Positions 1-64,000 of a stretch of DNA of 64,000 nt are shown piece by piece. The notes beneath the pieces were generated by a model. The model was given only the letters and a program-made list of their open reading frames with translations. It had not been told where the DNA came from and searched no databases. The position numbers and the translations under genes are program-made. Every line of letters starts with the position of its first letter. The stretch's first letter is position 1. Source of the DNA: Chitinophagales bacterium (lineage in GTDB: Bacteria; Bacteroidota; Bacteroidia; Chitinophagales; UBA2359); contig JAHDFD010000007.1 of NCBI GenBank assembly GCA_020628375.1, positions 1 through 64,000 on the forward strand. The letters are read 5' to 3'.

Positions 1-9
1 TATTTAGTT

Positions 10-1974
10 CTAACAGATTATTGCTGTATGGGAAACTATTGTCAAAACTCTAAATACATATGTTCCATTCAATAAATTATCAAAAGTATTATCATTTATG
101 TGATAATGGGTATTGTAAATGTATATCCCATTTGACTTTAAATTGGGAATATCAGGGCTATTAGAAAACTCACAATCAAAAATTCTAACGGTTGAGGCAT
201 CTTTTAACTGAATTCCATATTCTTTACTACCTCTAATAAATTCGGCTTCTTTAATGTTAAAAAGTGCTGAGCCAGTAGCTCCCCAACAACTATGACGATA
301 CTCTGCCTTTATATCAACTAAGTTATTTTTAAAAATATTCTTACCCATATTAGAATTATAATCTCCAAGCTCTGGTTCGAAACCTGAATATGGTGAAGGG
401 TCTCCAATCATAATTAATCCATTGTGTGCAAAATTATTACTACTACCAGCATCTATTGCCACAACTGCATTTTCAATAGTAGAGCCATTGTACATTATAA
501 CTGTACCAATATCTTCACTTATAAAATTAGGTGTACCTACTATATCATCTGTATTTGCTGAGATTTGTCCTCCAACTTTAACACCAATCCATCGCTCTGA
601 ACACGATGTTAAAGTTGCTCCATTTTTTAATATTAAGCGTCCATTTTCATGAACTGATATATTACCATTTGGTCCAAACTTTATTACTTCACCATCAATT
701 GTTACAGCTGATTTAATTTCAATCTTTGAAGATACCAATAACTCTCCATCACCATTACTGTCAAAACTACTTATATCAAATATTCCATCTAAAATTTCTA
801 TGTTGCTTGTTATATCATAATCTGTACACTCTGGTCCATTTGATGGCGACGTACTTCCAGAGCAAGACAACTGATCAAACTCTACTGTTCTATCTATAGT
901 ACAACCTCCATATTGTACTGTAAACTCAATTGCCCCATTAGGCGTAAAATTAGCATCAATATAATAGCTGTTAGCTTCTGTTGCGTATTCATCTTCAAAT
1001 ACTATTGGAGGATTCCAACTATCTGCAATAACAGTTGCTCCAGTTGGTAAATCTAGATTAAAGTAGTAGTCTGCACCTTGATAAGTTTCAATACATTCAA
1101 TATTTATATTTTCTATTCCTGTACTTATTTCAACAATGCTCTTTAAATCACAATTTTTATAATTTACCGTCGCTTCATAAAAAGCATCTAAATTACCAGT
1201 AACTTGACAATTTCCTTGACTATCACAAACAACGTTAGGTGGAGACCAACTCCAATTAGGAGAATCAGGAGATGGTAAGTCAGGATGTGGAGTAATGTTA
1301 AAAGAAACAGAATTATCAGATGTAGAGTTACAATCTACATTTAAAAACTCTGGAATTCCCATATCTTCAGACTTTATTAATGGTATGATGATATTTTGAT
1401 AAGAAGGATGAGTGAATACCAATTCTGTTGGTATTGGTAATGCACCACTACTAAAATGATTTAATGTATATATTACTTCATTTCCTAAATCAATCACATT
1501 ATTTATATAAGAACTGTTTAATGAAAGACTCCAAGAAGTCCACCCACCACCACAAATAAATAATTCTTTATCTACCAACAAATCGTAAGTAGAATCAGTT
1601 GAAGGGTCAGAACAATAGGGGATTGATTCTCCAATTATTTGCTCATCTGTTGAGTCTATTAATGGTGCATCAACTGTAAATCCACAAATAGTTACTTGTA
1701 CATTCTGAGTTGCAAAATCTATGTCTTCATTTATAGTACAACCACCATTTGATGTACAGGTAATATCATAATTCCATTCCCAATTATTGGGAGTAGCTAA
1801 ACTTGAGTAGTTCCCACCAAAGGCAGATGCGGTAAATGTTGTGCTTCCACATAATTGAATTGTTTCATCAAAATAGGGTTCAACTGAGTTCTCACTACAA
1901 AGTTGATTTGTTACTTGACAGGATTCAGAGACGAATACCGAGATAAAGAAAAAGGTAAACAAAATTTTTCTCAT
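10..1974 (-). CDS. Secreted repeat/beta-helix-like protein, probably truncated by a frameshift
   Basis: The 654-residue product starts with a hydrophobic export signal (about residues 1-18, MRKILFTFFFISVFVSES). A Cys- and Asn-rich region follows in which CTSNGGCTI and CDSQGNCQV recur, suggesting Ig- or SprB-like modules. From about residue 420 the spacing of short strands (NGNISVHENGRLILKNGATL and so on) looks like a right-handed beta helix. I do not recognise a named family. The frame stops at 10-12, but the last dozen residues (TIVSHTAIIC) do not fit the pattern. Adding one base at the AAAA run at 44-47 changes the reading to RVFDNSFPYSNNLLELN, which stays open to the window edge. The real gene therefore probably continues to the left. 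A T9SS tail would be expected on such a protein, but that part is outside the window. Confidence 0.6.
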   Translation of the reverse strand: MRKILFTFFFISVFVSESCQVTNQLCSENSVEPYFDETIQLCGSTTFTASAFGGNYSSLATPNNWEWNYDITCTSNGGCTINEDIDFATQNVQVTICGFTVDAPLIDSTDEQIIGESIPYCSDPSTDSTYDLLVDKELFICGGGWTSWSLSLNSSYINNVIDLGNEVIYTLNHFSSGALPIPTELVFTHPSYQNIIIPLIKSEDMGIPEFLNVDCNSTSDNSVSFNITPHPDLPSPDSPNWSWSPPNVVCDSQGNCQVTGNLDAFYEATVNYKNCDLKSIVEISTGIENINIECIETYQGADYYFNLDLPTGATVIADSWNPPIVFEDEYATEANSYYIDANFTPNGAIEFTVQYGGCTIDRTVEFDQLSCSGSTSPSNGPECTDYDITSNIEILDGIFDISSFDSNGDGELLVSSKIEIKSAVTIDGEVIKFGPNGNISVHENGRLILKNGATLTSCSERWIGVKVGGQISANTDDIVGTPNFISEDIGTVIMYNGSTIENAVVAIDAGSSNNFAHNGLIMIGDPSPYSGFEPELGDYNSNMGKNIFKNNLVDIKAEYRHSCWGATGSALFNIKEAEFIRGSKEYGIQLKDASTVRIFDCEFSNSPDIPNLKSNGIYIYNTHYHINDNTFDNLLNGTYVFRVLTIVSHTAIIC

Positions 1975-2789
1975 AATAAAAGTTTTTGGTTAATAAAAAA
2001 CCAACTTCTAATGTTGCGGTAGCACACGATTTGGCGATGTGGTAGCACACACAAAAAAGTTATGCAACGCTAAGGTGTAAAAGAAATTAAAACTGCAACT
2101 ATAACACTAAGTATTTTAACATTTTAAGTTTGATTAAATCACCCATTTTTCTTAAAACTCAAAAACCACAAGCAATAGGAGGTTAAGTTCAAGGCTAAAA
2201 TGAGTGGTTAATAGATTTCTGCATAAGTCAAAATGATTCAAAATAGAAGATCTGTTAACTTGAATTCAGCTAATAATCAAACATTCAATAAATAACAATT
2301 ATAGAGAGGCGTAAAATATATAATAACTATGGCAAAATAACAGTGTCAGGTCATTCTGGTGCATGACTGAATCTACAATCCTTACATTTAGCTTTTATCC
2401 CCACCATCGAATTATCAATAAGCCGAAAAAACTACAAACGATAGGATGTTAATGGTAAAACTGTATTGAGTTATGAAAGCTAACATCTAAACACAGTAAG
2501 TTCACTTGATTGAAGTAAGAAAAAGCTCTAAAAAAGCCTTGCATTTGGAAAAGTAATTATGGAGTGTATCTGTGAGTATAATTGCCAAAGAACATACTGA
2601 ACAGAACGCAAACCATTTGTTCAGTACGTTCAAGGCAATTTCAAATAATAATTAATCACACGATACAAATTAAAAGATAATTTATTGAAATTTAAGAAAC
2701 AAAAAAGTTGAATTGTACGAAAAAAATGAGACGATTATTTTTGTAATGTGTTAACAATCAACCATCAATCATTAACTATGAATCATGAT
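1975..2789. other. 815-bp gene-free region with decayed repeats
   Basis: I find no convincing ORF here. The region contains two direct copies of GGTAGCACAC (2020-2052) bracketed by GTTGC and GCAAC. It has a degenerate direct repeat of AAAAACYACAARCRATAGGA type at about 2161-2190 and 2426-2452. A long hairpin lies at 2580-2640. The last 30 bases before 2790 are a CATCAATCATTAACTATGAATCATG-like low-complexity patch, of a kind also seen at 46925-46975. It looks like an accumulation zone for decayed repeats. Confidence 0.5.
2580..2640. repeat. Long imperfect inverted repeat
   Basis: The left arm AATTGCC..GAAC.TACTGAACA and the right arm TGTTCAGTA.GTTC..GGCAATT are complementary over about 21 pairs, with one mismatch and one small bulge, around a 14-nt loop. 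There is no T-tract on either strand, so a simple intrinsic terminator is not obvious. It stands alone in the gene-free region. Confidence 0.65.
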
Positions 2790-3629
2790 TCACTCCTCCT
2801 TATGAATCGAGTCATGTAGTTTGACAAAGCGATCTTTATATTCCTGAATCATATCCAGATGAGAACGTTTTTCTTCACGCATACGCAAAATTTGCAAGTG
2901 GCGCTCTTGGTTAAGGTCGAGTAATGCCTCGTATTCCTCTCTGAGTTCTGTTAAATTATGGTGCGTGTCATAGTGTTGTTTCTCCCAGTAAGCACAATCA
3001 GAAGTAAGCTTTTTGACTTTTCTTCCCTGAACCTTATAATCAAGTCTAAGCGATTCAAGTTTTTCGTGTACGGTTTCAAGCTCTTTAAGTTTAGCTTGTA
3101 ATTGTGCGCTTCTATTTTGTTCAGCTAATAGTTTTTTTCTGAAATCTTCCAGCTCTTTATCCTTACGTTGAGATTTATTTTTCCAGCTATTCTTTTCGTT
3201 GCGTTCATTAGGTAATTCCTGCTTTATCAGATCGTATTCTTTTTTGAAGTTTTCGTACTTATTTTCGATCTGTTCTTTGCGTTTTACCATTGCAGAATAG
3301 TCAGAAAGCTTCTGTTCCATATCGATTTTAGCTTGCTGGAATTCTTTAAGTAAAGCTTCATAATCTTCACTTTTCTTATTGAATTTCTCTTCCCATCGGA
3401 CTCTGTCTTTCTTTAGCGATTCATTTTGCTTTTCAGCATTATTCAATTTTTTCTTTAAGCTATTGATCTCTTTTTCCAGATCAGCACTATTATCAGCGGT
3501 CTGCTCCACTACAGCAGGCTTTCTAAGCGTATAGCCAATAAGCATACCCAATAATGCGGCAATGCCTAAAAAAACGGCTGCTGTGAATGCCGATTGCCAA
3601 ATGTTCGATAAGTAAATAAAAGCTGTCAT
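2790..3629 (-). CDS. Membrane-anchored coiled-coil protein
   Basis: The 279-residue product has one N-terminal membrane segment (about residues 14-36, AFTAAVFLGIAALLGMLIGY). From residue 45 to about 260 it is almost entirely charged heptad-type sequence (Lys/Glu/Leu-rich), i.e. a long coiled coil. No enzymatic motif is visible. It lies 99 bp after the preceding gene of a leftward run, so it may be cotranscribed with the 3729-8239 genes or have its own start. A scaffold or spacing role at the envelope is possible, but the sequence shows only architecture. Confidence 0.7.
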   Translation of the reverse strand: MTAFIYLSNIWQSAFTAAVFLGIAALLGMLIGYTLRKPAVVEQTADNSADLEKEINSLKKKLNNAEKQNESLKKDRVRWEEKFNKKSEDYEALLKEFQQAKIDMEQKLSDYSAMVKRKEQIENKYENFKKEYDLIKQELPNERNEKNSWKNKSQRKDKELEDFRKKLLAEQNRSAQLQAKLKELETVHEKLESLRLDYKVQGRKVKKLTSDCAYWEKQHYDTHHNLTELREEYEALLDLNQERHLQILRMREEKRSHLDMIQEYKDRFVKLHDSIHKEE

Positions 3630-3728
3630 TTCAGCGCGATTTAGAGAAGAAGTTTAAATTCAAAATAGATTAAGCAAATTTAATAGATAGAAACTTGCGC
3701 TTAGAATAAGTGAATTATTTGTTGAAAA

Positions 3729-4199
3729 TTATTCGATATTTTCATCCGCTTTTTTCAGTAATTCAGCGAAATCTATCCAATTACAATCGTTAGTGAATGT
3801 TGGTATCGAAGATTCGATATAAGAACTATCGCCATTTTCTATAACTTTAAACAACCAGTAGCTGTGCATCATCTCCGGCATGTCCGGTGGACGATCGCCA
3901 AGTACTTGTGTAGTTACGCCAACACCTGCAATATAATTACCCTGTTCATCAATCGATTGAATACAGAAATCAATTGGTTCGGTAACCTTCATTTCCTGAC
4001 GTTCGTTATTCATGCCTTTAAAGTCAAAGTTTTTCAGGGCAAGTTTTACATTATCTAATTTTTCATCTTTAGCCGCATTTTCTTCTGAAGCCTGTTCCGT
4101 TTTCACTTGGTCGGAAAGTCTTGGATAGTATAATCTTTCAAAGATCATTCCTATGAAAAATCCAACAACCATAAGTAATAGATAAACTAAGGATTTCAT
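3729..4199 (-). CDS. Small membrane-anchored protein of unknown function
   Basis: This 156-residue product has an N-terminal membrane anchor (about residues 4-20, LVYLLLMVVGFFIGMIF). A polar linker follows, then a soluble domain of about 90 residues (VTEPIDFCIQSIDEQGNYIAG onward). I do not recognise a family. Its start codon overlaps the stop of the upstream YfhO-like gene by 4 bp (ATGA), which strongly suggests translational coupling and a related function. A shorter start is unlikely because it would remove the anchor. Confidence 0.7.
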   Translation of the reverse strand: MKSLVYLLLMVVGFFIGMIFERLYYPRLSDQVKTEQASEENAAKDEKLDNVKLALKNFDFKGMNNERQEMKVTEPIDFCIQSIDEQGNYIAGVGVTTQVLGDRPPDMPEMMHSYWLFKVIENGDSSYIESSIPTFTNDCNWIDFAELLKKADENIE

Positions 4200-6565
4200 A
4201 TCAATTTCTTTTTTCTGTTTCTGTAAAATAGGAACGCTAAAGTGCTCCAGGCAAATAATGCAATTATCAATCCTATTCTGGCATAAGGGGGATGATATTG
4301 AAGCATTATTTTAGTTTCGTTACAGGTATTTGCTAATGGAATACCAATAAACCCAAAATTTACATTTATTATGGACGCTTTTTCCTGCTGCTCGCCACAT
4401 GTTACCATTGCTTGCCAACCTATATCGTAAGGAATACTCGTGAAAAATATACCTCCGGGGTTGTTACCGCTGAATAATAATTTGTTATTTGAAAAATATT
4501 CTAACTGCATTTTATTGATATCAGCAGGGAAACAATTATCACTCATCGGTTGTGTGAACCGTTCCATATAGCTTCTTTTATCTTTACCAATCTCTTCAGG
4601 AATAACAACGGCATTTAGTATGGCACAATCTTTTTGTTCGTTATTCAGTCGTAAAAACGATTCCTGAGGAAAGAATTTAGTATAAATAAACCCTAAGGGC
4701 ATGCTTTCAGGCTTTTTAAATAAAGTTTTATCGCCAAACAAACCAACACCGATCATTCCATTTTTCTTAATACTAGCATCGCCGAATACATACTTTAAGC
4801 CCACTAGCTTTTCTAAATCAGGTCGTTGATGTAAGCCCAATATCCAACGCGATTGCGATTCTTCCCCTTCGTTTATTACCCCCATTTTGGTGAGGAAGTT
4901 CACATAGTGCCCCTGATTGAAAGAGGAATAGGAAGAAGTACCGAAAAAGCCCTGCGCTTTTCCATCATTCAGGCTTCTGTTTTTCGATAAGCTAGAGGAA
5001 TATCTTTTCGATAAACGGAAAAAATCTCTGTCATTTGTTTTGATGAATTCTACGGCTTCAAGCGTATAGTCGTTATAGCCTATACGTTGTTGTAATTCTG
5101 CTCTTGTAACAGCATGCCTATTGTTTACCGTTTGATAATTAACGATCAATAGTTCAAAAGACAGCAATAGTATTAAAGAATAAAAGCTCCATTTATGCTG
5201 GAATTTATTTTTATGCAAAATGAGTAAAACACAAGTTCCGATAATTATAAAAACAATAGATTGAAAGAAGTATGTATCTACTATTTCCTGAACGCCCAAT
5301 TGGGCAAAACAAGCCGAAAGAATCAAAATGACAGCTGTAATAATTAAAATAGGGACATGTATTTTCCTGTTTTGCTGAAAAGCAGCTATTGCTCGGCTAG
5401 TGCACAACAAACAGCTTAAAGGGAAAAATACAGATACGGCAATTTTATAATAATCACCAGAGAACCAATAGTAAGCATAACGTAAATATGGAAAGGTGAT
5501 GACAAGTATCCAAAATAAAATAAGTAAGCCAAATGCAATTCTTTCCCTTTTCTGCATAAAAACAAAAGCTTGGGGTATTAGTAAAAGACTTACGATTCCA
5601 AAGTAAAATAAGGGTGCCTCCAGATAATTTTTCCAACCAAGGAAATTCGATCCATTACCAATTAAATCATTTCCAAGTGTTCGGAGTACAACGGTAGCAT
5701 AGTGCATTGCCGATTCTATAAAAGGAGCATCAAATAATTGCTTAGTCGCTGAAAATTCTTCTTGTAACCTCGGACTGTCCCATATTCGGTAATACATACT
5801 GCCTATAAGCGGAGCCTTCATTAATACGCCTAAAATAGAATAGGCAAATAAGGGTTTGAGTAAACCAAAAAATGTATTTGTTCTTTGATTAAAACTGAAG
5901 CCTTTGTTGTCTGAAGGATGTTTTTTCAGAGAATATTCATCATCCTGAACAGTTAATCGAAATAGTAAATACAATAGGAAAAACTGACCAATAAAAATGA
6001 AGTTTACATCGAATGACCAGAATACGGCTAAAGACCACCATAACCATATTTGCTTTCGATATCCTTTTTCAAAAGCCCATAATAAAAGTATTACCTTAAA
6101 ACACAACCACGAATGAACATACCAGCTTCCTCCAATGATCATATATGCACTTAGTGAAAAGGCTAAAGCTCCAAATAAGGCAGCAAAATGATTTTTGAAT
6201 AATACCAATAGCCAGCGATAGCACAACCAGGCTGTTATCAGTATTTTAATGATTTCCACGAAAATGATCCCATAAGCGAGCCGGTCTTTTCCCAATACAT
6301 ATAATAACCAGTTAAAGGGGTTGTCAATACCTGAATTGGTGATATTTTGTCCTAAACCCTGAGCAAATGACCAGCGGGGAATACCTTCTGTTCTTAAATA
6401 TTCTGAAACATGAATAAGATGTGGATAAACGGCATTGATGGTATCGCTGCCTATATCTTTGAATAAATAAATTTTTTCTAAACGAATAAAATCGAAGAAA
6501 ACGATCAGGCAAATAAAGCCTAATAAAACCAATAACAATATATCAAAAGCGTACCTGTTCTTCAT
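4196..6565 (-). CDS. YfhO-like polytopic membrane protein (GT-C type)
   Basis: The 789-residue product has about a dozen membrane segments and a soluble C-terminal part (residues about 490-750) ahead of a last helix and a basic tail (YRNRKKK). The N-terminus (DFIRLEKIYLFKDIGSDTIN, then an extracytoplasmic loop with PRWSFAQGLGQNI) and the C-terminal pattern (FFTSIPYDIGWQAMV ... NVNFGFIGIPL ... YHPPYARIGLIIA) match the YfhO family. Known members are tied to glycosylation of lipoteichoic acid or other envelope polymers; the substrate here is unknown. It lies 6 bp after the TPR/GT-C gene and overlaps the next gene by 4 bp, so it sits inside an operon with another GT-C protein. Confidence 0.75.
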   Translation of the reverse strand: MKNRYAFDILLLVLLGFICLIVFFDFIRLEKIYLFKDIGSDTINAVYPHLIHVSEYLRTEGIPRWSFAQGLGQNITNSGIDNPFNWLLYVLGKDRLAYGIIFVEIIKILITAWLCYRWLLVLFKNHFAALFGALAFSLSAYMIIGGSWYVHSWLCFKVILLLWAFEKGYRKQIWLWWSLAVFWSFDVNFIFIGQFFLLYLLFRLTVQDDEYSLKKHPSDNKGFSFNQRTNTFFGLLKPLFAYSILGVLMKAPLIGSMYYRIWDSPRLQEEFSATKQLFDAPFIESAMHYATVVLRTLGNDLIGNGSNFLGWKNYLEAPLFYFGIVSLLLIPQAFVFMQKRERIAFGLLILFWILVITFPYLRYAYYWFSGDYYKIAVSVFFPLSCLLCTSRAIAAFQQNRKIHVPILIITAVILILSACFAQLGVQEIVDTYFFQSIVFIIIGTCVLLILHKNKFQHKWSFYSLILLLSFELLIVNYQTVNNRHAVTRAELQQRIGYNDYTLEAVEFIKTNDRDFFRLSKRYSSSLSKNRSLNDGKAQGFFGTSSYSSFNQGHYVNFLTKMGVINEGEESQSRWILGLHQRPDLEKLVGLKYVFGDASIKKNGMIGVGLFGDKTLFKKPESMPLGFIYTKFFPQESFLRLNNEQKDCAILNAVVIPEEIGKDKRSYMERFTQPMSDNCFPADINKMQLEYFSNNKLLFSGNNPGGIFFTSIPYDIGWQAMVTCGEQQEKASIINVNFGFIGIPLANTCNETKIMLQYHPPYARIGLIIALFAWSTLAFLFYRNRKKKLI

Positions 6566-6571
6566 GCAGCA

Positions 6572-8239
6572 TTATTCTTGCAATAGTAATGCCCTGTTTT
6601 TTTGAGCTGATCCATAATTTGGATTGATCTCCAATGCTCGGTTATAATCGGCAAGTGCTTTTTCTTTTTCACCTTGTTGGTGATAAATAATAGCTCGGTT
6701 ATTGAAAGCTAATGCATAGCCATCGTTAAGTTCAATACATTTGTTATAATCTTTAAGTGCCGCTTCAAAGTTTTGCATCTTGTAGTATAAGTGTCCTCGG
6801 TTGTTGTAATGTTTAAAATACCCTGGATTCAATTCAATTGCCTTGCCAAAATCACTTTCTGCCTTATCGAATTGGTTCGCTTTAAAATATAAATACCCAC
6901 GATTTCCCCATCCCTGATCATAATTAGGTTCTAATTCAATACATTTATTGAAATCTCCAAGTGCTTTCTGAGCTTTTTTAGGATCATTCATATACGCCAA
7001 GCCACGTTTGTTATAGGCGAGCATATTGTTCTTGTCAACTGCGATAGCTTTTGACCAGAGTGATATACCATCTTTCCATATAGAAGTTTGCTGAAAGCAT
7101 AAAAAGAATAGAATTGCAGCGTATAAGGCAAATCCTCCTATGGCAATGGTTTTTAGCTTTTCTTTCTGAATGAATTGGTCAATTAACATTCCAATAATGA
7201 AAAATATACCTACTGAACTCAAGTAAGCATATCGGTCGGCCATCACCGCATTTCCTACTGCAACGATCTGTAATACTAAAACTATATTTATAAGGAAAAA
7301 GAGTATTCCGAAGATGAAATAACGATGCTTTCTTCCTAAAATTAAAAAGCCAATTAAAATGCTTATTGCAATTACTGGCATCAGATAATAAAATCCTGGT
7401 AAGCTCTCACTTGCATTTTGAACCGGATAAGGATATAAAGGAGACAAGCCAAAAGGAACGATCAATTTTACCAGATACATGACAAAACCATATCCGGCAA
7501 AACATATTTTTTGTACTAAAGAAAAGCCCATGCTGATTGCTTCTTCTTTCTGAATGTTTACAGTTACAATACCAAATAATACCGATAAGAAGAAAAATGG
7601 AGCTTTGAGTAAAATATTGGGAATAGTAAATTTTCTTTGTTGATACCAATCTATAGAAAATAATATCATCGGGAAAATAACTGCAGCAGGCTTACTGAAC
7701 AGTGAAAGTACAAAACAGATAAAAGTAACGATATACCATTTATAATCATTATCTCTTTTTCTGAATCGTAAATAACTTAAAAGCCCGAGTAAAAAGAAAA
7801 ATACATAAAGCACATCTTTCCTTTCTGAAATCCATGCTACTGATTCTACGTGTAAGGGATGAATGCCGAATAGTAAGCCGGCGATTAAGGCGACCCAAAC
7901 GCGTTTATCTGCTAATTGATAAATGAAAAGGAAAACCAGTGCAGTATTGAATAAATGGAATAACAGGTTGCTCAGGTGATAGCCAAAAGCATTGGAGCCC
8001 CATATTTTATAGTCCATTGCCAGGCTAAGCATTGTAATAGGATGGTAATTACTTGCTTGGGCTTTTGTAAAGAAATATTTTATTCCGAAGTTTTCGGGTG
8101 ACTGAATAACCGGATTTTGTGTCACATACACGTCGTCGTCCCAATTAGTGAATCCATTTTGTAAACTTGGGAAGAAAGCAACGAATGTTATTAGGATAAC
8201 AACTAAGAGGTAGGGAAATGTTTTTTTCTCTGAATTCAT
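6572..8239 (-). CDS. TMTC-like GT-C membrane protein with C-terminal TPR repeats
   Basis: The 555-residue product has about ten membrane helices in residues 8-390 and four to five TPR motifs in residues about 400-555 (NKRGLAYMNDPKKAQKALGD-type). The first extracytoplasmic loop has the acidic WDDD motif (Asp34-Asp36), as in GT-C glycosyltransferases. The loop HPLHVESVAWISERKD is characteristic of bacterial relatives of the TMTC O-mannosyltransferases. It probably transfers a sugar from a lipid carrier on the outer face of the inner membrane, with the TPRs binding an acceptor or partner. It is the first gene of the leftward operon and faces the epimerase gene across a 62-bp divergent promoter region. 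Confidence 0.8.
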   Translation of the reverse strand: MNSEKKTFPYLLVVILITFVAFFPSLQNGFTNWDDDVYVTQNPVIQSPENFGIKYFFTKAQASNYHPITMLSLAMDYKIWGSNAFGYHLSNLLFHLFNTALVFLFIYQLADKRVWVALIAGLLFGIHPLHVESVAWISERKDVLYVFFFLLGLLSYLRFRKRDNDYKWYIVTFICFVLSLFSKPAAVIFPMILFSIDWYQQRKFTIPNILLKAPFFFLSVLFGIVTVNIQKEEAISMGFSLVQKICFAGYGFVMYLVKLIVPFGLSPLYPYPVQNASESLPGFYYLMPVIAISILIGFLILGRKHRYFIFGILFFLINIVLVLQIVAVGNAVMADRYAYLSSVGIFFIIGMLIDQFIQKEKLKTIAIGGFALYAAILFFLCFQQTSIWKDGISLWSKAIAVDKNNMLAYNKRGLAYMNDPKKAQKALGDFNKCIELEPNYDQGWGNRGYLYFKANQFDKAESDFGKAIELNPGYFKHYNNRGHLYYKMQNFEAALKDYNKCIELNDGYALAFNNRAIIYHQQGEKEKALADYNRALEINPNYGSAQKNRALLLQE

Positions 8240-8258
8240 AAACTTAAAATGAATATTG

Positions 8259-8266
8259 CAAAGCTA
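8259..8266 (-). promoter_or_regulatory. Bacteroidota -7 element for the leftward GT-C/YfhO operon
   Basis: Read on the minus strand the sequence is TAGCTTTG, a full match to TAnnTTTG, 19 bp ahead of the start codon at 8239. No convincing -33 TTG was found at the usual spacing. On the plus strand the same gap carries TGAACTTTG (8283-8291) ahead of the epimerase gene, a weaker match. Confidence 0.5.
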
Positions 8267-8301
8267 GTAAAAAATATTTTACTGAACTTTGCGACAAATT
8301 T

Positions 8302-9321
8302 ATGAAGATAATAGTCACAGGTGCAGCCGGTTTTATTGGATTTCATTTGACAAATCAGTTACTCAAGCTAAATTATGATGTAATTGGCTTTGACAATATT
8401 AATGATTATTACGATATAAATCTAAAGTTTGGTCGTTTAACTGAGCTTGGTATTTCAAAAAATTATATCGTTGAAAATAAATTCGTGCTTAGTGAAAAGT
8501 ATAAAAACTTTAAATTTATAAAAGCAGACCTAACCAATGCTGCTACTGTAAATAAGGTTTTTGAAGAAGATGCTGATATTGTTATACATCTAGCTGCTCA
8601 GGCAGGGGTCAGATATAGTATAGATAATCCTCATGCTTATATTGAAAGTAATATACTAGGATTTTTGAATATTCTGGAAGGCTGTAGAAATAGTAAGACG
8701 GCTAAAAAATTGATCTATGCCAGCAGTTCCAGTATTTATGGGATGAATGCTAAAATTCCATTTTCAACTGTAGATAGAACCGATGAACCGGTAAGTTTAT
8801 ATGCAGCAACCAAAAAATCGAATGAGTTAATGGCGTTTACCTATAACCATTTGTATGGTATAAGTACAGTAGGTTTAAGGTTTTTTACGGTTTATGGTCC
8901 CTGGGGAAGACCTGATATGGCTTATTTTAAGTTTAGTAATAAAATAATGAATAATGAGCCTATTCAGATATACAATGAAGGGAAAATGGAACGCGATTTT
9001 ACCTATATAGATGATATAGTAGAAGGAATATGTAAAATTGCCGATTCAATGGCTGTACAGGAAGCACCGGAAAATAAGGTTTATAATATTGGAAATAGTA
9101 ATCCGGTAAATCTTATGGAATTTGTTGAGACGCTGGAGGAAGAATTAGGTGTTACGGCTCAAAAAGAAATGTTACCACATCAGGCTGGTGATGTTTACCG
9201 AACCTGGGCAGATGTGGAAGATCTGAAATCCGAGTTTCACTACCAACCGAATACTTCTTTAAAAAATGGTATTAAGAAATTTGTAGATTGGTATAAAATT
9301 TTCTATAATCTGAATAAATAA
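8302..9321 (+). CDS. NAD-dependent UDP-sugar epimerase (UDP-glucuronate 4-epimerase type)
   Basis: The 339-residue extended SDR has the Rossmann motif GAAGFIG (residues 7-13), an acidic residue after strand 2 (FDNINDYYD), the Ser cluster ASSSSIYG (about 140-147) and the catalytic Tyr167/Lys171 in YAATK. The N-terminal insertion NINDYYDINLKFGRL and the conserved FFTVYGPWGRPDMAYFKF stretch are typical of UDP-glucuronate 4-epimerases of the CapI/LspL type rather than GalE itself. It would convert UDP-GlcA to UDP-GalA for surface polysaccharide. A glycosyltransferase lies 46 bp downstream on the same strand, and GT-C genes lie just upstream on the other strand. Confidence 0.85.
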   Translation: MKIIVTGAAGFIGFHLTNQLLKLNYDVIGFDNINDYYDINLKFGRLTELGISKNYIVENKFVLSEKYKNFKFIKADLTNAATVNKVFEEDADIVIHLAAQAGVRYSIDNPHAYIESNILGFLNILEGCRNSKTAKKLIYASSSSIYGMNAKIPFSTVDRTDEPVSLYAATKKSNELMAFTYNHLYGISTVGLRFFTVYGPWGRPDMAYFKFSNKIMNNEPIQIYNEGKMERDFTYIDDIVEGICKIADSMAVQEAPENKVYNIGNSNPVNLMEFVETLEEELGVTAQKEMLPHQAGDVYRTWADVEDLKSEFHYQPNTSLKNGIKKFVDWYKIFYNLNK

Positions 9322-9367
9322 ATCTTTCAAATAGATACACTCTAAAAAGAAAAAAGCTAAATTAGTT

Positions 9368-10348
9368 ATGATGTCGAGTACAAACACTTCAAAATTACAA
9401 GCGTCAATCGTTGTTCCTATGTTCAATGAACAAGGAAATGTGATTCCATTACATGATGAGATCAGAGAAGCATGCGAACGCAGTGGTTTAGAGTATGAGA
9501 TCATTATGATTGATGATGGTTCTTCTGATGAAACAGTTGCCGAGATTTTACAATGTGAACCGGTTGTGTTGGTTCGCCTGCGTAAAAACTTTGGGCAAAC
9601 TGCTGCTATGGATGCCGGTATTCGACAAGCAAAGTTCCCTTACATTATAACAATGGATGGTGATCGTCAGAATGATCCTGCCGATATTCCCAAACTGTTA
9701 CAGTACCTGATCATGAATGATCTGGATGTTGTATCGGGCTGGCGTAAATACAGGAAGGATACCTTCATGAAAAAGTTTGTTTCGAGAGGGGCGAATATGC
9801 TGCGTTCTGTTTTGGTTAAAGATGATATACACGATAGTGGCTGTTCTTTGAAAGTATATAAGAAAGAATGTTTCGATAAGGTGAAACTTTACGGTGAAAT
9901 GCACCGATTCATTCCGGCATTATTAAAAATACGAGGCTTCAAGATCGGAGAAATGGTTGTAAATCACCGTTCGAGGACCGTAGGTATTACCAAGTATAAT
10001 TGGCGAAGAACCGTTAAAGGGTTCATTGATATGGTTTCGGTTTGGTTTTGGAGCAAATATGCTGCTCGTCCATTGCATTTACTTGGCGGTATGGGTTTTA
10101 TTTTTCTTTTCTTAGGATTTCTTTCTGGTATCGCAACTTTGGTTTCTTTCTTCCAGGGGCAAGGAATGAGTGAAACTGCCTGGCCATTGGTAACTATTTT
10201 CTTACTTTTTATTGGTATGCAATTATTTATTTCGGGCTTGATTGCGGATATCATCCTCAAAAGCTACTTTGAGAACAGAGAGGATCGACCTTATGGAATT
10301 AAAGAAGTTATAGAAGTCCCTAAAAGTGGAATACGAAAAGCAGGATAA
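9368..10348 (+). CDS. Family 2 glycosyltransferase, DPM1/GtrB type
   Basis: The 326-residue product has an N-terminal GT-A domain with SIVVPMFNEQGN, Asp49-Asp50 in MIDDGSSD and the metal-binding MDGDRQNDP (Asp97, Asp99). Two membrane helices follow near residues 235-260 and 270-300. This is the layout of polyprenyl-phosphate sugar transferases such as GtrB and DPM1, which load a sugar onto undecaprenyl phosphate at the cytoplasmic face. Such a product is the natural donor for GT-C proteins, two of which are encoded just to the left. The ATG at 9371 is an equally possible start. The stop lies only 11 bp from the stop of the convergent membrane-protein gene. Confidence 0.85.
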   Translation: MMSSTNTSKLQASIVVPMFNEQGNVIPLHDEIREACERSGLEYEIIMIDDGSSDETVAEILQCEPVVLVRLRKNFGQTAAMDAGIRQAKFPYIITMDGDRQNDPADIPKLLQYLIMNDLDVVSGWRKYRKDTFMKKFVSRGANMLRSVLVKDDIHDSGCSLKVYKKECFDKVKLYGEMHRFIPALLKIRGFKIGEMVVNHRSRTVGITKYNWRRTVKGFIDMVSVWFWSKYAARPLHLLGGMGFIFLFLGFLSGIATLVSFFQGQGMSETAWPLVTIFLLFIGMQLFISGLIADIILKSYFENREDRPYGIKEVIEVPKSGIRKAG

Positions 10349-10359
10349 AGACCTGAAGT

Positions 10360-11460
10360 TTATTTATTCAGTATCTCTTCAAATACTTCTTTTTCTCTTG
10401 AAAAAACAGGGTTCTTGTATTTCACGATCATCAACCCCCTTTGAAATCTATCGTTCTTCACTTCTATGTGTTTCTTTGCCATGTATTCATGCACCCAATC
10501 GCTTTTGAATGAAGGTATGTGAAGGTCTGTATTTGCCCATTGTCCTATATTTTCCTGATTCAATCGTTTTCCATTTGCATTGTATTTAGTAAAGTAAGCG
10601 TAATCGCTTCTACCTGTATATAATGCAAACGATAAATTCATTGGATATAAGTTAAAAATATAGAGTGCCGGAAGTATTAAACAAACTAAAGTATAAGCAC
10701 CAAGTGCAGGAAAAAATTGAAATGTGCTTGTTTGTTGCTTGTATGCCCTGTATAAACACCAAACCATAACCGGAGACAATATATTCCATGGATAAACGAT
10801 AAAGTTCCAGCCACTGCCCCAGGGGCCAAGAAAGAAAAGTATAGAGGTGTGAAATAGTATTGATAAATAAAAAGCATATTTTAATCTCTTACGAGTAAGT
10901 ATTAATATGCCAAGTGTAATTTCAGTAATTATAGGAATTGCCGATAAATATTTGATATCTGATAAAGCTTCGGTGAATTCATAGGTATTCATAAACCAGG
11001 GATAAACCGCATCATAAAAGGCAAAATTTATTTTATGTAAACCTGCCCATAGATAGGTTCCACCAATTATGATGATAAACAGTTGAATCCGTTGATGCTT
11101 TTTGCTTACTAACAATGGTGCAATCAATATCAAAAGAGATTGATATACCCATATTTGAAGCCGATGAATATCGGTCAGGATAAAAAAGGCTAAGATGAGT
11201 GAGCTTATCAAAATCCATTTTTGTTTTTCGGAAGAAAGAATTAATCCCAACAAAAAAAACGTAAAAGCTATAAGGAGTATAAAGTCTATTGTTTGTGGAA
11301 TTTCAAAAGGAAGAATAGGAACTTTATAAAAACTTCGCTCTATACCTGACCATAATTTATAAGAACAAAATACCATAAGTAGTAAGTTAATCCCGGCAAT
11401 AGATATGAATGCCTGATCACTTTTCCATGGTTTGAATCCTGTATTTTTAAGTATGTCCAT
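10360..11460 (-). CDS. Polytopic membrane protein, distantly HTTM/VKGC-like
   Basis: The 366-residue product has about eight membrane helices and a soluble C-terminal tail of about 80 residues. The segment WAGLHKINFAFYDAVYPWFM followed by a helix with LFHTSILFFLGPWGSGWNF recalls the HTTM fold of vitamin-K-dependent gamma-carboxylase relatives, but I cannot place it firmly. It runs convergent to the glycosyltransferase gene. Function unknown. Confidence 0.5.
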   Translation of the reverse strand: MDILKNTGFKPWKSDQAFISIAGINLLLMVFCSYKLWSGIERSFYKVPILPFEIPQTIDFILLIAFTFFLLGLILSSEKQKWILISSLILAFFILTDIHRLQIWVYQSLLILIAPLLVSKKHQRIQLFIIIIGGTYLWAGLHKINFAFYDAVYPWFMNTYEFTEALSDIKYLSAIPIITEITLGILILTRKRLKYAFYLSILFHTSILFFLGPWGSGWNFIVYPWNILSPVMVWCLYRAYKQQTSTFQFFPALGAYTLVCLILPALYIFNLYPMNLSFALYTGRSDYAYFTKYNANGKRLNQENIGQWANTDLHIPSFKSDWVHEYMAKKHIEVKNDRFQRGLMIVKYKNPVFSREKEVFEEILNK

Positions 11461-11769
11461 AGCTTATAATAGAAGTTGATAGTATTCTCAATATTTGTGT
11501 TTAACTGTAAATAAACACCATTGTAATATGTTAAGGTAGTATCAAAAATGATGTCAGCTTTTATTTATGCTGCTTATTTTTAAATTCTTTTTGATGAGTT
11601 GTTTGCAAAGCATTGGGTTTCAATTTATAGAAAATTAAATGTACTCTTAAAACATTAGGGCTGCTTATACGTAATAGTATTGGTGATCTTGATATGATTT
11701 TTTCCATATTAAGGTGTATGACGTCCTTATTTGATAGAAGGGTCTTTACATTTTGAACATACTATTAAT

Positions 11770-11777
11770 TACCTTTG
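11770..11777 (+). promoter_or_regulatory. -7 element of the M42 peptidase gene
   Basis: TACCTTTG matches TAnnTTTG fully and ends 8 bp before the ATG at 11786. Transcription would begin almost at the start codon, giving a near-leaderless mRNA. It also argues against a TTG start at 11753, because that start would lie upstream of the promoter. Confidence 0.55.
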
Positions 11778-11785
11778 CGCGACTT

Positions 11786-12841
11786 ATGGATATAAATTTT
11801 AATTTACTTAAAAGAATTTGTGAAGAACCGGGAACTTCCGGTTTTGAAAAGAGAATACGTGATTTGGTAATCGAAGAGGTAGAAGCTTTGGTTGATGAAT
11901 TAAGCATAGATCATATTGGAAACGTAATTGCTGTTAAAAAAGGAAAGTCTGAAAAGCGACTAATGCTGGCAGCACACATGGATGAAATTGGATTTATCGT
12001 TAAACATATAGATGAAAAAACCGGAATTGTCTATTTTAATCCACTTGGAGGTTTTGATCCTAAAACATTAACTTCTATGCGTGTGAAAGTACACGGAAAA
12101 GAAGATATACTTGGTGTAATGGGAGGTAAGCCTATTCACCTGATGAGCCCTAAAGAAAGAGGCGAAAAATTAGATTTAGGGAAATATTATATCGATACAG
12201 GATTGCCAGCAGAAAAGGTGAAAGAATTGGTGCCAATCGGAAGCCCTGTTACCAGAATTGGAGACCTGGAAATGTTGGGAGAAACAGTTATGGGTAAATC
12301 ACTCGATAATCGTGTTTCTGTTTTTATATTGATCGAAGTACTTCGTGAGTTGGCAAATACAGATGTTCCTTATGATACTTATGCGGTATTTACTGTTCAG
12401 GAAGAAATTGGTTGTAGAGGTGCTTTAGTGGCAACACATACCATAAGCCCTGATTTTGGAATTTGCCTTGACACGACAATTGCTTTCGATACACCTGAAG
12501 CTAAAGCAGAAGAAAAAATAACCGAATTGGGTAAAGGAACTGCTATTAAAGTAATGGATTCATCTGTTGTTTGTGATTATCGAATGGTTGCCTTTATGAA
12601 GGAAAGAGCTGAAGCTGAAGGTATAACATATCAAACAGAACTTTTAACAAGAGGTGGAACCGATACTATGGGCATTCAGAGAATGGCGGACAATATGGGG
12701 GCAATATGTGGAGCAATCTCCATTCCTACCCGAAATATTCACCAAACAATAGAGATGTGCCATCCGGCAGATATTCGCAAAACAATCGATTTAACTAAAG
12801 CTTGTATTACTGGCTTAGCAGACTATGATTGGTCGCACTAA
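11786..12841 (+). CDS. M42 family metallo-aminopeptidase
   Basis: From the ATG at 11786 the product has 351 residues, the normal size for M42 enzymes (glutamyl aminopeptidase/PepA and the former endoglucanase M group). It has the zinc-ligand motifs AAHMDEIGF (His64), the KSLDNRV region with the bridging Asp, the catalytic pair in QEEIGCRGA, and the C-terminal ligand His in RNIHQTIEMCHPADI. It is a cytoplasmic dinuclear-zinc aminopeptidase that trims peptides. An in-frame TTG start at 11753 would add 11 residues (NILLITFARL) but overlaps the likely promoter, so I prefer the shorter form. Confidence 0.88.
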   Translation: MDINFNLLKRICEEPGTSGFEKRIRDLVIEEVEALVDELSIDHIGNVIAVKKGKSEKRLMLAAHMDEIGFIVKHIDEKTGIVYFNPLGGFDPKTLTSMRVKVHGKEDILGVMGGKPIHLMSPKERGEKLDLGKYYIDTGLPAEKVKELVPIGSPVTRIGDLEMLGETVMGKSLDNRVSVFILIEVLRELANTDVPYDTYAVFTVQEEIGCRGALVATHTISPDFGICLDTTIAFDTPEAKAEEKITELGKGTAIKVMDSSVVCDYRMVAFMKERAEAEGITYQTELLTRGGTDTMGIQRMADNMGAICGAISIPTRNIHQTIEMCHPADIRKTIDLTKACITGLADYDWSH

Positions 12842-12850
12842 TATTATGAG

Positions 12851-12902
12851 TGATAATTGATTATTGATGAATGATAGATCATTTATCAATAATCAATTAT
12901 CA
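12851..12902. terminator. Bidirectional hairpin between convergent genes
   Basis: A 17-bp perfect stem (GATAATTGATTATTGAT, 12852-12868, with its complement at 12885-12901) continues through a single G/T position into a 6-bp inner stem AATGAT/ATCAT(T) around a 2-nt loop. It fills the gap between the M42 gene and yebC, which point at each other. It lacks a long T-run but is placed to end both transcripts. Confidence 0.7.
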
Positions 12903-12909
12903 TCCATAG

Positions 12910-13632
12910 TTATGATAAATTCGTCCAAACACTTAATACATCGTCATCATCTTCCATCTTATCGATCATCTTCATGATTTCTTCTCCTTGTTCTTCTGTA
13001 ACTTCTACTGTTGTCAACGGAAGTCGAACCAGTTCTGCAGATTTTGGTTCAATGCCCTTTTCTTCTAATGCCGATTGTAATGCGCCGAAATCAGTAAATT
13101 CACAATAAAGGTGTAATTCCGGGTTTTCATCTGCATCCGTATCGTGTTTCAATTCTTCTAAGCCATGATCGATCAATTCAAGTTCTAATTCTTCAGGATC
13201 TAATCCTTCAGCATTCAACTTAAACAATCCTTTGCGATTAAAAATAAACGATAAAGAACCAGAGGTTCCTAGACTCCCCCCATGCTTGCTGAAATAGTGT
13301 CGTACGTTTGCAACAGTCCTTACCGGGTTGTCTGTTGCACAATCTAGAAAAACTGCAACACCATGTTGTGCATATCCTTCATAACTGATCTTTTCATAAT
13401 TGCTCGTGTCTTTATCAGAAGCTCTTTTTATTGCTGCCAAAACACGATCCTTTGGCATATTTACATTTTTGGCATTTTGCATAGCAGCACGTAAACTCGA
13501 ATTAGTTTCAGGATTGGGGCCTCCCGATTTTACTGCTATTGCAATTTCGCGCCCTGCTTTAGTGAACGCCTTTGCCATACCTGCCCAACGTTTAAATTTT
13601 CTTGCTTTGCGAAATTCAAATGCTCTTCCCAT
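12910..13632 (-). CDS. yebC: YebC/PmpR/TACO1 family protein
   Basis: The 240-residue product opens with MGRAFEFRKARKFKRWAGMA, followed by the family core KAFTKAGREIAIAVKSGGPN, NMPKDRVLAAIKRA, YEGYAQHGVAVFLDCATDN and GSLSFIF. All three YebC domains are present at normal length. Members were described as DNA-binding regulators and more recently as translation factors that relieve ribosome stalling. The Phe- and Lys-rich start (RAFEFRKARKFKRW) in place of GHSKWANIKHRK is a variant seen in Bacteroidota. Its gene stands alone and converges on the M42 gene. Confidence 0.92.
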   Translation of the reverse strand: MGRAFEFRKARKFKRWAGMAKAFTKAGREIAIAVKSGGPNPETNSSLRAAMQNAKNVNMPKDRVLAAIKRASDKDTSNYEKISYEGYAQHGVAVFLDCATDNPVRTVANVRHYFSKHGGSLGTSGSLSFIFNRKGLFKLNAEGLDPEELELELIDHGLEELKHDTDADENPELHLYCEFTDFGALQSALEEKGIEPKSAELVRLPLTTVEVTEEQGEEIMKMIDKMEDDDDVLSVWTNLS

Positions 13633-14048
13633 TGTAATTTATTTTTAGTAATTTTAATTGGTAATCTGTATTAAGACCACTTTTTACTGCCAAAAATAGA
13701 ACTTTTTAGCACTTTAGAAATTAATATTCCATTACAACCTCAATTTGCGATCAAATATTATAATAGGTTTTTACAGTATATATAACAATTCATTTATCTG
13801 ATTTTGGATTGAATTTTACCTTTTTTGTGTACTTTTTTTATCTTAATTAATTGATTGTTAGTTTTTTGTGTTTTTATTTATTTATTTGATTTGTTTTATT
13901 GTGAATTTTTGTTCTTTTTTATAGTTTTAAAATAGTAAATATCCATACGCTTTAAAAGTTATGATAATGTATATTTTTGTAACAATACAAATTAGAGCGT
14001 AACAAATCTTAATTCGTATATACTTTTACTCAATACAATTTTCGTAAT
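13633..14048. other. T-rich 416-bp upstream region of the giant gene
   Basis: This is the shared upstream region of yebC (leftward) and the giant gene (rightward). From about 13795 to 13930 the plus strand is unusually T-rich, with runs such as TTTATTTATTTATTTG. No ORF or stable hairpin is visible. Confidence 0.5.
13972..13979 (+). promoter_or_regulatory. -7 element for the giant gene
   Basis: TATTTTTG matches TAnnTTTG. It lies 69 bp ahead of the ATG at 14049, which would give a 5' leader of about 60 nt. A clear TTG at the -33 position is missing. Confidence 0.45.
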
Positions 14049-17000
14049 ATGAGCAATGCTTACTTTCCCGTTATTTTAACCACCTTGCTGCTAAGCTTAG
14101 GTTTTAGTTTCTCTTTGTCAGCGACTATAACCGTTACTGCCCCTAGTGGATTTGAGCAAGATTTTGATTCTAACCCAGAAGGTCAAAAATGTGGAGCTTC
14201 ATTTGTAGATTTTAATGAAGACTTCTTTGAAGTTACAACCGATTGTCCTGATGGATTTACTGAGACTGTTACTGAAGAGTTTGCAACAGTTCCTTATACA
14301 GATCCTTCAAGTGGCGATGTTTTTGATCCTTCTTGTTATGATATTTATATAGTGACCTATACTGTTGAAACTCCTTGTGGTGAATCACAAACCTGGGAAG
14401 CGGTGTTTTTTCAAATTGCAGCTTCACAGGACCCCGTTCAACTTGATGTAATAATCAATTTTCCGGACTTTGAACCAAACTTTGATAATAATCCAACCCA
14501 ATTGGCTTGTACAGATCCTTACCCCACCTACACAATCGATGATTTTGATGAAACTGGAGGATGTGGCTTCATTGTAAACGAAACGATCAACGAAACCACA
14601 TTCGATGATGGTTGTATTGAGTCTTATTTCGTATCCTACATCGTAGAAGATGCTTGTTTGAATATTCGTCAGTTTTCAGCCGTTTATGAACGTCCATTGA
14701 ATCCTGGCGTGCCACCAACGGTAACAAATGTTCCTGCCAACTTTACAGATACTGACTTTGCTAATTGTGATGACGAAATACCGAACTTTACGATCGACCA
14801 ATTCGATGCAGAAGCAAGTTGTAGTTTAGTTGTAACTGAAGAGATCATTAACGTGGATCCGATTAATGATGGTTGTATAGAAACTTTTGAAATTCAATAT
14901 ATAGTTTATGATGATTGTGATAACCGTGATACACTAAAAGCATTTTTTACAAAACCATATAATGACGGTCTCGCACCAGATATAACATTGCCATCTGGAT
15001 TTGAAATTGGTTTTTTTGAAGAAAATATTGATTCAGATCCAACACAGCTTTTGTGTGGTGAAGTAGCCCCAATCTTTACGGAATCAAGTTTTTCAGCCGA
15101 ATCAGGTTGTGCGCAATTTCCAGCAGAAGTTGTTTTTACAGATGATGTAAGTGTAGATGCCTGTAATGAAATTTACACTTATACTTACACAGCTACCGAT
15201 ATTTGTAATAATGAAATGACCTATCAGGCAGTATTTCTTGTGCCAGTTAATGAAAGTATTGCCCCTGAAATTACAAATGCTCCTACAGAATTTGAACAGG
15301 ATATTGACGCTACTCCTACTATTTTAGAATGTGCAGATAACTTTCCTTCGTGGGGCGATATCTGGGATGAGTCGAGTTTTACCTTTTCAGATAATTGTAC
15401 GCCATTAGACCTGTTGGTAACAGCTACTGATGAAACTGCACCTGTAACAATAGACTGTTACGAAGAAAAAATATACACTTTTACTGTTACAGATTTATGT
15501 GGCAATTCAATTTCCTATGTAGCAAATTATTGGAAACCAGTTACTGCCTTAGTGAATCCCCCAACTATAGATGTTGCTACATATCCGGTTATTGATCCGG
15601 GCTCTTTTGAATTGAATACTGATGCTAATCCCGATACATTGACTGTTTGTGATGAAAGTTTTCCAACTTTGGCAACTAATCAGTTTGAAGCGGTAAGTAA
15701 TTGTTCACTTATAGAAGTTGATATAAGCATTACCAATGATCTGGTAACTAGCCCAAGCGGATGTACACAAACATTAACAAGAACAGTTACAGCTACGGAT
15801 AATTGCGGTAATGCCACAGAATATCAAGCGGTTTATGTAAGATTTATAAATCAGGGAGCTGTAACTGTTACAGCGCCTGCCGGTTTTGAAGAAAATACTG
15901 ATTCAACACCTGAAGATTTAGGTTGTGATACAGGCTTTACCAATTATACATTAGATGATTTTAGCGCAGCATTAGATTGTGACGAAGGAATTGTTACAAA
16001 TGAAGTAACAGAAGATATTCAGGCAAGTGCAGATGGTTGTGCAGAAACTCAAACGGTTACTTATACAATAGAAGATGTATGTGGGAATACTGCGACCTAT
16101 GTAGGAGTTTTTATTCGTACCGTATCAACTGTAGACAATGCGGTGGCTCCTTTAGTTACAGCACCTTCTGAATTTGAAGCAGGAAGTACAGATAGTACTC
16201 CAACGATTTTGGAAATATGTGGAGAAGATTACCCTGTAACCATCAATGATTTTTCAGCTACAGATAATTGTGGTGTTGCAGAAGAAACACTTGATTTTAC
16301 AGATGCTGACGATGGCTGTTTTGAAACACGAACTTATACCTATACAGCAACAGATGCTTGTGGTAATAGTACCGTTTACACAGGTGTTTATCAAAGAATC
16401 TTACCAAACGATGTTCCACCGAATGTAATTACACCTAATTCAGATTTTGTTTTGAATGGTGGAGGTAATCCTGTATTATTGGCGTGTGGTGATCCATTTC
16501 CAGATTATACAGCAGATCAGTTCACCGTAATTGATGATTGTAATCTGGAAGCTGATACGATTTTTACCATTGTCGATGAAACTTTAGAATGTATTCTTAG
16601 AAGAACAATAACGATTACAGCAACCGATACTTGTCAGAATGTTACAACTTACGAGGCAATTTATACTTCCGGTATCCCTGATGGCATACCACCAACGGTT
16701 GACCCACAGGAAGCATTTGAAGCAGGTAATGTTGATAATAACCCAACTCCGGTAACTTGTGGAGAAACACCCGATCTTTCTATCGATGATTTTGAGGAGT
16801 CAGATGGATGTAATCAGGTAATTACAGAAAATATAAGCGCACCTGTCATTACAAATGATGGCTGTCTTGAAACATTGACTTATACATACACAGCTGAGGA
16901 TGAATGTGGTGATGTTGCCACTTTTACTGGTAGCTTCTTGCGACCTTTGAATTCATTGGAGGTCAATGTTATTCCGTCTGTTAATGCTTGTCCTGACCAA

Positions 17001-20000
17001 ACGATAACTGTTCAGGCAGATGGTGGCTTCAATTGTAATGGAGGAAACTTTGACTTCGTTTTAATTAATGCAGATAATAATAGTTCAGTTGACCTGATAA
17101 CTGCTAACGGATTGACAGATGTAGTTTTTAGTAATATTCCGGAAGGAAATTATTATGTAGAAGTAACAGATAACACAGATGGATGTGTAGAACAAACAAC
17201 TACTATTGCTATAGCAGAAGGCTTGGATGGAGAATTTAGTTATGCTTGCGGGGAAACAGATAATACTTTTGTTTTAACGAATCTATCAGGAGGAAGTGGA
17301 AATTATACAGTAACATCAGATATCGATGGAACTTTAGATAATGCTACAACTGGCACTTATCAGCCATCACAAACACTTACTGCAGGAACACATACAATCA
17401 CTATTACTGATCCAAGCCTTGATCCGGCATGTGTATTGACTTTTACTATTGATGTTTATGATCCACTGACTTTGAGCTTAAGTGCCGATGATTGTGCTTT
17501 TAATGGAACAGTAAATGTTGATGTAGTTTCAGGTGGAGCTGGAACATATACAATATTCCCATCAACTATAGAAGCTCCCGGAGCTAGTAATGATATTACT
17601 TCAAATGAAACAAGCTTGAGTGGAGTTGGTAGCCTTACTGGAATTACTACAACTTCAGACTTCTATATAGTATTGGAAGATGCGAACGGATGTCAGATTT
17701 CTCAATTGATTATTTATGAAGCTCAGGTAGAACTTACAAATACATTCACATTCGATTGTACAAATCCGAATGCAGCAAGTGTTGAATTATTTGGGGCAAT
17801 TGGTGATTGGGACTTTTATTTATATGAAACAGGAACACCTTTCGATAATGGAGCTTCAGCAGTAGCTAGTCAAAGTGGAGGGATAACAGCGAACTTTACA
17901 GCCATTCCGGGTGGTGCTTATACCATTTATGCTAGTGATGCTGATGGATGTGAAGCAACACCAATAGACATTGAGATTTTTGATGCACTTAATCTTGAAA
18001 TAAGCTTAGGAGGATGTGCTTTTAATGGTGAATTAGAAGTTACAGCTGCGAATGGTGGAGCTGATCCGGCAAATACCATTGGAGGCGGTTTTGCTAATAC
18101 AGGATATACTATATTTTTAGCAAGTTCTGAAACAGCAGGCTCAGGTGATATTACTTCTAATGAAGGAACATTAACAGGAATCGGCTCTTTTACAGGTATT
18201 GATACAAGCAATGACTTTTATGTTATTCTTGAAGATGCTAATAATTGTAGAGTTGCTGTTTTAGTAGAATATATTGAATTATTGGATCTGCAAAATAATT
18301 TGAACCAGGTTTGTAACGATGCTTTAAACGAAGTGAGTGTTTCAGTTTCCGGTGGAAATCCTGATTGGGATTTTTATTTATTTGAAGCAGGAGATACCTA
18401 CGATTCGAATAATCCAGCTAACGGATCTATAGCAACGGATACTGGTGATGGCTCTGGGAATGACAATAATGGAACTTTCAGCACCATACCTGCCGGAGCT
18501 TATTTTGTCGCAGCAAGCGATGCCGATGGTTGTTCTGCAGATACTGTTGCAGTTTATGTTTATGATGAACTTGAATTAGGAATCGATCTGAATGGATGTT
18601 TCTTCGATGGTACAATTGAGGTAACAACTGTTTTAGGAGGAACAGATCCTGCTGTTACAGTTGGTGGAGGTTTCCCTGATGTTGCTTACAGTATTTTCTT
18701 ATCAAGCATAGATGCTCCGAATGGTGTGAACGATATTAGTTCTAACGAAAATAGCTTAAGCGGAACAGGAACTTTTACGGATATATCTGCGACAGCTGAC
18801 TTTTATGTTATTCTTGAAGATGCCAATGGTTGCCAGACTTCGGTACCTGTTAGTGTTAGCGAACAAGCAAGTCTCGATAATGATTTACCGGAAGATTGTA
18901 TCTCAAATATCAATACGGTTGCTGTTTCGGCAACAGGTGGTTCTCCGGATTGGACTTTCTATTTATACGATACAGGAGTGGCATTCGATAATGGTACTTC
19001 CGCTCTTGCTACTGATGCAGGTGATGGATCTGGTGCCGATGCTTCAGGTAATTTTAGCAGTGTAGCTGCCGGAACTTATACCGTTTATGCTGTTGATGCC
19101 AATGGTTGTGAAGCTGCACCGATCGATGTTGATGTGATCGATGAATTAACAATGGAAATCGATTTTGAACCATGTAGTTTTAATGGGGAGATCGAAGTTG
19201 TTAGCATTGCAGGTGGAACTGCTCCATATACAGTTACATTAACAAATGGTACAAGCTCAAATGAAGGTAGCTTAAGTGATATAGGAACATTTACGGGTGT
19301 ATCTACCGGAACATTTGAAGTAGTAGTTACTGATGATAATGGATGTGATTTCTCAATTCCGGTTGAAATAGAAGATACTGGAGAATTGGTTGATAACACT
19401 GCCGATTGTGCTTACGGTATAATTAATGTAAGTGTTAATAATGGCATTGCTGACTACGATTTCTATGTGTATCCACAAGGAGTTGCTTTTGATGGTGGAA
19501 CATCTGCAATTGATGTTTTCAATGGAGGAACTTCCGCAAATTTTAATGGTCTTGATGAAGGTGATTATACCGTTTATGCAGCTTTAAGTAACGGTTGTGG
19601 AGAATTGACAATTGATGTTTATGTGTTTGAAGAAATTTTATTAGAGCAAACCGATCTTTGTGATTATGGAACTATAATAATTGTAGCTACTGGTGGATAT
19701 TCAGATAATTATACCTATTCTATAAGTGGTGGAGTTGCACCAGATAATACTACTGGTATTTTTACTGATATTCCGGGTGGAAGCTACACTGTAACAGTCG
19801 TTGACGACAACCCTAATGGTGCTTGCCCGGTAAGTATTACAGCTACTACAGTTGATCCGATTGAAGTTGAAACCAATCAGATCTGTTATGAAGGAATTAT
19901 TGTTTCAGGTGGTACACCAGGCTATACTTATGACCTTTATGAAGCTGACGGAATTACCTTAGTCGATTCTAATAATACTGGTGTATTTCCAGGCACCGCC

Positions 20001-23000
20001 GGCGATTATGTATTGATCGTTACCGATGCAAATGGTTGCGATAATGCACCAGGCGTTCCGATTATTTGTGAAGAAGAACTTACTTGTGCAATCAATCTTA
20101 CAGAGTCTTTTACTTGTAATGATGATGGTACTTTCTCTGTAGAAATTACTTTTGAAGGAGTTGGAACTTATTCTATAGAAGAGCCTGGAAGTGGCGTAAA
20201 CTTAAGCGGACAAGCTTCTGGAACTTATACTTTCGATTTTAATGCAGGTGATAGTTATAACTTCACAGTTAGCAGTGAAGAATTAGAAGACTGTTCGGAA
20301 TCAGTTGCTAATACACCATTCTGTTGTACACTCGATGCCGTTGCTGAAGTTCAGTGTATTGGAGTTAATGGCTTTATCGTTTCTTTTGAAATTGTTGGTG
20401 ATGGGACATATACAGTTGATGATGGAGATGGAACTATTTTAACTGGCGTTTCTGCCGGACAATTAACCGTTGGAAGCCCTTTTCCGAATGGTGCCTATAA
20501 CATAACTATAACAAGTGAATCAAATCCTGAATGTGAACAAGTGCTTTCAGGAGAGCAAGATTGTTTCGATTGCAACCTTGCTGTTACCGCCGATACAGAG
20601 TGTATTGATGTCTTTAATTTTAATCTCGATCTTATTATTAACGGAAGTGGAACATTTACCGTTGATGATGGAATCAATCCGATTCAAACAGGGGTAACTG
20701 CTGGAAATGTAACAGTAGGTACTTACCCTAATGGAGCATACAATGTAATCGTAACTAGTGAATTGGATAGTGAATGTTCAGAAACAGTTTCAGGAAGTGA
20801 AGATTGCTTCGAGTGTGATCTGAATATAGAGGCTACAACTACTTGTATTGATGATCTTAATTATGAATTGACCTATACAATTTCCGGCTCAGGAACTTAT
20901 ACCGTTGAAGATGGTATCAATGGAACTCAAACCGGAGTTGCAGCCGGAACTTATACGGTTGGTGTTTTATCTAACGGAGATTATTCAATCGTTGTTACAA
21001 GTGAATATGATGATACTTGTACACAAACAGCTTCTGGTTCTGAAGATTGTTTTGTTTGCCCATTACCTGTTTCTGCTCAGGTAAACTGTTTGGATAACTT
21101 TACTTATGAGGTGTCATTTACTTTAACAGGTGATGGGACTTTCTCGATTGGTGATGGTATCAATCCGGTTCAGTCTGGTTTAACTGCTGGTGATTACACG
21201 ATAGGACCATTCGATAATGGGGCTTATAACATCATTATCACAAGTGAAGACGATGAAACCTGTACACAAACCTTAAGTGGTGAACAAGATTGCTTTGAAT
21301 GTGATCTGACAGTCAATGTAAATACAACTTGTCTTGACCTTGGAAACTATAGTTTGGAATACACAATCTCTGGTATTGGAACTTATACAGTTGATGATGG
21401 AATTAATCCTTTACAAACAGGCGTTGTGGCAGGAACATATACAATAGCTTCATTGCCAAATGGAACATATAATATTATTGTAACAAGCGAAGAAGATGAA
21501 ACTTGTACAGAAACCGCATCGGGTAGCGAAGATTGTTTCGAGTGTGAATTGAATATTACGCCAACCGTTGTTTGTAATGATGATGGCTTAGGCTTCACAG
21601 TATCTTATGAAATCATAGGTAGTGATTCTTATACAGTTGAAGATGGCATAAATGGAACACAAACGGGTGTTACTGCTGGAATTTATTCAGTAGCTTATCC
21701 AAATGGTGCTTATTCAATTGTAATCACTTCAGAAACGAATAATGAGTGTACACAAACATTAAGTGGAGATCAGGATTGCTTTGAATGTGATTTGACAGTT
21801 AATGTAAGTACATCATGTTTAGACTTAGAAAACTATAGTTTAGAATACACCATTACCGGAACAGGAACTTATACCGTTGATGATGGCATCAATCCACTTC
21901 AAACAGGCGTTGTGGCAGGAATATATACAATAGCTTCATTGCCAAATGGAACATATAATATAATCGTAACAAGCGAAGAAGATGATACTTGTACGGAAAC
22001 AGCTTCTGGTAGTGAAGATTGCTTTGAGTGTGAATTGAACGTTACGCCGACAGTTGTATGTAATGGTGATGGCTTAGGCTTTATAGTATCTTATGAAATC
22101 ACAGGCAGTGATTCTTATACGATAGAAGATGGGATAAATGGAACACAAACAGGTGTAACTGCCGGAACTTATACAGTAGCTTATCCAAATGGTGCTTATT
22201 CAATTGTAATCACTTCAGAAACAAATGAAGCATGTACACAAACCTTAAGTGGTGAACAAGATTGCTTTGAATGTGATCTGACAGTCAATGTAAATACAAC
22301 TTGTCTTGACCTTGGAAACTATAGTTTGGAATACACAATCTCTGGTATTGGAACTTATACAGTTGATGATGGAATTAATCCTTTACAAACAGGCGTTGTG
22401 GCAGGAACATATACAATAGCTTCATTGCCAAATGGAACATATAATATTATTGTAACAAGCGAAGAAGATGAAACTTGTACAGAAACCGCATCGGGTAGCG
22501 AAGATTGTTTCGAGTGTGAATTGAATATTACACCAACTATTGTTTGTAATGAAGACCTGACAGGTTATACTGTAACTTATGAGGTAACAGGCAGCGATTC
22601 TTACACAGTAGAAGATGGTATAAATGGAACACAAACAGGTGTAACAGCCGGAACTTATTCAGTAGTATATCCTAATGGTGCTTATTCAATTGTAATCACT
22701 TCAGAAACAAATGAAGCATGTACACAAACCTTAAGTGGTGAACAAGATTGCTTTGAATGTGATCTGACAGTCAATGTAAATACAACTTGTCTTGACCTTG
22801 GAAACTATAGTTTGGAATACACAATCTCTGGTATTGGAACTTATACAGTTGATGATGGAATTAATCCTTTACAAACAGGCGTTGTGGCAGGAACATATAC
22901 AATAGCTTCATTGCCAAATGGAACATATAATATTATTGTAACAAGCGAAGAAGATGAAACTTGTACAGAAACCGCATCGGGTAGCGAAGATTGTTTCGAG

Positions 23001-26000
23001 TGTGAATTGAACATTACACCAACCATTGTTTGTAACGATGATCTGACAGGTTATACAGTTACGTATGAAATCACAGGCAGCGATTCTTACACAGTAGAAG
23101 ATGGTATAAATGGAACACAAACAGGTGTAACAGCCGGAACTTATTCAGTAGTATATCCTAATGGTGCTTATTCAATTGTAATCACTTCAGAAACAAATGA
23201 AGCATGTACACAAACCTTAAGTGGTGAACAAGATTGCTTTGAATGTGATCTGACAGTCAATGTAAATACAACTTGTCTTGACCTTGGAAACTATAGTTTG
23301 GAATACACAATCTCTGGTATTGGAACTTATACAGTTGATGATGGAATTAATCCTTTACAAACAGGCGTTGTGGCAGGAACATATACAATAGCTTCATTGC
23401 CAAATGGAACATATAATATTATTGTAACAAGCGAAGAAGATGAAACTTGTACAGAAACCGCATCGGGTAGCGAAGATTGTTTCGAGTGTGAATTGAACAT
23501 TACACCAACCATTGTTTGTAACGATGATCTAACAGGTTATACTGTAACGTATGAAATTACAGGCACTGATTCGTACATAGTAGAAGATGGTGTAAATGGA
23601 ACACAGACAGGTGTAACTGCCGGAACCTATTCAGTAGTTTATCCAAATGGTGCTTATTCTATTGTAATCACTTCAGAAACAAATGAAGTATGTACACAAA
23701 CACTAAGTGGCGAACAAGATTGCTTCGAATGTGATCTGACAGTTAATGTAAGTACATCATGTTTGGATTTAGAAAACTATAGCTTAGAATATACAATTTC
23801 CGGTATTGGAACTTACACTGTTGATGATGGAATCAACCCGCTTCAAACAGGCGTTGTAGCCGGATCTTATACAATCAATTCATTGCCAAATGGCGCTTAC
23901 AATATTATCGTTACAAGTGAAGCTGACGAAACTTGTACAGAAACAGTTTCAGGTTCTGAAGATTGTTTCGAGTGTGAACTGAACATTACGCCAACAGTCG
24001 TATGTAACGAAGACCTGACAGGTTATACCGTAACTTATGAAATTACAGGTATTGATTCCTATATTGTAGAAGATGGCGTAAATGGAACGCAGACAGGCGT
24101 AACAGCAGGAACCTATTCAGTAACCTATCCAAATGGAGCTTATACGATCGTAATTACTTCAGAAACAAATGAAGCATGTACACAAACCTTAAGTGGTGAA
24201 CAAGATTGCTTTGAATGTGATCTGACAGTCAATGTAAATACAACTTGTCTTGACCTTGGAAACTATAGTTTGGAATACACAATTTCTGGTATTGGAACTT
24301 ACACAGTTGATGATGGAATTAATCCTTTACAAACAGGCGTTGCGGCAGGAACTTACACGATCAGTTCAATACCAAATGGTACTTACAATATAATCGTAAC
24401 AAGTGAAGCTGATGAAACTTGTACAGAAACAGTTTCAGGTTCTGAAGATTGTTTCGAGTGTGAATTGAGTATTAATCCAGCACTTGATTGTAACGAAGAT
24501 TTAAGTGGCTACACAGTAACTTATGAAATTACGGGTAGCGATTCTTACATAGTAGAAGATGGTATTAACGGAATTCAAACAGGTATAACCGCCGGAACTT
24601 ACACTGTTGCTTATCCTAATGGTCCTTATACGATCGTAATAACTTCAGAAACAAATGAAGCATGTACACAAACCCTGAATGGAGAACAAGATTGCTTTGA
24701 GTGTGATTTGATCGTAAATGTAAATACTGAATGTGTAGATCTATTAAATTATAGTTTAGAATATACCATTACTGGAACTGGAACATTCTCTGTCGATGAT
24801 GGAATTAATCCACTTCAAACAGGAATTGTAGCAGGAACATATGCTATCGATTCATTGCCAAATGGCGCTTATAATATCATTGTAACTAGTGAAACAGATG
24901 AAACCTGTACCGAAACAGTCTCAGGAAGCGAGGATTGCTTCGAGTGCGAATTGCCAGTAGAATCAGTAATTACTTGTAATGATGATGGAAGTGGTTTTTC
25001 TGTGAATTATATTATTACTGGAAATGATTTTTATACAATAGTTGATGGAGTAAATGGAACGCAGACAGGTGTAACTGCCGGAACTTATACAGTAGCTTAT
25101 CCTAATGGCGCTTATTCAATTATAATTACTTCGGAAACAAATGCTGAATGTACACAAACATTATCTGGAAGTGAAGATTGTTTTGAGTGCGGTTTGCTTG
25201 TAACTTCTACAACCAACTGTATTGATGATTTCTCTTATAATGTATTTGTCAATATAGCAGGAAACGGAACTTATACTGTTGATGATGGAATAGGTGGTAC
25301 CCTTACAGGTGTTTCAAATGGTAACCTTATTTTAGGACCATACCAGAATGGTGCATATACTATTATTATTACTAGTGAGGTTGAGGCAGAATGTTCAGAA
25401 GTAATTAATGTTAATGAAGAGTGTTCAGAACCTCCTGTTTGTGATGTTACTGCATCAGCAAACACGGTTTGTTTGAATGATGATAGTTATGAAGTAATAT
25501 TGAGTTTGGGAGGTGTAGGCACATTTACCATCGATGATGGCATAAACCCAGCTCTAACGAATCAGGTAGCAGGAACGATTACCTTAGGTCCTATTCCTAA
25601 TGGAAATTATACAATAATTATTACTAGTGAAGCTGATCCGAATTGTTCTATTCCAATTAGTGGTCAACGCGATTGTGCACCAGATATTCCTTGTGATATT
25701 TCTGCTATTGCTGCAACAGGTTGTGTAGATTTTGATTCTTTTGAATTATCTGTAGAATTAACAGGGTCGAGTACTTATACTTTAACCGACGGAGTGAATG
25801 TAATAAATGGCGCAAGTTCTGGAACTATTGTTCTTGGAACATTACCAAATGGTGGATATACGCTCACCATTACCGACGAATTGAATGACGAATGTACCGT
25901 TACTTTAAATGGAAATGAAGATTGTACAGGAGAAATTAATTGTGATGTAACTGTTGAAGCAGAAGTGCAATGTATCAGCAATGCCGAATACATTGTTGAT

Positions 26001-29000
26001 ATTACGATTACAGGAACAAGTACTTATACCGTAGATGACCAACAAGGAAACGTATTTGGTGGTGTTGGGTCTGGTACTTATACCGTTGGTCCTTTCGATT
26101 CGAATACTGCTTATCAGATCGATGTTTTGGATGAAGCAAATGATCTTTGTTTTAAAACGGTTTCTGGTACGAAAGTATGTGAGCCGGGTGTTGGTTGCGA
26201 TCCGGGTATTGTGATCGATAAACAATGTTTACCAGATAATTCGGGCTACCAGTTAGAAGTAATTCTGAGTGGTTCAAGCACTTATTCACTTTACGATGGT
26301 TTATTTGTTGATCTGCCAAATAATAATTTGTTGACCACCGGATTACAAGCAGGAGATTCGTTCATTATCGGTCCATTCGATAACAGCGAAACTTATTTCT
26401 TCTTAATGCTCGATGAAAACGATCCTTTATGTTATCAGGATTATATCGGTTCTTTCGATTGTCAGGGTGGTTGTGATCTGGAAGCAAATGCATTCCCGGT
26501 TTGTAACGAAGATGGTACCTTCAATGTAGAAATTGAAGTATTTGGTACAGGAGTTTATAATGTAACAGGTGATGTTTTCGATGAAGTTACAGGTGGTGAA
26601 ACATTATCTTATGGTCCTTACAATCCAGGAGATACTTACTATTTCTTATTGGTCGATATAGCCGATGATAACTGTATTCAGGATTTCCTTGGAACTGCCG
26701 ATTGTGAAGCAGAAGAACCATGTGATATTAATGCTGCGGTTGATTTTACTTGTTTTGATAATGAAACTTATGACATTATTTTCAACCTGAATGCCTCAGG
26801 AACATTTACCATAACAGCTTCTAACGGAACAGTAATTAATAATGCTACTCAATTAGGTAATCCGTATAACTTAGGGAACTATCCTAATGGTGGATATTCG
26901 GTAGTTGTTCAGGATGAAGCCAACGAAGAATGTAATGCAACCTTTGTAGGTTCTCATATTTGTCAACCGCCTCCACCATGTGATCTTGAAGTAACTAATA
27001 ACAATGTGTGTATAGATGAATTTACTTATAACGTAGTCTTAACGATAACAGGTTCTGATACTTATGATATTATTAATAACGGAACAGTAGTGCAAACAGC
27101 CATAGGAGCAGGTACTTATACAGTAGGTCCTATTCCAAATGGAAATTACAATATTCTGATAGTAGGAAACGAAGATATTACTTGTGAAAGAGCTATAGAA
27201 GGAAGTTTCTCTTGCTCTGAAGATCTTCCATGTGATCTTGTCGTTTCAGCAGATAAGGAATGTACAGGTGATGGAGAATACGAATTAGTGCTAACCATTA
27301 GCGGTTCTAGTGTATATACCATTTCTGATGGAAATACAATTTATGCCAGCGATCAAACTGCGGGTAGTATAACGATTGGACCTTTCTCAAATGGTGAATA
27401 TTCGATTGAAGTAGTGGACAATGCCAACGAAGATTGCTTCCAGAACTTGAATGGAAGTTATGAATGTATTGCTTGTGATATTGCTGCCAACTTTGTACCT
27501 GTTTGTCAGGAAAACGGAGAATATGTACTTGAACTTGATTTGTCAGGAAGTAGTTCTTATACTGTTTCAGATGGTGTGAATAACGACATTACCGGATTAA
27601 CATCAGGACAATACGAAATTGGTCCTATACCAAGTGGAATTTATAGTATCACAATAACCGATGAAACCAATGCAGATTGCTCACAAACTTATGAAGGTGT
27701 ATTCTCATGCGAACCTCCGGTTTGCGACTTGATCGTTACCACAGAAACTCAATGTCAGGAAGATGGAACTTTCTCATTAACACTGGATATTATTGGTGGA
27801 AGCGATTATGAAATTTATGATGAAGATGGAACATCTATAGGAGCGCAGGGAGAAGGTGCTTTTGAAATAGATGGATTAACAGGAACAGATTATGAATTCT
27901 TTGTACAGGATTTGAATAATCCAAACTGTAACACACCTGTATTAGGAAGCATAGACTGTAATGATAATCCTCTGGTTTGTAATCTGTCATTGAATGCACA
28001 GCCGATCTGTAATGATAATGGTTCTTTCTACTTTGAACTTGAATTACCCGCCGGTAGTACTTATACCATTGATTACGGTGGACCAGGCGGAGGAGTAGAT
28101 GAATCCAATGTTCCGGCTGGGATTTATACAACAATAGACTTCAGCGAATTTTATGGCTTTACAGTAATAGCTGAAAATATTCCTGATTGTGAACAGCAGA
28201 TCTTCGGTACTTTTGGTTGTGATGTCGGAGAGCCGGGTGATCCTGAGTGTGATATTGACTTTAGTTATACATACGAATGTTTCGATGATGGTTTATACGA
28301 TTTCATTTTTACGATCGAAGGTGAAGGCTTATTCGATGTTTATACAACAACCTCTGGAGGTAACTGTAATCAGGTGGGCTACTTACTAGAAAGCGTTCCT
28401 GCCGGAGTTTATCAGTTTGGTCCTTATGGCGAAAATGGCTGCCCTAATAATACCGTTTTAGAACAGGTAGGAACCGATTGTTCAACGCAACTATTTGCAA
28501 CAGCATCATGTACACCTGGTTGTTTAATGGAGGTATTTATGACGCCTGAATGTAATGTAGATGGAACTTTTAATGTTATCGTTGAAATTGATGGTGATGA
28601 TACTTATAATATTGAAACATGGTCAGGCGAAGAGCTAGGATTCAATGATGTTGAACCAGGTACATACACCGTAGGACCATTTGATGAAGAATATGATGTT
28701 GTAGTTTATGTAAATGGCTTCGAAGATTGTTTCTATCGAGATTATGATGATGTAGCTTGTGAAGATGTAACACCTCCACCATGTGATGTAGATGCTACAG
28801 TTGCTTTCACTTGTAATGATGATGGTACATACACCGTTGATCTATTCATTATTAACGGTTCAGGTACTTATAACTTTAGCGAATTTGGCGGCGGTGGCGG
28901 TCCTGGCGGTGGCGGACCAGTATTGCTTGGAGAAAGTTTAGATGTCGGACAATATAATTTTGGTCCATTTGAAGTTGATGGTGAAGAAAATTTATTCGTT

Positions 29001-32000
29001 CTTACACAGGAAGAAAATATAAACTGTGAGAAATTATTCTATCTAAGTCCTGCTTGTGATGAAGATTGCGATCTTACCGCATTCTTTATTCGTGAGTGTA
29101 ACGACGATGGAACATTCAATGTAGTGGTGAATGTAAGTGGTTCAAGTACTTATAGTATTTTAAACTGGCCAAATGAATCTATTGGTTTAGACAATGTTTC
29201 AGCAGGTTTATATACTGCCGGTCCGTATGAAAACGAATACGATATAATCGTAGTCGATGACAATAACCCTCAGGATTGTTTCTTCAATGACTTTGGGGAA
29301 TATTACGAATGTGGCGAACAACCACCAGTTTGTGATCTGTTTATTTCTATTGAAATTGAATGTAACGAAGATGGAAGTTTCTTCCTTGTATTCGACATTC
29401 AGGGTGATGATGTTTATGATATATTGATAAACGACTTTATACCAGGTTCCAATAATGATATAGATTTCGAACCGGTTTCAGATTTACCGGCTGGTACTTA
29501 TACCTACGGACCTTTTACCGGAACAGCTTATGACTTCATAATTGTAGGTAGTGATTTCAATCCGGGAGGACCAGGACAGGGACCACCTGAAGGTTGTTTC
29601 CAATTACTATCTAGTGAGGTAGATTGTATCGGTCAACCTCCGGTTTGTGATCTTGATTTTGATTTTGAAATAATTTGTCAGGTTAATGGTGCTTACTCAC
29701 TTGCTTTGGATATAACAGGAAGCGATGTTTATGAGATTGAAATAGATGGAGAAGAAAACATCGAAAATGTAACAGCAGGAAGTATCGAGATCGGTCCATA
29801 TAATCAGGAACAGATCAGTATCAATATTGTATCAGTTAATAGCGGAAGCTGTACACAGGCATTAAATACTCAGAATCCTTGTGATGTAGATGTTCCTTGT
29901 GATCTTTCGGCAACAACCGATATTTACTGTAACCCTGATGGAACCTATTCTATTGATGTAACCATTACCGGATCGGATATTTATGATATTTACAGAACCG
30001 ATAATGGGGAAGAAGGAACAGGATTTTTATTTGAATTCTTCTCAGATGATTGGCCTACCGAAATGTTCTGGGAGCTGGTAAATGATAATACAGGACAAAC
30101 AATATATTCTACTGTTCCGGGTGTATATTTCGAGCCATTCCAATTTTATTCTGAAATAATGGACGAACTTGACCCTAATGCTTCTTATACCCTTATCTTA
30201 AGAGATACTTTTGGAGATGGATGGACCTTAGGAGGTGGCGGAGGAGACTTCGCAGTTTATGATCTGGCAACCGGAAATCTTATCGAAGAAGGAATATTTG
30301 AAGATGGATCAGAATTCATTATTGAATTAGGACAACCAGTTTCTGCTGGTACAGGTAATCCTGATGATCCGATCTTATCAGATCTTCCTGCAGGAACTTA
30401 TACTGTTGGACCTTTCAATACCAATGTTTACGACTTTACTATAATTGCCCAATCTGATGATGCATGTACTTTTGAAGTACAAGGGAATTATAGTTGTGGA
30501 TCTGTAAACTGTGGCGTTAGTACCGAATACGAATTTGAATGTACAGAAGATGGTACAGGTTATTTTGTTGTACTTGACTTCCGTGGTGCAGGAACTTATA
30601 CCATTACCGATGGTGTAAATCCAAATTTAACCGGACAAACGCAGGGTATGGTAACCGTAGGCCCTATTCCTAATGGTATTTTTGAAATCGAGATCTTCGA
30701 TGAAAATAATCCTGAAGATTGTTTCCTGGCTATTTCAGGTGTAAACGATTGTGGTGGAGGAACGCCTTGCGATCTCGATGTAGATGCGATATTTGAATGT
30801 ATAGGCGATGAGGTGAATGTATTGGTGAATATTACTGGATCGAGTGTTTATGAAGTTGACTTTGGGAATGGAACAGTTGTTTCTGATGTATTACAGGGTA
30901 CTTTTGAGTATGCTTATGGTGTAACTTCATTAAACTATGACATAACAGTAACTGATTTAAATGAAGAGGATTGTAATCAAACACTTTCTGGTTTCTATTC
31001 ATGTGAAGCACCTCCGGTTTGTAATATTTCAGCATTCCCAACCTTTACATGTATTGATGACTTAACTTATCAAACTACCTTGAACTTATCGGGTAGTAGC
31101 ACTTATACCATAACAGTAGGAGGAACTACTTTAACGGGACAAACAGCAGGACAAATTGATTTAGGTGAGTTTAATAATGGGGCGAATACGATCATTATTC
31201 TCGATGAAGCGAATCCGAATTGTTCTCAGAGTTTACAAGCTAATTATGCTTGTTCAGCTGTTTCTTATTGCGATCTTTCTGTTGAATTAAACCCGGTTTG
31301 TCAAGATGATGGTTTCTATCTGGAAATTACTATTTCAGGTTCGAGTACTTACTCTGTATTCGATTTTGGTGATTTCGCTGGATTTGAAAATATTGCGAAT
31401 GGTTTAACTGCAGGTACTTATACAGTAGGACCTATCTTGGCTGACTTTGATTTCTATAATATTCAGATCATTGATGAAAATGACGATGAATGTAGTCAAT
31501 TCTTAGGTGGAACATCACCATGTGGAGATCAGTGTGATCTATTCGCTTCGGTAGAAACGGAATGTATCAGTAATACATCCTATAATATTATCTTAACCAT
31601 ATATGGAGAAGGTTCTTATAGCGTTTCTGATCCGTTGGGTAACTTCACACAAGGATACGAAGCAGGTACTTATACCTTTGGACCTTATACTGGAAGTAAT
31701 TATAACTTAAGCATATTTGAAGACTTCGGCTTCTTCTGTAGTCAGTTCTTCAGTGGAACACGCGAGTGTACTACGCCGAATATTTGTGATCTGAATGTAA
31801 GTGCAGCTCCAAGATGTGAAGAAGATGAACCAAATGGCTTCTTCCTCGATCTGACTATTGAAGGAAGCAGTTCTTATTCTGTTGTATATAGTGATGGTTT
31901 CGGAAGTAGCACGCAAATTTCTGGATTAACTGCTGGAAATACAACTGTAGGTCCGGTTCAGGAAGGTTTCTATTTTATTCAGGTAGTTGATGAAACAAAT

Positions 32001-35000
32001 GGAGATTGTACCGATACTTATCAGGGTAATTACACTTGTGGAGATTCAGAAGAGTGTGATTTAAGCCTTTCTGCTCAACCAGTTTGTAATGATGATGGAA
32101 CATTTAATTTAATACTAACTATAACTGGTTCTGATAATTATAATGTTTTTGATTTCTTCACAGGCAACTTCTTAGATAATGTACCTGCAGGTACTTATGA
32201 AATAGGTCCATTCTTCGACGAATTCTATGAAGTATTTGCTGAAACATCTGATGGAGGATTCTTCGGGTTCTGCTCACAATTCGTTAGTGGTCAATATAAT
32301 TGCGATGGTGATTGTGATCTGAATGTACTTCAGGAGGTTTTCTGTAATGATGATGGCTCTTTCTTGGTAGAAGTAACTGTTGAAGGTGGTAATACTTATG
32401 ATATTTTCGATGACTTTAACGGAGAAGTTATAAGTGGAGTCGAAGAAGGAGTATATGAGTTCGGACCATACTTCGATGAATTCTATGCCTTTACAGTATT
32501 CGATAATGATGGTGGTTGTAGCCAGAGTGTATTTGGTCAGGGAGTTTGTGAAGATACTGGCGGTTGCGATCTGTTCGTTTCACACAGTGTTGAATGCGAC
32601 GATGATACGAATGGCTATTTTGTAACGCTTGAAATTACAGGCTCGGAAGCTTACACGATCACAGATCAATTCGGAACTTTGATCGATAATAATGTAACAG
32701 CAGGAACATATACTTACGGACCATATTATTTAACTAACTATGGCTTTAGTATTTTCGATGATAGTGGAGGATTCTTCGGTTGTAGTCAATTTATTTCAGG
32801 TTCGTTTGAATGTTCTTTACCTGGACCTTGTGATTTAACCGTTCTTGCAACGCCTGTTTGTCAGGATGGTGACCTGGGTAACTTCGGACTTGATCTTCAA
32901 ATTAATGGTTCAAGTACTTACACCGTAATTGTCAATGGTGGATTTGGTGGATCAGGACAACAATACAATAATACAGAACCAGGAACCTTATCAATATATC
33001 CAATTCCTGAAGGCTTCTACTTTATTCAGGTTATTGATGAAGCAAGTAACGACTGTACACAATTCTTGAATGGTAATTTCTCTTGTGATGGAATTATTGA
33101 ATGTGATCTGCAGGCAAATGTTGAATATGTTTGTTTGAGTGAGAACGAATACGAACTAGTTGTGAACATCGAAGGAAGTGGAAACTACTTTGTTGATATA
33201 GATTTCTTCAATGAAGGGCAATATACAGCAGGTACTTATACTTTCGGACCGTATGAAACGAATGGTTTTGAATTCTACAATGTAAGCGTTTACGATAACT
33301 CTGGCTTCTTCGGAGAATGCTTCCAGAATATCAGTGGATCATTCTCTTGTGATCCTGATAATCCTTGTGATATTGAAACAGACATAAGTTTTGTATGTGA
33401 TGAAGATGATGTACTGTTCGTTGAAGTAACCGTAACTGGAGATGGTACTTATCAGATCTTCGACTTCTTTACTGGTGAATTCCAACAAGGAGATGCAGGT
33501 ACTTACACTTTCGGACCATACTTTGAGCAGTTCTACGGATTTGATGTGTTCAATGAAGATAGTGGATGTAACGAAACTTATCAGGGGTCTTACTTGTGCG
33601 AGCCAATACCGGCTTGTGATCTGTTCCTTACAGCGGTACCGATTTGTCAGGATGATTCTAACGAATACTTCTTAGAAGTAACTGTACAAGGTAGCGGAGA
33701 ATATGTGCTATTCAGCGGATTCTTCGGTTCTGAACCAATAGATACTGTTACCGCCGGAACATATACTTATGGTCCTTATATCATTAATAACTACAGCATT
33801 TTTGCCAATGATGTTGAAGATGGTGGATTCTTCGGTAATTGTTTCCAGCAGGTAGCCGGAGAAATTCAGTGTAATACATCGGGGCAACCTTGTGATTTGA
33901 ATGTTGCAGTCGATATCGAATGTGTTACAGATAATGAATATTCTGTTAACTTGAATATCAGCGGAAGTGGAACATATTCTATCGATGATGGAAGTGGTTC
34001 TGTATTAAGTGGTGTTGAGCCTGGTAATATTTCACTCGGACCTTACAGTGTAGTAAATTATAGTATTCAGATCACACAGGAAGGAAATCTGGCATGTACA
34101 CAAACCATTGCAGGTACTTATGAATGTTCTGCTCCTGATATTTGTAATTTACAAGCTTCGGCAACACCAGTTTGTAATTCTAATGGAACTTATGTGCTGG
34201 AAGTTGAAATTATAGGTGATGGCGTATTTGAAATTGAAGCAAATGGTGAAACACAAACTGGTGAAGCAGGTAGTTATTCCTTTGGTGATTTTGAAGAAGG
34301 TAGTTATGAGGTAATAATTGTTAATCCTAATATCATTGGATGTTCACAAACAATTACGGGTGATATACAATGTACACAAGATCCTCTTTGTTCGATCGAC
34401 TTTAATGTTACACCTTCTTGTGATCAAGCTGGATTCTACAATTTATTATTGGATATTCAGGGTGATGAACCTTTCTATACAGTTATTATAGATGCTGGTG
34501 CATTCAATGATGTTTTCCCAGGTGTGCCTCCGGGTGTTTATCCACTCGATTTCATTCCAAATGGTAATTACTTTATTGAAATAGTAAGTGAAACAGATCC
34601 TGATTGTTTTGCTAGTTTTTCTGGCTCTTACGAATGTACAGACGAAGAACCTCCGTGTGATCTTGTTGCTAATGCAACGCCGGTATGTATAGATTTATTT
34701 AGTTATAATCTGGAAGTTATAGTAGAAGGTAGTGGTGAATTTGAATTGATCTATAATGGTAATTCAGAATCAGTTACAGCAGGAACATATACCGTAGGAC
34801 CATTCTTAAATAGTGATTATGAGCTTGAAGTAGTAGGTAGTGAATTTTGTAGTCAGTTTATTAGTGGGATTTTTGATGATTGTGGTGATGGACCTACACC
34901 TTGCGACCTATTCGCTAGCTATGAGTTAATATGTTTAAGCGATGATTTACCGAACTATAATGTAGAATTAACCATTACTGGTTCAGGAACTTATACTGTT

Positions 35001-38000
35001 TCAGGAAATGGCTTTGATGATATCGTGAATGCTACAGCCGGAACTTATACCTTGGAGAATCTGACTGCTGAAAATATCAATATATTTATTGAAGCAGAAG
35101 GTGTCAATAATTGTTTCCAGAACTTACAAGGCTTACGTCAATGTCCGGTGGCGGTTACGCCTGTTTGTGATGATCTTTCAGCATCTATCGAGGTTGTTTG
35201 TAATGATGACGGTTCTATCGAATTGGTTATTACTATTGAAGGTGATAATACTTACGATATTCTTGGTGCTCAATCAGGATTTGTTTTTGCAGAAGGTGTT
35301 AGTGCAGGTGAAACTGTAATAGGACCATTCAATAATCCGAATGTTGATGAATTTAATTTACTTGTAGTAGATAATGAAGACGAAGATTGTTTTGAAACAG
35401 TAAATGGTTCTATCCCTTGTAATGATCAGCCACCAATACTTTGTAATCTGAATGCTTCGTTAACAACAGATTGTGTTGATGAAGAAAGTTACATTATCGA
35501 CCTTACCATAGAAGGAACAGGCACCTATACCGTTCAGGATGGAACCTTTACCGATGATGGTTCAGCAGGCTTATTCATCTTTGAATTCTCTACCGATATT
35601 TTCCCTGATGAAATTTCTTGGGAATTATACAATGATAATACAGGTGATGTGGTAGCGAATGGAGCAGGGTATGAAGAAGCTGAAACTTATACAGAAACAT
35701 TTGAAGATCTTGATCCAACAGCTAGTTATACCTTGTTATTATTAGATTCATTTGGCGATGGCTGGACGGTTGACTTCGGACCTCCAAACCCAGATGCAGG
35801 ACAATATTCAATTACCGATGCAGAAGGTAATATTATTGCAGAAGGAATATTTGAAGATGGTAACGAATTGGAAATATCATTAGGATTCCCAAGTAATATA
35901 GTATTGAATGAAATAACAGGAGTTACAGCAGGAACAATACAGTTAGGTCCATTCTTCGAAGAAGATTATACGATTACAATATTTGAAGAAGGAAATCCTG
36001 ATTGCTTTACGATTATTTCTGGTTCTGAAGACTGTTCTGAACCACAACCACCTCTGTGTAATATTGAGGTAAGTAGTTCAGTAAACTGCGAATCTCAGGA
36101 AGCCTTTACTTTAATGGTTGATATTACCACACCAGGTACTTATACCATTAACGATGGCGTGAATGAACCACTTACCGGACAGAACGAGGGAACTATCGAA
36201 GTAGGACCATTGTCGCCGGGTGCTTATACCGTAACCGTAATTAGTGAAGAAGACGAAACTTGTACTCGTACGATCAGTGGGGTTAATAATTGCCCTCCTG
36301 CACCTTGTGATCTGGAAGTGAATTCGGTTGTTGATTGTTTAAATGAAGAATCATTCATTGTTACAGTTGATATTGCAGGAAATGATACTTATACAGTAGA
36401 AGATAATTACGGAAATGTTCAAAATGGAGTTAGTGCAGGTCAGTTATTCCTTGGACCTTACCCGAATGGTACTTTTGAAATTATAATTATCAGCGAGAAT
36501 GTTGAAAATTGTTTTGAAACTATTTCAGGTATCAAAGATTGTTCAATTTCAACCTGTGATCTGGATGTAGATTATATAACTAGTTGTAATGATGATGGAA
36601 GTGGATTTACTTTAAGCTTGAATATTGATGGAAATGATACTTATAGTATCGATACAGGCATAAATCTGATTACCGGACAGAATGGTTCTGTTGATATTGA
36701 TTTACCGAATGGTGCGTTCAATGTGGTAATTTCAGCCGAAAATATTCCTGATTGCTCGTATGTAGTTTCAGGGAATCGAGATTGTTCAACTGATGGGTGT
36801 TCTATTTTGGCAACCGCTACTACAAGTTGTATTGATGATTCTGAAAGTTACTTCATAACAGTAGATCTTGTAGGAGATAATACTTATACACTTTCTGATG
36901 GAATTAATGAAATTACGGGTGCAAGTTCAGGACAAATATTATTAGGTCCTTTAGATACACCAACTTACACGATTACCATAATTGATGAAAGTAATAACGA
37001 ATGTGCCTTCGAGCTTGATGGTGAATCGGATTGTGTTCCTGATATTATTTGTGATCTGGAGCTAAGCCATGAAGTGAAATGTATAGAAGGAGTTGACTCA
37101 ATGTATGAAGTAGAAATAACGATTATCGGTAGTGGTACTTACAGCGTTGCCAATTCAACCGAAACGTTACAAACAGGTTTAACAGCAGGCACGTATGGTT
37201 ACATTTTTGAAAATGGGGCTTATGAGTTAACCGTTTCTAGCGAATCTATCAACGATTGTTCAGAAACAATATCTGGTTTATTTGATTGTACTCCTCCTCC
37301 TGTATGTTCTGTTCAGGCTACACCTACGATAATTTGTAACGATGATAATACTTATTTTGTAACATTCGTTCTGATTGGAAATAGTAATTACACTGTTAAT
37401 GGAGTAACAACATTAGATGATGTAGTCGGTGGTATGGAAGTAATAACCGGACCTTTCAGTGAATCGAGTTATAGTATAACAATAACCGATAATGAACTTG
37501 AAGATTGCTTATTAGTTCTTAGTGAAGATAACATCGATTGCTCGGTTCCTCCTGTTTGTGATTTGGAAGTGAGTCAGGAAGCCGTTACTTGTATAGATGA
37601 TAACAGCTTCACAGTTAGTATTAATATCTCAGGAAGTGATACTTACTCAGTATCAGACGCAAGTGGGGTAGTGGCAACTGGATTAAGTGCAGGAACTTAT
37701 GACTTTGTCAGTGAAAATGGTAATTACGCTTTTGAAGTAATTAATGAAGTGATTGAAGGTTGCTCTGAGTCAGTAAGTGGAATTCAAAATTGCTTAACAC
37801 CTACTCCATGTATCTTTACTGTAAATGCTGATGTTGCATGTATTGGTAACGATCTGTATTTTGTAAATATCGAACTAACAGGAGATGGTACTTATACCAT
37901 TTCAAGTGGAGACGAGATATTAACAAACCAGACTGCCGGAAATATACTATTCGGACCTTTATCAGGTTTTGAGTACAATATATTGGTTGAGAATGAAGGT

Positions 38001-39209
38001 GTTGAAGATTGTTCTTTTGAGTTAACAGGAGAAGCGCCTTGTGCAATAACTTCGATCAGTAATTTCGTTTGGGAAGATATGAACGAGAATGGTTTACAGG
38101 ATGAAGGAGAACCGGGTATTGCAGATGTGATCGTTTCATTGTTTGGAGCAGGTGCTGATGCAATATTTGGAACAGATGATGATATTGCCATTTCTGTAAT
38201 GACAGATGAAAATGGACAGTATATGTTCGATGACCTTTTTGCCGGTGATTATTATGTGGTAGTTGATATTCCGGAAAATTATACACCAACTGCTCAGAAT
38301 GCTGGTGATGATGATCTGGATAGTGATATTAATGCTGAAGGAGAAACAAGTGTTATCAGTATTGCCGGAGGGCAAAGTAATGCTTCAATTGATGCAGGTT
38401 TCATAAATCAGTGTTCAGGATTTATCGTTTCAGCAACTCAGGAATGTTCACACCCCGAAGAAGGTATGTATTATGTTTCTTATACGATACAAGGTGGAAA
38501 CGCTCCATTCAGTTATACAATCGGAGATGAGACTATGACCTTGGCAGAAGATGTTCTGGTATTAGAATATACAGAAGGCGATTCTTACGATATTACGTTT
38601 AACGATGCCAATGACTGTACTGTGAATCTGGCTGCAACTCCACCTCCGTGTGGTGTTGTAAGTGTTGAGCTGATCGAGTTTGATGGAGAAATACTTACTG
38701 CCGGAAATAATTTATTCTGGAGTACTGCTTCTGAAATTGATAATGATTACTTCACTGTTGAGCGTTCATTGAATGGTGTTGACTTTGAAGCGATCGGTTC
38801 GGTAAATGCTATCGGTAATAGTTCGGTTGTTCAGCGTTACAGCTTATTGGATAATGATGCACCTAATGGTAAAGCATACTACCGATTAAGTATATTCGAT
38901 ACTAATGGTAAGCAGGAGTTCGCGCCTAATATCGTTGTATTGGAAAGAACAGTATCGGTTGATTTCAATGTATATCCTAATCCGGTAGTAAATGAATTAA
39001 CTATTGATTTTGACGCGGCAATTGCTGGTGATAATACAATTATTACCGTATTCGATGTTTCAGGAAAACTGTTAAGCCAATATGAGTATATCAATGTTGA
39101 AGGAGCAAATCAATTTGTTATCGATATGGCTTCTTACACAGCAGGCACTTATCTGGTTACGCTTCAGAATAAAGAACTTCAGAAAGCTGTTCCGGTTATC
39201 AAGCAATAG
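14049..39209 (+). CDS. Giant 8,386-residue T9SS-secreted repeat protein (putative adhesin)
   Basis: A signal peptide (about residues 1-25) is followed by about ten HYR/Ig-like repeats (27-970), SprB-like repeats (971-2007), about 68 four-cysteine repeats (2008-8000), an SdrD-B-like domain (about 8001-8120), one further repeat-like domain, a linker with TASEIDNDYFTVERS, and a T9SS type-A sorting domain (about 8300-8386, VYPNPV...DVSGKLL). The protein should be exported by Sec, cross the outer membrane by T9SS and be attached to or shed from the surface. It is longer than SprB of Flavobacterium johnsoniae, the known giant gliding adhesin, which has related repeats. Each four-Cys unit probably forms two disulfides. 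Residues 1402-3873 hold no Lys, Arg or His, so the molecule is very acidic and lacks trypsin sites there. The gene stands alone, with its own promoter and a strong terminator. An adhesive, matrix or gliding role is inference. Confidence 0.9.
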   Translation: MSNAYFPVILTTLLLSLGFSFSLSATITVTAPSGFEQDFDSNPEGQKCGASFVDFNEDFFEVTTDCPDGFTETVTEEFATVPYTDPSSGDVFDPSCYDIYIVTYTVETPCGESQTWEAVFFQIAASQDPVQLDVIINFPDFEPNFDNNPTQLACTDPYPTYTIDDFDETGGCGFIVNETINETTFDDGCIESYFVSYIVEDACLNIRQFSAVYERPLNPGVPPTVTNVPANFTDTDFANCDDEIPNFTIDQFDAEASCSLVVTEEIINVDPINDGCIETFEIQYIVYDDCDNRDTLKAFFTKPYNDGLAPDITLPSGFEIGFFEENIDSDPTQLLCGEVAPIFTESSFSAESGCAQFPAEVVFTDDVSVDACNEIYTYTYTATDICNNEMTYQAVFLVPVNESIAPEITNAPTEFEQDIDATPTILECADNFPSWGDIWDESSFTFSDNCTPLDLLVTATDETAPVTIDCYEEKIYTFTVTDLCGNSISYVANYWKPVTALVNPPTIDVATYPVIDPGSFELNTDANPDTLTVCDESFPTLATNQFEAVSNCSLIEVDISITNDLVTSPSGCTQTLTRTVTATDNCGNATEYQAVYVRFINQGAVTVTAPAGFEENTDSTPEDLGCDTGFTNYTLDDFSAALDCDEGIVTNEVTEDIQASADGCAETQTVTYTIEDVCGNTATYVGVFIRTVSTVDNAVAPLVTAPSEFEAGSTDSTPTILEICGEDYPVTINDFSATDNCGVAEETLDFTDADDGCFETRTYTYTATDACGNSTVYTGVYQRILPNDVPPNVITPNSDFVLNGGGNPVLLACGDPFPDYTADQFTVIDDCNLEADTIFTIVDETLECILRRTITITATDTCQNVTTYEAIYTSGIPDGIPPTVDPQEAFEAGNVDNNPTPVTCGETPDLSIDDFEESDGCNQVITENISAPVITNDGCLETLTYTYTAEDECGDVATFTGSFLRPLNSLEVNVIPSVNACPDQTITVQADGGFNCNGGNFDFVLINADNNSSVDLITANGLTDVVFSNIPEGNYYVEVTDNTDGCVEQTTTIAIAEGLDGEFSYACGETDNTFVLTNLSGGSGNYTVTSDIDGTLDNATTGTYQPSQTLTAGTHTITITDPSLDPACVLTFTIDVYDPLTLSLSADDCAFNGTVNVDVVSGGAGTYTIFPSTIEAPGASNDITSNETSLSGVGSLTGITTTSDFYIVLEDANGCQISQLIIYEAQVELTNTFTFDCTNPNAASVELFGAIGDWDFYLYETGTPFDNGASAVASQSGGITANFTAIPGGAYTIYASDADGCEATPIDIEIFDALNLEISLGGCAFNGELEVTAANGGADPANTIGGGFANTGYTIFLASSETAGSGDITSNEGTLTGIGSFTGIDTSNDFYVILEDANNCRVAVLVEYIELLDLQNNLNQVCNDALNEVSVSVSGGNPDWDFYLFEAGDTYDSNNPANGSIATDTGDGSGNDNNGTFSTIPAGAYFVAASDADGCSADTVAVYVYDELELGIDLNGCFFDGTIEVTTVLGGTDPAVTVGGGFPDVAYSIFLSSIDAPNGVNDISSNENSLSGTGTFTDISATADFYVILEDANGCQTSVPVSVSEQASLDNDLPEDCISNINTVAVSATGGSPDWTFYLYDTGVAFDNGTSALATDAGDGSGADASGNFSSVAAGTYTVYAVDANGCEAAPIDVDVIDELTMEIDFEPCSFNGEIEVVSIAGGTAPYTVTLTNGTSSNEGSLSDIGTFTGVSTGTFEVVVTDDNGCDFSIPVEIEDTGELVDNTADCAYGIINVSVNNGIADYDFYVYPQGVAFDGGTSAIDVFNGGTSANFNGLDEGDYTVYAALSNGCGELTIDVYVFEEILLEQTDLCDYGTIIIVATGGYSDNYTYSISGGVAPDNTTGIFTDIPGGSYTVTVVDDNPNGACPVSITATTVDPIEVETNQICYEGIIVSGGTPGYTYDLYEADGITLVDSNNTGVFPGTAGDYVLIVTDANGCDNAPGVPIICEEELTCAINLTESFTCNDDGTFSVEITFEGVGTYSIEEPGSGVNLSGQASGTYTFDFNAGDSYNFTVSSEELEDCSESVANTPFCCTLDAVAEVQCIGVNGFIVSFEIVGDGTYTVDDGDGTILTGVSAGQLTVGSPFPNGAYNITITSESNPECEQVLSGEQDCFDCNLAVTADTECIDVFNFNLDLIINGSGTFTVDDGINPIQTGVTAGNVTVGTYPNGAYNVIVTSELDSECSETVSGSEDCFECDLNIEATTTCIDDLNYELTYTISGSGTYTVEDGINGTQTGVAAGTYTVGVLSNGDYSIVVTSEYDDTCTQTASGSEDCFVCPLPVSAQVNCLDNFTYEVSFTLTGDGTFSIGDGINPVQSGLTAGDYTIGPFDNGAYNIIITSEDDETCTQTLSGEQDCFECDLTVNVNTTCLDLGNYSLEYTISGIGTYTVDDGINPLQTGVVAGTYTIASLPNGTYNIIVTSEEDETCTETASGSEDCFECELNITPTVVCNDDGLGFTVSYEIIGSDSYTVEDGINGTQTGVTAGIYSVAYPNGAYSIVITSETNNECTQTLSGDQDCFECDLTVNVSTSCLDLENYSLEYTITGTGTYTVDDGINPLQTGVVAGIYTIASLPNGTYNIIVTSEEDDTCTETASGSEDCFECELNVTPTVVCNGDGLGFIVSYEITGSDSYTIEDGINGTQTGVTAGTYTVAYPNGAYSIVITSETNEACTQTLSGEQDCFECDLTVNVNTTCLDLGNYSLEYTISGIGTYTVDDGINPLQTGVVAGTYTIASLPNGTYNIIVTSEEDETCTETASGSEDCFECELNITPTIVCNEDLTGYTVTYEVTGSDSYTVEDGINGTQTGVTAGTYSVVYPNGAYSIVITSETNEACTQTLSGEQDCFECDLTVNVNTTCLDLGNYSLEYTISGIGTYTVDDGINPLQTGVVAGTYTIASLPNGTYNIIVTSEEDETCTETASGSEDCFECELNITPTIVCNDDLTGYTVTYEITGSDSYTVEDGINGTQTGVTAGTYSVVYPNGAYSIVITSETNEACTQTLSGEQDCFECDLTVNVNTTCLDLGNYSLEYTISGIGTYTVDDGINPLQTGVVAGTYTIASLPNGTYNIIVTSEEDETCTETASGSEDCFECELNITPTIVCNDDLTGYTVTYEITGTDSYIVEDGVNGTQTGVTAGTYSVVYPNGAYSIVITSETNEVCTQTLSGEQDCFECDLTVNVSTSCLDLENYSLEYTISGIGTYTVDDGINPLQTGVVAGSYTINSLPNGAYNIIVTSEADETCTETVSGSEDCFECELNITPTVVCNEDLTGYTVTYEITGIDSYIVEDGVNGTQTGVTAGTYSVTYPNGAYTIVITSETNEACTQTLSGEQDCFECDLTVNVNTTCLDLGNYSLEYTISGIGTYTVDDGINPLQTGVAAGTYTISSIPNGTYNIIVTSEADETCTETVSGSEDCFECELSINPALDCNEDLSGYTVTYEITGSDSYIVEDGINGIQTGITAGTYTVAYPNGPYTIVITSETNEACTQTLNGEQDCFECDLIVNVNTECVDLLNYSLEYTITGTGTFSVDDGINPLQTGIVAGTYAIDSLPNGAYNIIVTSETDETCTETVSGSEDCFECELPVESVITCNDDGSGFSVNYIITGNDFYTIVDGVNGTQTGVTAGTYTVAYPNGAYSIIITSETNAECTQTLSGSEDCFECGLLVTSTTNCIDDFSYNVFVNIAGNGTYTVDDGIGGTLTGVSNGNLILGPYQNGAYTIIITSEVEAECSEVINVNEECSEPPVCDVTASANTVCLNDDSYEVILSLGGVGTFTIDDGINPALTNQVAGTITLGPIPNGNYTIIITSEADPNCSIPISGQRDCAPDIPCDISAIAATGCVDFDSFELSVELTGSSTYTLTDGVNVINGASSGTIVLGTLPNGGYTLTITDELNDECTVTLNGNEDCTGEINCDVTVEAEVQCISNAEYIVDITITGTSTYTVDDQQGNVFGGVGSGTYTVGPFDSNTAYQIDVLDEANDLCFKTVSGTKVCEPGVGCDPGIVIDKQCLPDNSGYQLEVILSGSSTYSLYDGLFVDLPNNNLLTTGLQAGDSFIIGPFDNSETYFFLMLDENDPLCYQDYIGSFDCQGGCDLEANAFPVCNEDGTFNVEIEVFGTGVYNVTGDVFDEVTGGETLSYGPYNPGDTYYFLLVDIADDNCIQDFLGTADCEAEEPCDINAAVDFTCFDNETYDIIFNLNASGTFTITASNGTVINNATQLGNPYNLGNYPNGGYSVVVQDEANEECNATFVGSHICQPPPPCDLEVTNNNVCIDEFTYNVVLTITGSDTYDIINNGTVVQTAIGAGTYTVGPIPNGNYNILIVGNEDITCERAIEGSFSCSEDLPCDLVVSADKECTGDGEYELVLTISGSSVYTISDGNTIYASDQTAGSITIGPFSNGEYSIEVVDNANEDCFQNLNGSYECIACDIAANFVPVCQENGEYVLELDLSGSSSYTVSDGVNNDITGLTSGQYEIGPIPSGIYSITITDETNADCSQTYEGVFSCEPPVCDLIVTTETQCQEDGTFSLTLDIIGGSDYEIYDEDGTSIGAQGEGAFEIDGLTGTDYEFFVQDLNNPNCNTPVLGSIDCNDNPLVCNLSLNAQPICNDNGSFYFELELPAGSTYTIDYGGPGGGVDESNVPAGIYTTIDFSEFYGFTVIAENIPDCEQQIFGTFGCDVGEPGDPECDIDFSYTYECFDDGLYDFIFTIEGEGLFDVYTTTSGGNCNQVGYLLESVPAGVYQFGPYGENGCPNNTVLEQVGTDCSTQLFATASCTPGCLMEVFMTPECNVDGTFNVIVEIDGDDTYNIETWSGEELGFNDVEPGTYTVGPFDEEYDVVVYVNGFEDCFYRDYDDVACEDVTPPPCDVDATVAFTCNDDGTYTVDLFIINGSGTYNFSEFGGGGGPGGGGPVLLGESLDVGQYNFGPFEVDGEENLFVLTQEENINCEKLFYLSPACDEDCDLTAFFIRECNDDGTFNVVVNVSGSSTYSILNWPNESIGLDNVSAGLYTAGPYENEYDIIVVDDNNPQDCFFNDFGEYYECGEQPPVCDLFISIEIECNEDGSFFLVFDIQGDDVYDILINDFIPGSNNDIDFEPVSDLPAGTYTYGPFTGTAYDFIIVGSDFNPGGPGQGPPEGCFQLLSSEVDCIGQPPVCDLDFDFEIICQVNGAYSLALDITGSDVYEIEIDGEENIENVTAGSIEIGPYNQEQISINIVSVNSGSCTQALNTQNPCDVDVPCDLSATTDIYCNPDGTYSIDVTITGSDIYDIYRTDNGEEGTGFLFEFFSDDWPTEMFWELVNDNTGQTIYSTVPGVYFEPFQFYSEIMDELDPNASYTLILRDTFGDGWTLGGGGGDFAVYDLATGNLIEEGIFEDGSEFIIELGQPVSAGTGNPDDPILSDLPAGTYTVGPFNTNVYDFTIIAQSDDACTFEVQGNYSCGSVNCGVSTEYEFECTEDGTGYFVVLDFRGAGTYTITDGVNPNLTGQTQGMVTVGPIPNGIFEIEIFDENNPEDCFLAISGVNDCGGGTPCDLDVDAIFECIGDEVNVLVNITGSSVYEVDFGNGTVVSDVLQGTFEYAYGVTSLNYDITVTDLNEEDCNQTLSGFYSCEAPPVCNISAFPTFTCIDDLTYQTTLNLSGSSTYTITVGGTTLTGQTAGQIDLGEFNNGANTIIILDEANPNCSQSLQANYACSAVSYCDLSVELNPVCQDDGFYLEITISGSSTYSVFDFGDFAGFENIANGLTAGTYTVGPILADFDFYNIQIIDENDDECSQFLGGTSPCGDQCDLFASVETECISNTSYNIILTIYGEGSYSVSDPLGNFTQGYEAGTYTFGPYTGSNYNLSIFEDFGFFCSQFFSGTRECTTPNICDLNVSAAPRCEEDEPNGFFLDLTIEGSSSYSVVYSDGFGSSTQISGLTAGNTTVGPVQEGFYFIQVVDETNGDCTDTYQGNYTCGDSEECDLSLSAQPVCNDDGTFNLILTITGSDNYNVFDFFTGNFLDNVPAGTYEIGPFFDEFYEVFAETSDGGFFGFCSQFVSGQYNCDGDCDLNVLQEVFCNDDGSFLVEVTVEGGNTYDIFDDFNGEVISGVEEGVYEFGPYFDEFYAFTVFDNDGGCSQSVFGQGVCEDTGGCDLFVSHSVECDDDTNGYFVTLEITGSEAYTITDQFGTLIDNNVTAGTYTYGPYYLTNYGFSIFDDSGGFFGCSQFISGSFECSLPGPCDLTVLATPVCQDGDLGNFGLDLQINGSSTYTVIVNGGFGGSGQQYNNTEPGTLSIYPIPEGFYFIQVIDEASNDCTQFLNGNFSCDGIIECDLQANVEYVCLSENEYELVVNIEGSGNYFVDIDFFNEGQYTAGTYTFGPYETNGFEFYNVSVYDNSGFFGECFQNISGSFSCDPDNPCDIETDISFVCDEDDVLFVEVTVTGDGTYQIFDFFTGEFQQGDAGTYTFGPYFEQFYGFDVFNEDSGCNETYQGSYLCEPIPACDLFLTAVPICQDDSNEYFLEVTVQGSGEYVLFSGFFGSEPIDTVTAGTYTYGPYIINNYSIFANDVEDGGFFGNCFQQVAGEIQCNTSGQPCDLNVAVDIECVTDNEYSVNLNISGSGTYSIDDGSGSVLSGVEPGNISLGPYSVVNYSIQITQEGNLACTQTIAGTYECSAPDICNLQASATPVCNSNGTYVLEVEIIGDGVFEIEANGETQTGEAGSYSFGDFEEGSYEVIIVNPNIIGCSQTITGDIQCTQDPLCSIDFNVTPSCDQAGFYNLLLDIQGDEPFYTVIIDAGAFNDVFPGVPPGVYPLDFIPNGNYFIEIVSETDPDCFASFSGSYECTDEEPPCDLVANATPVCIDLFSYNLEVIVEGSGEFELIYNGNSESVTAGTYTVGPFLNSDYELEVVGSEFCSQFISGIFDDCGDGPTPCDLFASYELICLSDDLPNYNVELTITGSGTYTVSGNGFDDIVNATAGTYTLENLTAENINIFIEAEGVNNCFQNLQGLRQCPVAVTPVCDDLSASIEVVCNDDGSIELVITIEGDNTYDILGAQSGFVFAEGVSAGETVIGPFNNPNVDEFNLLVVDNEDEDCFETVNGSIPCNDQPPILCNLNASLTTDCVDEESYIIDLTIEGTGTYTVQDGTFTDDGSAGLFIFEFSTDIFPDEISWELYNDNTGDVVANGAGYEEAETYTETFEDLDPTASYTLLLLDSFGDGWTVDFGPPNPDAGQYSITDAEGNIIAEGIFEDGNELEISLGFPSNIVLNEITGVTAGTIQLGPFFEEDYTITIFEEGNPDCFTIISGSEDCSEPQPPLCNIEVSSSVNCESQEAFTLMVDITTPGTYTINDGVNEPLTGQNEGTIEVGPLSPGAYTVTVISEEDETCTRTISGVNNCPPAPCDLEVNSVVDCLNEESFIVTVDIAGNDTYTVEDNYGNVQNGVSAGQLFLGPYPNGTFEIIIISENVENCFETISGIKDCSISTCDLDVDYITSCNDDGSGFTLSLNIDGNDTYSIDTGINLITGQNGSVDIDLPNGAFNVVISAENIPDCSYVVSGNRDCSTDGCSILATATTSCIDDSESYFITVDLVGDNTYTLSDGINEITGASSGQILLGPLDTPTYTITIIDESNNECAFELDGESDCVPDIICDLELSHEVKCIEGVDSMYEVEITIIGSGTYSVANSTETLQTGLTAGTYGYIFENGAYELTVSSESINDCSETISGLFDCTPPPVCSVQATPTIICNDDNTYFVTFVLIGNSNYTVNGVTTLDDVVGGMEVITGPFSESSYSITITDNELEDCLLVLSEDNIDCSVPPVCDLEVSQEAVTCIDDNSFTVSINISGSDTYSVSDASGVVATGLSAGTYDFVSENGNYAFEVINEVIEGCSESVSGIQNCLTPTPCIFTVNADVACIGNDLYFVNIELTGDGTYTISSGDEILTNQTAGNILFGPLSGFEYNILVENEGVEDCSFELTGEAPCAITSISNFVWEDMNENGLQDEGEPGIADVIVSLFGAGADAIFGTDDDIAISVMTDENGQYMFDDLFAGDYYVVVDIPENYTPTAQNAGDDDLDSDINAEGETSVISIAGGQSNASIDAGFINQCSGFIVSATQECSHPEEGMYYVSYTIQGGNAPFSYTIGDETMTLAEDVLVLEYTEGDSYDITFNDANDCTVNLAATPPPCGVVSVELIEFDGEILTAGNNLFWSTASEIDNDYFTVERSLNGVDFEAIGSVNAIGNSSVVQRYSLLDNDAPNGKAYYRLSIFDTNGKQEFAPNIVVLERTVSVDFNVYPNPVVNELTIDFDAAIAGDNTIITVFDVSGKLLSQYEYINVEGANQFVIDMASYTAGTYLVTLQNKELQKAVPVIKQ
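14127..16958 (+). repeat. About ten HYR/Ig-like protein repeats
   Basis: Residues about 27-970 of the giant protein fall into ten units of 85-103 residues. Each has a start like PPxVTxPxxFE, a Cys near residue 25, an acidic TIDDF-like strand, a Cys after DN/DG, and an ending like YTATDxCGNxTxYxAVY. The pattern resembles HYR domains found in many Bacteroidota surface proteins. The units are diverged from one another, unlike part of the later array. Confidence 0.75.
16959..20070 (+). repeat. SprB-like repeat region
   Basis: Residues about 971-2007. The first unit has the SprB-type features (CNGGNFDFVLINADN, then IPEGNYYVEVTDNTDGC). It is followed by four longer units of about 175-195 residues, starting near 17460, 17983, 18564 and 19140. 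Each has a first half with CxFNGxxEV and SNExxLSGxGxFTGI...FYVILEDANGC, and a second half with DWDFYLYE...GAYTxYAxDADGC. Degenerate SprB units close the region. Confidence 0.65.
20571..25187 (+). repeat. 19 in-frame tandem units of exactly 243 bp with a 486-bp higher-order period
   Basis: Every unit encodes 81 residues with Cys at position 1 (CDL/CEL), about 11, about 69 and about 78 (DCFE). From 21300 to 25187 sixteen units alternate between type A (CDLTVNV..C, DDGINPLQTGV) and type B (CELNITP..C, EDGINGTQTGV), giving eight 486-bp pairs. The A units at 21300, 22272, 22758 and 23244 look identical over all 243 bp. The whole block encodes no Lys, Arg or His. No unit is shifted or interrupted. 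Confidence 0.9.
30010..30360 (+). other. Extra domain inserted in a four-Cys unit (copy 1)
   Basis: Inside a unit that begins with CDLSATTDIYC, about 110 residues are inserted after IYDIYRTDNG and before SDLPAGTYTVGPF. The inserted sequence has FLFEFFSDDWPTEMFWELVN, then SYTLILRDTFGDGWTLGGG, and ends with EEGIFEDGSEF. It resembles the small YDSxGDGxxxG domain seen in many marine bacterial and animal secreted proteins. Confidence 0.65.
35560..35905 (+). other. Extra domain inserted in a four-Cys unit (copy 2)
   Basis: The same domain is inserted after YTVQDG in a unit beginning CNLNASLTTDC: FIFEFSTDIFPDEISWELYN, SYTLLLLDSFGDGWTVD, AEGIFEDGNEL. It sits in the same loop as copy 1 although twenty units lie between them. 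Confidence 0.65.
38052..38412 (+). other. SdrD-B-like domain of the giant protein
   Basis: Residues about 8001-8121. The start SNFVWEDMNENGLQDEGEPG, the calcium-binding-like GADAIFGTDDD and the ending DSDINAEGETSVISIAGGQ match the SdrD B-type (Cna-B-related) repeat of surface proteins. It separates the repeat array from the C-terminal secretion region, as a spacer would. Confidence 0.8.
38960..39209 (+). other. T9SS type-A C-terminal sorting domain
   Basis: The last 80 or so residues show the motifs of the Por secretion tail: FNVYPNPVVNELTI, then TVFDVSGKLLSQYEY, then YTAGTYLVTLQNKELQKAV. It follows a YYRLSIFDTNGKQEF linker that commonly precedes such tails. It predicts export by the type IX system. 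Confidence 0.9.
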
Positions 39210-39230
39210 CAAATGACTGAGATTTGATCA

Positions 39231-39267
39231 AAAGGGAGTTGTTCGATTTGAACGACTCCCTTTTTTT
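39231..39267 (+). terminator. Intrinsic terminator of the giant gene
   Basis: The stem AGGGAGTTGTTC (39233-39244) pairs with GAACGACTCCCT (39250-39261), with one G-T pair, around the loop GATTT. An AAA run precedes it and seven Ts follow. It begins 21 bp after the stop codon. Confidence 0.92.
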
Positions 39268-39710
39268 ATTTCACGTTCCTGGCAGGGCAATGGATAAAAT
39301 CTATAAAATCAGGAAATTTATTAGAGTTTATTGCAAAAGTTGATTTTGGTATTTTGAATGGGGCTTCGACCGCTTCGGCGGTCCGATACGCTCGTTTGCG
39401 AGTCCAATCAGCTGCCGAATTTATGCGGTTAGTGAGCTTGTCGAACTTCTATACTTTAATTTTTGCAATAAGCTCTATTAATCACATTTTATTATTATAC
39501 AATTTATGGTTTAATTTGTCGTGTAAATATTTATTTGAAAAAAGGTTATTTTTCTAGGCGAAAAACGCAGGCATAGCCTTAGCTACGGCGAGTATTTTCA
39601 ACGAAGAAAATGAAGCTTTTAGCCAAAATATTCACGACATAATAGAACATAAATTGTATTAAGGAACTTTTACACGACTACTTAAGTATTGATTACTCTA
39701 ATATTGCAGT
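39268..39710. other. Gene-free region with GC-rich hairpins and a fold-back element
   Basis: No real gene is seen. A GC-rich patch at 39361-39450 holds two small hairpins. The first is GACCGC-TTCG-GCGGTC (39368-39383, a UUCG tetraloop) and the second is CTCG-TTTG-CGAG (39391-39402). A reverse-strand copy of the TTCGACnnnGCTC-type core follows (GAGCTTGTCGAA near 39433). The fold-back element at 39497-39659 fills most of the rest, up to the CvfB-like gene. Confidence 0.55.
39497..39659. repeat. 163-bp fold-back (MITE-like) element, single copy
   Basis: The ends ATACAATTTATG (39497-39508) and CATAAATTGTAT (39648-39659) are perfect complements. The arms go on as TGTCGTG..AAATATTT against AATATT.CACGACA. 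The midpoint falls on TAGC-CTTA-GCTA (39574-39585). Complementarity is imperfect between. The whole segment would fold into one long hairpin. No ORF is present and no second copy was found in the window. Confidence 0.65.
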
Positions 39711-40547
39711 ATGTTAGCGATCGGAAAATACCATAAACTCGAAATCCTAAGAAATACAAGCGTAGGATTTTATCTTGGAAATGAAGAAGGAGAAGAAGTG
39801 CTTCTGCCCAATAAATATTGTCCTGAGGATGCAAAAGTAGGGGAATCGATAAAAGTGTTCATTTATAGAGATAATGAGCAAAGACTTATCGCTACCACTC
39901 TGGAACCTTTAGTACAATTAAATGAATTTGCTTGTCTTAAAGTGAAAGATCTGACGAAATTCGGTGCTTTTCTGGATTGGGGATTGGAAAAAGATTTACT
40001 TGTTCCTAAAAGAGAGCAACATAACCCTATGGAAGCCGGTAAATGGTATGTGGTTTATTTGTACGTCGATGATCTGACAGACAGATTAGTCGCTACTTCC
40101 AGGCTGAAAAAACATTTAGAAACCACTGATATAGATGTTGAAGTAGGAGAGAAGGTAGATTTGATCGCCTTTGCTAAAACAGATCTGGGTATCAAAGTAA
40201 TTGTGAATCATACTTACGAAGGCCTGCTTTATCACGATGCTGATTTCAGAAATACAAGATATGGCGACAGATTCACAGGCTATGTTTCTAATATTCGTCA
40301 AGATCAGAAAATCGATATTTCGCTACGTCCACAAGGATATGATAATATGGATATTGTAGCTAAAGAACTACTTCAGACCATTGAAGAACATGGAGGTTAT
40401 TTAGACTTACATGATAAAAGCGATCCTAATGTGATTCGAGAGAGATTAGGAATGAGTAAAAAGTTATTCAAGAAAGCTCTGGGTTCTTTATACAAAGCTC
40501 GTCTGGTACAGCTAGAACAGAATGGCGTACGAATAGTTGAGGATTAA
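39711..40547 (+). CDS. cvfB: CvfB/YitL-type S1 RNA-binding protein
   Basis: The 278-residue product has tandem S1-like OB-fold domains: an N-terminal one (about 1-65), a second with VKDLTKFGAFLDWGLEKDLL VPK (about 75-135), and a third (about 145-210). A winged-helix domain closes the protein (about 215-278, SDPNVIRERLGMSKKLFKKA). This is the CvfB arrangement, known in Gram-positive bacteria as an RNA-binding virulence regulator and widespread in Bacteroidota as a conserved translation- or RNA-related protein. TAATATTG just upstream is one base off the -7 consensus. The DUF2064 gene follows 10 bp downstream, probably in one operon. Confidence 0.82.
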   Translation: MLAIGKYHKLEILRNTSVGFYLGNEEGEEVLLPNKYCPEDAKVGESIKVFIYRDNEQRLIATTLEPLVQLNEFACLKVKDLTKFGAFLDWGLEKDLLVPKREQHNPMEAGKWYVVYLYVDDLTDRLVATSRLKKHLETTDIDVEVGEKVDLIAFAKTDLGIKVIVNHTYEGLLYHDADFRNTRYGDRFTGYVSNIRQDQKIDISLRPQGYDNMDIVAKELLQTIEEHGGYLDLHDKSDPNVIRERLGMSKKLFKKALGSLYKARLVQLEQNGVRIVED

Positions 40548-40557
40548 AGAGCAAATC

Positions 40558-41151
40558 ATGGAAAAAAGAGTACTGATCATTTTTATCAAAAACCCCATTT
40601 TAGGAAAAGCAAAAACACGAATTGCCGCAACTGAAGGAGATGAACGCGCATTAGAGATTTACGAAGAGTTATTGACCCACACACATAAAGTTTCCCTTGA
40701 GTGCACTTGTGAGCGTTTTGTATATTACACTTACTTTATTGATGAAAAAGATCAATGGAAATCCGAAAACTTCAATAAATGTATGCAGGCTGAAGGAGAT
40801 TTGGGACAAAGAATGCAAGCAGCTTTTAAAGATTGCTTGGGGCTAGGAGCAGAAAAAGTTTTAATTATCGGTAGTGATTGTGGAGCTTTACAAGCATCGC
40901 ATATAGAAATGGCTTTTGAAGGCTTAGCAAACCACGATCTGGTAATTGGTCCTGCTGAAGATGGTGGTTATTATTTAATGGGAATGAAAAAAGATGATTT
41001 CTTTGTTTTTGAGAATAAGGAATGGAGTACTTCCGGCTTATTAAAGGCAACGATTAAAGAAATCGAGGAAAAGCAGCGATCATATCATTTACTTGAAACA
41101 TTGAATGATATAGATACGATCGATGATTATAATGAATGGAAAGGAAATTAA
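40558..41151 (+). CDS. DUF2064 / TIGR04282-type glycosyltransferase
   Basis: From the ATG at 40558 the product has 197 residues. It has the hallmark start IIFIKNPILGKAKTRIA, the acidic IGSDCGAL motif, and GPAEDGGYYLMGMK. This is the GT-A-like family annotated as arsenosugar-biosynthesis-associated glycosyltransferase, though most members have no proven substrate. An in-frame TTG at 40537 would overlap the upstream gene and adds nothing conserved, so I prefer the ATG. Confidence 0.85.
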   Translation: MEKRVLIIFIKNPILGKAKTRIAATEGDERALEIYEELLTHTHKVSLECTCERFVYYTYFIDEKDQWKSENFNKCMQAEGDLGQRMQAAFKDCLGLGAEKVLIIGSDCGALQASHIEMAFEGLANHDLVIGPAEDGGYYLMGMKKDDFFVFENKEWSTSGLLKATIKEIEEKQRSYHLLETLNDIDTIDDYNEWKGN

Positions 41152-41152
41152 A

Positions 41153-41185
41153 AATGCACATAAACCTTCAAGGTTCATGTGCATT
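41153..41185. terminator. Bidirectional terminator hairpin
   Basis: The outer stem AATGCACAT/ATGTGCATT (9 bp) and the inner stem AACCTT/AAGGTT (6 bp) are separated by one mismatch, with a 1-nt loop. It lies between the stop codons of the DUF2064 gene and the convergent superoxide dismutase gene. Confidence 0.8.
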
Positions 41186-41204
41186 ATAATAACCTGATAT
41201 TTTC

Positions 41205-41804
41205 TTATTTTGCTGCTGCATATTTTGCTGCAACCACATCCCAGTTAATTACACTGAAGAATGCTTCAACATAATCAGGACGACGATTCTGATAGTTCAG
41301 GTAGTAGGCATGTTCCCAAACATCCAATCCAAGAATTGGTGTGCCTAGACAACCTTCTCCCATTAAAGGATTATCCTGGTTAGCCGTTGAACATACACAA
41401 AGTTTACCTTCACAAACACATAACCAAGCCCATCCCGAGCCAAAACGTGTTTTTGCTGCTGCAGAGAAAGCATCTTTGAAAGCTTCAAAGCTACCAAAAG
41501 CTTCATCAATAGCTGCTGCAAGATCACCACTTGGTGTTCCACCGCCATCAGGAGACATTACCTCCCAGAATAAACAGTGATTGTAATAACCACCACCATT
41601 ATTTCGTACAGCAGTGTTATCACCCATATTCGCTAAAATCTCTTCTATTGATTTACCTTCAAGGTCGGTTCCTTCAATAGCTGCATTTAGCTTGTTCGTA
41701 TAACCATTGTGATGTTTACCATGGTGAATTTCCATAGTGCGAGCATCAATATGTGGCTCTAGTGCATCGTGTGCATAAGGTAGATCAGGAAGTTGAAATG
41801 CCAT
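41205..41804 (-). CDS. sod: Iron/manganese superoxide dismutase
   Basis: The 199-residue enzyme dismutates superoxide. The metal ligands are all visible: His27 (MEIHHGKHH), His76 (YYNHCLFW), Asp161 and His165 (LDVWEHAYY). Length is normal and no signal peptide is present, so it is cytoplasmic. The residue pattern does not let me choose safely between iron and manganese. The segment [14 protein letters not shown] carries four cysteines in a short stretch, which is unusual for the family. The upstream region holds a small perfect palindrome and a fold-back element. Confidence 0.95.
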
Positions 41805-41840
41805 AAATTCAATATTTTTTGATTAAGAAATTTTTGGTTG

Positions 41841-41860
41841 AAACACAAATAATTGTGTTT
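41841..41860. promoter_or_regulatory. Palindrome upstream of superoxide dismutase
   Basis: AAACACAA-ATAA-TTGTGTTT is a perfect 8-bp inverted repeat, 37 bp ahead of the sod start. The size and place suit an operator for a dimeric regulator, but no family site is recognised. The fold-back element begins 7 bp farther out. Confidence 0.35.
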
Positions 41861-41867
41861 TGTTTAA

Positions 41868-42021
41868 GAGTATGTTTAAAAATTATTTTAAATTGAAAAT
41901 CAATAGTTTTTGGTTCTGAATAAGAAAAATTGTATGCGTTTAGCAAGCTAAATAAATGCGATTTTTCAACATCAGGTTCATAAAATATTGGTTTTCAGTT
42001 GATAGAAATTTAAACATACTC
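41868..42021. mobile_element. 154-bp MITE-like fold-back element, copy 1
   Basis: The termini GAGTATGTTTAAA and TTTAAACATACTC are perfect 13-bp inverted repeats flanked on both sides by TAA. The centre is TTTAGC-AA-GCTAAA and the arms are largely complementary, so the element folds as one hairpin. It carries no ORF. A second copy lies at 52039-52192 and differs at about 7 positions. The rest of this 473-bp gap (41805-42277) is AT-rich and otherwise empty. Confidence 0.85.
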
Positions 42022-42277
42022 TAAGCTTTCGCAAATATAAGACCTTAAGAATTAAGTAGAGCTTGGTAATTTTAAACAAACAAAACTTATGTTTTAGCGA
42101 GTTTGTTGAACCAAGCTAAGTGTTTTGTCAAGTTAATAGTGTCGGGATTATTTTGATGAGATTTTTTTGTTTAAAAAGGAAAAAAACACAGTTAATGCAG
42201 GGCATTAGCGAGGATTTTTGACGCATTTAAACGTAAAATATCGCTAAATTACCCGTCAGAATTAACTGGATAGAACA

Positions 42278-42706
42278 CTAAGCAAACCACTTCTTATAAA
42301 TAGGTTTCCTGTATAAAAATTGAAGAAACAAAGTTGGATAGATCAGTATATCCAGGAGAATAAAATTCGTTGAAAAGTTTATGTCATCAACAATAAGGGT
42401 TTCGTTTTCAGATAACTTGATTATTCGGTGTTTATGTTTCCATTTTTTTAATGGAAAAGGAAGCTTCCGTCCTTCATCAATAAAATATATCTCTTTTTCT
42501 GAAGCTGAAAATTCAGTAATATCACTGATCCAAAGTGTTTTAAAAGGAAGTTGTATGTGAACTTCATCGCCGGTTTTACAACCATCGAATCTTAGGAGTT
42601 TTACAGGCATTATTGGTGGATTCAATGCAAGGAACAAGTCTTTGTCGAATTGTTCAAATACAGCCTTGTAATCTTTATTGACCTTAGTTTTTATCTTGAT
42701 CCTCAT
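42278..42706 (-). CDS. SRPBCC-fold protein
   Basis: The 142-residue product has the pattern of a START/Bet v1-like ligand-binding domain: FEQFDKDLFLALNPP, then LLRFDGCKTGDEVHIQL, then YFIDEGRKLPFPLKKWKHKHRI and ETLIVDDINF. There is no signal peptide. Members in Bacteroidota are generally uncharacterised and may bind lipids. It lies alone, pointing left toward the fold-back element. Confidence 0.65.
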   Translation of the reverse strand: MRIKIKTKVNKDYKAVFEQFDKDLFLALNPPIMPVKLLRFDGCKTGDEVHIQLPFKTLWISDITEFSASEKEIYFIDEGRKLPFPLKKWKHKHRIIKLSENETLIVDDINFSTNFILLDILIYPTLFLQFLYRKPIYKKWFA

Positions 42707-42786
42707 TCAATTAGTTAAGGAATGAAGGGTAGGAATTGTTTAAGATATACAATCAGACCACTATACATCTAATATAATTTGAACAG

Positions 42787-42813
42787 TAGGGACGAGGCAA
42801 TGCCTCGTCCCTA
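42787..42813. repeat. REP-like GC-rich palindrome
   Basis: TAGGGACGAGGCA and TGCCTCGTCCCTA form a perfect 13-bp stem around a single A. Its GC content is far above the surrounding DNA. It lies in the 331-bp gap between the SRPBCC and DUF445 genes, which has no ORF and also holds a dispersed repeat at 42970-43026. Confidence 0.75.
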
Positions 42814-42969
42814 ACTCTATTTTTCAACCAACCAAACAGTTTTAAAGTAAAATGTATAGTGATGAGGTATATAATTCAAGTTATGATGTATAATGATATT
42901 TGAAGATGATACAGTAGTAAAGCTGAAAGCTAATAGACCTAAAAAACTTACTCTCTACAAGTTGTAAAA

Positions 42970-43026
42970 GGGCTTTTGTGGACAGTGGACTATTAACTGT
43001 TGACAGTTGAGATTTATCGCAACTTA
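42970..43026. repeat. Dispersed GTGGACAGT...GTTGAC repeat, copy a
   Basis: The block GCTTTTGTGGACAGTG, then TTAACTGTTGAC, then GATTTATCGCAACTTA recurs at 52409-52466 with about 80% similarity by eye. A more decayed relative is at 57518-57606. All three lie between genes. Confidence 0.6.
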
Positions 43027-43037
43027 GGTTACATAGT

Positions 43038-43634
43038 TTAAACAAACTGCATCAAACCAATTTGTACACAACCTATTAAAAAGCCGATCACCGCACCTAC
43101 AATTTCAATAAATCTGAATTCTTTACTGATAATAGAATTTATTAAACCCTCCAAACGTTCACTCGAAAGTGCCGATACTTTGGTGCGCACTATATCCTCA
43201 ATGTCCAATTGACTTTCTAATTGATCGAAATAATTATCGATTACATTAGGCGTAATTCGTTCGATTTCGTTCAGTAATTCATCTTTAATATTATTCTTCA
43301 TTTTTACAGAAAGAACCATTGAGATAATTGGAAATTTATTCGGGAAACTATGGGTAAGATATTCATCTATTTTATGCTCAATAGTTGTGTAAATATTATC
43401 CATGTTTTCTGGTGTGTTGAGTTTCTTTTTCAGATCATCGGCTGAAAACAGTTCTTCTACTACCATTTTACCCAACTTTTCTGCAATAACACCCTGTCGT
43501 TTCGGAAATATACCTTGTAATTCAAAGAAGAATAAATTAACGGGTTTTCTTGGATGAAAAAGCATTTTTACTGCAAGAAAGTTAGTGAACCAACCTAAAA
43601 AGGCAGCAAAAAAAGGCAAACTATATACGATCAT
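43038..43634 (-). CDS. DUF445 family membrane protein
   Basis: The 198-residue product has an N-terminal helix with GWFTNFLAVKMLFHP, then the family signature FELQGIFPKRQGVIAEKLGKMV, a helical middle region and a C-terminal membrane helix (VGAVIGFLIGCVQIGLMQF). This matches DUF445 (YheB-like). The function is not established. It points left, away from the biotin carrier gene, with about 140 bp between starts. Confidence 0.85.
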   Translation of the reverse strand: MIVYSLPFFAAFLGWFTNFLAVKMLFHPRKPVNLFFFELQGIFPKRQGVIAEKLGKMVVEELFSADDLKKKLNTPENMDNIYTTIEHKIDEYLTHSFPNKFPIISMVLSVKMKNNIKDELLNEIERITPNVIDNYFDQLESQLDIEDIVRTKVSALSSERLEGLINSIISKEFRFIEIVGAVIGFLIGCVQIGLMQFV

Positions 43635-43777
43635 ATTCTTTTATTAATATTTGATAGTTATTTTGAATGAAGCAGATTCGGTAAATTTAAGTGCTTCAAG
43701 CTGTTAACTATTGACTTTCCGTCTGTATATGTAACAATAAAATTGGTAAATTCATTCCAAAATACTAAAATTGTAGT

Positions 43778-44257
43778 ATGAATAAGATCATAGTTAATGG
43801 TGAAAATGAATATGAGTTAGATCCCAATGAAGTTGGAAAACAATGGGATATGATAAAAATCCGTGAAGGACAGTTTCATATTATTAAAGATCATAAATCT
43901 TACGTGGCAGAAATTGTGGCTTGTGATGAAGCTGCTAAAAAAATGACCATAGCTGTAAACGGTCAGCAGTTTGAACTGGATATACAAAGCAGAATGGATA
44001 TGCTATTAGAAGCTATGGGCATGTCTGGAATGAATGAACAGAAAGCTCAGGACCTGAAAGCACCGATGCCGGGTCTGGTTTTAGCCATTGATGTTAAAGT
44101 AGGGCAAAGTATAGAAAAAGGGGATCCCGTTTTGGTATTAGAAGCTATGAAAATGGAAAATGTACTTAAGTCAACTGCTTCGGGAATTGTTTCAAGTATA
44201 GAAGTAGAGCAAGGGAACGCAGTTGAAAAGGGGCAGGTACTGGTGAAATTTGAGTAA
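43778..44257 (+). CDS. Biotin carboxyl carrier protein of an acyl-CoA carboxylase
   Basis: The 159-residue product ends in a biotinyl domain (about residues 90-159) with the attachment motif EAMKMEN (Lys125) and the APMPGLV start typical of the domain. The N-terminal half (INGENEYELD-like, then VNGQQFELDI) resembles the carrier chains of propionyl/methylcrotonyl-type carboxylases rather than AccB. The carboxylase subunits are not nearby, so the partner enzyme must be encoded elsewhere. A candidate promoter TTG-N20-TAAAATTG ends about 10 bp ahead of the start. Confidence 0.85.
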   Translation: MNKIIVNGENEYELDPNEVGKQWDMIKIREGQFHIIKDHKSYVAEIVACDEAAKKMTIAVNGQQFELDIQSRMDMLLEAMGMSGMNEQKAQDLKAPMPGLVLAIDVKVGQSIEKGDPVLVLEAMKMENVLKSTASGIVSSIEVEQGNAVEKGQVLVKFE

Positions 44258-44337
44258 ACTTCTTTTCCCATTTTTATGCATAATAATGAATGTAATCACA
44301 TTTATAAATCTTTTTACTAAATCGTTAAAACAACAAA

Positions 44338-45069
44338 GTGTTACAAAATAAAACAGTTCTTATAACAGGTGCTTCACGCGGAATAGGCAGATCGATCGCA
44401 ATACAAATGGCAAAAGCGGGAGCGAATGTGGCATTCTCGTTTCGTTCTTCTGAAGAAAAAGCAAATGCTTTGGTTGATGAGTTGATGCAAATGAATGTGA
44501 AAGCTAAGGCATATAAAAGTGATGCTAGTGATTTTGATGCGGCAGCAACATTGGTAAAAGAGGTTTTAGATGATTTTTCTACGATCGATATTCTGGTGAA
44601 TAATGCTGGAATTACGCGCGACAAATTAATACTTCGTATGAAATCGGAAGACTGGGATGATGTGATTCATACCAATCTGAAGTCGGTGTTTAATCTGACC
44701 AAACAGGTAATGCGACCGATGATGAAACAAAAAGGTGGAAGTATTATCAATATCAGTTCGGTTGTTGGTATAAGTGGGCAGGCAGGACAGGCGAATTATG
44801 CAGCATCGAAAGCGGGGATAATAGGCTTTTCCAAATCTATTGCTCAGGAAATGGGAAGCCGTAATATTCGTTGTAATGTAATTGCACCGGGTTTTATTCA
44901 AACAGATATGACAGCAGAATTGAACACTGATGATTTTATTAAAGATATTCCTTTAAAACGTTTAGGCACTGCTGAAGAAGTGGGGGATGTAGCTGTTTTT
45001 CTGGCTTCAGATAAATCGAGATATGTAACAGGACAAACGATCAGTGTTTGTGGTGGTTTGAGTAAATAA
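44338..45069 (+). CDS. fabG: 3-oxoacyl-[acyl-carrier-protein] reductase
   Basis: The 243-residue short-chain dehydrogenase uses NADPH to reduce 3-oxoacyl-ACP in fatty acid synthesis. It has TGASRGIG near the N-terminus, NNAGITRD, SSVVG, the catalytic YAASK and the PGFIQTDMT loop, all typical of FabG. The start codon is GTG; no ATG is available at the right place. It lies 80 bp after the biotin carrier gene on the same strand, so the two may be cotranscribed. Confidence 0.93.
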   Translation: MLQNKTVLITGASRGIGRSIAIQMAKAGANVAFSFRSSEEKANALVDELMQMNVKAKAYKSDASDFDAAATLVKEVLDDFSTIDILVNNAGITRDKLILRMKSEDWDDVIHTNLKSVFNLTKQVMRPMMKQKGGSIINISSVVGISGQAGQANYAASKAGIIGFSKSIAQEMGSRNIRCNVIAPGFIQTDMTAELNTDDFIKDIPLKRLGTAEEVGDVAVFLASDKSRYVTGQTISVCGGLSK

Positions 45070-45073
45070 AAAA

Positions 45074-45099
45074 GCACGATAACTTTCAAATCATCGTGC
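45074..45099. terminator. Hairpin after fabG
   Basis: GCACGAT and ATCGTGC form a 7-bp stem with a 12-nt loop, 4 bp after the fabG stop. A weak T-rich stretch follows. It may also serve the convergent hpf gene, which ends at 45170. Confidence 0.55.
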
Positions 45100-45169
45100 C
45101 TTCGTATTTGTGAGCAGTGTGGTGCTCTATAATATTTTAGTCAAGACCTATAAAGAAGGTCCTTAGGAA

Positions 45170-45472
45170 TTAATTAGCGCGCATTTTGGCTTTGTGCTTT
45201 TTAAGCTGACGACGAATTGAATCGACTGCAGCATCAACACCTTCTTCGAATAACTTACTTGTTTCTTCAGCATATAAAGAAGTGCCTGGAATATGGCATT
45301 TTACCGCAACTTTCTTATCTTTTACACTACTGGATTTTTCCTCCATCTTCATGTAAACATCTACACTTACAATTTTATCAAAGAAAGTATTTAGTTTTCT
45401 AACTTTTTTATCTACTAGATCTAATAATTTTTGATCTGCTTTGAACTGTACTGATTGAATGTTAATAGTCAT
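45170..45472 (-). CDS. hpf: Ribosome hibernation-promoting factor (short HPF/RaiA)
   Basis: The 100-residue product is the single-domain form of the family: INIQSVQFKADQKLLDLVDKKV, VDVYMKMEE, KCHIPGTSLYAEE and a basic C-terminus (RRQLKKHKAKMR). It binds the 30S decoding centre in stationary phase. Its start lies 3 bp after the stop of the xer gene, so the two form an operon. Confidence 0.9.
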   Translation of the reverse strand: MTINIQSVQFKADQKLLDLVDKKVRKLNTFFDKIVSVDVYMKMEEKSSSVKDKKVAVKCHIPGTSLYAEETSKLFEEGVDAAVDSIRRQLKKHKAKMRAN

Positions 45473-45475
45473 AAA

Positions 45476-46366
45476 TTATGATTTTGGATGAGTTAATAAA
45501 TATATTTTCTTAAGTTGCTCAACAGAATTATGTGTATAAACCTGTGTCGCAGCTAAACTTGAATGTCCGAGCAATTCTTTGATCGCATTCAAATCCGCAC
45601 CATTATTGAGTAAAGCACTCGCGAAAGTATGTCTCAATACATGCGGATGTTTGTACTCACTAGTAGATACTAAAGATATATATTTATTTACAATTCTACT
45701 AATAATTTTAGAATACGATTTTTTTCCCTTGTTTGTTACAATTAAATAATTAAAGAAACAAGGTTCTAATGTTGTTTGTTCGCGTATCTGAAGATATCTT
45801 GAAATATTATTCTTCAGATTTTCACTAATTGGGATCAAGCGCTCTTTATTTCCTTTCCCTTTGACCTTTATAAGGTTTTCATCGAAGAAAATATGTGCTA
45901 ACTGTAATTCAATTAATTCATTTAAGCGCATACCGGTCTCGTATATCAATTCAATAACCAGTTTATCTCTTGTTCCGGAAAAGCCATCACCAAAGTAATG
46001 TTTTTCCAACAACAAGTTGATCGCTTGTGTTTCTATTGTTTTAGGAAGCCTTTGTGGTAATTTGGGACTCGCAATATTTTTCGCGGGATTATTGTTTATA
46101 ATACCATTTTGTTGCTGAAATTTGAAAAAAGTTATTAAAGTAGATAACTTTCTGCGTACCGAACGCGCCGACTTTCCTTCATTTACCAAATGAGCCAACC
46201 ATGAGCGAATCTGACTTTTAGAAACAGAGGCTATATCCTGACTCCATTCATAAACGTCGCCCATGTACTTGAAAAACTGTTGTAAATCGCTTTGGTAAGC
46301 TTTTACCGTTTGAGGCGAATATCGTTTTTCAAATGCTAAATATTGGATGAAGGTTTTATCCGGCAT
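45476..46366 (-). CDS. xerC: Tyrosine recombinase of the XerC/XerD type
   Basis: The 296-residue product has the SAM-like core-binding domain (about 1-90) and the catalytic domain with Arg147 (TGMRLNE), Lys171 (KGKGNKER), His242 and Arg245 (HVLRH), His268 (LGHSS) and the nucleophile Tyr277 (YTHNS). Size and sequence fit a chromosome-dimer-resolving Xer enzyme, not a phage integrase. No mobile-element genes are nearby. XerC and XerD cannot be separated by eye. The Xer-HPF pair is a common Bacteroidota arrangement. Confidence 0.9.
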   Translation of the reverse strand: MPDKTFIQYLAFEKRYSPQTVKAYQSDLQQFFKYMGDVYEWSQDIASVSKSQIRSWLAHLVNEGKSARSVRRKLSTLITFFKFQQQNGIINNNPAKNIASPKLPQRLPKTIETQAINLLLEKHYFGDGFSGTRDKLVIELIYETGMRLNELIELQLAHIFFDENLIKVKGKGNKERLIPISENLKNNISRYLQIREQTTLEPCFFNYLIVTNKGKKSYSKIISRIVNKYISLVSTSEYKHPHVLRHTFASALLNNGADLNAIKELLGHSSLAATQVYTHNSVEQLKKIYLLTHPKS

Positions 46367-46525
46367 TAAATTCTTTCTAATTAAAAATAAGTGTTTTTTT
46401 TATAACTTGCTATGAAAATGAATAAATTGATGAATTTAGTTTTACCTAAACCTATTTTAAGTTAATATTAACCTTAAAAAACAGTATCAGTCTGATTCAG
46501 ATTCACGTTTTATAATCGAAATATC

Positions 46526-46858
46526 ATGCCATATAGTGTTAAGCCAGTAGAAATTCTAAATAGATTACAAGAAGATTTTGCAATTGAGCAGGAAGCTCCT
46601 GATTCATGGGAACAACTACGTAAAATTGTAGCAGCTAAAGTTGCTGAATGGATGGAATTGAATCCGGGAGAGTTTTTTAATATGTTATATATAATGGATG
46701 TGAGTGAAGAAAAGATCAATAAGGCAATTCACGAATCAGAAGGACCTTATTTTGCGGTGGCTGATTTAATAATTGAACGTGAAACGGAAAAGGTGCTGAC
46801 AAGAAAACAATATAAAGACTATTTCGATGAACAGGATAGTGATGCGGAGAAATGGTGA
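46526..46858 (+). CDS. Small conserved-looking hypothetical protein
   Basis: The 110-residue product is acidic, with no signal peptide or membrane segment, and looks mostly helical (ILNRLQEDFAIEQ, LRKIVAAKVAEWMEL, KINKAIHES, VLTRKQYKDYF). I do not recognise a family. It is divergent from xerC and convergent with the DUF58 gene. Its stop codon lies inside the hairpin arm GGTGAT of the following repeat. Confidence 0.6.
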   Translation: MPYSVKPVEILNRLQEDFAIEQEAPDSWEQLRKIVAAKVAEWMELNPGEFFNMLYIMDVSEEKINKAIHESEGPYFAVADLIIERETEKVLTRKQYKDYFDEQDSDAEKW

Positions 46859-46975
46859 TTCGACTACGCTCATCACCCTTAATTCAACTATGCTCATCAC
46901 CCTTAATTCGACTGCGCTCATCACCCATCAATAATCATTCATTACCCATCATTCATCAATGATCACCCATAAAAA
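46858..46975. repeat. 24-bp tandem repeat (about 2.9 copies) plus low-complexity tail
   Basis: Units at 46858-46881, 46882-46905 and 46906-46927 read ATTCRACTRYGCTCATCACCCTTA with 2-3 differences. GGTGAT (46854-46859) just upstream complements ATCACC in the first unit (46872-46877), enclosing the TCGACTACGCTC core. A CATCAATAATCATTCATTACCC-like tail leads to the DUF58 gene end. It may act as a terminator for both convergent genes. Confidence 0.7.
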
Positions 46976-46976
46976 C

Positions 46977-47951
46977 CTAAGCTCCTCTGCGTTTAAAGTA
47001 ATCCATAAGAACTTTGGTATAAGGTCGGTCGGTTCTGATACTCATAAAGCCGGCTCCACTTTTAAGGAAGGCTTCTCTGCTTTTATTGTAATTTTCTTTG
47101 TAGGCGATGGTATGTTGCTTTCTTACTGCCGTGCTACTAGTATTTAACCAGCGTGTTTCACCAGTTTCCGGATCAAGCTGTCTGATCAAACCAATATTCG
47201 GCATTTCGGCTTCTGCCGGATCATAAATATGAATAGCGGTCATATCGTGGCGACGGCTTACTAAATCCAATGATTTTTGGAAACCGGTTTCATCCATAAA
47301 ATCGGAAAGCAAAAATACGATCGCTTTTCTACGCATTACATTCGTAAGGTATTGTAAGGCTTTTTCTATATTGGTAGATTTGCCTGTTGGTTCGTAGTCG
47401 TATAATTCATTAATGATACGAAGGATGTGTGTTTTTCCCTTTTTAGGAGGAATGAATTTTTCAATATCTTCACTGAATAAAATAACTCCTACTTTATCAT
47501 TATTATTAATGGCAGAAATGGCTAATATGGCGCTGAGTTCGGTGATTAACTCATTTTTCATTTGCCCTTTAGTACCAAAATAAGCCGATTGACTTACATC
47601 GATCATAAGCATTACTGTAAGCTCTCTTTCTTCCTCAAAAACTTTAATAAAAGGCTGATTGAAACGGGCTGTTACATTCCAGTCGATATTTCTTACATCA
47701 TCGCCGAACTGATATTCCCGAACTTCGCTGAATGACATTCCTCTTCCTTTGAAGGCGCTATGATATTCACCCGAAAAAATCTGATTCGATAAGCGTTTGG
47801 CTTTCACCTCTATTTTTCGAACCTTTTTTATCAGATCTGTTACGGTACTCTCATCTTCCATGTCACCATATCCCTTTTCAAAAGGAACTAGTGCAACAAC
47901 GACAATAGCAATAAGCGCTAATACAGAAAGTATAATCCAAATAGTGAGCAT
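46977..47951 (-). CDS. DUF58 (vWA-like) protein with N-terminal membrane segment
   Basis: The 324-residue product has DUF58 signatures: QIFSGEYHSAFKGRGMSFS, EYQFGDDVRNIDWNVTAR, the MIDVSQSAYFG metal-site-like motif and LLSDFMDE. Such proteins usually partner a MoxR AAA ATPase and other vWA proteins, none of which is in the window. An N-terminal hydrophobic segment (about residues 3-23) is followed by a linker. An internal ATG at residue 31 (MEDESTVTDLIKKV) would give the more common cytoplasmic form, so the start is not certain. A full TAnnTTTG element lies upstream of the longer start. Confidence 0.82.
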   Translation of the reverse strand: MLTIWIILSVLALIAIVVVALVPFEKGYGDMEDESTVTDLIKKVRKIEVKAKRLSNQIFSGEYHSAFKGRGMSFSEVREYQFGDDVRNIDWNVTARFNQPFIKVFEEERELTVMLMIDVSQSAYFGTKGQMKNELITELSAILAISAINNNDKVGVILFSEDIEKFIPPKKGKTHILRIINELYDYEPTGKSTNIEKALQYLTNVMRRKAIVFLLSDFMDETGFQKSLDLVSRRHDMTAIHIYDPAEAEMPNIGLIRQLDPETGETRWLNTSSTAVRKQHTIAYKENYNKSREAFLKSGAGFMSIRTDRPYTKVLMDYFKRRGA

Positions 47952-47970
47952 AGTTATCGAAAATGAAGTT

Positions 47971-47978
47971 CAAAAATA
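47971..47978 (-). promoter_or_regulatory. -7 element of the DUF58 gene
   Basis: On the minus strand the sequence is TATTTTTG, ending 19 bp ahead of the start codon at 47951. This supports the longer form with the membrane segment as a transcribed unit, although the internal start remains possible. Confidence 0.45.
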
Positions 47979-48025
47979 CAACGAGTGAAGTTATTTTATC
48001 GTTATAAAAGTTTAAAAACTCATGT

Positions 48026-49954
48026 TTATTCGTGAATTGGTAGTTCTACAATGAATTTACTTCCTTTTCCAACAATTGAAGAGATACTAATATTACCTTT
48101 TAGTTTTTTGGTAAGAATTCTTTTTACGGTGGCTAAACCAATACCAACACCATCGTAGTCGGCTTTACTATGTAATCGGCGGAATGGTTCAAAAATGGCT
48201 TCGTAGTATTCTTCTTCTATACCAATACCGTTATCTTCAACATAAATAATATGCTTGTCTTTTTGAGTTTCGTGGTAAATATAAATAAAGGGATCGCGTT
48301 CTTTAGATCGGTATTTTATTGCGTTAGAAATAAGATTCTGAAAAACCAGATTCAACAAAGATTTGGAAGTGAATACATTAGGCAGTGCCTCACAAACCTT
48401 AACATCTACATTTGCCTCCTGGATTTGTGTATTCAAATTTGAAGCAACGATGTTTATCAATGAATTCAGATTTACTTTTTCATGGGAAATCTTGGATGTG
48501 CCTACCCGTGTATAGCTAATGAGATCGGAAAGTAGTACCTGCATTCTTTTAGAGGCATCAACAATGAAATTAATCAATTCAGTATTACTTTCATCGGTTT
48601 TTATTCTTCTTTTAATCAGCTGTGCATAGCTCGCAATTGTTCTAAGTGGTTCTTTCATGTCATGTGAAGCAACCGTTGCGAATGATGCCACTTCTTTATT
48701 GAGTATTACTAACTTTTTTTCAACTAATTTTCTTTGAGCGATTTCATTTTCTAATCGTTCATTTTGTTGTTCTAATTTTCTTTTTGAAGCCTGAATGACC
48801 TGAATGACTTTAGCTTGATTATTGATTTTTGCTTCTCTTTCTTTTATTGCCAATTGTGTACGTGTGCTGAATACTTTATGTCTTTTATTATTCTCTTTGA
48901 TAAGATCACTTAAGTTAATGATGTGACTTGCAGTTTTGAGAGCTTCTTTTGTTTTCTTTTTTGCTTTATATGCAATTAGTAGTTCCCTTAGTATTCCTAG
49001 CTCTTCCCTGCTTGCACCTAATTCTATACTTACTTTAAGTGCTTTTTTCCCTAATTGTATTACATCTTTATGTTTACGGAAAAGATTTAGGCATTTTAAG
49101 TAAGGAATGATAATATAAAGATAACCAAGGTCGAAAAGTGCATATTCATTGGCAACTTGAATACCTGTTTTAGTTTGTTCAAAAGCTTCTTCTAGTAAGC
49201 CTTCTTTTAAGTTTATTGAAGCAAGTTCTCCCAAAATGGAAAGATAGATCCTGTAAAAGCCTCCTTCCTTAGCAATATTGGCTGCCTCTTCCAGATATAT
49301 TTTTGCTTCCTTGAACTTATTGGCTTCGTATAACGATAAGCCACAGTTGGAAAGTGCTGTTAGTCGTAAAAATAAGTCTTCAAGACCTTCGGAAACTTCG
49401 AGTGCTTTTTTCATGTTTTCGATAGACTCGTTGTATTCTCCGATTTGATATTGAAGCTTTCCAATATTGATAACAACTTTACAGAAAATCACTTTATCGA
49501 TTTCTATGCTAATCCTATCAAGGCATTCGTCGAAGTTTGCATAAGCTTTAGGGTATTCGCCTAATTCCATATTCACACAACCAAGTGCATTAAAGCAGTT
49601 AGCAATCTTTGGATTTTCTTCATTGTGTTCTTTGTATAAATTTATGGATTTATTCAAAAAATCGGAAGCAGCTAATTTTTGATGAAGCCCGAATTTAGCA
49701 ACACCTCTTGCATGCCAACAATCTGCCTCCCCTTCTTTATTCAGTGCTCTTTTATGTAACTGGGTAAATGCTTCGCCTAACTCATCTGTTTTTTCAAACC
49801 TTCCCAAAATATTATTGGCCGTTAGAATTATGACAGAGCTAGCGAGCATAGCTTCAGAATCATTGGTATTCAAAGCATTATTATAAAGCACCATAGCCTG
49901 TTTTAGTGCTTCCCGAGGGTTCGTTTGAAGTATTTTTGTTATAGTTTCTGTCAT
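48026..49954 (-). CDS. TPR-sensor histidine kinase (paralog 1)
   Basis: The 642-residue product has an N-terminal TPR superhelix (about residues 1-360), a coiled-coil linker (about 365-415, IQASKRKLEQQNERLENEI), a HisKA dimerisation domain with His431 in VASHDMKEPLR, and a HATPase domain with the N-box (NAIKYRSKE), DNGIGIEE and GVGIGLATV. No membrane helix, signal peptide or receiver domain is seen, so it is a soluble cytoplasmic kinase that probably senses through TPR contacts. No response regulator lies in the window. It is followed upstream by a paralog of equal length. Confidence 0.88.
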   Translation of the reverse strand: MTETITKILQTNPREALKQAMVLYNNALNTNDSEAMLASSVIILTANNILGRFEKTDELGEAFTQLHKRALNKEGEADCWHARGVAKFGLHQKLAASDFLNKSINLYKEHNEENPKIANCFNALGCVNMELGEYPKAYANFDECLDRISIEIDKVIFCKVVINIGKLQYQIGEYNESIENMKKALEVSEGLEDLFLRLTALSNCGLSLYEANKFKEAKIYLEEAANIAKEGGFYRIYLSILGELASINLKEGLLEEAFEQTKTGIQVANEYALFDLGYLYIIIPYLKCLNLFRKHKDVIQLGKKALKVSIELGASREELGILRELLIAYKAKKKTKEALKTASHIINLSDLIKENNKRHKVFSTRTQLAIKEREAKINNQAKVIQVIQASKRKLEQQNERLENEIAQRKLVEKKLVILNKEVASFATVASHDMKEPLRTIASYAQLIKRRIKTDESNTELINFIVDASKRMQVLLSDLISYTRVGTSKISHEKVNLNSLINIVASNLNTQIQEANVDVKVCEALPNVFTSKSLLNLVFQNLISNAIKYRSKERDPFIYIYHETQKDKHIIYVEDNGIGIEEEYYEAIFEPFRRLHSKADYDGVGIGLATVKRILTKKLKGNISISSIVGKGSKFIVELPIHE

Positions 49955-50066
49955 GTAACTATAATGAGGTTAGTACCTTTATTACGATAGAAGTGAAGAT
50001 ATGTTTTACATATAATTGATTATGTATCAAAAACTGTAATCATATTCTAAAAATCGGATAGCTATT

Positions 50067-51992
50067 TTAGTGGAGGTCAGGTAAGATAATTGTGAATTTA
50101 CTTCCTTTATTAACTGCTGATTCAACGAATATCTTTCCTTTCAGTTTTTTGGTAACAATTCTTTTTACGGTGGCTAAACCTATTCCTATACCTTCATAAT
50201 CCGCTTTGCTGTGCAGCCTTCTGAAAGGCATGAATATTTCATCGAGGTATTGTTTTTCAATACCAATACCATTGTCCTCAATATGAAAGTAATGACCATT
50301 TTTTTGGTATTCATACTTAATGTGTACAAATGGTTCTTTTTCTTTTGAACGATATTTCACAGCATTCGAGATCAGATTTTGAAAAACCAGATTCAATAGT
50401 GTTTTTGATGAATAAATAGTTGGCAGTTTTTCAGCAACAACAAGAGACACTTTTGCCTCTGTTATTTGAGAGTTTAAGTTTGAGATCACTATACTTAACA
50501 GGCTGTTCAAATCTACTGATTCGAATAAAATTTCTGCTGTTTCAACTTTAGTATAGCTGATCAAATCTGATAGTAAAACCTGCATTCTTTTAGAGGCATC
50601 AACAATGAATTCTATAAGTTCTTCATTTGCTTCTTCAGTTTTTATCCTTCTTTTTAATAATTGTGCATAGCTGGCAATTGTACGTAATGGCTCACGCATA
50701 TCATGGGAGGCAACAGTTGCAAAGGAAGCAATTTCATTATTCAAGTCTATTAATTTGGCTTCAGCAATTTTTCTCTGAGCGATTTCTTTTTCTAAATGTC
50801 TGTTTTTTTCTTCTAATTGTTTTTTAGATTCATTAATGAACTGGATTACTCTGGCTTGCTGATCAATCTTGCTTTCCCGTTCCTGTATAACCTGTTCTGA
50901 TTTTGCATTCAATATTTTGAGCTTATTATTCCTTTTATAGATCAATTCTTTTACAACTAAAAGCTTTAAAGTAATTGCCAACGATTCAGATGTATTGTTC
51001 AATGCTTGATGAGCAACTAATAATTCTGTTAATATGTCTTTCTGTTTTGCACTGTCTGCCAATTGGCAACTCAATTCATAAGCTGCCTCACCTAACTCAA
51101 TGACTTCTTCATATCTTTTATATAAATTCAAGCATCTGAGATGTGGAAATACTATTAAAAGATAGGATTTGTTATCAGGGACTTTTTTTAGTTTTTCTAA
51201 ATTTCTTGTAGTAAGTTCAATAGCCTGTTGTAACTTGTCTGTTTCAATATAACTCTGCGCCAATAGCCCGGAAGTATTAAAACTTAATCGTTGATAATTT
51301 CCAGATTTTGCATTTGATAGTGCTCTTTTTAAATAGATTTCTGCTTTCTCAAAAGCCTTTAACTCATATTTCGCTACGCCACAATTTATTAGCGCAACCA
51401 ATCGGATTATAGGAAAGTTAATTTCATCCGTTATTCGTAGAACTTTCTGCATGTTTTTATAGGCATCTTCAAATTCTTCGAGTAAAAACTGAAGCTTACC
51501 CATATTGATGATTACTTTACATAGGAATGGTTTTTCAAGTTCTTCATTTATCAGATCCAAACAATTATCAAAATTCTGGTAAGATTCTGAAAATTTTCCG
51601 ATTTCCATATTCACACAAGCCATTACATTGTAACAATTGGCTAGCTTAGATTTTTCAATATCTGGTTCTTTGAATACATCGATTGCTTTTTGTAAATATT
51701 CGGCCGATTCTAACCATTGACTCAAGCCATGTTTGGCAACACCTATTGCATACCAACAGTCGGCTAAACCTTCAGAATTTTCAGCTTTTTCGTGTAACTG
51801 TGAAAAGGGAATTGCTAATTTCTCGGTTTGTTTATACTGACCTAAAATATTGTGGGCTTTCAATATAAGTATAGAGGAAGTCAACATGGATGGTATATCC
51901 TTTTGTTGTTGAGCATTTTCAAAGTAAAGCTCTGCTAATTTCAGGGCTTTGTCGGGTTGAGTTTTTAATATATTCGTAATTTCAATAGTCAT
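50067..51992 (-). CDS. TPR-sensor histidine kinase (paralog 2)
   Basis: The 641-residue product has the same layout as its neighbour: TPR region, linker (INESKKQLEEKNRHLEKEI), HisKA with His430 in VASHDMREPLR, N-box NAVKYRSKE, DNGIGIEKQ and GIGIGLATV. Conservation is highest in the kinase core (long stretches such as FIVDASKRMQVLLSDLISYT are shared) and lower in the TPR part. This is what is expected if a duplicate kept its output and changed its input. The 112-bp gap may hold a separate promoter. It lacks membrane segments and a receiver domain. Confidence 0.88.
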   Translation of the reverse strand: MTIEITNILKTQPDKALKLAELYFENAQQQKDIPSMLTSSILILKAHNILGQYKQTEKLAIPFSQLHEKAENSEGLADCWYAIGVAKHGLSQWLESAEYLQKAIDVFKEPDIEKSKLANCYNVMACVNMEIGKFSESYQNFDNCLDLINEELEKPFLCKVIINMGKLQFLLEEFEDAYKNMQKVLRITDEINFPIIRLVALINCGVAKYELKAFEKAEIYLKRALSNAKSGNYQRLSFNTSGLLAQSYIETDKLQQAIELTTRNLEKLKKVPDNKSYLLIVFPHLRCLNLYKRYEEVIELGEAAYELSCQLADSAKQKDILTELLVAHQALNNTSESLAITLKLLVVKELIYKRNNKLKILNAKSEQVIQERESKIDQQARVIQFINESKKQLEEKNRHLEKEIAQRKIAEAKLIDLNNEIASFATVASHDMREPLRTIASYAQLLKRRIKTEEANEELIEFIVDASKRMQVLLSDLISYTKVETAEILFESVDLNSLLSIVISNLNSQITEAKVSLVVAEKLPTIYSSKTLLNLVFQNLISNAVKYRSKEKEPFVHIKYEYQKNGHYFHIEDNGIGIEKQYLDEIFMPFRRLHSKADYEGIGIGLATVKRIVTKKLKGKIFVESAVNKGSKFTIILPDLH

Positions 51993-52038
51993 TCAAACTA
52001 AATAATATCATTTTATTGAGTCGGAATAGATTGCCTAA

Positions 52039-52192
52039 GAGTATGTTTAAAAATTATTTTAAAATGAAAATCAATAGTTTTTGGTTCTGAATAAGAAAAA
52101 TTGTATGCGTTTAGCGAGTTAAATAAATACGATTTTTCAAAATCAGGTTCATAAAATATTGTTTTTCAGTTGATAGAAATTTAAACACACTC
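52039..52192. mobile_element. 154-bp MITE-like fold-back element, copy 2
   Basis: The termini are GAGTATGTTTAAA and TTTAAACACACTC, with TAA on both outer sides. The length equals copy 1 with about 7 substitutions and no indels. In the centre, TTTAGC-GA-GTTAAA replaces the copy 1 sequence, and the C-to-T change still allows a G-U pair in RNA. Confidence 0.85.
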
Positions 52193-52408
52193 TAAGATCA
52201 GAATTCAGTTGGGTAAAGCTGAATTGCTAATTAATTCTAATCGCAATATAAATGAATCTGTTTGAACTTGTGTTTTTATTACTGATATAATTCAGTTTGT
52301 TACAATAGCTTATATCAAATATTCGAAAAACCTAAAATGAAATTTTTTGGTGATGAAAATAGACTGTCAATTATAAATAGATGTTTTAAGATATTCTAAG
52401 TACAAGGA

Positions 52409-52466
52409 GAGCTTTTGTGGACAGTGAATAGTTAAACTGTTGACCATTGTGATTTATCACAACTTA
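52409..52466. repeat. Dispersed GTGGACAGT...GTTGAC repeat, copy b
   Basis: GCTTTTGTGGACAGTG, then TTAAACTGTTGACC, then GATTTATCACAACTTA align with 42970-43026. No coding capacity is seen. Confidence 0.6.
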
Positions 52467-52555
52467 ATTAGAAAAGTATCTGACTTTATTATCAATATCA
52501 TAAGAGTTTTGTTGCACTACACTAAATTCGCACTTCTTTTAAATAAATTTAATTT

Positions 52556-54649
52556 ATGTCAGCTAAATATTTAGTTACATCGGCATTACCTTATGCCAAC
52601 GGGCCACTTCATGTAGGACATTTGACAGGAGCGTATATTCCTGCAGATATTTATGTGCGTTACCTACGAATGATGGGGGAAGATGTACTATTTATTTGTG
52701 GTTCTGATGAACATGGAGCGGCTATTACATTGCGTGCTAAAAAAGAAGGGATAAAGCCGCGTGATATTATCGATAAGTATCACCCGATCAATAAAGATTG
52801 CTTTGAAAAATTAGGTATTGGCTTCGATAATTATCATAGAACTTCGGCTGAATTACATTACCAGACGGCTTCCGATTTTTTTCTGAAATTAAGTGAGAAA
52901 GATGTATTTAACGTAAAATTATCTGAACAATATTACGATGAAGAATTCGGACAATTTTTAGCAGATAGATATATTACCGGAACTTGTCCTAAATGTGATT
53001 TTCATAGTGCTTATGGCGATCAGTGCGAGAATTGTGGTTCGGATCTGAGTCCTACTGAACTCATCAATCCTAAATCAACCTTGAGTGGTGCAACACCTGT
53101 TTTGAAAGAAACAAAGCACTGGTATTTACCAATGGATAAACTACAAGATTGGGTAAGTGAGTGGATAGAAAAACAGAATAAAAGCGAAACATGGAAAAAA
53201 CACGTTTACGGACAATGTCAGAGTTGGCTGAAAGCCGGCTTGCAGGAACGTGCCATGACCCGCGACCTCGATTGGGGAGTGCCCGTTCCGATAGAAGGAG
53301 CTGACGGAAAAGTATTATATGTTTGGTTGGATGCCCCTATTGGGTATATTTCTGCAACGAAAGACCTGACTGATAATTGGGAGGATTACTGGAAAAATGA
53401 AGATACCAAACTGGTACATTTTATAGGAAAAGACAATATTGTTTTTCATTGTATCATATTCCCTATTTTATTGCATTTACATGGCGAAGGTTTTATACTT
53501 CCAACGAATATTCCGGCTAATCAATTCATGAATCTGGAAGGAGATAAAATGTCAACTTCTCGTAATTATGCGGTTTGGTTACACGAGTATCTGAGTGATT
53601 TTCCTGATAAACAAGATGAGTTACGTTATTATTTGACAGCCAATATGCCGGAAAATAAAGACAGTGATTTTTCATGGCAGGATTTTAAAGAAAAGAACGA
53701 TAAAGATCTTGTTGGTTTGTTAGGTGGCTTTGTTCATAGGACTTTGGTCTTGATCCAAAAGAATTTTGAAGGGAAATTGCCAGATAGCGTTAATGATGTT
53801 GCCGGAGAAACGGTTCAAAAGGAAATAGATCATGTACATAAGGTATTAAATGATTTACCTGAAGTTATTAATAAAAGTATTCATAATTATGAATTTCGCA
53901 ATGGACTGAATGAAGTATTGAATATTGCCAGAGAAGGAAATCGTTTTTTAAATGAAACAGAGCCCTGGAAATTACTTAAAACCGATAAGGAAGAAGGGGC
54001 AAAAGTATTGGCAACTTGTTTGGAAGTTGTATCACTTTTAGCTGTTTATTTAGAACCTTTTATTCCTTTTTCAGCCGATAAGATAAAAGCTTTTCTGAAT
54101 TTTAATGATAATGATAAAAGCGAAATACTAAAAGGGAATTATACTGTTTTCAGAACAAGAAAAGTAAATCAACCAGAACACTTATTTACCCGTTTCGATT
54201 TAGATGCTTACAAGAAAGAAGGAAAACAAGTTTTTAAAACGATGGAAGCTGCATTGAAGGCAAAAGAAAATGCGATTGCAGAAAGTACTCCGGCAGTAAC
54301 GAAATCAATTGCTCCAATAAAACCGTTGATCGAATACGATGATTTCGCTAAATTAGATATTCGCATAGGAACAATTCTGGAGGCTGAAAAGCTGAAGAAG
54401 TCAAAGAAGCTATTGAAACTACTTGTCGATATTGGTATAGAAAAGCGACAAATACTATCGGGTATTGCTCAGGTTTATGAACCCGAAACTTTAATAGGGA
54501 AAAAAGTAGTTGTTCTAGCAAATCTTGCACCTAAGAAAATGGCTGGCGCAGAAAGTCAGGGTATGATCTTAATGAGTGATACGAGTGAAGCCTTTACGTT
54601 TATTAATCCAGAAGGGGAAGATTCGCCGAATGGAGCGGCAGTGTCTTAA
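52556..54649 (+). CDS. metG: Methionyl-tRNA synthetase with C-terminal tRNA-binding domain
   Basis: The 697-residue class I synthetase has the HIGH-type motif HVGH (about residue 18), a zinc knuckle with CPKC...CENC (about 142-163), the KMSTS motif (DKMSTSRN, about residue 332), an anticodon-binding helical domain, and a C-terminal EMAP/Trbp111-like domain (about 595-697, FAKLDIRIGTILEAEKL). It charges tRNA-Met for initiation and elongation. The appended domain and the length match the E. coli-type dimeric enzyme. It is a single gene. Confidence 0.97.
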   Translation: MSAKYLVTSALPYANGPLHVGHLTGAYIPADIYVRYLRMMGEDVLFICGSDEHGAAITLRAKKEGIKPRDIIDKYHPINKDCFEKLGIGFDNYHRTSAELHYQTASDFFLKLSEKDVFNVKLSEQYYDEEFGQFLADRYITGTCPKCDFHSAYGDQCENCGSDLSPTELINPKSTLSGATPVLKETKHWYLPMDKLQDWVSEWIEKQNKSETWKKHVYGQCQSWLKAGLQERAMTRDLDWGVPVPIEGADGKVLYVWLDAPIGYISATKDLTDNWEDYWKNEDTKLVHFIGKDNIVFHCIIFPILLHLHGEGFILPTNIPANQFMNLEGDKMSTSRNYAVWLHEYLSDFPDKQDELRYYLTANMPENKDSDFSWQDFKEKNDKDLVGLLGGFVHRTLVLIQKNFEGKLPDSVNDVAGETVQKEIDHVHKVLNDLPEVINKSIHNYEFRNGLNEVLNIAREGNRFLNETEPWKLLKTDKEEGAKVLATCLEVVSLLAVYLEPFIPFSADKIKAFLNFNDNDKSEILKGNYTVFRTRKVNQPEHLFTRFDLDAYKKEGKQVFKTMEAALKAKENAIAESTPAVTKSIAPIKPLIEYDDFAKLDIRIGTILEAEKLKKSKKLLKLLVDIGIEKRQILSGIAQVYEPETLIGKKVVVLANLAPKKMAGAESQGMILMSDTSEAFTFINPEGEDSPNGAAVS

Positions 54650-54727
54650 TGATACCTAATCAAGCTCAAAAAAATGTAATTCTGAACTTAAACCACTCCA
54701 GATAAGAACCATTTCTGGCTACTTATG

Positions 54728-54735
54728 TATTTTTG
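54728..54735 (+). promoter_or_regulatory. -7 element of the first T9SS-secreted paralog
   Basis: TATTTTTG matches TAnnTTTG and ends 21 bp before the ATG at 54757. Confidence 0.45.
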
Positions 54736-54756
54736 AACTGAATTAATCTTTTTGAG

Positions 54757-55950
54757 ATGAAAAAGTATATGCTTCGATGTTTATCGATAGTCTTTTTTTC
54801 CTTTGTTTATACGAATGCACAGATCGTAATTGAGCCTTCCGATCTTCCACAGGAAAATAAAAGCGTAGAAATAGCAGTCAGCGACGGATTTGGTTTTGAC
54901 TTGGGTGTACCTTCAGAAGAAGAACAAAGCTGGGATTTTTCTTTCCTGCCTTTTGTTGAAAGTAAAACATTCAGTTTGCAAACTTCCGATGATTTCTTAG
55001 GTAGTTATGCTTTCCCTGAGGCAACAATGGCACAAACAACACCTTTTGCCGACGTATTGGGCGTTTCATTGACCTATTTGGTCGATCTGCCTATCAATCT
55101 TCCTGATGCTAATGTTTTTTATGGTTTGAATGAAGAAGGAAGTGTCAACTTTCAGGGCATATTTACCGACTTCGATATTGAAGGAGCAACCGATGGTGAT
55201 ACAGCGAGTATTGCACTCGAACCACCTTTCAACTACTATCCGATCGGAACATTAGGTGATACGATCAAGAACCAGTCGAGCTTTTTCTTTAAAGTTCCGG
55301 TTGACCAGGATCTTGTAGATATTTTATTAGGAACGGGTTTCGATCTGGAAGGCTTGGGTATTTCACTGGAAATATTAGACGCTGGTGTAACAGTTAATGT
55401 TGCTAATACCGTTGAAATAGATGCTTATGGAAACTTAACAACGCCTAAAGGAGAATACGACGTTTTGCGTTTTAACGAAACCATGTTCTTAGATGTAAGA
55501 ATTAATGCTTTTTTAGGGTTGCTGGACTTAGGAGAAGTATTCAATACGAATGCAGTTGTTAAGCAATTTCGTTTTTGGGCTAAAGAACTTCATCATCCGG
55601 TACTTACAGTAGTCGAATTCGATGAACAAGGAGGAACAAGTACATTGTCTGTAGAATATATCAATGAAGAACAGGAAATAGAAGAACCGCCTGTTACGAG
55701 TATCGAAAATAATATTTCAGCCAATTGTAAGGTATATCCCAACCCGGTTAGCAACCTTTTGTTAATCGAATTACCCGACACATGGAGCAATGCCACTGCG
55801 TGTTTATTCGATATAAATGGAAAACTTATTCTAACAGAAAATGTAAATCAAATTGATAACATCGAAGTTGATGGTCTGAATAGTGGAATGTATTTTCTTG
55901 AATTAAGTGCCAAAGGTGAAACTATAAATAAAACCTTTCTGAAACAATAA
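54757..55950 (+). CDS. T9SS-secreted protein, paralog 1
   Basis: The 397-residue product has a signal peptide (about 1-21, ending YTNAQ), a beta-rich domain of about 290 residues (WDFSFLPF, FYGLNEEGS, NYYPIGTLGDT, EIDAYGNLTTPKGEYDVLRF), and a T9SS type-A tail (about 322-397, CKVYPNPVSNLLLIELP, LFDINGKLI). It has no catalytic motif that I recognise. The next gene encodes a clear paralog. Confidence 0.8.
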   Translation: MKKYMLRCLSIVFFSFVYTNAQIVIEPSDLPQENKSVEIAVSDGFGFDLGVPSEEEQSWDFSFLPFVESKTFSLQTSDDFLGSYAFPEATMAQTTPFADVLGVSLTYLVDLPINLPDANVFYGLNEEGSVNFQGIFTDFDIEGATDGDTASIALEPPFNYYPIGTLGDTIKNQSSFFFKVPVDQDLVDILLGTGFDLEGLGISLEILDAGVTVNVANTVEIDAYGNLTTPKGEYDVLRFNETMFLDVRINAFLGLLDLGEVFNTNAVVKQFRFWAKELHHPVLTVVEFDEQGGTSTLSVEYINEEQEIEEPPVTSIENNISANCKVYPNPVSNLLLIELPDTWSNATACLFDINGKLILTENVNQIDNIEVDGLNSGMYFLELSAKGETINKTFLKQ

Positions 55951-55952
55951 CC

Positions 55953-55974
55953 CAACCTCGACTATGCTCGGTTG
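55953..55974. repeat. TTCGACTRYGCTC-type core with complementary arms
   Basis: CAACC (55953-55957) and GGTTG (55970-55974) enclose the core TCGACTATGCTC. The core is nearly that of the repeats at 46858-46927, but the arms differ. It directly follows the first T9SS paralog. Confidence 0.55.
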
Positions 55975-55984
55975 CAATAGATAA

Positions 55985-56032
55985 ACAACTCATTAACTCT
56001 TAAACTCATTGACTCAATAACTCAATAACTAA
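55985..56032. repeat. Degenerate AACTCAATA minisatellite
   Basis: Units of 9-11 bp (AACTCATTA, AACTCTTAA, ACTCATTG, ACTCAATA, ACTCAATA) run up to 5 bp before the start of the second paralog. They occupy the position where its leader would be. Confidence 0.6.
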
Positions 56033-56036
56033 ACAA

Positions 56037-57446
56037 ATGAAATACATTTACTTACTAATATTATGTTGCTTTGCTTATCATGTAGAAGCGCAGATTACCA
56101 TAGATTCAAACGATTTACCGCAGGCTGGAATAATTCATACACTTGCAGTAGGAAATGGTAATCTGGTTGACTTAGGAACAGCTTCAGCAGATGCACAAAC
56201 ATGGGATTTTACAGCAATGACACCTTTTGCTATTAAAGAATTTAGTTTTAATGAAGCTGAAGAGTTAGCAGGTTTTGAAGATTATCCCAATGCAATTATG
56301 GGAAGAACAACTCCATTATTAGATGCGCTGGGCGTTTCTTTGGGCGGTTTGTTGGCTTTGCCGATACCATTACCGGATGCTAATTCATTTTATGGGAATA
56401 ATGCCGAAGGAGGTCTTGATTATTTAGGTATTCATACCAACTTGAATATTGAAAGCATATTAGAAGGTGATTCTGCAAGTATTACAGCAAATCCACCTTT
56501 GAATTTTTATCCTACCGGAACTTATGGTGATAATATTTCAGGAAGTACGGAGTTGTTTTTATCTGCACCGGTTAACGAAAATATTGTTGACCTGATAGGA
56601 GCAGATGATATCGATTTAGATTCTTTAGGTTTAGATCTATCGATCATTGATGCCGGGATTTTAATCGAAGTTGATAGCGATGTTAATATCGATGCATACG
56701 GAACGCTGAATATTCATAATGCTTCTTATGAAGTACTTAGATTTAAAGATGATCTGAATGTTAGATTATCGGTTGGCGCTTACTTAGGTCCTATTCAGTT
56801 ATTGAATTTGATAGATACAACCGTTGTTGCAACACAGTACCGCTTTTGGGCGAAAAACGAAAATCAGCCAGTTGTTACTATGTTGGAACTATTTCAAGAT
56901 GGTGCTTTATCGATTGTTTCAAGTGAATTTTTATACACACCTAGCCCATTGAATGCCGATTTTATCTGGGAGCCAACTTCTAATGGTTCAGCTATCATTC
57001 AATTCAGTGATAATTCACAAGGCGATGGTCTGACTTATTCATGGGATTTTGGTGATGGTTCAACTAGTATGCAACCCAATCCGATACATAACTATCAAAT
57101 CGAAGAAGATCAGAATTTTACAGTAACCCTAACGATTACCGATCTGTTAGGAAATTCAACAACAACAAGTGAGTTGGTTTCAATAATCTTTACTTCTGAA
57201 GAAAATTTGAGCTTATCAGAATTTAACTTATTTCCGAATCCTGCAAGAGATATGGTGAATGTAGAATTACCAAGCAATTGGCAGCAAGCACAAGTGCGTA
57301 TTTTCGATATGAACGGAAAATTGGTGAGTACGGAATATGTGAATAATAATGAACGGTTTAATGTATCGAAACTACCAAGTGGAAATTATAGTGTAGAATT
57401 CAATAATGGTAAAGAAAGCATAAGTAAGCAGTTAATTATTGAATAA
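56037..57446 (+). CDS. T9SS-secreted protein, paralog 2, with PKD domain
   Basis: The 469-residue product has a signal peptide (about 1-18, ending YHVEAQ), a beta-rich domain homologous to the neighbour (WDFTAMTPF, FYGNNAEGG, NFYPTGTYGDN, NIDAYGTLNIHNASYEVLRF), then a PKD domain (about 305-385, YSWDFGDGSTSMQPNPIHNY), and a T9SS tail (FNLFPNPARDMVNVELP, IFDMNGKLV). The PKD domain accounts for most of the size difference. Tandem duplication followed by domain gain or loss is the simplest explanation. Confidence 0.82.
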   Translation: MKYIYLLILCCFAYHVEAQITIDSNDLPQAGIIHTLAVGNGNLVDLGTASADAQTWDFTAMTPFAIKEFSFNEAEELAGFEDYPNAIMGRTTPLLDALGVSLGGLLALPIPLPDANSFYGNNAEGGLDYLGIHTNLNIESILEGDSASITANPPLNFYPTGTYGDNISGSTELFLSAPVNENIVDLIGADDIDLDSLGLDLSIIDAGILIEVDSDVNIDAYGTLNIHNASYEVLRFKDDLNVRLSVGAYLGPIQLLNLIDTTVVATQYRFWAKNENQPVVTMLELFQDGALSIVSSEFLYTPSPLNADFIWEPTSNGSAIIQFSDNSQGDGLTYSWDFGDGSTSMQPNPIHNYQIEEDQNFTVTLTITDLLGNSTTTSELVSIIFTSEENLSLSEFNLFPNPARDMVNVELPSNWQQAQVRIFDMNGKLVSTEYVNNNERFNVSKLPSGNYSVEFNNGKESISKQLIIE

Positions 57447-57456
57447 CTCAATTCCC

Positions 57457-57478
57457 GATTTGGTCGCCTGACCAAATC
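57457..57478 (+). terminator. Hairpin after the second T9SS paralog
   Basis: GATTTGGTC and GACCAAATC form a perfect 9-bp stem with loop GCCT, 10 bp after the stop codon. There is no T-tract, so termination is likely but not certain. Confidence 0.5.
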
Positions 57479-57517
57479 AACCAGTTTAACGATCCACAGT
57501 CCACAAAAAATTAACAT

Positions 57518-57606
57518 AGAGTTTTGTGGTCTGTTGACCATCGACTATCGACTTTTTGTAAATCCCTGAATAAGATTGACGGTTGCAATTTATCATAATT
57601 GAAGCT
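57518..57606. repeat. Decayed relative of the GTGGACAGT...GTTGAC repeat
   Basis: GAGTTTTGTGGTCTGTTGACC, then further on GGTTGCAATTTATCATAATT, are recognisably related to the copies at 42970 and 52409 but with an insertion between the halves. Confidence 0.4.
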
Positions 57607-57646
57607 GAGCTAATAAACACATAGAAATATTTATTGTTATTTATTC

Positions 57647-58066
57647 ATGATTCATACACTCGATCACGAAGTCAATACTGGTTTTCTTTCAGATGAACAT
57701 AAACAAGAACTGGGTGCCTATTCATTGTGGCAAAGCCTTAAAATGGGCGGAGTCGGTTCACCTAAGCTACAATATTTGAATGGTATTATTCCTTTCGATA
57801 CTTTATCGGAAGAGGGTACAGATTTACTTCAGATCAATTTTGAATTGACAAGAAATGCCTTACTCATTCGTGCATGGCAACATGGTGATTGCTTCATAGC
57901 TTACGTTTTTTGGAAAGATATTAAAATGATTCGTTTTTATAAGGAAAATGAGCTACAATCCGATTTAAAAGATGGAAACCAAATTCGGTTTAAAATGGGT
58001 GTAGGAACCAGAGCAGGGTTTAGGAAGTTCTTCGCTAAGTCGCCAATTCAGTTATCGACTAATTAA
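57647..58066 (+). CDS. Hypothetical protein
   Basis: The 139-residue product has no signal peptide or membrane segment and appears to be mixed alpha/beta (LSDEHKQELGAYSLWQSLKMG, LLQINFELTRNALLIRAW, CFIAYVFWKDIKMIRFY). I do not recognise a family. It lies 38 bp ahead of the ABC-F gene, but that gene has its own promoter-like element inside the gap. Confidence 0.6.
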   Translation: MIHTLDHEVNTGFLSDEHKQELGAYSLWQSLKMGGVGSPKLQYLNGIIPFDTLSEEGTDLLQINFELTRNALLIRAWQHGDCFIAYVFWKDIKMIRFYKENELQSDLKDGNQIRFKMGVGTRAGFRKFFAKSPIQLSTN

Positions 58067-58092
58067 TTCACTATTAACACCCTTCAAGACCT

Positions 58093-58100
58093 TAACTTTG
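58093..58100 (+). promoter_or_regulatory. -7 element of the ABC-F gene
   Basis: TAACTTTG matches TAnnTTTG and ends only 4 bp before the ATG (TTTG-CACC-ATG). This would give an mRNA with almost no leader. Confidence 0.55.
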
Positions 58101-58104
58101 CACC

Positions 58105-60075
58105 ATGATTGCTATCGAGAACTTATCTATTCAATATGGCGGACGTACTTTGTTCGATAAGCTGAATTTTGTAGTTAAAACAAAAGACCGTATTGGCTTG
58201 GTGGGAAAGAATGGAGCCGGGAAATCAACTATGCTGAAGATCATAATGGATTTACAAGCACCCGATGAAGGAAATATTGCCATGCCTAATGGGACAACTT
58301 TTGGTTATCTCCCTCAGGATCTTGCAGTAACTTCAACGAGAACTGTAATTGATGAAACCGCACAGGCTTTTTCTGAGATCAATAAGCTGAAAGAGCGTTT
58401 CGATAAGTTGACAAAAGACCTGGAGACCAGAACAGATTATGAGTCTGAAGCTTATCAGCAATTATTGAATAATTATAGTAATGTTCAGGAACGACTTCAG
58501 TACTTAGGTGAGGGAAATATGCGTGCTGAAGCTGAAAAGATTCTGAAAGGTTTAGGTTTTGAAAATGGTCAGTTCGATCGTCCAATGAATACCTTTAGTG
58601 GAGGATGGCAAATGCGCGTTGAATTGGCTAAGATCCTTCTGGCGCAACCCGATTATATTTTACTCGATGAGCCTACCAACCATTTGGATATTGAATCGAT
58701 CATTTGGCTCGAAAACTTTCTTAAAAAGTATCACGGCGGAATATTGCTGATCTCGCACGATCAACGTTTCTTAGATACTGTTTCTAATAGAACCATTGAA
58801 TTGGTAAACGGGAAACTATATGATTATCCGGTAGCCTATTCCAAGTTTCTGGAACTGCGTGACAAGCGAAGGGAAAAGCAGATTTCTGAAAAGAAGAAAC
58901 AGGAAAAATTCGTAGAACATACCGAAACCCTTATCAATAAATTCAGAGCAAAAAAGAATAAAGCGAAGTTTGCACAAACCTTAATTAAAAAACTCGATAG
59001 AATAGAAGAGATTGAGGTAGATGATCTGGAAACTGCTAAAATAAATTTCCGTTTTCCACCTGCACCACGTTCGGGTAAAATTGTGGTGAAGACCGATGCT
59101 TTACATAAACACTACGATACTTTACATGTATTGAATAGTATTGATCTTGAGGTAGAGCGTGGCGAAAAAATTGCTTTTGTTGGAAAGAATGGCGAAGGCA
59201 AAACAACGCTTTCTAAAATAATTGCAGGAAAAATAAATTCAACAGGTGGTGATTGTGAATTAGGACATAATGTAAGCATTGGTTATTACGAGCAGCATCA
59301 GGCTGAAACTTTAGATCCCAAGAAAACAGTATTTGAAACGATCGATGATGCCGCTACTGGTGAAATAAGGCTGAAAGTCAGGAATTTACTAGGTTCTTTC
59401 CTGTTCAGTGGTGAAGATGCTGATAAAAAGGTAAGTGTACTTTCTGGTGGTGAAAAATCACGATTAGCAATTGCCAAACTCTTATTGGATCCGGTTAATT
59501 TACTCATTCTCGATGAGCCTACCAATCACCTCGATATTCGTTCTAAAGAAATTCTGCAACAGGCAATACATAACTTTGAAGGCTCGGTGATCATCGTTTC
59601 TCACGACAGAGCTTTTCTGAAAGGCTTAACCGACAAAGTGTATGAATTCCGCAATCGAAAAATAAAAGCCTACTTTGGTGATATTGATGATTTTCTCGAA
59701 AAAAGAAAACTAGATTCTTTAGATGACCTTGATCTGAAGAAAGATGATGCACTTAAAAAGTCGTATTCTGAAATTGATAATTCAGCCATTGCTGAAAAGC
59801 AGGTAATAAAACGCTCGGCTCAGGAACAGCGTGAACACGAAAAGTCGATTAAACGTTTGAAAAATAAGATCAATAAAATAGAAAAAGAAATTGATGCTTT
59901 AGAGACGCGTAAAGCTGAAATTGAGGGTTTGATGAATGATCCTGACTTTTATAATTCAAACCCCAATGCAGAAAAACTAATGACAGAACATGTTTCTTTA
60001 AAACAACAAATTAAAACAACTGAAGAAACCTGGGAAGAATTGGCTTTTGAAATGGAAGAACTTGAAAATAGTTGA
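58105..60075 (+). CDS. ABC-F family ATPase
   Basis: The 656-residue product has two ABC domains and no membrane part. Domain 1 has Walker A GKNGAGKST (about 34-42), signature FSGGWQMR and Walker B YILLDEPTNHLD. Domain 2 has GKNGEGKTT, LSGGEKSR and LLILDEPTNHLD. A charged linker (about 245-300, RDKRREKQISEKKKQEKF) joins them, and a coiled-coil C-terminal domain (about 550-656) resembles Uup. ABC-F proteins act on the ribosome E site. No antibiotic-resistance subtype is indicated; a housekeeping translation role is more likely. Confidence 0.93.
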   Translation: MIAIENLSIQYGGRTLFDKLNFVVKTKDRIGLVGKNGAGKSTMLKIIMDLQAPDEGNIAMPNGTTFGYLPQDLAVTSTRTVIDETAQAFSEINKLKERFDKLTKDLETRTDYESEAYQQLLNNYSNVQERLQYLGEGNMRAEAEKILKGLGFENGQFDRPMNTFSGGWQMRVELAKILLAQPDYILLDEPTNHLDIESIIWLENFLKKYHGGILLISHDQRFLDTVSNRTIELVNGKLYDYPVAYSKFLELRDKRREKQISEKKKQEKFVEHTETLINKFRAKKNKAKFAQTLIKKLDRIEEIEVDDLETAKINFRFPPAPRSGKIVVKTDALHKHYDTLHVLNSIDLEVERGEKIAFVGKNGEGKTTLSKIIAGKINSTGGDCELGHNVSIGYYEQHQAETLDPKKTVFETIDDAATGEIRLKVRNLLGSFLFSGEDADKKVSVLSGGEKSRLAIAKLLLDPVNLLILDEPTNHLDIRSKEILQQAIHNFEGSVIIVSHDRAFLKGLTDKVYEFRNRKIKAYFGDIDDFLEKRKLDSLDDLDLKKDDALKKSYSEIDNSAIAEKQVIKRSAQEQREHEKSIKRLKNKINKIEKEIDALETRKAEIEGLMNDPDFYNSNPNAEKLMTEHVSLKQQIKTTEETWEELAFEMEELENS

Positions 60076-60101
60076 ACACGAAGATCTTTTTACAATTGAA
60101 A

Positions 60102-60701
60102 TTAAGGTTTGGTGGGAGGATCAAAAACCCCTTCATAAATTTCTGAAAGTGGAAGAGCAATTTCTAAACAACTGATTTGTAATAATGCTCTTTCTCCTTC
60201 AAACGATTGAAGCAACCAAATATCTTTGTCCTCTTTTCTTGAAAAAATATCTACTTTTATCTCATCCTGGTGAACGATGATATATTCATGCAAAGATTTA
60301 ATGCTTCGGTATAATCTGAACTTGGTGCCATAATCATAATCGTAAGAGCTTTCGGAAACCACCTCAACGACCACTGTAGGATTGATAACGGCATTCTGAT
60401 CTTTTTCTGCTGTTTCTATTTTACCACAAACAACACTTACATCCGGCATTAAATAGCTATTTTTTTTATCGATCCATATTTTTAAATCTGAATTAAAAGC
60501 ATTACAAGTTTTATCTTTCAGTTTTGTGGCAATGGCAACATTAACTCGGCTACTTATCAAACTATGCACAGGTGTTCCTCCGGCCATATATCTGATTTCG
60601 CCATTCAAATACTCTGCTCTGATTTCTGATTTCTCAAGAATATTCAAATACTCTTCTGTACTGAACCACTCTTTTATATTATCATATTTAAGATCTCCCA
60701 T
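60102..60701 (-). CDS. Uma2 family (DUF820) nuclease-fold protein
   Basis: The 199-residue product has the PD-(D/E)XK-like residues of the family: Asp87 in LMPDVSVVC, Glu113 in VVVEVVSESS and Lys127 in YGTKFRLYR. The N-terminus RAEYLNGEIRYMAGG is also typical. Members are very common in cyanobacteria and some Bacteroidota and have no clear biological role. It converges on the ABC-F gene, with 26 bp between stops. Confidence 0.85.
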   Translation of the reverse strand: MGDLKYDNIKEWFSTEEYLNILEKSEIRAEYLNGEIRYMAGGTPVHSLISSRVNVAIATKLKDKTCNAFNSDLKIWIDKKNSYLMPDVSVVCGKIETAEKDQNAVINPTVVVEVVSESSYDYDYGTKFRLYRSIKSLHEYIIVHQDEIKVDIFSRKEDKDIWLLQSFEGERALLQISCLEIALPLSEIYEGVFDPPTKP

Positions 60702-61162
60702 TATTCAAGTAAGTTAACTAATGTAAAAGTAAGCTAAAAAGTCTTTGTGCTTATGGATAAAAAAGTTAATAACTAGCTGTATTCTGTTTATAACAAATAC
60801 GATTTATTGAACAGCTCTTATGAATAGGCATTAAATTTGTACTGTAAAGATTGAAACGGATCATTTATTGTTCGTCTTAATTTGCACTGAAAAGGAGCGT
60901 GTTTTAATGTTTTAAATAAAATTATAATCCACCACTTTTTTGAGATTGAAAATAGCGTATTCAAGCCAAGCATTTCTCATCCGATACGCACATTTTTCCC
61001 TCCTTCACGTGCTGACATATTAAGTAATTTGATCCTTAGTCTCGTTGTAAATCAGTTTGTTATGAATTGATTGTAATAGAAGTATATCTGTTTTAAAAAG
61101 ATATACAAGTGGCTATGTTATGATTAGCCTTGTGTTTATTAACTAACTAATTAAAATTTAAA
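60702..61162. other. 461-bp gene-free region upstream of the NYN-cold-shock fusion gene
   Basis: This is a divergent intergenic region without ORFs. TAGCCTTG at about 61126 is one base off the -7 consensus and would give a leader of about 30 nt. A loosely spaced AGCTGT/ACAGCT inverted repeat lies at about 60775-60816. Nothing else stands out. Confidence 0.4.
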
Positions 61163-63445
61163 ATGGCAAAGAAAAAAGATGCTAAAAAAGTTGACTTCAT
61201 AATAGATGCTACAAATGTTTGTAGCTGGCATAAAGTAAATATAAATAATCAAAGTAAGAATGCTGCTTATTCTACATCGCTGAATGTGATCTTAAAGCTG
61301 ACGAATGTGCTGTCTGACAAGAAAAAAACATTCAAATGTATTTTCGATGCAAGCACTCCTTATAAATTACCTGAAGAAGAACAGGAAATTTATCGCACAC
61401 TTTTACAGGTTTTTGAAAGAGCATTCTATCAGGTTACCGGAGGGCAAAAAGCCGATGACTGGGTGCTGGCTCTTGGAGACAAATTTGGAGCTAAAGTAAT
61501 CAGTACCGATCGTTTTCGTGATTTCCAGTCTCGATATAAATGGCTGGCAAATGAAGATGAAAGACTGGTGAAAGGAGGAATTATGGATATGATGGATGAA
61601 CTTACTATGGTTTTACCTTCATTGAACATAACCGAAAGTATCGTTGAGTCGAGTGAGCAGTTATTCATTCAGCTTGCAAAAAAAATGGGGCTTGAAAACA
61701 AACTTAGTTTTAAATCAACTGGAAGAATAAAGTCTTTTAATTCAGTTAACCAATATGGGTTTATTTATGCTACCGATACTAAAGAAGAAGTTTATTTTAA
61801 AGAAAGCGATTTTAAAATAATACCTGATATCCTTGTAAATTTCGATCTGTTTCGTGATGGTAAAAAGATCTTTGCCAAAAATGTAGTGCCCGTTATTGCT
61901 AAAGATGCAGATGCTTCAAACAGTAACAGAAAGGAAAATAAAAATAATAAAAAAGAAGACAAGGCAGACAAAGTAGAAGGGCAGGTTGAATGGTTCAATA
62001 CTGAAAAAGGTTTTGGCTTGATAAGCAGAAAAGATAAGGAGGAATCTTACATGTTCAAGCTAGATAATTTCAATACAGCTGAAGAAGAACCGAAACCAAA
62101 AATGAAAGTAATTTTCAATGTTCAAAGTAAAAACGGGAAATCGTACGCTTATAATGTTTGCAAAGGAACACTTGGTAAAAAACAAGATGCTGAAAAGGAA
62201 AAACCTGCCGCAGCGAATAGCAAAACCACTGATAATTCAGGCGAATTCAAACAGAAAGTAAGCTCCATTTTACCACAATTGAATATCAAATTGAACGGTA
62301 AGATCAATAATATTAAAGGGAGTTATGGCTTTATTTCTATGGAAGATGCAGATTCGGCTTTATTCTTTAAACTTGATGGGAAAGAAGATTTAAAGTCTGG
62401 TGACAAAGTTCAGTTTTTATTAGGTGTTAACGATCACGGTTTATTGGCTGTAGATGTGAGCCTGAAAAAGAAGAAGAAGAAACAAACAGTTAAAAAAGAG
62501 GAAGAGCCAAAAGAAGAGCAGACAACAAAGGCAGAAGTTAAAGAAGAGAAAAAGCCCCAACCAAAGCCTGCTGCACGTAAAACAACGAAAAAAGTAGTTG
62601 AAAAAGTTGAAGAAGCCAAAGTCGAGGAAAAAGCTGAAGTTCAGGAACAGGCAAAAGCTAAAAAAACGATTACGCTGAAAACTAAAGCTGCTGAAAATAA
62701 AGATACAGAAGAAAAGAAATCTACAACAAGAGCTAAAAGGAATTCTGCTAAAAAAGAAGAACCTACTGTGGCCGAAATTGTAGAAGAAGTTGTGCCTGTT
62801 GTTGAAAAGGAAGAAGTCAAAAGTCCTGTTAGTAGAAAAAGAACTGAGCGACAAACAAAAGCTGAGGCAACTGAGAAAACCAATAAATTGGAAGCTTTAC
62901 CAGGAGAGAAGCTAAGTAGACAGAAAAGAGGAGCAAGTGCTAAACGCTCTGTTGCTGGAAAACCTGTTGTAGAGAAAACTGTCGCAGAGAAGCCTGCCAC
63001 TGAAAAAACAGTAGTTGAAAATTCAGAACCGGAAATAGTAGAAGCTGAAAAGAAAGAAGCTGTAGAAGTGAAAAAAACGGCTGCAAGTAAAAGAAGAAGT
63101 ACTTCAGCTAAAAGCAGTACGCGTAAAACAACAACTAAAGCAAAACCTGTAGCTGAAGAAAAAGTAGCTGAAACCACAGAAGAAGCTAAAGTGGAAGAAA
63201 AGGTTGAGGAAAAACCTGTAGCTAAAAAAACGACTAGAGCAAAGAAAACGACAACGGCAAAAACGACTACAAGAAAAACAACTCGTAAAACAAGTGGAGC
63301 TACGAAAAAAGCTATTGCAACAAAACCGCGTAGATCTAGTACAAGAAAATCGACAAAATCTGTTGAAAATGAAAACCCTGTAGAAGAGCAAGGTAAGTTA
63401 GATCTGGAAGTCCCATTCATTGTTACGCCACCAGAAGAAGTGTAA
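61163..63445 (+). CDS. NYN/Zc3h12a-type ribonuclease fused to three cold-shock-like domains and a basic tail
   Basis: The 760-residue product has four parts. Residues 10-165 look like a Zc3h12a-type PIN/NYN nuclease, with the acidic residues Asp15 (FIIDATNV), Asp98/Asp99 (KADDWVLALG) and Asp116/Asp120 (STDRFRDF). Residues about 185-243, 271-333 and 376-434 are cold-shock/OB-like domains (GRIKSFNSVNQYGFIY, GQVEWFNTEKGFGLIS, GKINNIKGSYGFIS). Residues 435-760 form a Lys/Glu/Ala/Thr-rich tail whose end (TTRKTTRKTSGATKKA) resembles histone H1 or AlgP. It is probably a cytoplasmic RNA-binding endonuclease. The gene stands alone with a strong terminator. Targets are unknown; the fold call is by motif only. 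Confidence 0.75.
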   Translation: MAKKKDAKKVDFIIDATNVCSWHKVNINNQSKNAAYSTSLNVILKLTNVLSDKKKTFKCIFDASTPYKLPEEEQEIYRTLLQVFERAFYQVTGGQKADDWVLALGDKFGAKVISTDRFRDFQSRYKWLANEDERLVKGGIMDMMDELTMVLPSLNITESIVESSEQLFIQLAKKMGLENKLSFKSTGRIKSFNSVNQYGFIYATDTKEEVYFKESDFKIIPDILVNFDLFRDGKKIFAKNVVPVIAKDADASNSNRKENKNNKKEDKADKVEGQVEWFNTEKGFGLISRKDKEESYMFKLDNFNTAEEEPKPKMKVIFNVQSKNGKSYAYNVCKGTLGKKQDAEKEKPAAANSKTTDNSGEFKQKVSSILPQLNIKLNGKINNIKGSYGFISMEDADSALFFKLDGKEDLKSGDKVQFLLGVNDHGLLAVDVSLKKKKKKQTVKKEEEPKEEQTTKAEVKEEKKPQPKPAARKTTKKVVEKVEEAKVEEKAEVQEQAKAKKTITLKTKAAENKDTEEKKSTTRAKRNSAKKEEPTVAEIVEEVVPVVEKEEVKSPVSRKRTERQTKAEATEKTNKLEALPGEKLSRQKRGASAKRSVAGKPVVEKTVAEKPATEKTVVENSEPEIVEAEKKEAVEVKKTAASKRRSTSAKSSTRKTTTKAKPVAEEKVAETTEEAKVEEKVEEKPVAKKTTRAKKTTTAKTTTRKTTRKTSGATKKAIATKPRRSSTRKSTKSVENENPVEEQGKLDLEVPFIVTPPEEV

Positions 63446-63472
63446 CAATAAAAGACTGAAATTCTATTATTC

Positions 63473-63508
63473 AAAAGCGTCGAAGAAATATTCCTCGACG
63501 CTTTTTTT
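63473..63508. terminator. Strong intrinsic terminator
   Basis: AAAAGCGTCGA (63473-63483) pairs perfectly with TCGACGCTTTT (63495-63505) around an 11-nt loop, followed by further Ts. The preceding A-run makes it usable on both strands, between the convergent fusion gene and the small membrane protein. Confidence 0.93.
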
Positions 63509-63558
63509 ATGTTTTCAGCAAGCTAAAATCATAGATAGTACGAACCTATCGATCAATT

Positions 63559-63981
63559 TTATTCAAAAATTTCCTCTTTTACATAGCCATTCATCCTGTC
63601 ATCATTGCCTTTAATAAATGGTAGAATATGGAAAAATAAGCCAATTCCCCAAAAGAAAAGCACGCTTAAAACCGGAGCTATATTTACCACATCGAATGCA
63701 AGTGTCATCCACGCTAAACTAATAGTTCCCCATATTATATAAGATGCTGAATGAATGAAAATACCATTGTCAGACACATCGGAGTGTATGCCGTTTTGCT
63801 TACCAAAATGCCAACCACTGAAGAACATAGCAACAGCATAAGCAGATGAAGCGATCAGGAATACTATATTTCTATCAGCAGGACGCTGCATTGCCCAGTA
63901 AATTGCGCCATATAACAACATCGTTAGTGTAATTGCCGCAAGACAGAAGAGCCAGAAATATTTACTTATATATTTACTCAT
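63559..63981 (-). CDS. Small four-helix membrane protein
   Basis: The 140-residue product has four predicted membrane helices (about 8-30, 38-58, 78-98 and 103-122) with short loops and an acidic C-terminus (GYVKEEIFE). I do not recognise a family, and no charged or metal-binding residues inside helices suggest a function. It is the last gene in the window, with its start 19 bp from the right edge. Confidence 0.6.
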   Translation of the reverse strand: MSKYISKYFWLFCLAAITLTMLLYGAIYWAMQRPADRNIVFLIASSAYAVAMFFSGWHFGKQNGIHSDVSDNGIFIHSASYIIWGTISLAWMTLAFDVVNIAPVLSVLFFWGIGLFFHILPFIKGNDDRMNGYVKEEIFE

Positions 63982-64000
63982 GATATAGATTTACTGAATA

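Follow-up and report, generated by a model that had tools for sequence, protein, structure and literature searches.

Does an uninterrupted reading frame of 25 kb in an uncultured Chitinophagales genome encode one giant protein and, if so, what is that protein built from and what might it do for the cell? The frame lies in a 64-kb stretch of DNA (Chitinophagales bacterium, GCA_020628375.1, contig JAHDFD010000007.1, positions 1-64,000, forward strand; hereafter the window) belonging to a 69%-complete MAG of 3.3 Mb (G000). An earlier sequence-only reading had described the locus as a single gene for a T9SS-exported mosaic protein, larger than SprB and possibly forming a dedicated surface structure. 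Here we examine the gene, its repeats and its relatives.

The frame holds 8,386 codons with zero internal stops; at this composition, a frame so long would be free of stops by chance with a probability of ~10^-272. GC content by codon position is 0.49/0.42/0.22. Among eight tandem copies of a 486-bp block within the gene, synonymous differences far exceed nonsynonymous ones (pN/pS = 0.20), and these copies are under purifying selection. The frame is thus upheld as one uninterrupted coding unit. Its product (892.7 kDa, pI 4.05) contains 344 Cys and only 46 Lys + Arg residues (18 K, 28 R), and is to our knowledge among the longer single bacterial protein chains known. It also exceeds SprB, as had been stated (8,386 vs. 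6,497 aa; PMC9870892).

The gene stands alone, in agreement with the earlier description: its upstream neighbour, YebC, is on the opposite strand 416 bp away, and a CvfB-like gene follows 501 bp downstream. A strong terminator was likewise recovered, with a 16-pair stem (Table 1). The promoter-like element that had been proposed was not recovered; the single Bacteroidota -33/-7 pattern tried gave no match upstream of the gene. A phage or viral origin was considered and rejected, there being no relatives in viral contigs or phage records. Elsewhere in the window are two adjoining T9SS type A proteins (54757-55950 and 56037-57446), the latter carrying a PKD domain; two neighbouring TPR histidine kinases, nearly equal in size and matching in domain order (48026-49954 and 50067-51992), apparently a tandem duplication; and a 760-aa protein (61163-63445) with cold-shock domains, a long Lys/Ala/Glu-rich low-complexity tail and strong AT skew.

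Table 1. Features of the giant gene and its product (window coordinates; residues refer to the 8,386-aa protein).
Feature	Coordinates	Strand	Basis
Giant T9SS substrate, single gene, 8,386 aa	14049..39209	+	ORF, composition, selection among copies
Putative Sec signal peptide, residues 1-25, MSNAYFPVILTTLLLSLGFSFSLSA	14049..14123	+	Hydrophobic core by eye in translation
Ten HYR_4C-type units (PF23237), residues ~27-965, Cys 48-953; proposed distal tip	14127..16943	+	Pfam, profile comparison
Twelve SprB-type two-Cys repeats, residues ~985-2009, Cys 996-1997	17001..20075	+	Pfam, profile comparison
68 four-Cys units in array, residues 2013-7998; proposed stalk	20085..38042	+	Cys spacing, alignment
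Eight tandem copies of 486-bp two-unit block (units 6-21)	21253..25163	+	Exact repeats 400-500 bp
Inserted module, DTFGDGW motif, loop of unit U40 (ends approximate)	30000..30368	+	Alignment
Inserted module, DSFGDGW motif, same loop in unit U60 (ends approximate)	35550..35903	+	Alignment
SdrD_B-like domain (PF17210), residues 8002-8118	38052..38402	+	Pfam 98.6 bits
Hybrid SprB-type four-Cys unit U69, residues 8122-8201	38412..38651	+	Cys pattern
T9SS type A sorting domain (PF18962 / TIGR04183), residues 8308-8386	38970..39206	+	Pfam, NCBIfam
Intrinsic terminator, 16-pair stem then T run	39230..39264	+	Sequence scan

The proposed anatomy of HYR-like, SprB-like, four-Cys and SdrD-B-like parts closed by a T9SS tail is supported. 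The putative signal peptide is unusual for a Sec substrate; it has no N-terminal positive charge, and the first Lys or Arg of the chain is residue 47. The best of the N-terminal HYR_4C-type units scores 39.1 bits against a cut-off of 27 (one unit lies above the curated cut-off). The twelve two-Cys repeats fall below the cut-off of the Pfam SprB model (PF13573); in profile-profile comparison they match other SprB-type repeats with a probability of 98.0, and the last of them already has Cys2, Cys3 and Cys4. The earlier count of about 68 four-Cys units holds for the array, although the total is 69 when the hybrid unit U69, beyond the SdrD_B-like domain, is included. SdrD_B, LTD and DUF6856 labels assigned to the array by a whole-protein Pfam scan were partial or weak matches to single units, and were judged spurious. 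The type A tail is well above threshold (TIGR04183, 40.6 bits vs. cut-off 23; PF18962, 50.4 vs. 27) and the SprA and GldM families of the T9SS are present in the genome, in support of the claimed T9SS export. Genome-wide there are 142 type A tail matches, several of them in frames of 4,000-8,400 aa.

The usual four-Cys unit spans 79 residues from Cys1 to Cys4 (C-x9-C-x57-C-x9-C), with consecutive units separated by linkers of mostly 2 or 5 aa. Units share ~30% mutual identity except in the eight-copy 486-bp block, which is a recent expansion; its copy number depends on the assembly because the exact repeats there are 400-500 bp long. Each of the 513 full-length units aligned has all four cysteines. 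In both U40 and U60 a module of ~115 aa is inserted at the same loop, and homologous FGDGW-like inserts occur at the equivalent loop of single stalk units in the giants of two relatives (G004 and G013). These modules have no match in Pfam, NCBIfam or PDB, and the AlphaFold2 model of the U40 module is all-beta with a pLDDT of 73, a confidence too low to interpret its fold matches. They may be side-mounted binding modules.

The unit had been described as fitting no nameable family and as perhaps undescribed. The first part stands, in that no Pfam, NCBIfam or PDB entry matches the unit over its length, and a scan of 50 four-Cys units, in which 38 families gave some match at E 1, does not have PF13573 among the 25 that were listed. 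The unit is nevertheless related to SprB-type repeats. Profile-profile comparison with the SprB-type repeats that a different giant of this genome carries gave a probability of 96.7 (E 4.7e-10, 65 of 79 columns), in an alignment that places the two middle cysteines of the four-Cys unit in register; the corresponding values were 94.8 for pooled SprB-type repeats and 83.9 for the SprB-type section of the giant itself, while all controls (reversed, column-shuffled and HYR units) were ≤3%. Given this homology and the aligned middle cysteines, the four-Cys unit is best read from its sequence profile as an SprB-type repeat to which an outer pair of cysteines has been added. On the same comparison, the idea that the unit is an orphan family or has a wholly new fold was rejected. 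HYR_4C, the kind to which the ten N-terminal units belong, was also rejected as ancestor of the stalk unit (0.5% probability), the two being unrelated by profile comparison.

AlphaFold2, given two adjacent units and an alignment of 43 tandem rows, returned an all-beta model of Ig/FN3-like beta-sandwich type with a pLDDT of 96.8. Foldseek matches to this model are Ig/FN3-type tandems, many of them from unrelated FN3 proteins, and matches of this kind are generic. Direct coupling analysis of 551 units (effective number ~497) shows covariation consistent with strand A running parallel to strand G in the register i to i+68, at position pairs (3,71), (5,73) and (9,77), a register that the cysteine pairs (1,69) and (11,79) also follow. 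With the cysteines left out, no other diagonal tested scores as high as this parallel A-G one (permutation p = 0.009), with an antiparallel diagonal (sum 74) a close second (0.88 vs. 1.03 for the parallel one). Because the parallel register covaries in step with the cysteine pairs, the sequence data suggest a pairing of Cys1 with Cys3 and Cys2 with Cys4, which would staple the first strand to the last. Couplings among the near-invariant Cys columns themselves do not discriminate between pairings. Co-loss of cysteines was rejected as a clean proof of pairing, the losses being too few and their types conflicting. Two cases agree with the suggested pairing: in a unit common to G005 and G014 the only cysteines left are Cys1 and Cys3, and in a weak G017 unit they are Cys2 and Cys4. 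Counting against the pairing, which does not explain them, are the two-Cys SprB-type repeats, whose cysteines correspond to Cys2 and Cys3; these would not be partners in the staple topology.

The unit profile matches all 20 genomes examined from the Chitinophagales family to which this genome belongs; many of these have large arrays, and several match weakly and with few hits. Beyond the family, the profile matches weakly in two genomes from a single further family of the order, and a sample of 295 other genomes from across the phylum yielded no match at E 1e-6. The family members named by a contig scan with a narrower alignment are MAGs labelled Chitinophagales or Bacteroidetes bacterium. Arrays in relatives vary widely in length, with 27 units (4,361 aa), 49 (5,944 aa), 50 (5,957 aa), 60 (6,992 aa) and 81 (9,537 aa), and with 106 units in a frame truncated at its 5' end (11,190 aa). 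The C-terminal base (SdrD_B domain plus type A tail) is identical in design in 4 of 4 relatives checked (G003, G005, G008 and G015), and the N-terminal part differs between relatives (e.g., DUF11 domains in G013). The gene neighbourhood of the giants is not common to relatives.

The 8,386-aa protein is not the sole giant of its genome, where further giants range from 3,594 to 7,401 aa. Among these is a 5,580-aa protein on contig C8 (within 80001-120000) with ~14 divergent four-Cys units. Lys + Arg make up 0.5-1.5% of all giants examined in this genome (that of the window and those on contigs C4, C8, C18, C27, C31, C32 and C34), compared with 9-15% in most neighbouring cellular genes, and residues 1402-3873 of the 8,386-aa protein form a 2,472-residue stretch with no Lys or Arg. 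The depletion is common to the giants examined, and the notion that it is peculiar to this protein was therefore dropped. It may protect the giants against trypsin-like proteases, and tryptic proteomics would overlook them.

On balance, we think it probable that the giant is a single-chain surface tether or adhesin stalk, variable in length and poorly extensible, with the N-terminal domains as its tip. The Sec pathway would take the chain into the periplasm, and the SprA/PorV route would then carry it across the outer membrane. Since T9SS type A substrates are released or LPS-linked after transport (PMC10994853), the C-terminus is read as the base and the N-terminus as the tip: the tail would be removed, the new C-terminus linked to LPS (or the protein shed), and the HYR-type and SprB-type domains left at the far end. 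Within each stalk unit, two disulfides, one at either end, would staple the first strand to the last, which would run parallel to it. A pulling force would then be routed via these staples, leaving the part from Cys2 to Cys3 as a shielded core and the domain unable to unfold. Such a stalk would resist proteases and behave as a rope that hardly stretches; at 3.5-4 nm per domain its length would be very roughly 240-280 nm. Units gained or lost in tandem, as in the recent 486-bp expansion, would determine its reach, and its likely job would be to adhere to surfaces, particles or other cells or to capture them. The dedicated surface structure of the sequence-only reading is strengthened by a design conserved across the family, and we retain the structure itself as a proposal.

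Other roles deserve consideration. SprB of Flavobacterium johnsoniae (PF13573) is itself a giant T9SS surface protein whose repeat core and middle cysteine pair align with those described here, and the presence of SprB-type repeats, a size in the SprB class (SprB, 6,497 aa; PMC9870892) and six PorP/SprF-like proteins above cut-off in the genome would all fit a gliding adhesin of the SprB/RemA kind, moved over the cell surface by the gliding machinery. The unit differs from SprB, however, in its extra outer cysteine pair, and it is missed by the Pfam model. The tail of the giant is of type A and that of SprB of type B (PMC10994853); no SprF-like gene adjoins the giant, with none of 7 PF11751 matches on its contig (C21); and the SprB matches above cut-off in the genome fall outside it, for the most part in giants on C32, C34, C18 and C27. 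The tail type and the lack of an SprF-like gene nearby make a gliding role less likely, and we consider it very improbable. Type A export leaves open a second fate, in that such substrates may be released as well as linked to LPS (PMC10994853), and a very acidic, K/R-poor and Cys-rich chain could suit a matrix or biofilm polymer that is shed after tail cleavage instead of serving as a cell-bound tether. A conserved base combined with a variable tip better fits an oriented, anchored fibre, and a shed polymer seems unlikely.

The remaining alternative is a predation appendage resembling the grappling hook of Aureispira, which would catch prey before T6SS killing. The hook protein GhpA forms a heptamer. 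Like the giant, it is a very large T9SS substrate, and it has Ig/FN3-like domains of the kind predicted for the giant. The top 50 Foldseek matches include several fragments of GhpA amid many FN3 tandems; FN3-type matches are generic, however, their TM-scores are low, and no sequence relation of the giant to the GhpA chains in PDB was found by phmmer or by the unit profile. Ixotrophy combines gliding, T9SS-secreted hooks and a T6SS (PMC11205867). A Bacteroidota-type T6SS TssC was detected in 5 of the 20 family genomes (G003, G004, G006, G013 and G017), and genomes with TssC have more unit matches (Mann-Whitney p = 0.007, a statistic that ignores phylogeny, completeness and assembly). Against this, TssC was not found in the 69%-complete genome of the window, nor in the array-bearing G005, G014 and G008. 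We judge a hook of this kind to have a low probability.

For the tether that we favour, the closest mechanical parallels are the isopeptide- and ester-locked stalks of Gram-positive pili and adhesins, spy0128 and Cpe0147 (PMC8382745), which are Ig-like tandem stalks with the first-to-last strand link that is proposed here. In spy0128 this covalent link makes the domain inextensible to 800 pN; domains of Cpe0147 likewise become inextensible through such a link, and in its C1 domain an engineered disulfide has that effect too (PMC8382745). The giant differs from both in its two predicted disulfides per unit and in being a single, T9SS-exported chain of a Gram-negative bacterium, and no sequence relation is claimed.

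What emerges is a domain subfamily that has no name yet, numbers hundreds of copies within one bacterial family and probably descends from the SprB-type repeat. The analysis also yields a concrete mechanical prediction, an Ig-like stalk with double disulfide stapling, and the natural variants of 27-106 units would allow the dependence of reach on length to be tested. More tentatively, and with less confidence than we attach to the tether itself, the four-Cys unit could be the disulfide counterpart of isopeptide-locked pilin domains, making these proteins covalently inextensible, built-to-length Gram-negative cables of up to ~11,000 residues. If this is true, disulfides on a T9SS-exported chain answer the same problem for which Gram-positive pili use isopeptide and ester bonds, and it may be with such cables that a family of uncultured Chitinophagales holds prey or particles.

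Follow-up and report, generated by a model that had tools for sequence, protein, structure and literature searches.

A predicted Zc3h12a-type nuclease joined to three cold-shock domains and conserved in one family of Bacteroidota

The window, meaning the whole 64,000-nucleotide stretch of Chitinophagales DNA analysed here, comes from a genome of 3.3 Mb that is 69% complete. On its forward strand, one uninterrupted reading frame spans 760 codons from an ATG at 61163 to a stop ending at 63445; for this frame an initial annotation made from the sequence alone had proposed a Zc3h12a/NYN-type nuclease followed by three cold-shock-like domains and a histone-H1-like tail. This proposal raises the question of whether the parts of the protein are what they appear to be, and of what a protein built in this way might do in a bacterial cell.

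The nuclease domain and its active site

The N-terminal domain (residues 8-155; 61184-61627 (+)) was compared with Pfam, with the PDB by sequence profile and, as an AlphaFold2 model, with known structures by Foldseek and VIA-align. Taken alone, the window domain matches PF11977 (RNase_Zc3h12a) at 17.1 bits, below the Pfam cut-off of 23, and the congener L023 scores 31.1 bits, above it. Our set of relatives holds 20 sequences that combine NYN and cold-shock domains (NYN-CSD), the window copy among them, and PF11977 is matched by all 20 NYN domains at E<=0.1, the best value being 1.7e-8; NCBIfam matched none of the 20. A PDB search with the window domain as a single sequence returned nothing, and the ZC3H12 proteins were reached solely by a profile of all 20 rows. 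That profile found 12 sequences at E<=10, ten of which are ZC3H12A, ZC3H12B, ZC3H12C or KHNYN (6.1e-6 to 0.005, with KHNYN at 0.0035), while the two remaining rows have E values of 0.086 and 0.43. Against a profile of 18 rows, from which the window sequence and its congener had been left out, the window domain reaches 177.5 bits, compared to 11.8 bits for the highest-scoring of 2000 shuffled versions of its residues.

The AlphaFold2 model of the domain, made on the 20-row alignment, has a mean pLDDT of 87.7 and a pTM of 0.86. Foldseek placed ZC3H12A, ZC3H12B, ZC3H12C and KHNYN at ranks 1-22, followed by protein-only RNase P. In VIA-align the best match is MCPIP1/Regnase-1 (Z 13.4, rmsd 2.6, 131 residues), with KHNYN at Z 12.8 and PRORP2 at Z 12.3, the PRORP rows standing about 1 to 2 Z units behind ZC3H12. 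Because the PRORP2 value is so close to the ZC3H12 rows, the fold alone is compatible with a relation to PRORP; it is the sequence profile that separates the two, as no PRORP row appears in the PDB search at E<=10. From these profiles and the model, the domain is identified as a Zc3h12a-type NYN/PIN nuclease domain with a predicted fold to match, as the initial annotation had held.

The three motifs that had been put forward as the active site begin at residues 14 (IDATNV), 97 (ADDWV) and 114 (STDRFRD). According to the portions of PMC8306088 and PMC5362230 that deal with them, the catalytic acids of Regnase-1 are D141, D225, D226 and D244, and an inactive D226N/D244N mutant is in use in the part of PMC4772114 concerned. 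In our alignment D15 (codon 61205-61207 (+)) corresponds to Regnase-1 D141 and is invariant in all 20 relatives, D98 (61454-61456 (+)) corresponds to D226 and is likewise invariant, and D116 (61508-61510 (+)) corresponds to D244 and is D in 19 of 20. The placing of D98 at D226, where D225 is possible, comes from one gapped alignment in which the Regnase-1 numbers were derived from the construct. N18 and D62 are also invariant (20/20). Thus D15, D98 and D116 bear out the active site proposed earlier, and acids matching D141, D226 and D244 occur together in 19 of the 20 relatives. Asp99, which had been proposed for mutation alongside Asp15, does not fit a catalytic role, since just 12 of the 20 relatives have D at this position; of the two acids in the Regnase DD pair, the second is not conserved. 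Neither a fold other than PIN/NYN nor a lack of conservation of the acids, the two outcomes named beforehand as speaking against a nuclease of this type, was found.

The sole row without D116 is L037, which has N at this position. It is the second copy in genome G409 (9956-11773 (-)), and it has an acidic linker in place of a basic one; judged from its sequence, it is possibly an inactive paralogue.

Cold-shock domains, tail and C-terminal variation

Three modules follow the nuclease domain, and each was tested alone against Pfam CSD (PF00313), which has a cut-off of 27 bits. The first (residues 183-243; 61709-61891 (+)) scores 27.4 bits (E 3e-6), the second (residues 271-334; 61973-62164 (+)) 41.3 bits (E 1.4e-10) and the third (residues 377-434; 62291-62464 (+)) 27.3 bits (E 3.3e-6), so that all three pass, modules 1 and 3 narrowly. 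In an AlphaFold2 model of residues 1-440 (mean pLDDT 80.9) each is predicted as a five-stranded barrel, and the second aligns to CspA-type proteins with a Z of about 12. The pTM of this model is 0.51, and the relative arrangement of the domains is therefore not predicted by it. Cold-shock domains are matched in all 20 relatives at E<=0.01 and over the cut-off in 16 of them, the four below being L026, L033, L034 and L036. They occupy the place of the CCCH zinc finger, for which the window protein matches no Pfam family at E<=1.

The remainder of the protein (residues 440-760; 62480-63442 (+)) is a low-complexity tail that becomes basic towards its end. Its 321 residues include 65 K, 57 E, 43 T and 35 A, its pI is 9.7, and its internal repeats are weak. 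The likeness to histone H1 seen at first holds for this basic Lys/Glu/Thr/Ala composition and does not extend to histone identity, as the tail matches no Pfam family at E<=1, histone families included.

What the initial annotation had missed is a C-terminal domain of leucine-rich repeats (LRR_4, E<=0.01), which follows the disordered region in 12 of the 20 relatives (L028, L029, L031 and L033-L041; not L032), often after a stretch of the form WW..LE..WK.AFN. The window copy is without it, and the low-complexity tail forms the end of the protein in three of the 20, the window copy among them. Another C-terminal region, with no clear Pfam match, is present in L024, L025 and L027, the first of which includes a stretch of undetermined bases close to the C-terminus; contig ends truncate L026 and L032, and the 5' end of L037 is open. 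In a tree of the NYN domains, 6 of 17 inner branches are starred, a level of support too weak to date an LRR loss, and a loss in the window lineage is only the simpler reading of this pattern.

Distribution and genomic setting

Of 20 genomes from one bacterial family, 18 carry the NYN-CSD gene; these cover 12 of the family's 13 genera and 7 of its 8 good-quality genomes, and G406 and G409 each have two copies. In the two others, one of them 93% complete, the profile search detected no copy either, so the gene may not be essential. Among named relatives, 'Chitinophagales bacterium isolate MAG-147' is the closest, its nuclease domain being 67% identical. In the order outside the family, a single-sequence search matched 0 of 178 genomes and a profile search found a Zc3h12a-type gene in 2 of 356; among 394 other genomes drawn from the phylum, the profile detected one in 3. 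A PF11977 search of the order gave five genomes outside the family, one of which the profile had found as well. Since some genomes (G000 and others) were included in both the order and the phylum searches, the counts are not additive. A peptide-pattern scan outside the phylum, which sees close relatives only, gave one relative, L003, taken as the same contig as L004/L023. A further phylum match, G372/L002 (E 9.7e-4), covers 58 residues inside a 340-aa frame with a von Willebrand-like reading, and was taken as chance and left out of the counts.

Together these searches gave nine different Zc3h12a-type genes from outside the family (L044-L051 and L082). PF11977 matches eight of them, and L046 is matched by the NYN profile of this study alone. 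Their products are alike in nuclease type and differ from the window protein in layout, as the nuclease is C-terminal, preceded by a long stretch that looks helical or coiled, and none of the nine gave a cold-shock domain match. Two of them, L047 (G512) and L050 (G490), have an in-frame TAA mid-gene, which may stem from sequencing error, decay or another cause, and the two halves look like pieces of one protein. As far as these sequence searches reach, Zc3h12a-type nucleases are thus wider in Bacteroidota, while the fusion with cold-shock domains was found in one family only; the search for the same fusion across the phylum, as proposed earlier, yielded one family and no wide spread in the genomes covered.

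In the window, the gene lies between a gene (60102-60701 (-), before it) and an open frame (63559-63981 (-), after it) that both run on the opposite strand. A hairpin followed by a T run at 63473-63505 (+) resembles an intrinsic terminator (z -3.58) and is absent from the list of a simple pattern scan. Promoter-like sites were not above shuffle level, and an Rfam search of 54000-64000 gave no match. The gene directly before it encodes a Uma2-type putative nuclease (PF05685, 1.4e-32). Elsewhere in the window, an ABC-F ATPase at 58105-60075 (+) scores over the cut-off for NF000355, a model of ribosomal-protection-like ABC-F proteins, and one uninterrupted frame of 8386 codons at 14049-39209 (+), which resembles a giant repeat-containing protein, includes a 486-bp unit repeated about 8 times in tandem at 21253-25163.

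Several of the 20 loci are short, and among them no gene cluster is common to more than three, the NYN-CSD gene aside. The gene had no match in 72,556 plasmid and 50,697 phage records, nor in viral contigs scanned with two short patterns, and a mobile-element origin was rejected on these grounds. The lack of shared neighbours and of plasmid, phage or viral matches favours a resident gene with a housekeeping or regulatory role, and speaks against a mobile one for toxin or defence functions. The family genomes also hold RNase Y (20/20), RNase E/G (16/20) and RNase P RNA over the cut-off (13/20); the window's own incomplete genome has RNase E/G and RNase Y, with no RNase P RNA match. A stand-in for any of these three enzymes was accordingly rejected for the family, and from the counts of RNase Y and RNase E/G it follows that the NYN-CSD protein adds to the core RNases and does not replace them.

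Possible function and related systems

We propose, with a probability of roughly 0.6, that the gene is chromosomal and encodes a metal-dependent endoribonuclease which acts beside RNase Y and RNase E/G and in which the cold-shock array keeps single-stranded RNA in place for cutting. The NYN domain would cut single-stranded RNA with D15, D98 and D116. The three cold-shock domains, in the position that the CCCH zinc finger has in Regnase, would bind the RNA, open it and pass it on to the nuclease. The long disordered basic tail could provide extra RNA affinity or recruit partners, and in most relatives the C-terminal LRR domain might serve as the recruiter instead. For Regnase-1, PMC4772114 reports that RNA is bound more tightly with the zinc finger and that activity requires dimerisation of the PIN domain. 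The cellular role would most likely lie in general or stress-linked mRNA turnover or in RNA quality control, in line with the mRNA-decay or RNA-stress role that we, like the initial annotation, infer for the protein.

It is improbable that the protein is instead a nuclease for single-stranded DNA in repair or recombination. Cold-shock domains bind single-stranded DNA as well as RNA, and FEN-type nucleases follow further down among the fold matches (Z 6-8); the structural relatives of the NYN model with Z above 11, however, are RNases without exception. The relevant portion of PMC5943514 reports that MCPIP1 cuts DNA in vitro. Because of these properties of cold-shock domains and of MCPIP1, RNA is here a presumed substrate. 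Maturation of stable RNA (tRNA or rRNA), by an enzyme resembling the protein-only RNase P PRORP, is an unlikely role in spite of the PRORP2 score lying within about 1 of the ZC3H12 rows and of two of the nine outside-family genes matching PF16953 (PRORP) at E<=1e-4, both below the cut-off. The window protein itself has no PF16953 match at E<=1, the sequence profile favours ZC3H12 proteins, and 12 of the 13 family genomes with RNase P RNA over the cut-off also carry the NYN-CSD gene (G405 does not), so that there is no replacement of RNase P in those 12; a part in rRNA processing would be compatible with these findings.

A role without cleavage would make the protein an RNA-binding scaffold or chaperone, with the NYN domain used for binding or dimerisation. 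The variable second residue of the DD pair and the paralogue L037, with its N at position 116 and its acidic linker, would fit such a role, but the joint presence of the three Regnase-type acids in 19 of 20 relatives makes it improbable. NYN/PIN nucleases and cold-shock domains both occur in defence systems, and the cold-shock part of the protein matches a PADLOC cold-shock model (2.5e-12), which would suit a conflict element such as an anti-phage effector or a toxin. The PADLOC match is confined to the cold-shock domain, however, and does not include the nuclease domain, and the gene's presence in 12 of 13 genera, with no conserved partner gene and no match on plasmids, phages or viral contigs, renders this role very improbable.

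Several known RNases come closest to the protein. ZC3H12A (MCPIP1/Regnase-1), ZC3H12B and ZC3H12C, the proteins of PF11977, are like the window protein in nuclease fold and catalytic acids and are its best PDB profile matches; the window protein differs in being bacterial, in having cold-shock domains in place of the CCCH zinc finger, and in that its family keeps one conserved D at the D225-D226 pair. KHNYN also combines an NYN nuclease with an RNA-binding module, which in this eukaryotic protein is a KH domain and not a cold-shock domain. RNase II and RNase R differ in their catalytic domain, RNB, which has an unrelated fold, in their terminal S1 domain and in their domain order, yet they too have a nuclease and cold-shock domains in one chain, as described in a section of PMC4229858. 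The CRISPR-associated NYN ribonuclease of Bacteroides fragilis, from the same phylum, is an NYN endoribonuclease with three catalytic Asp and Mn dependence; it differs in being tied to type III CRISPR and is compared to MARF1 and VPA0982 in PMC11346440, from which the terms 'cold shock' and 'Zc3h12' are absent. A fusion of an NYN or Zc3h12a domain with cold-shock domains, which the initial annotation did not know to be described, was not found described in the literature searched either, though subscription papers lay mostly outside that search and an earlier mention is possible. The protein joins known domains in an architecture not seen elsewhere here and conserved in one family.

More tentatively, and with the balance against it, the protein could be a scaffolded mRNA-decay factor resembling RNase E, possibly condensate-forming, that evolved separately in one Bacteroidota family, with cold-shock domains replacing the Regnase zinc finger and a basic arm ending in an LRR recruiter in most members. 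Zc3h12a-type nucleases are best known from the control of immune mRNAs in vertebrates, and one is now predicted in a conserved bacterial protein with cold-shock domains. The family thus offers a bacterial model for the steering of such a nuclease by RNA-binding modules, and with cold-shock domains standing where Regnase has its zinc finger, what the RNA-binding module contributes can be tested directly. For the organisms themselves, the protein may be a further endoribonuclease in a lineage that has retained RNase Y and RNase E/G as well.
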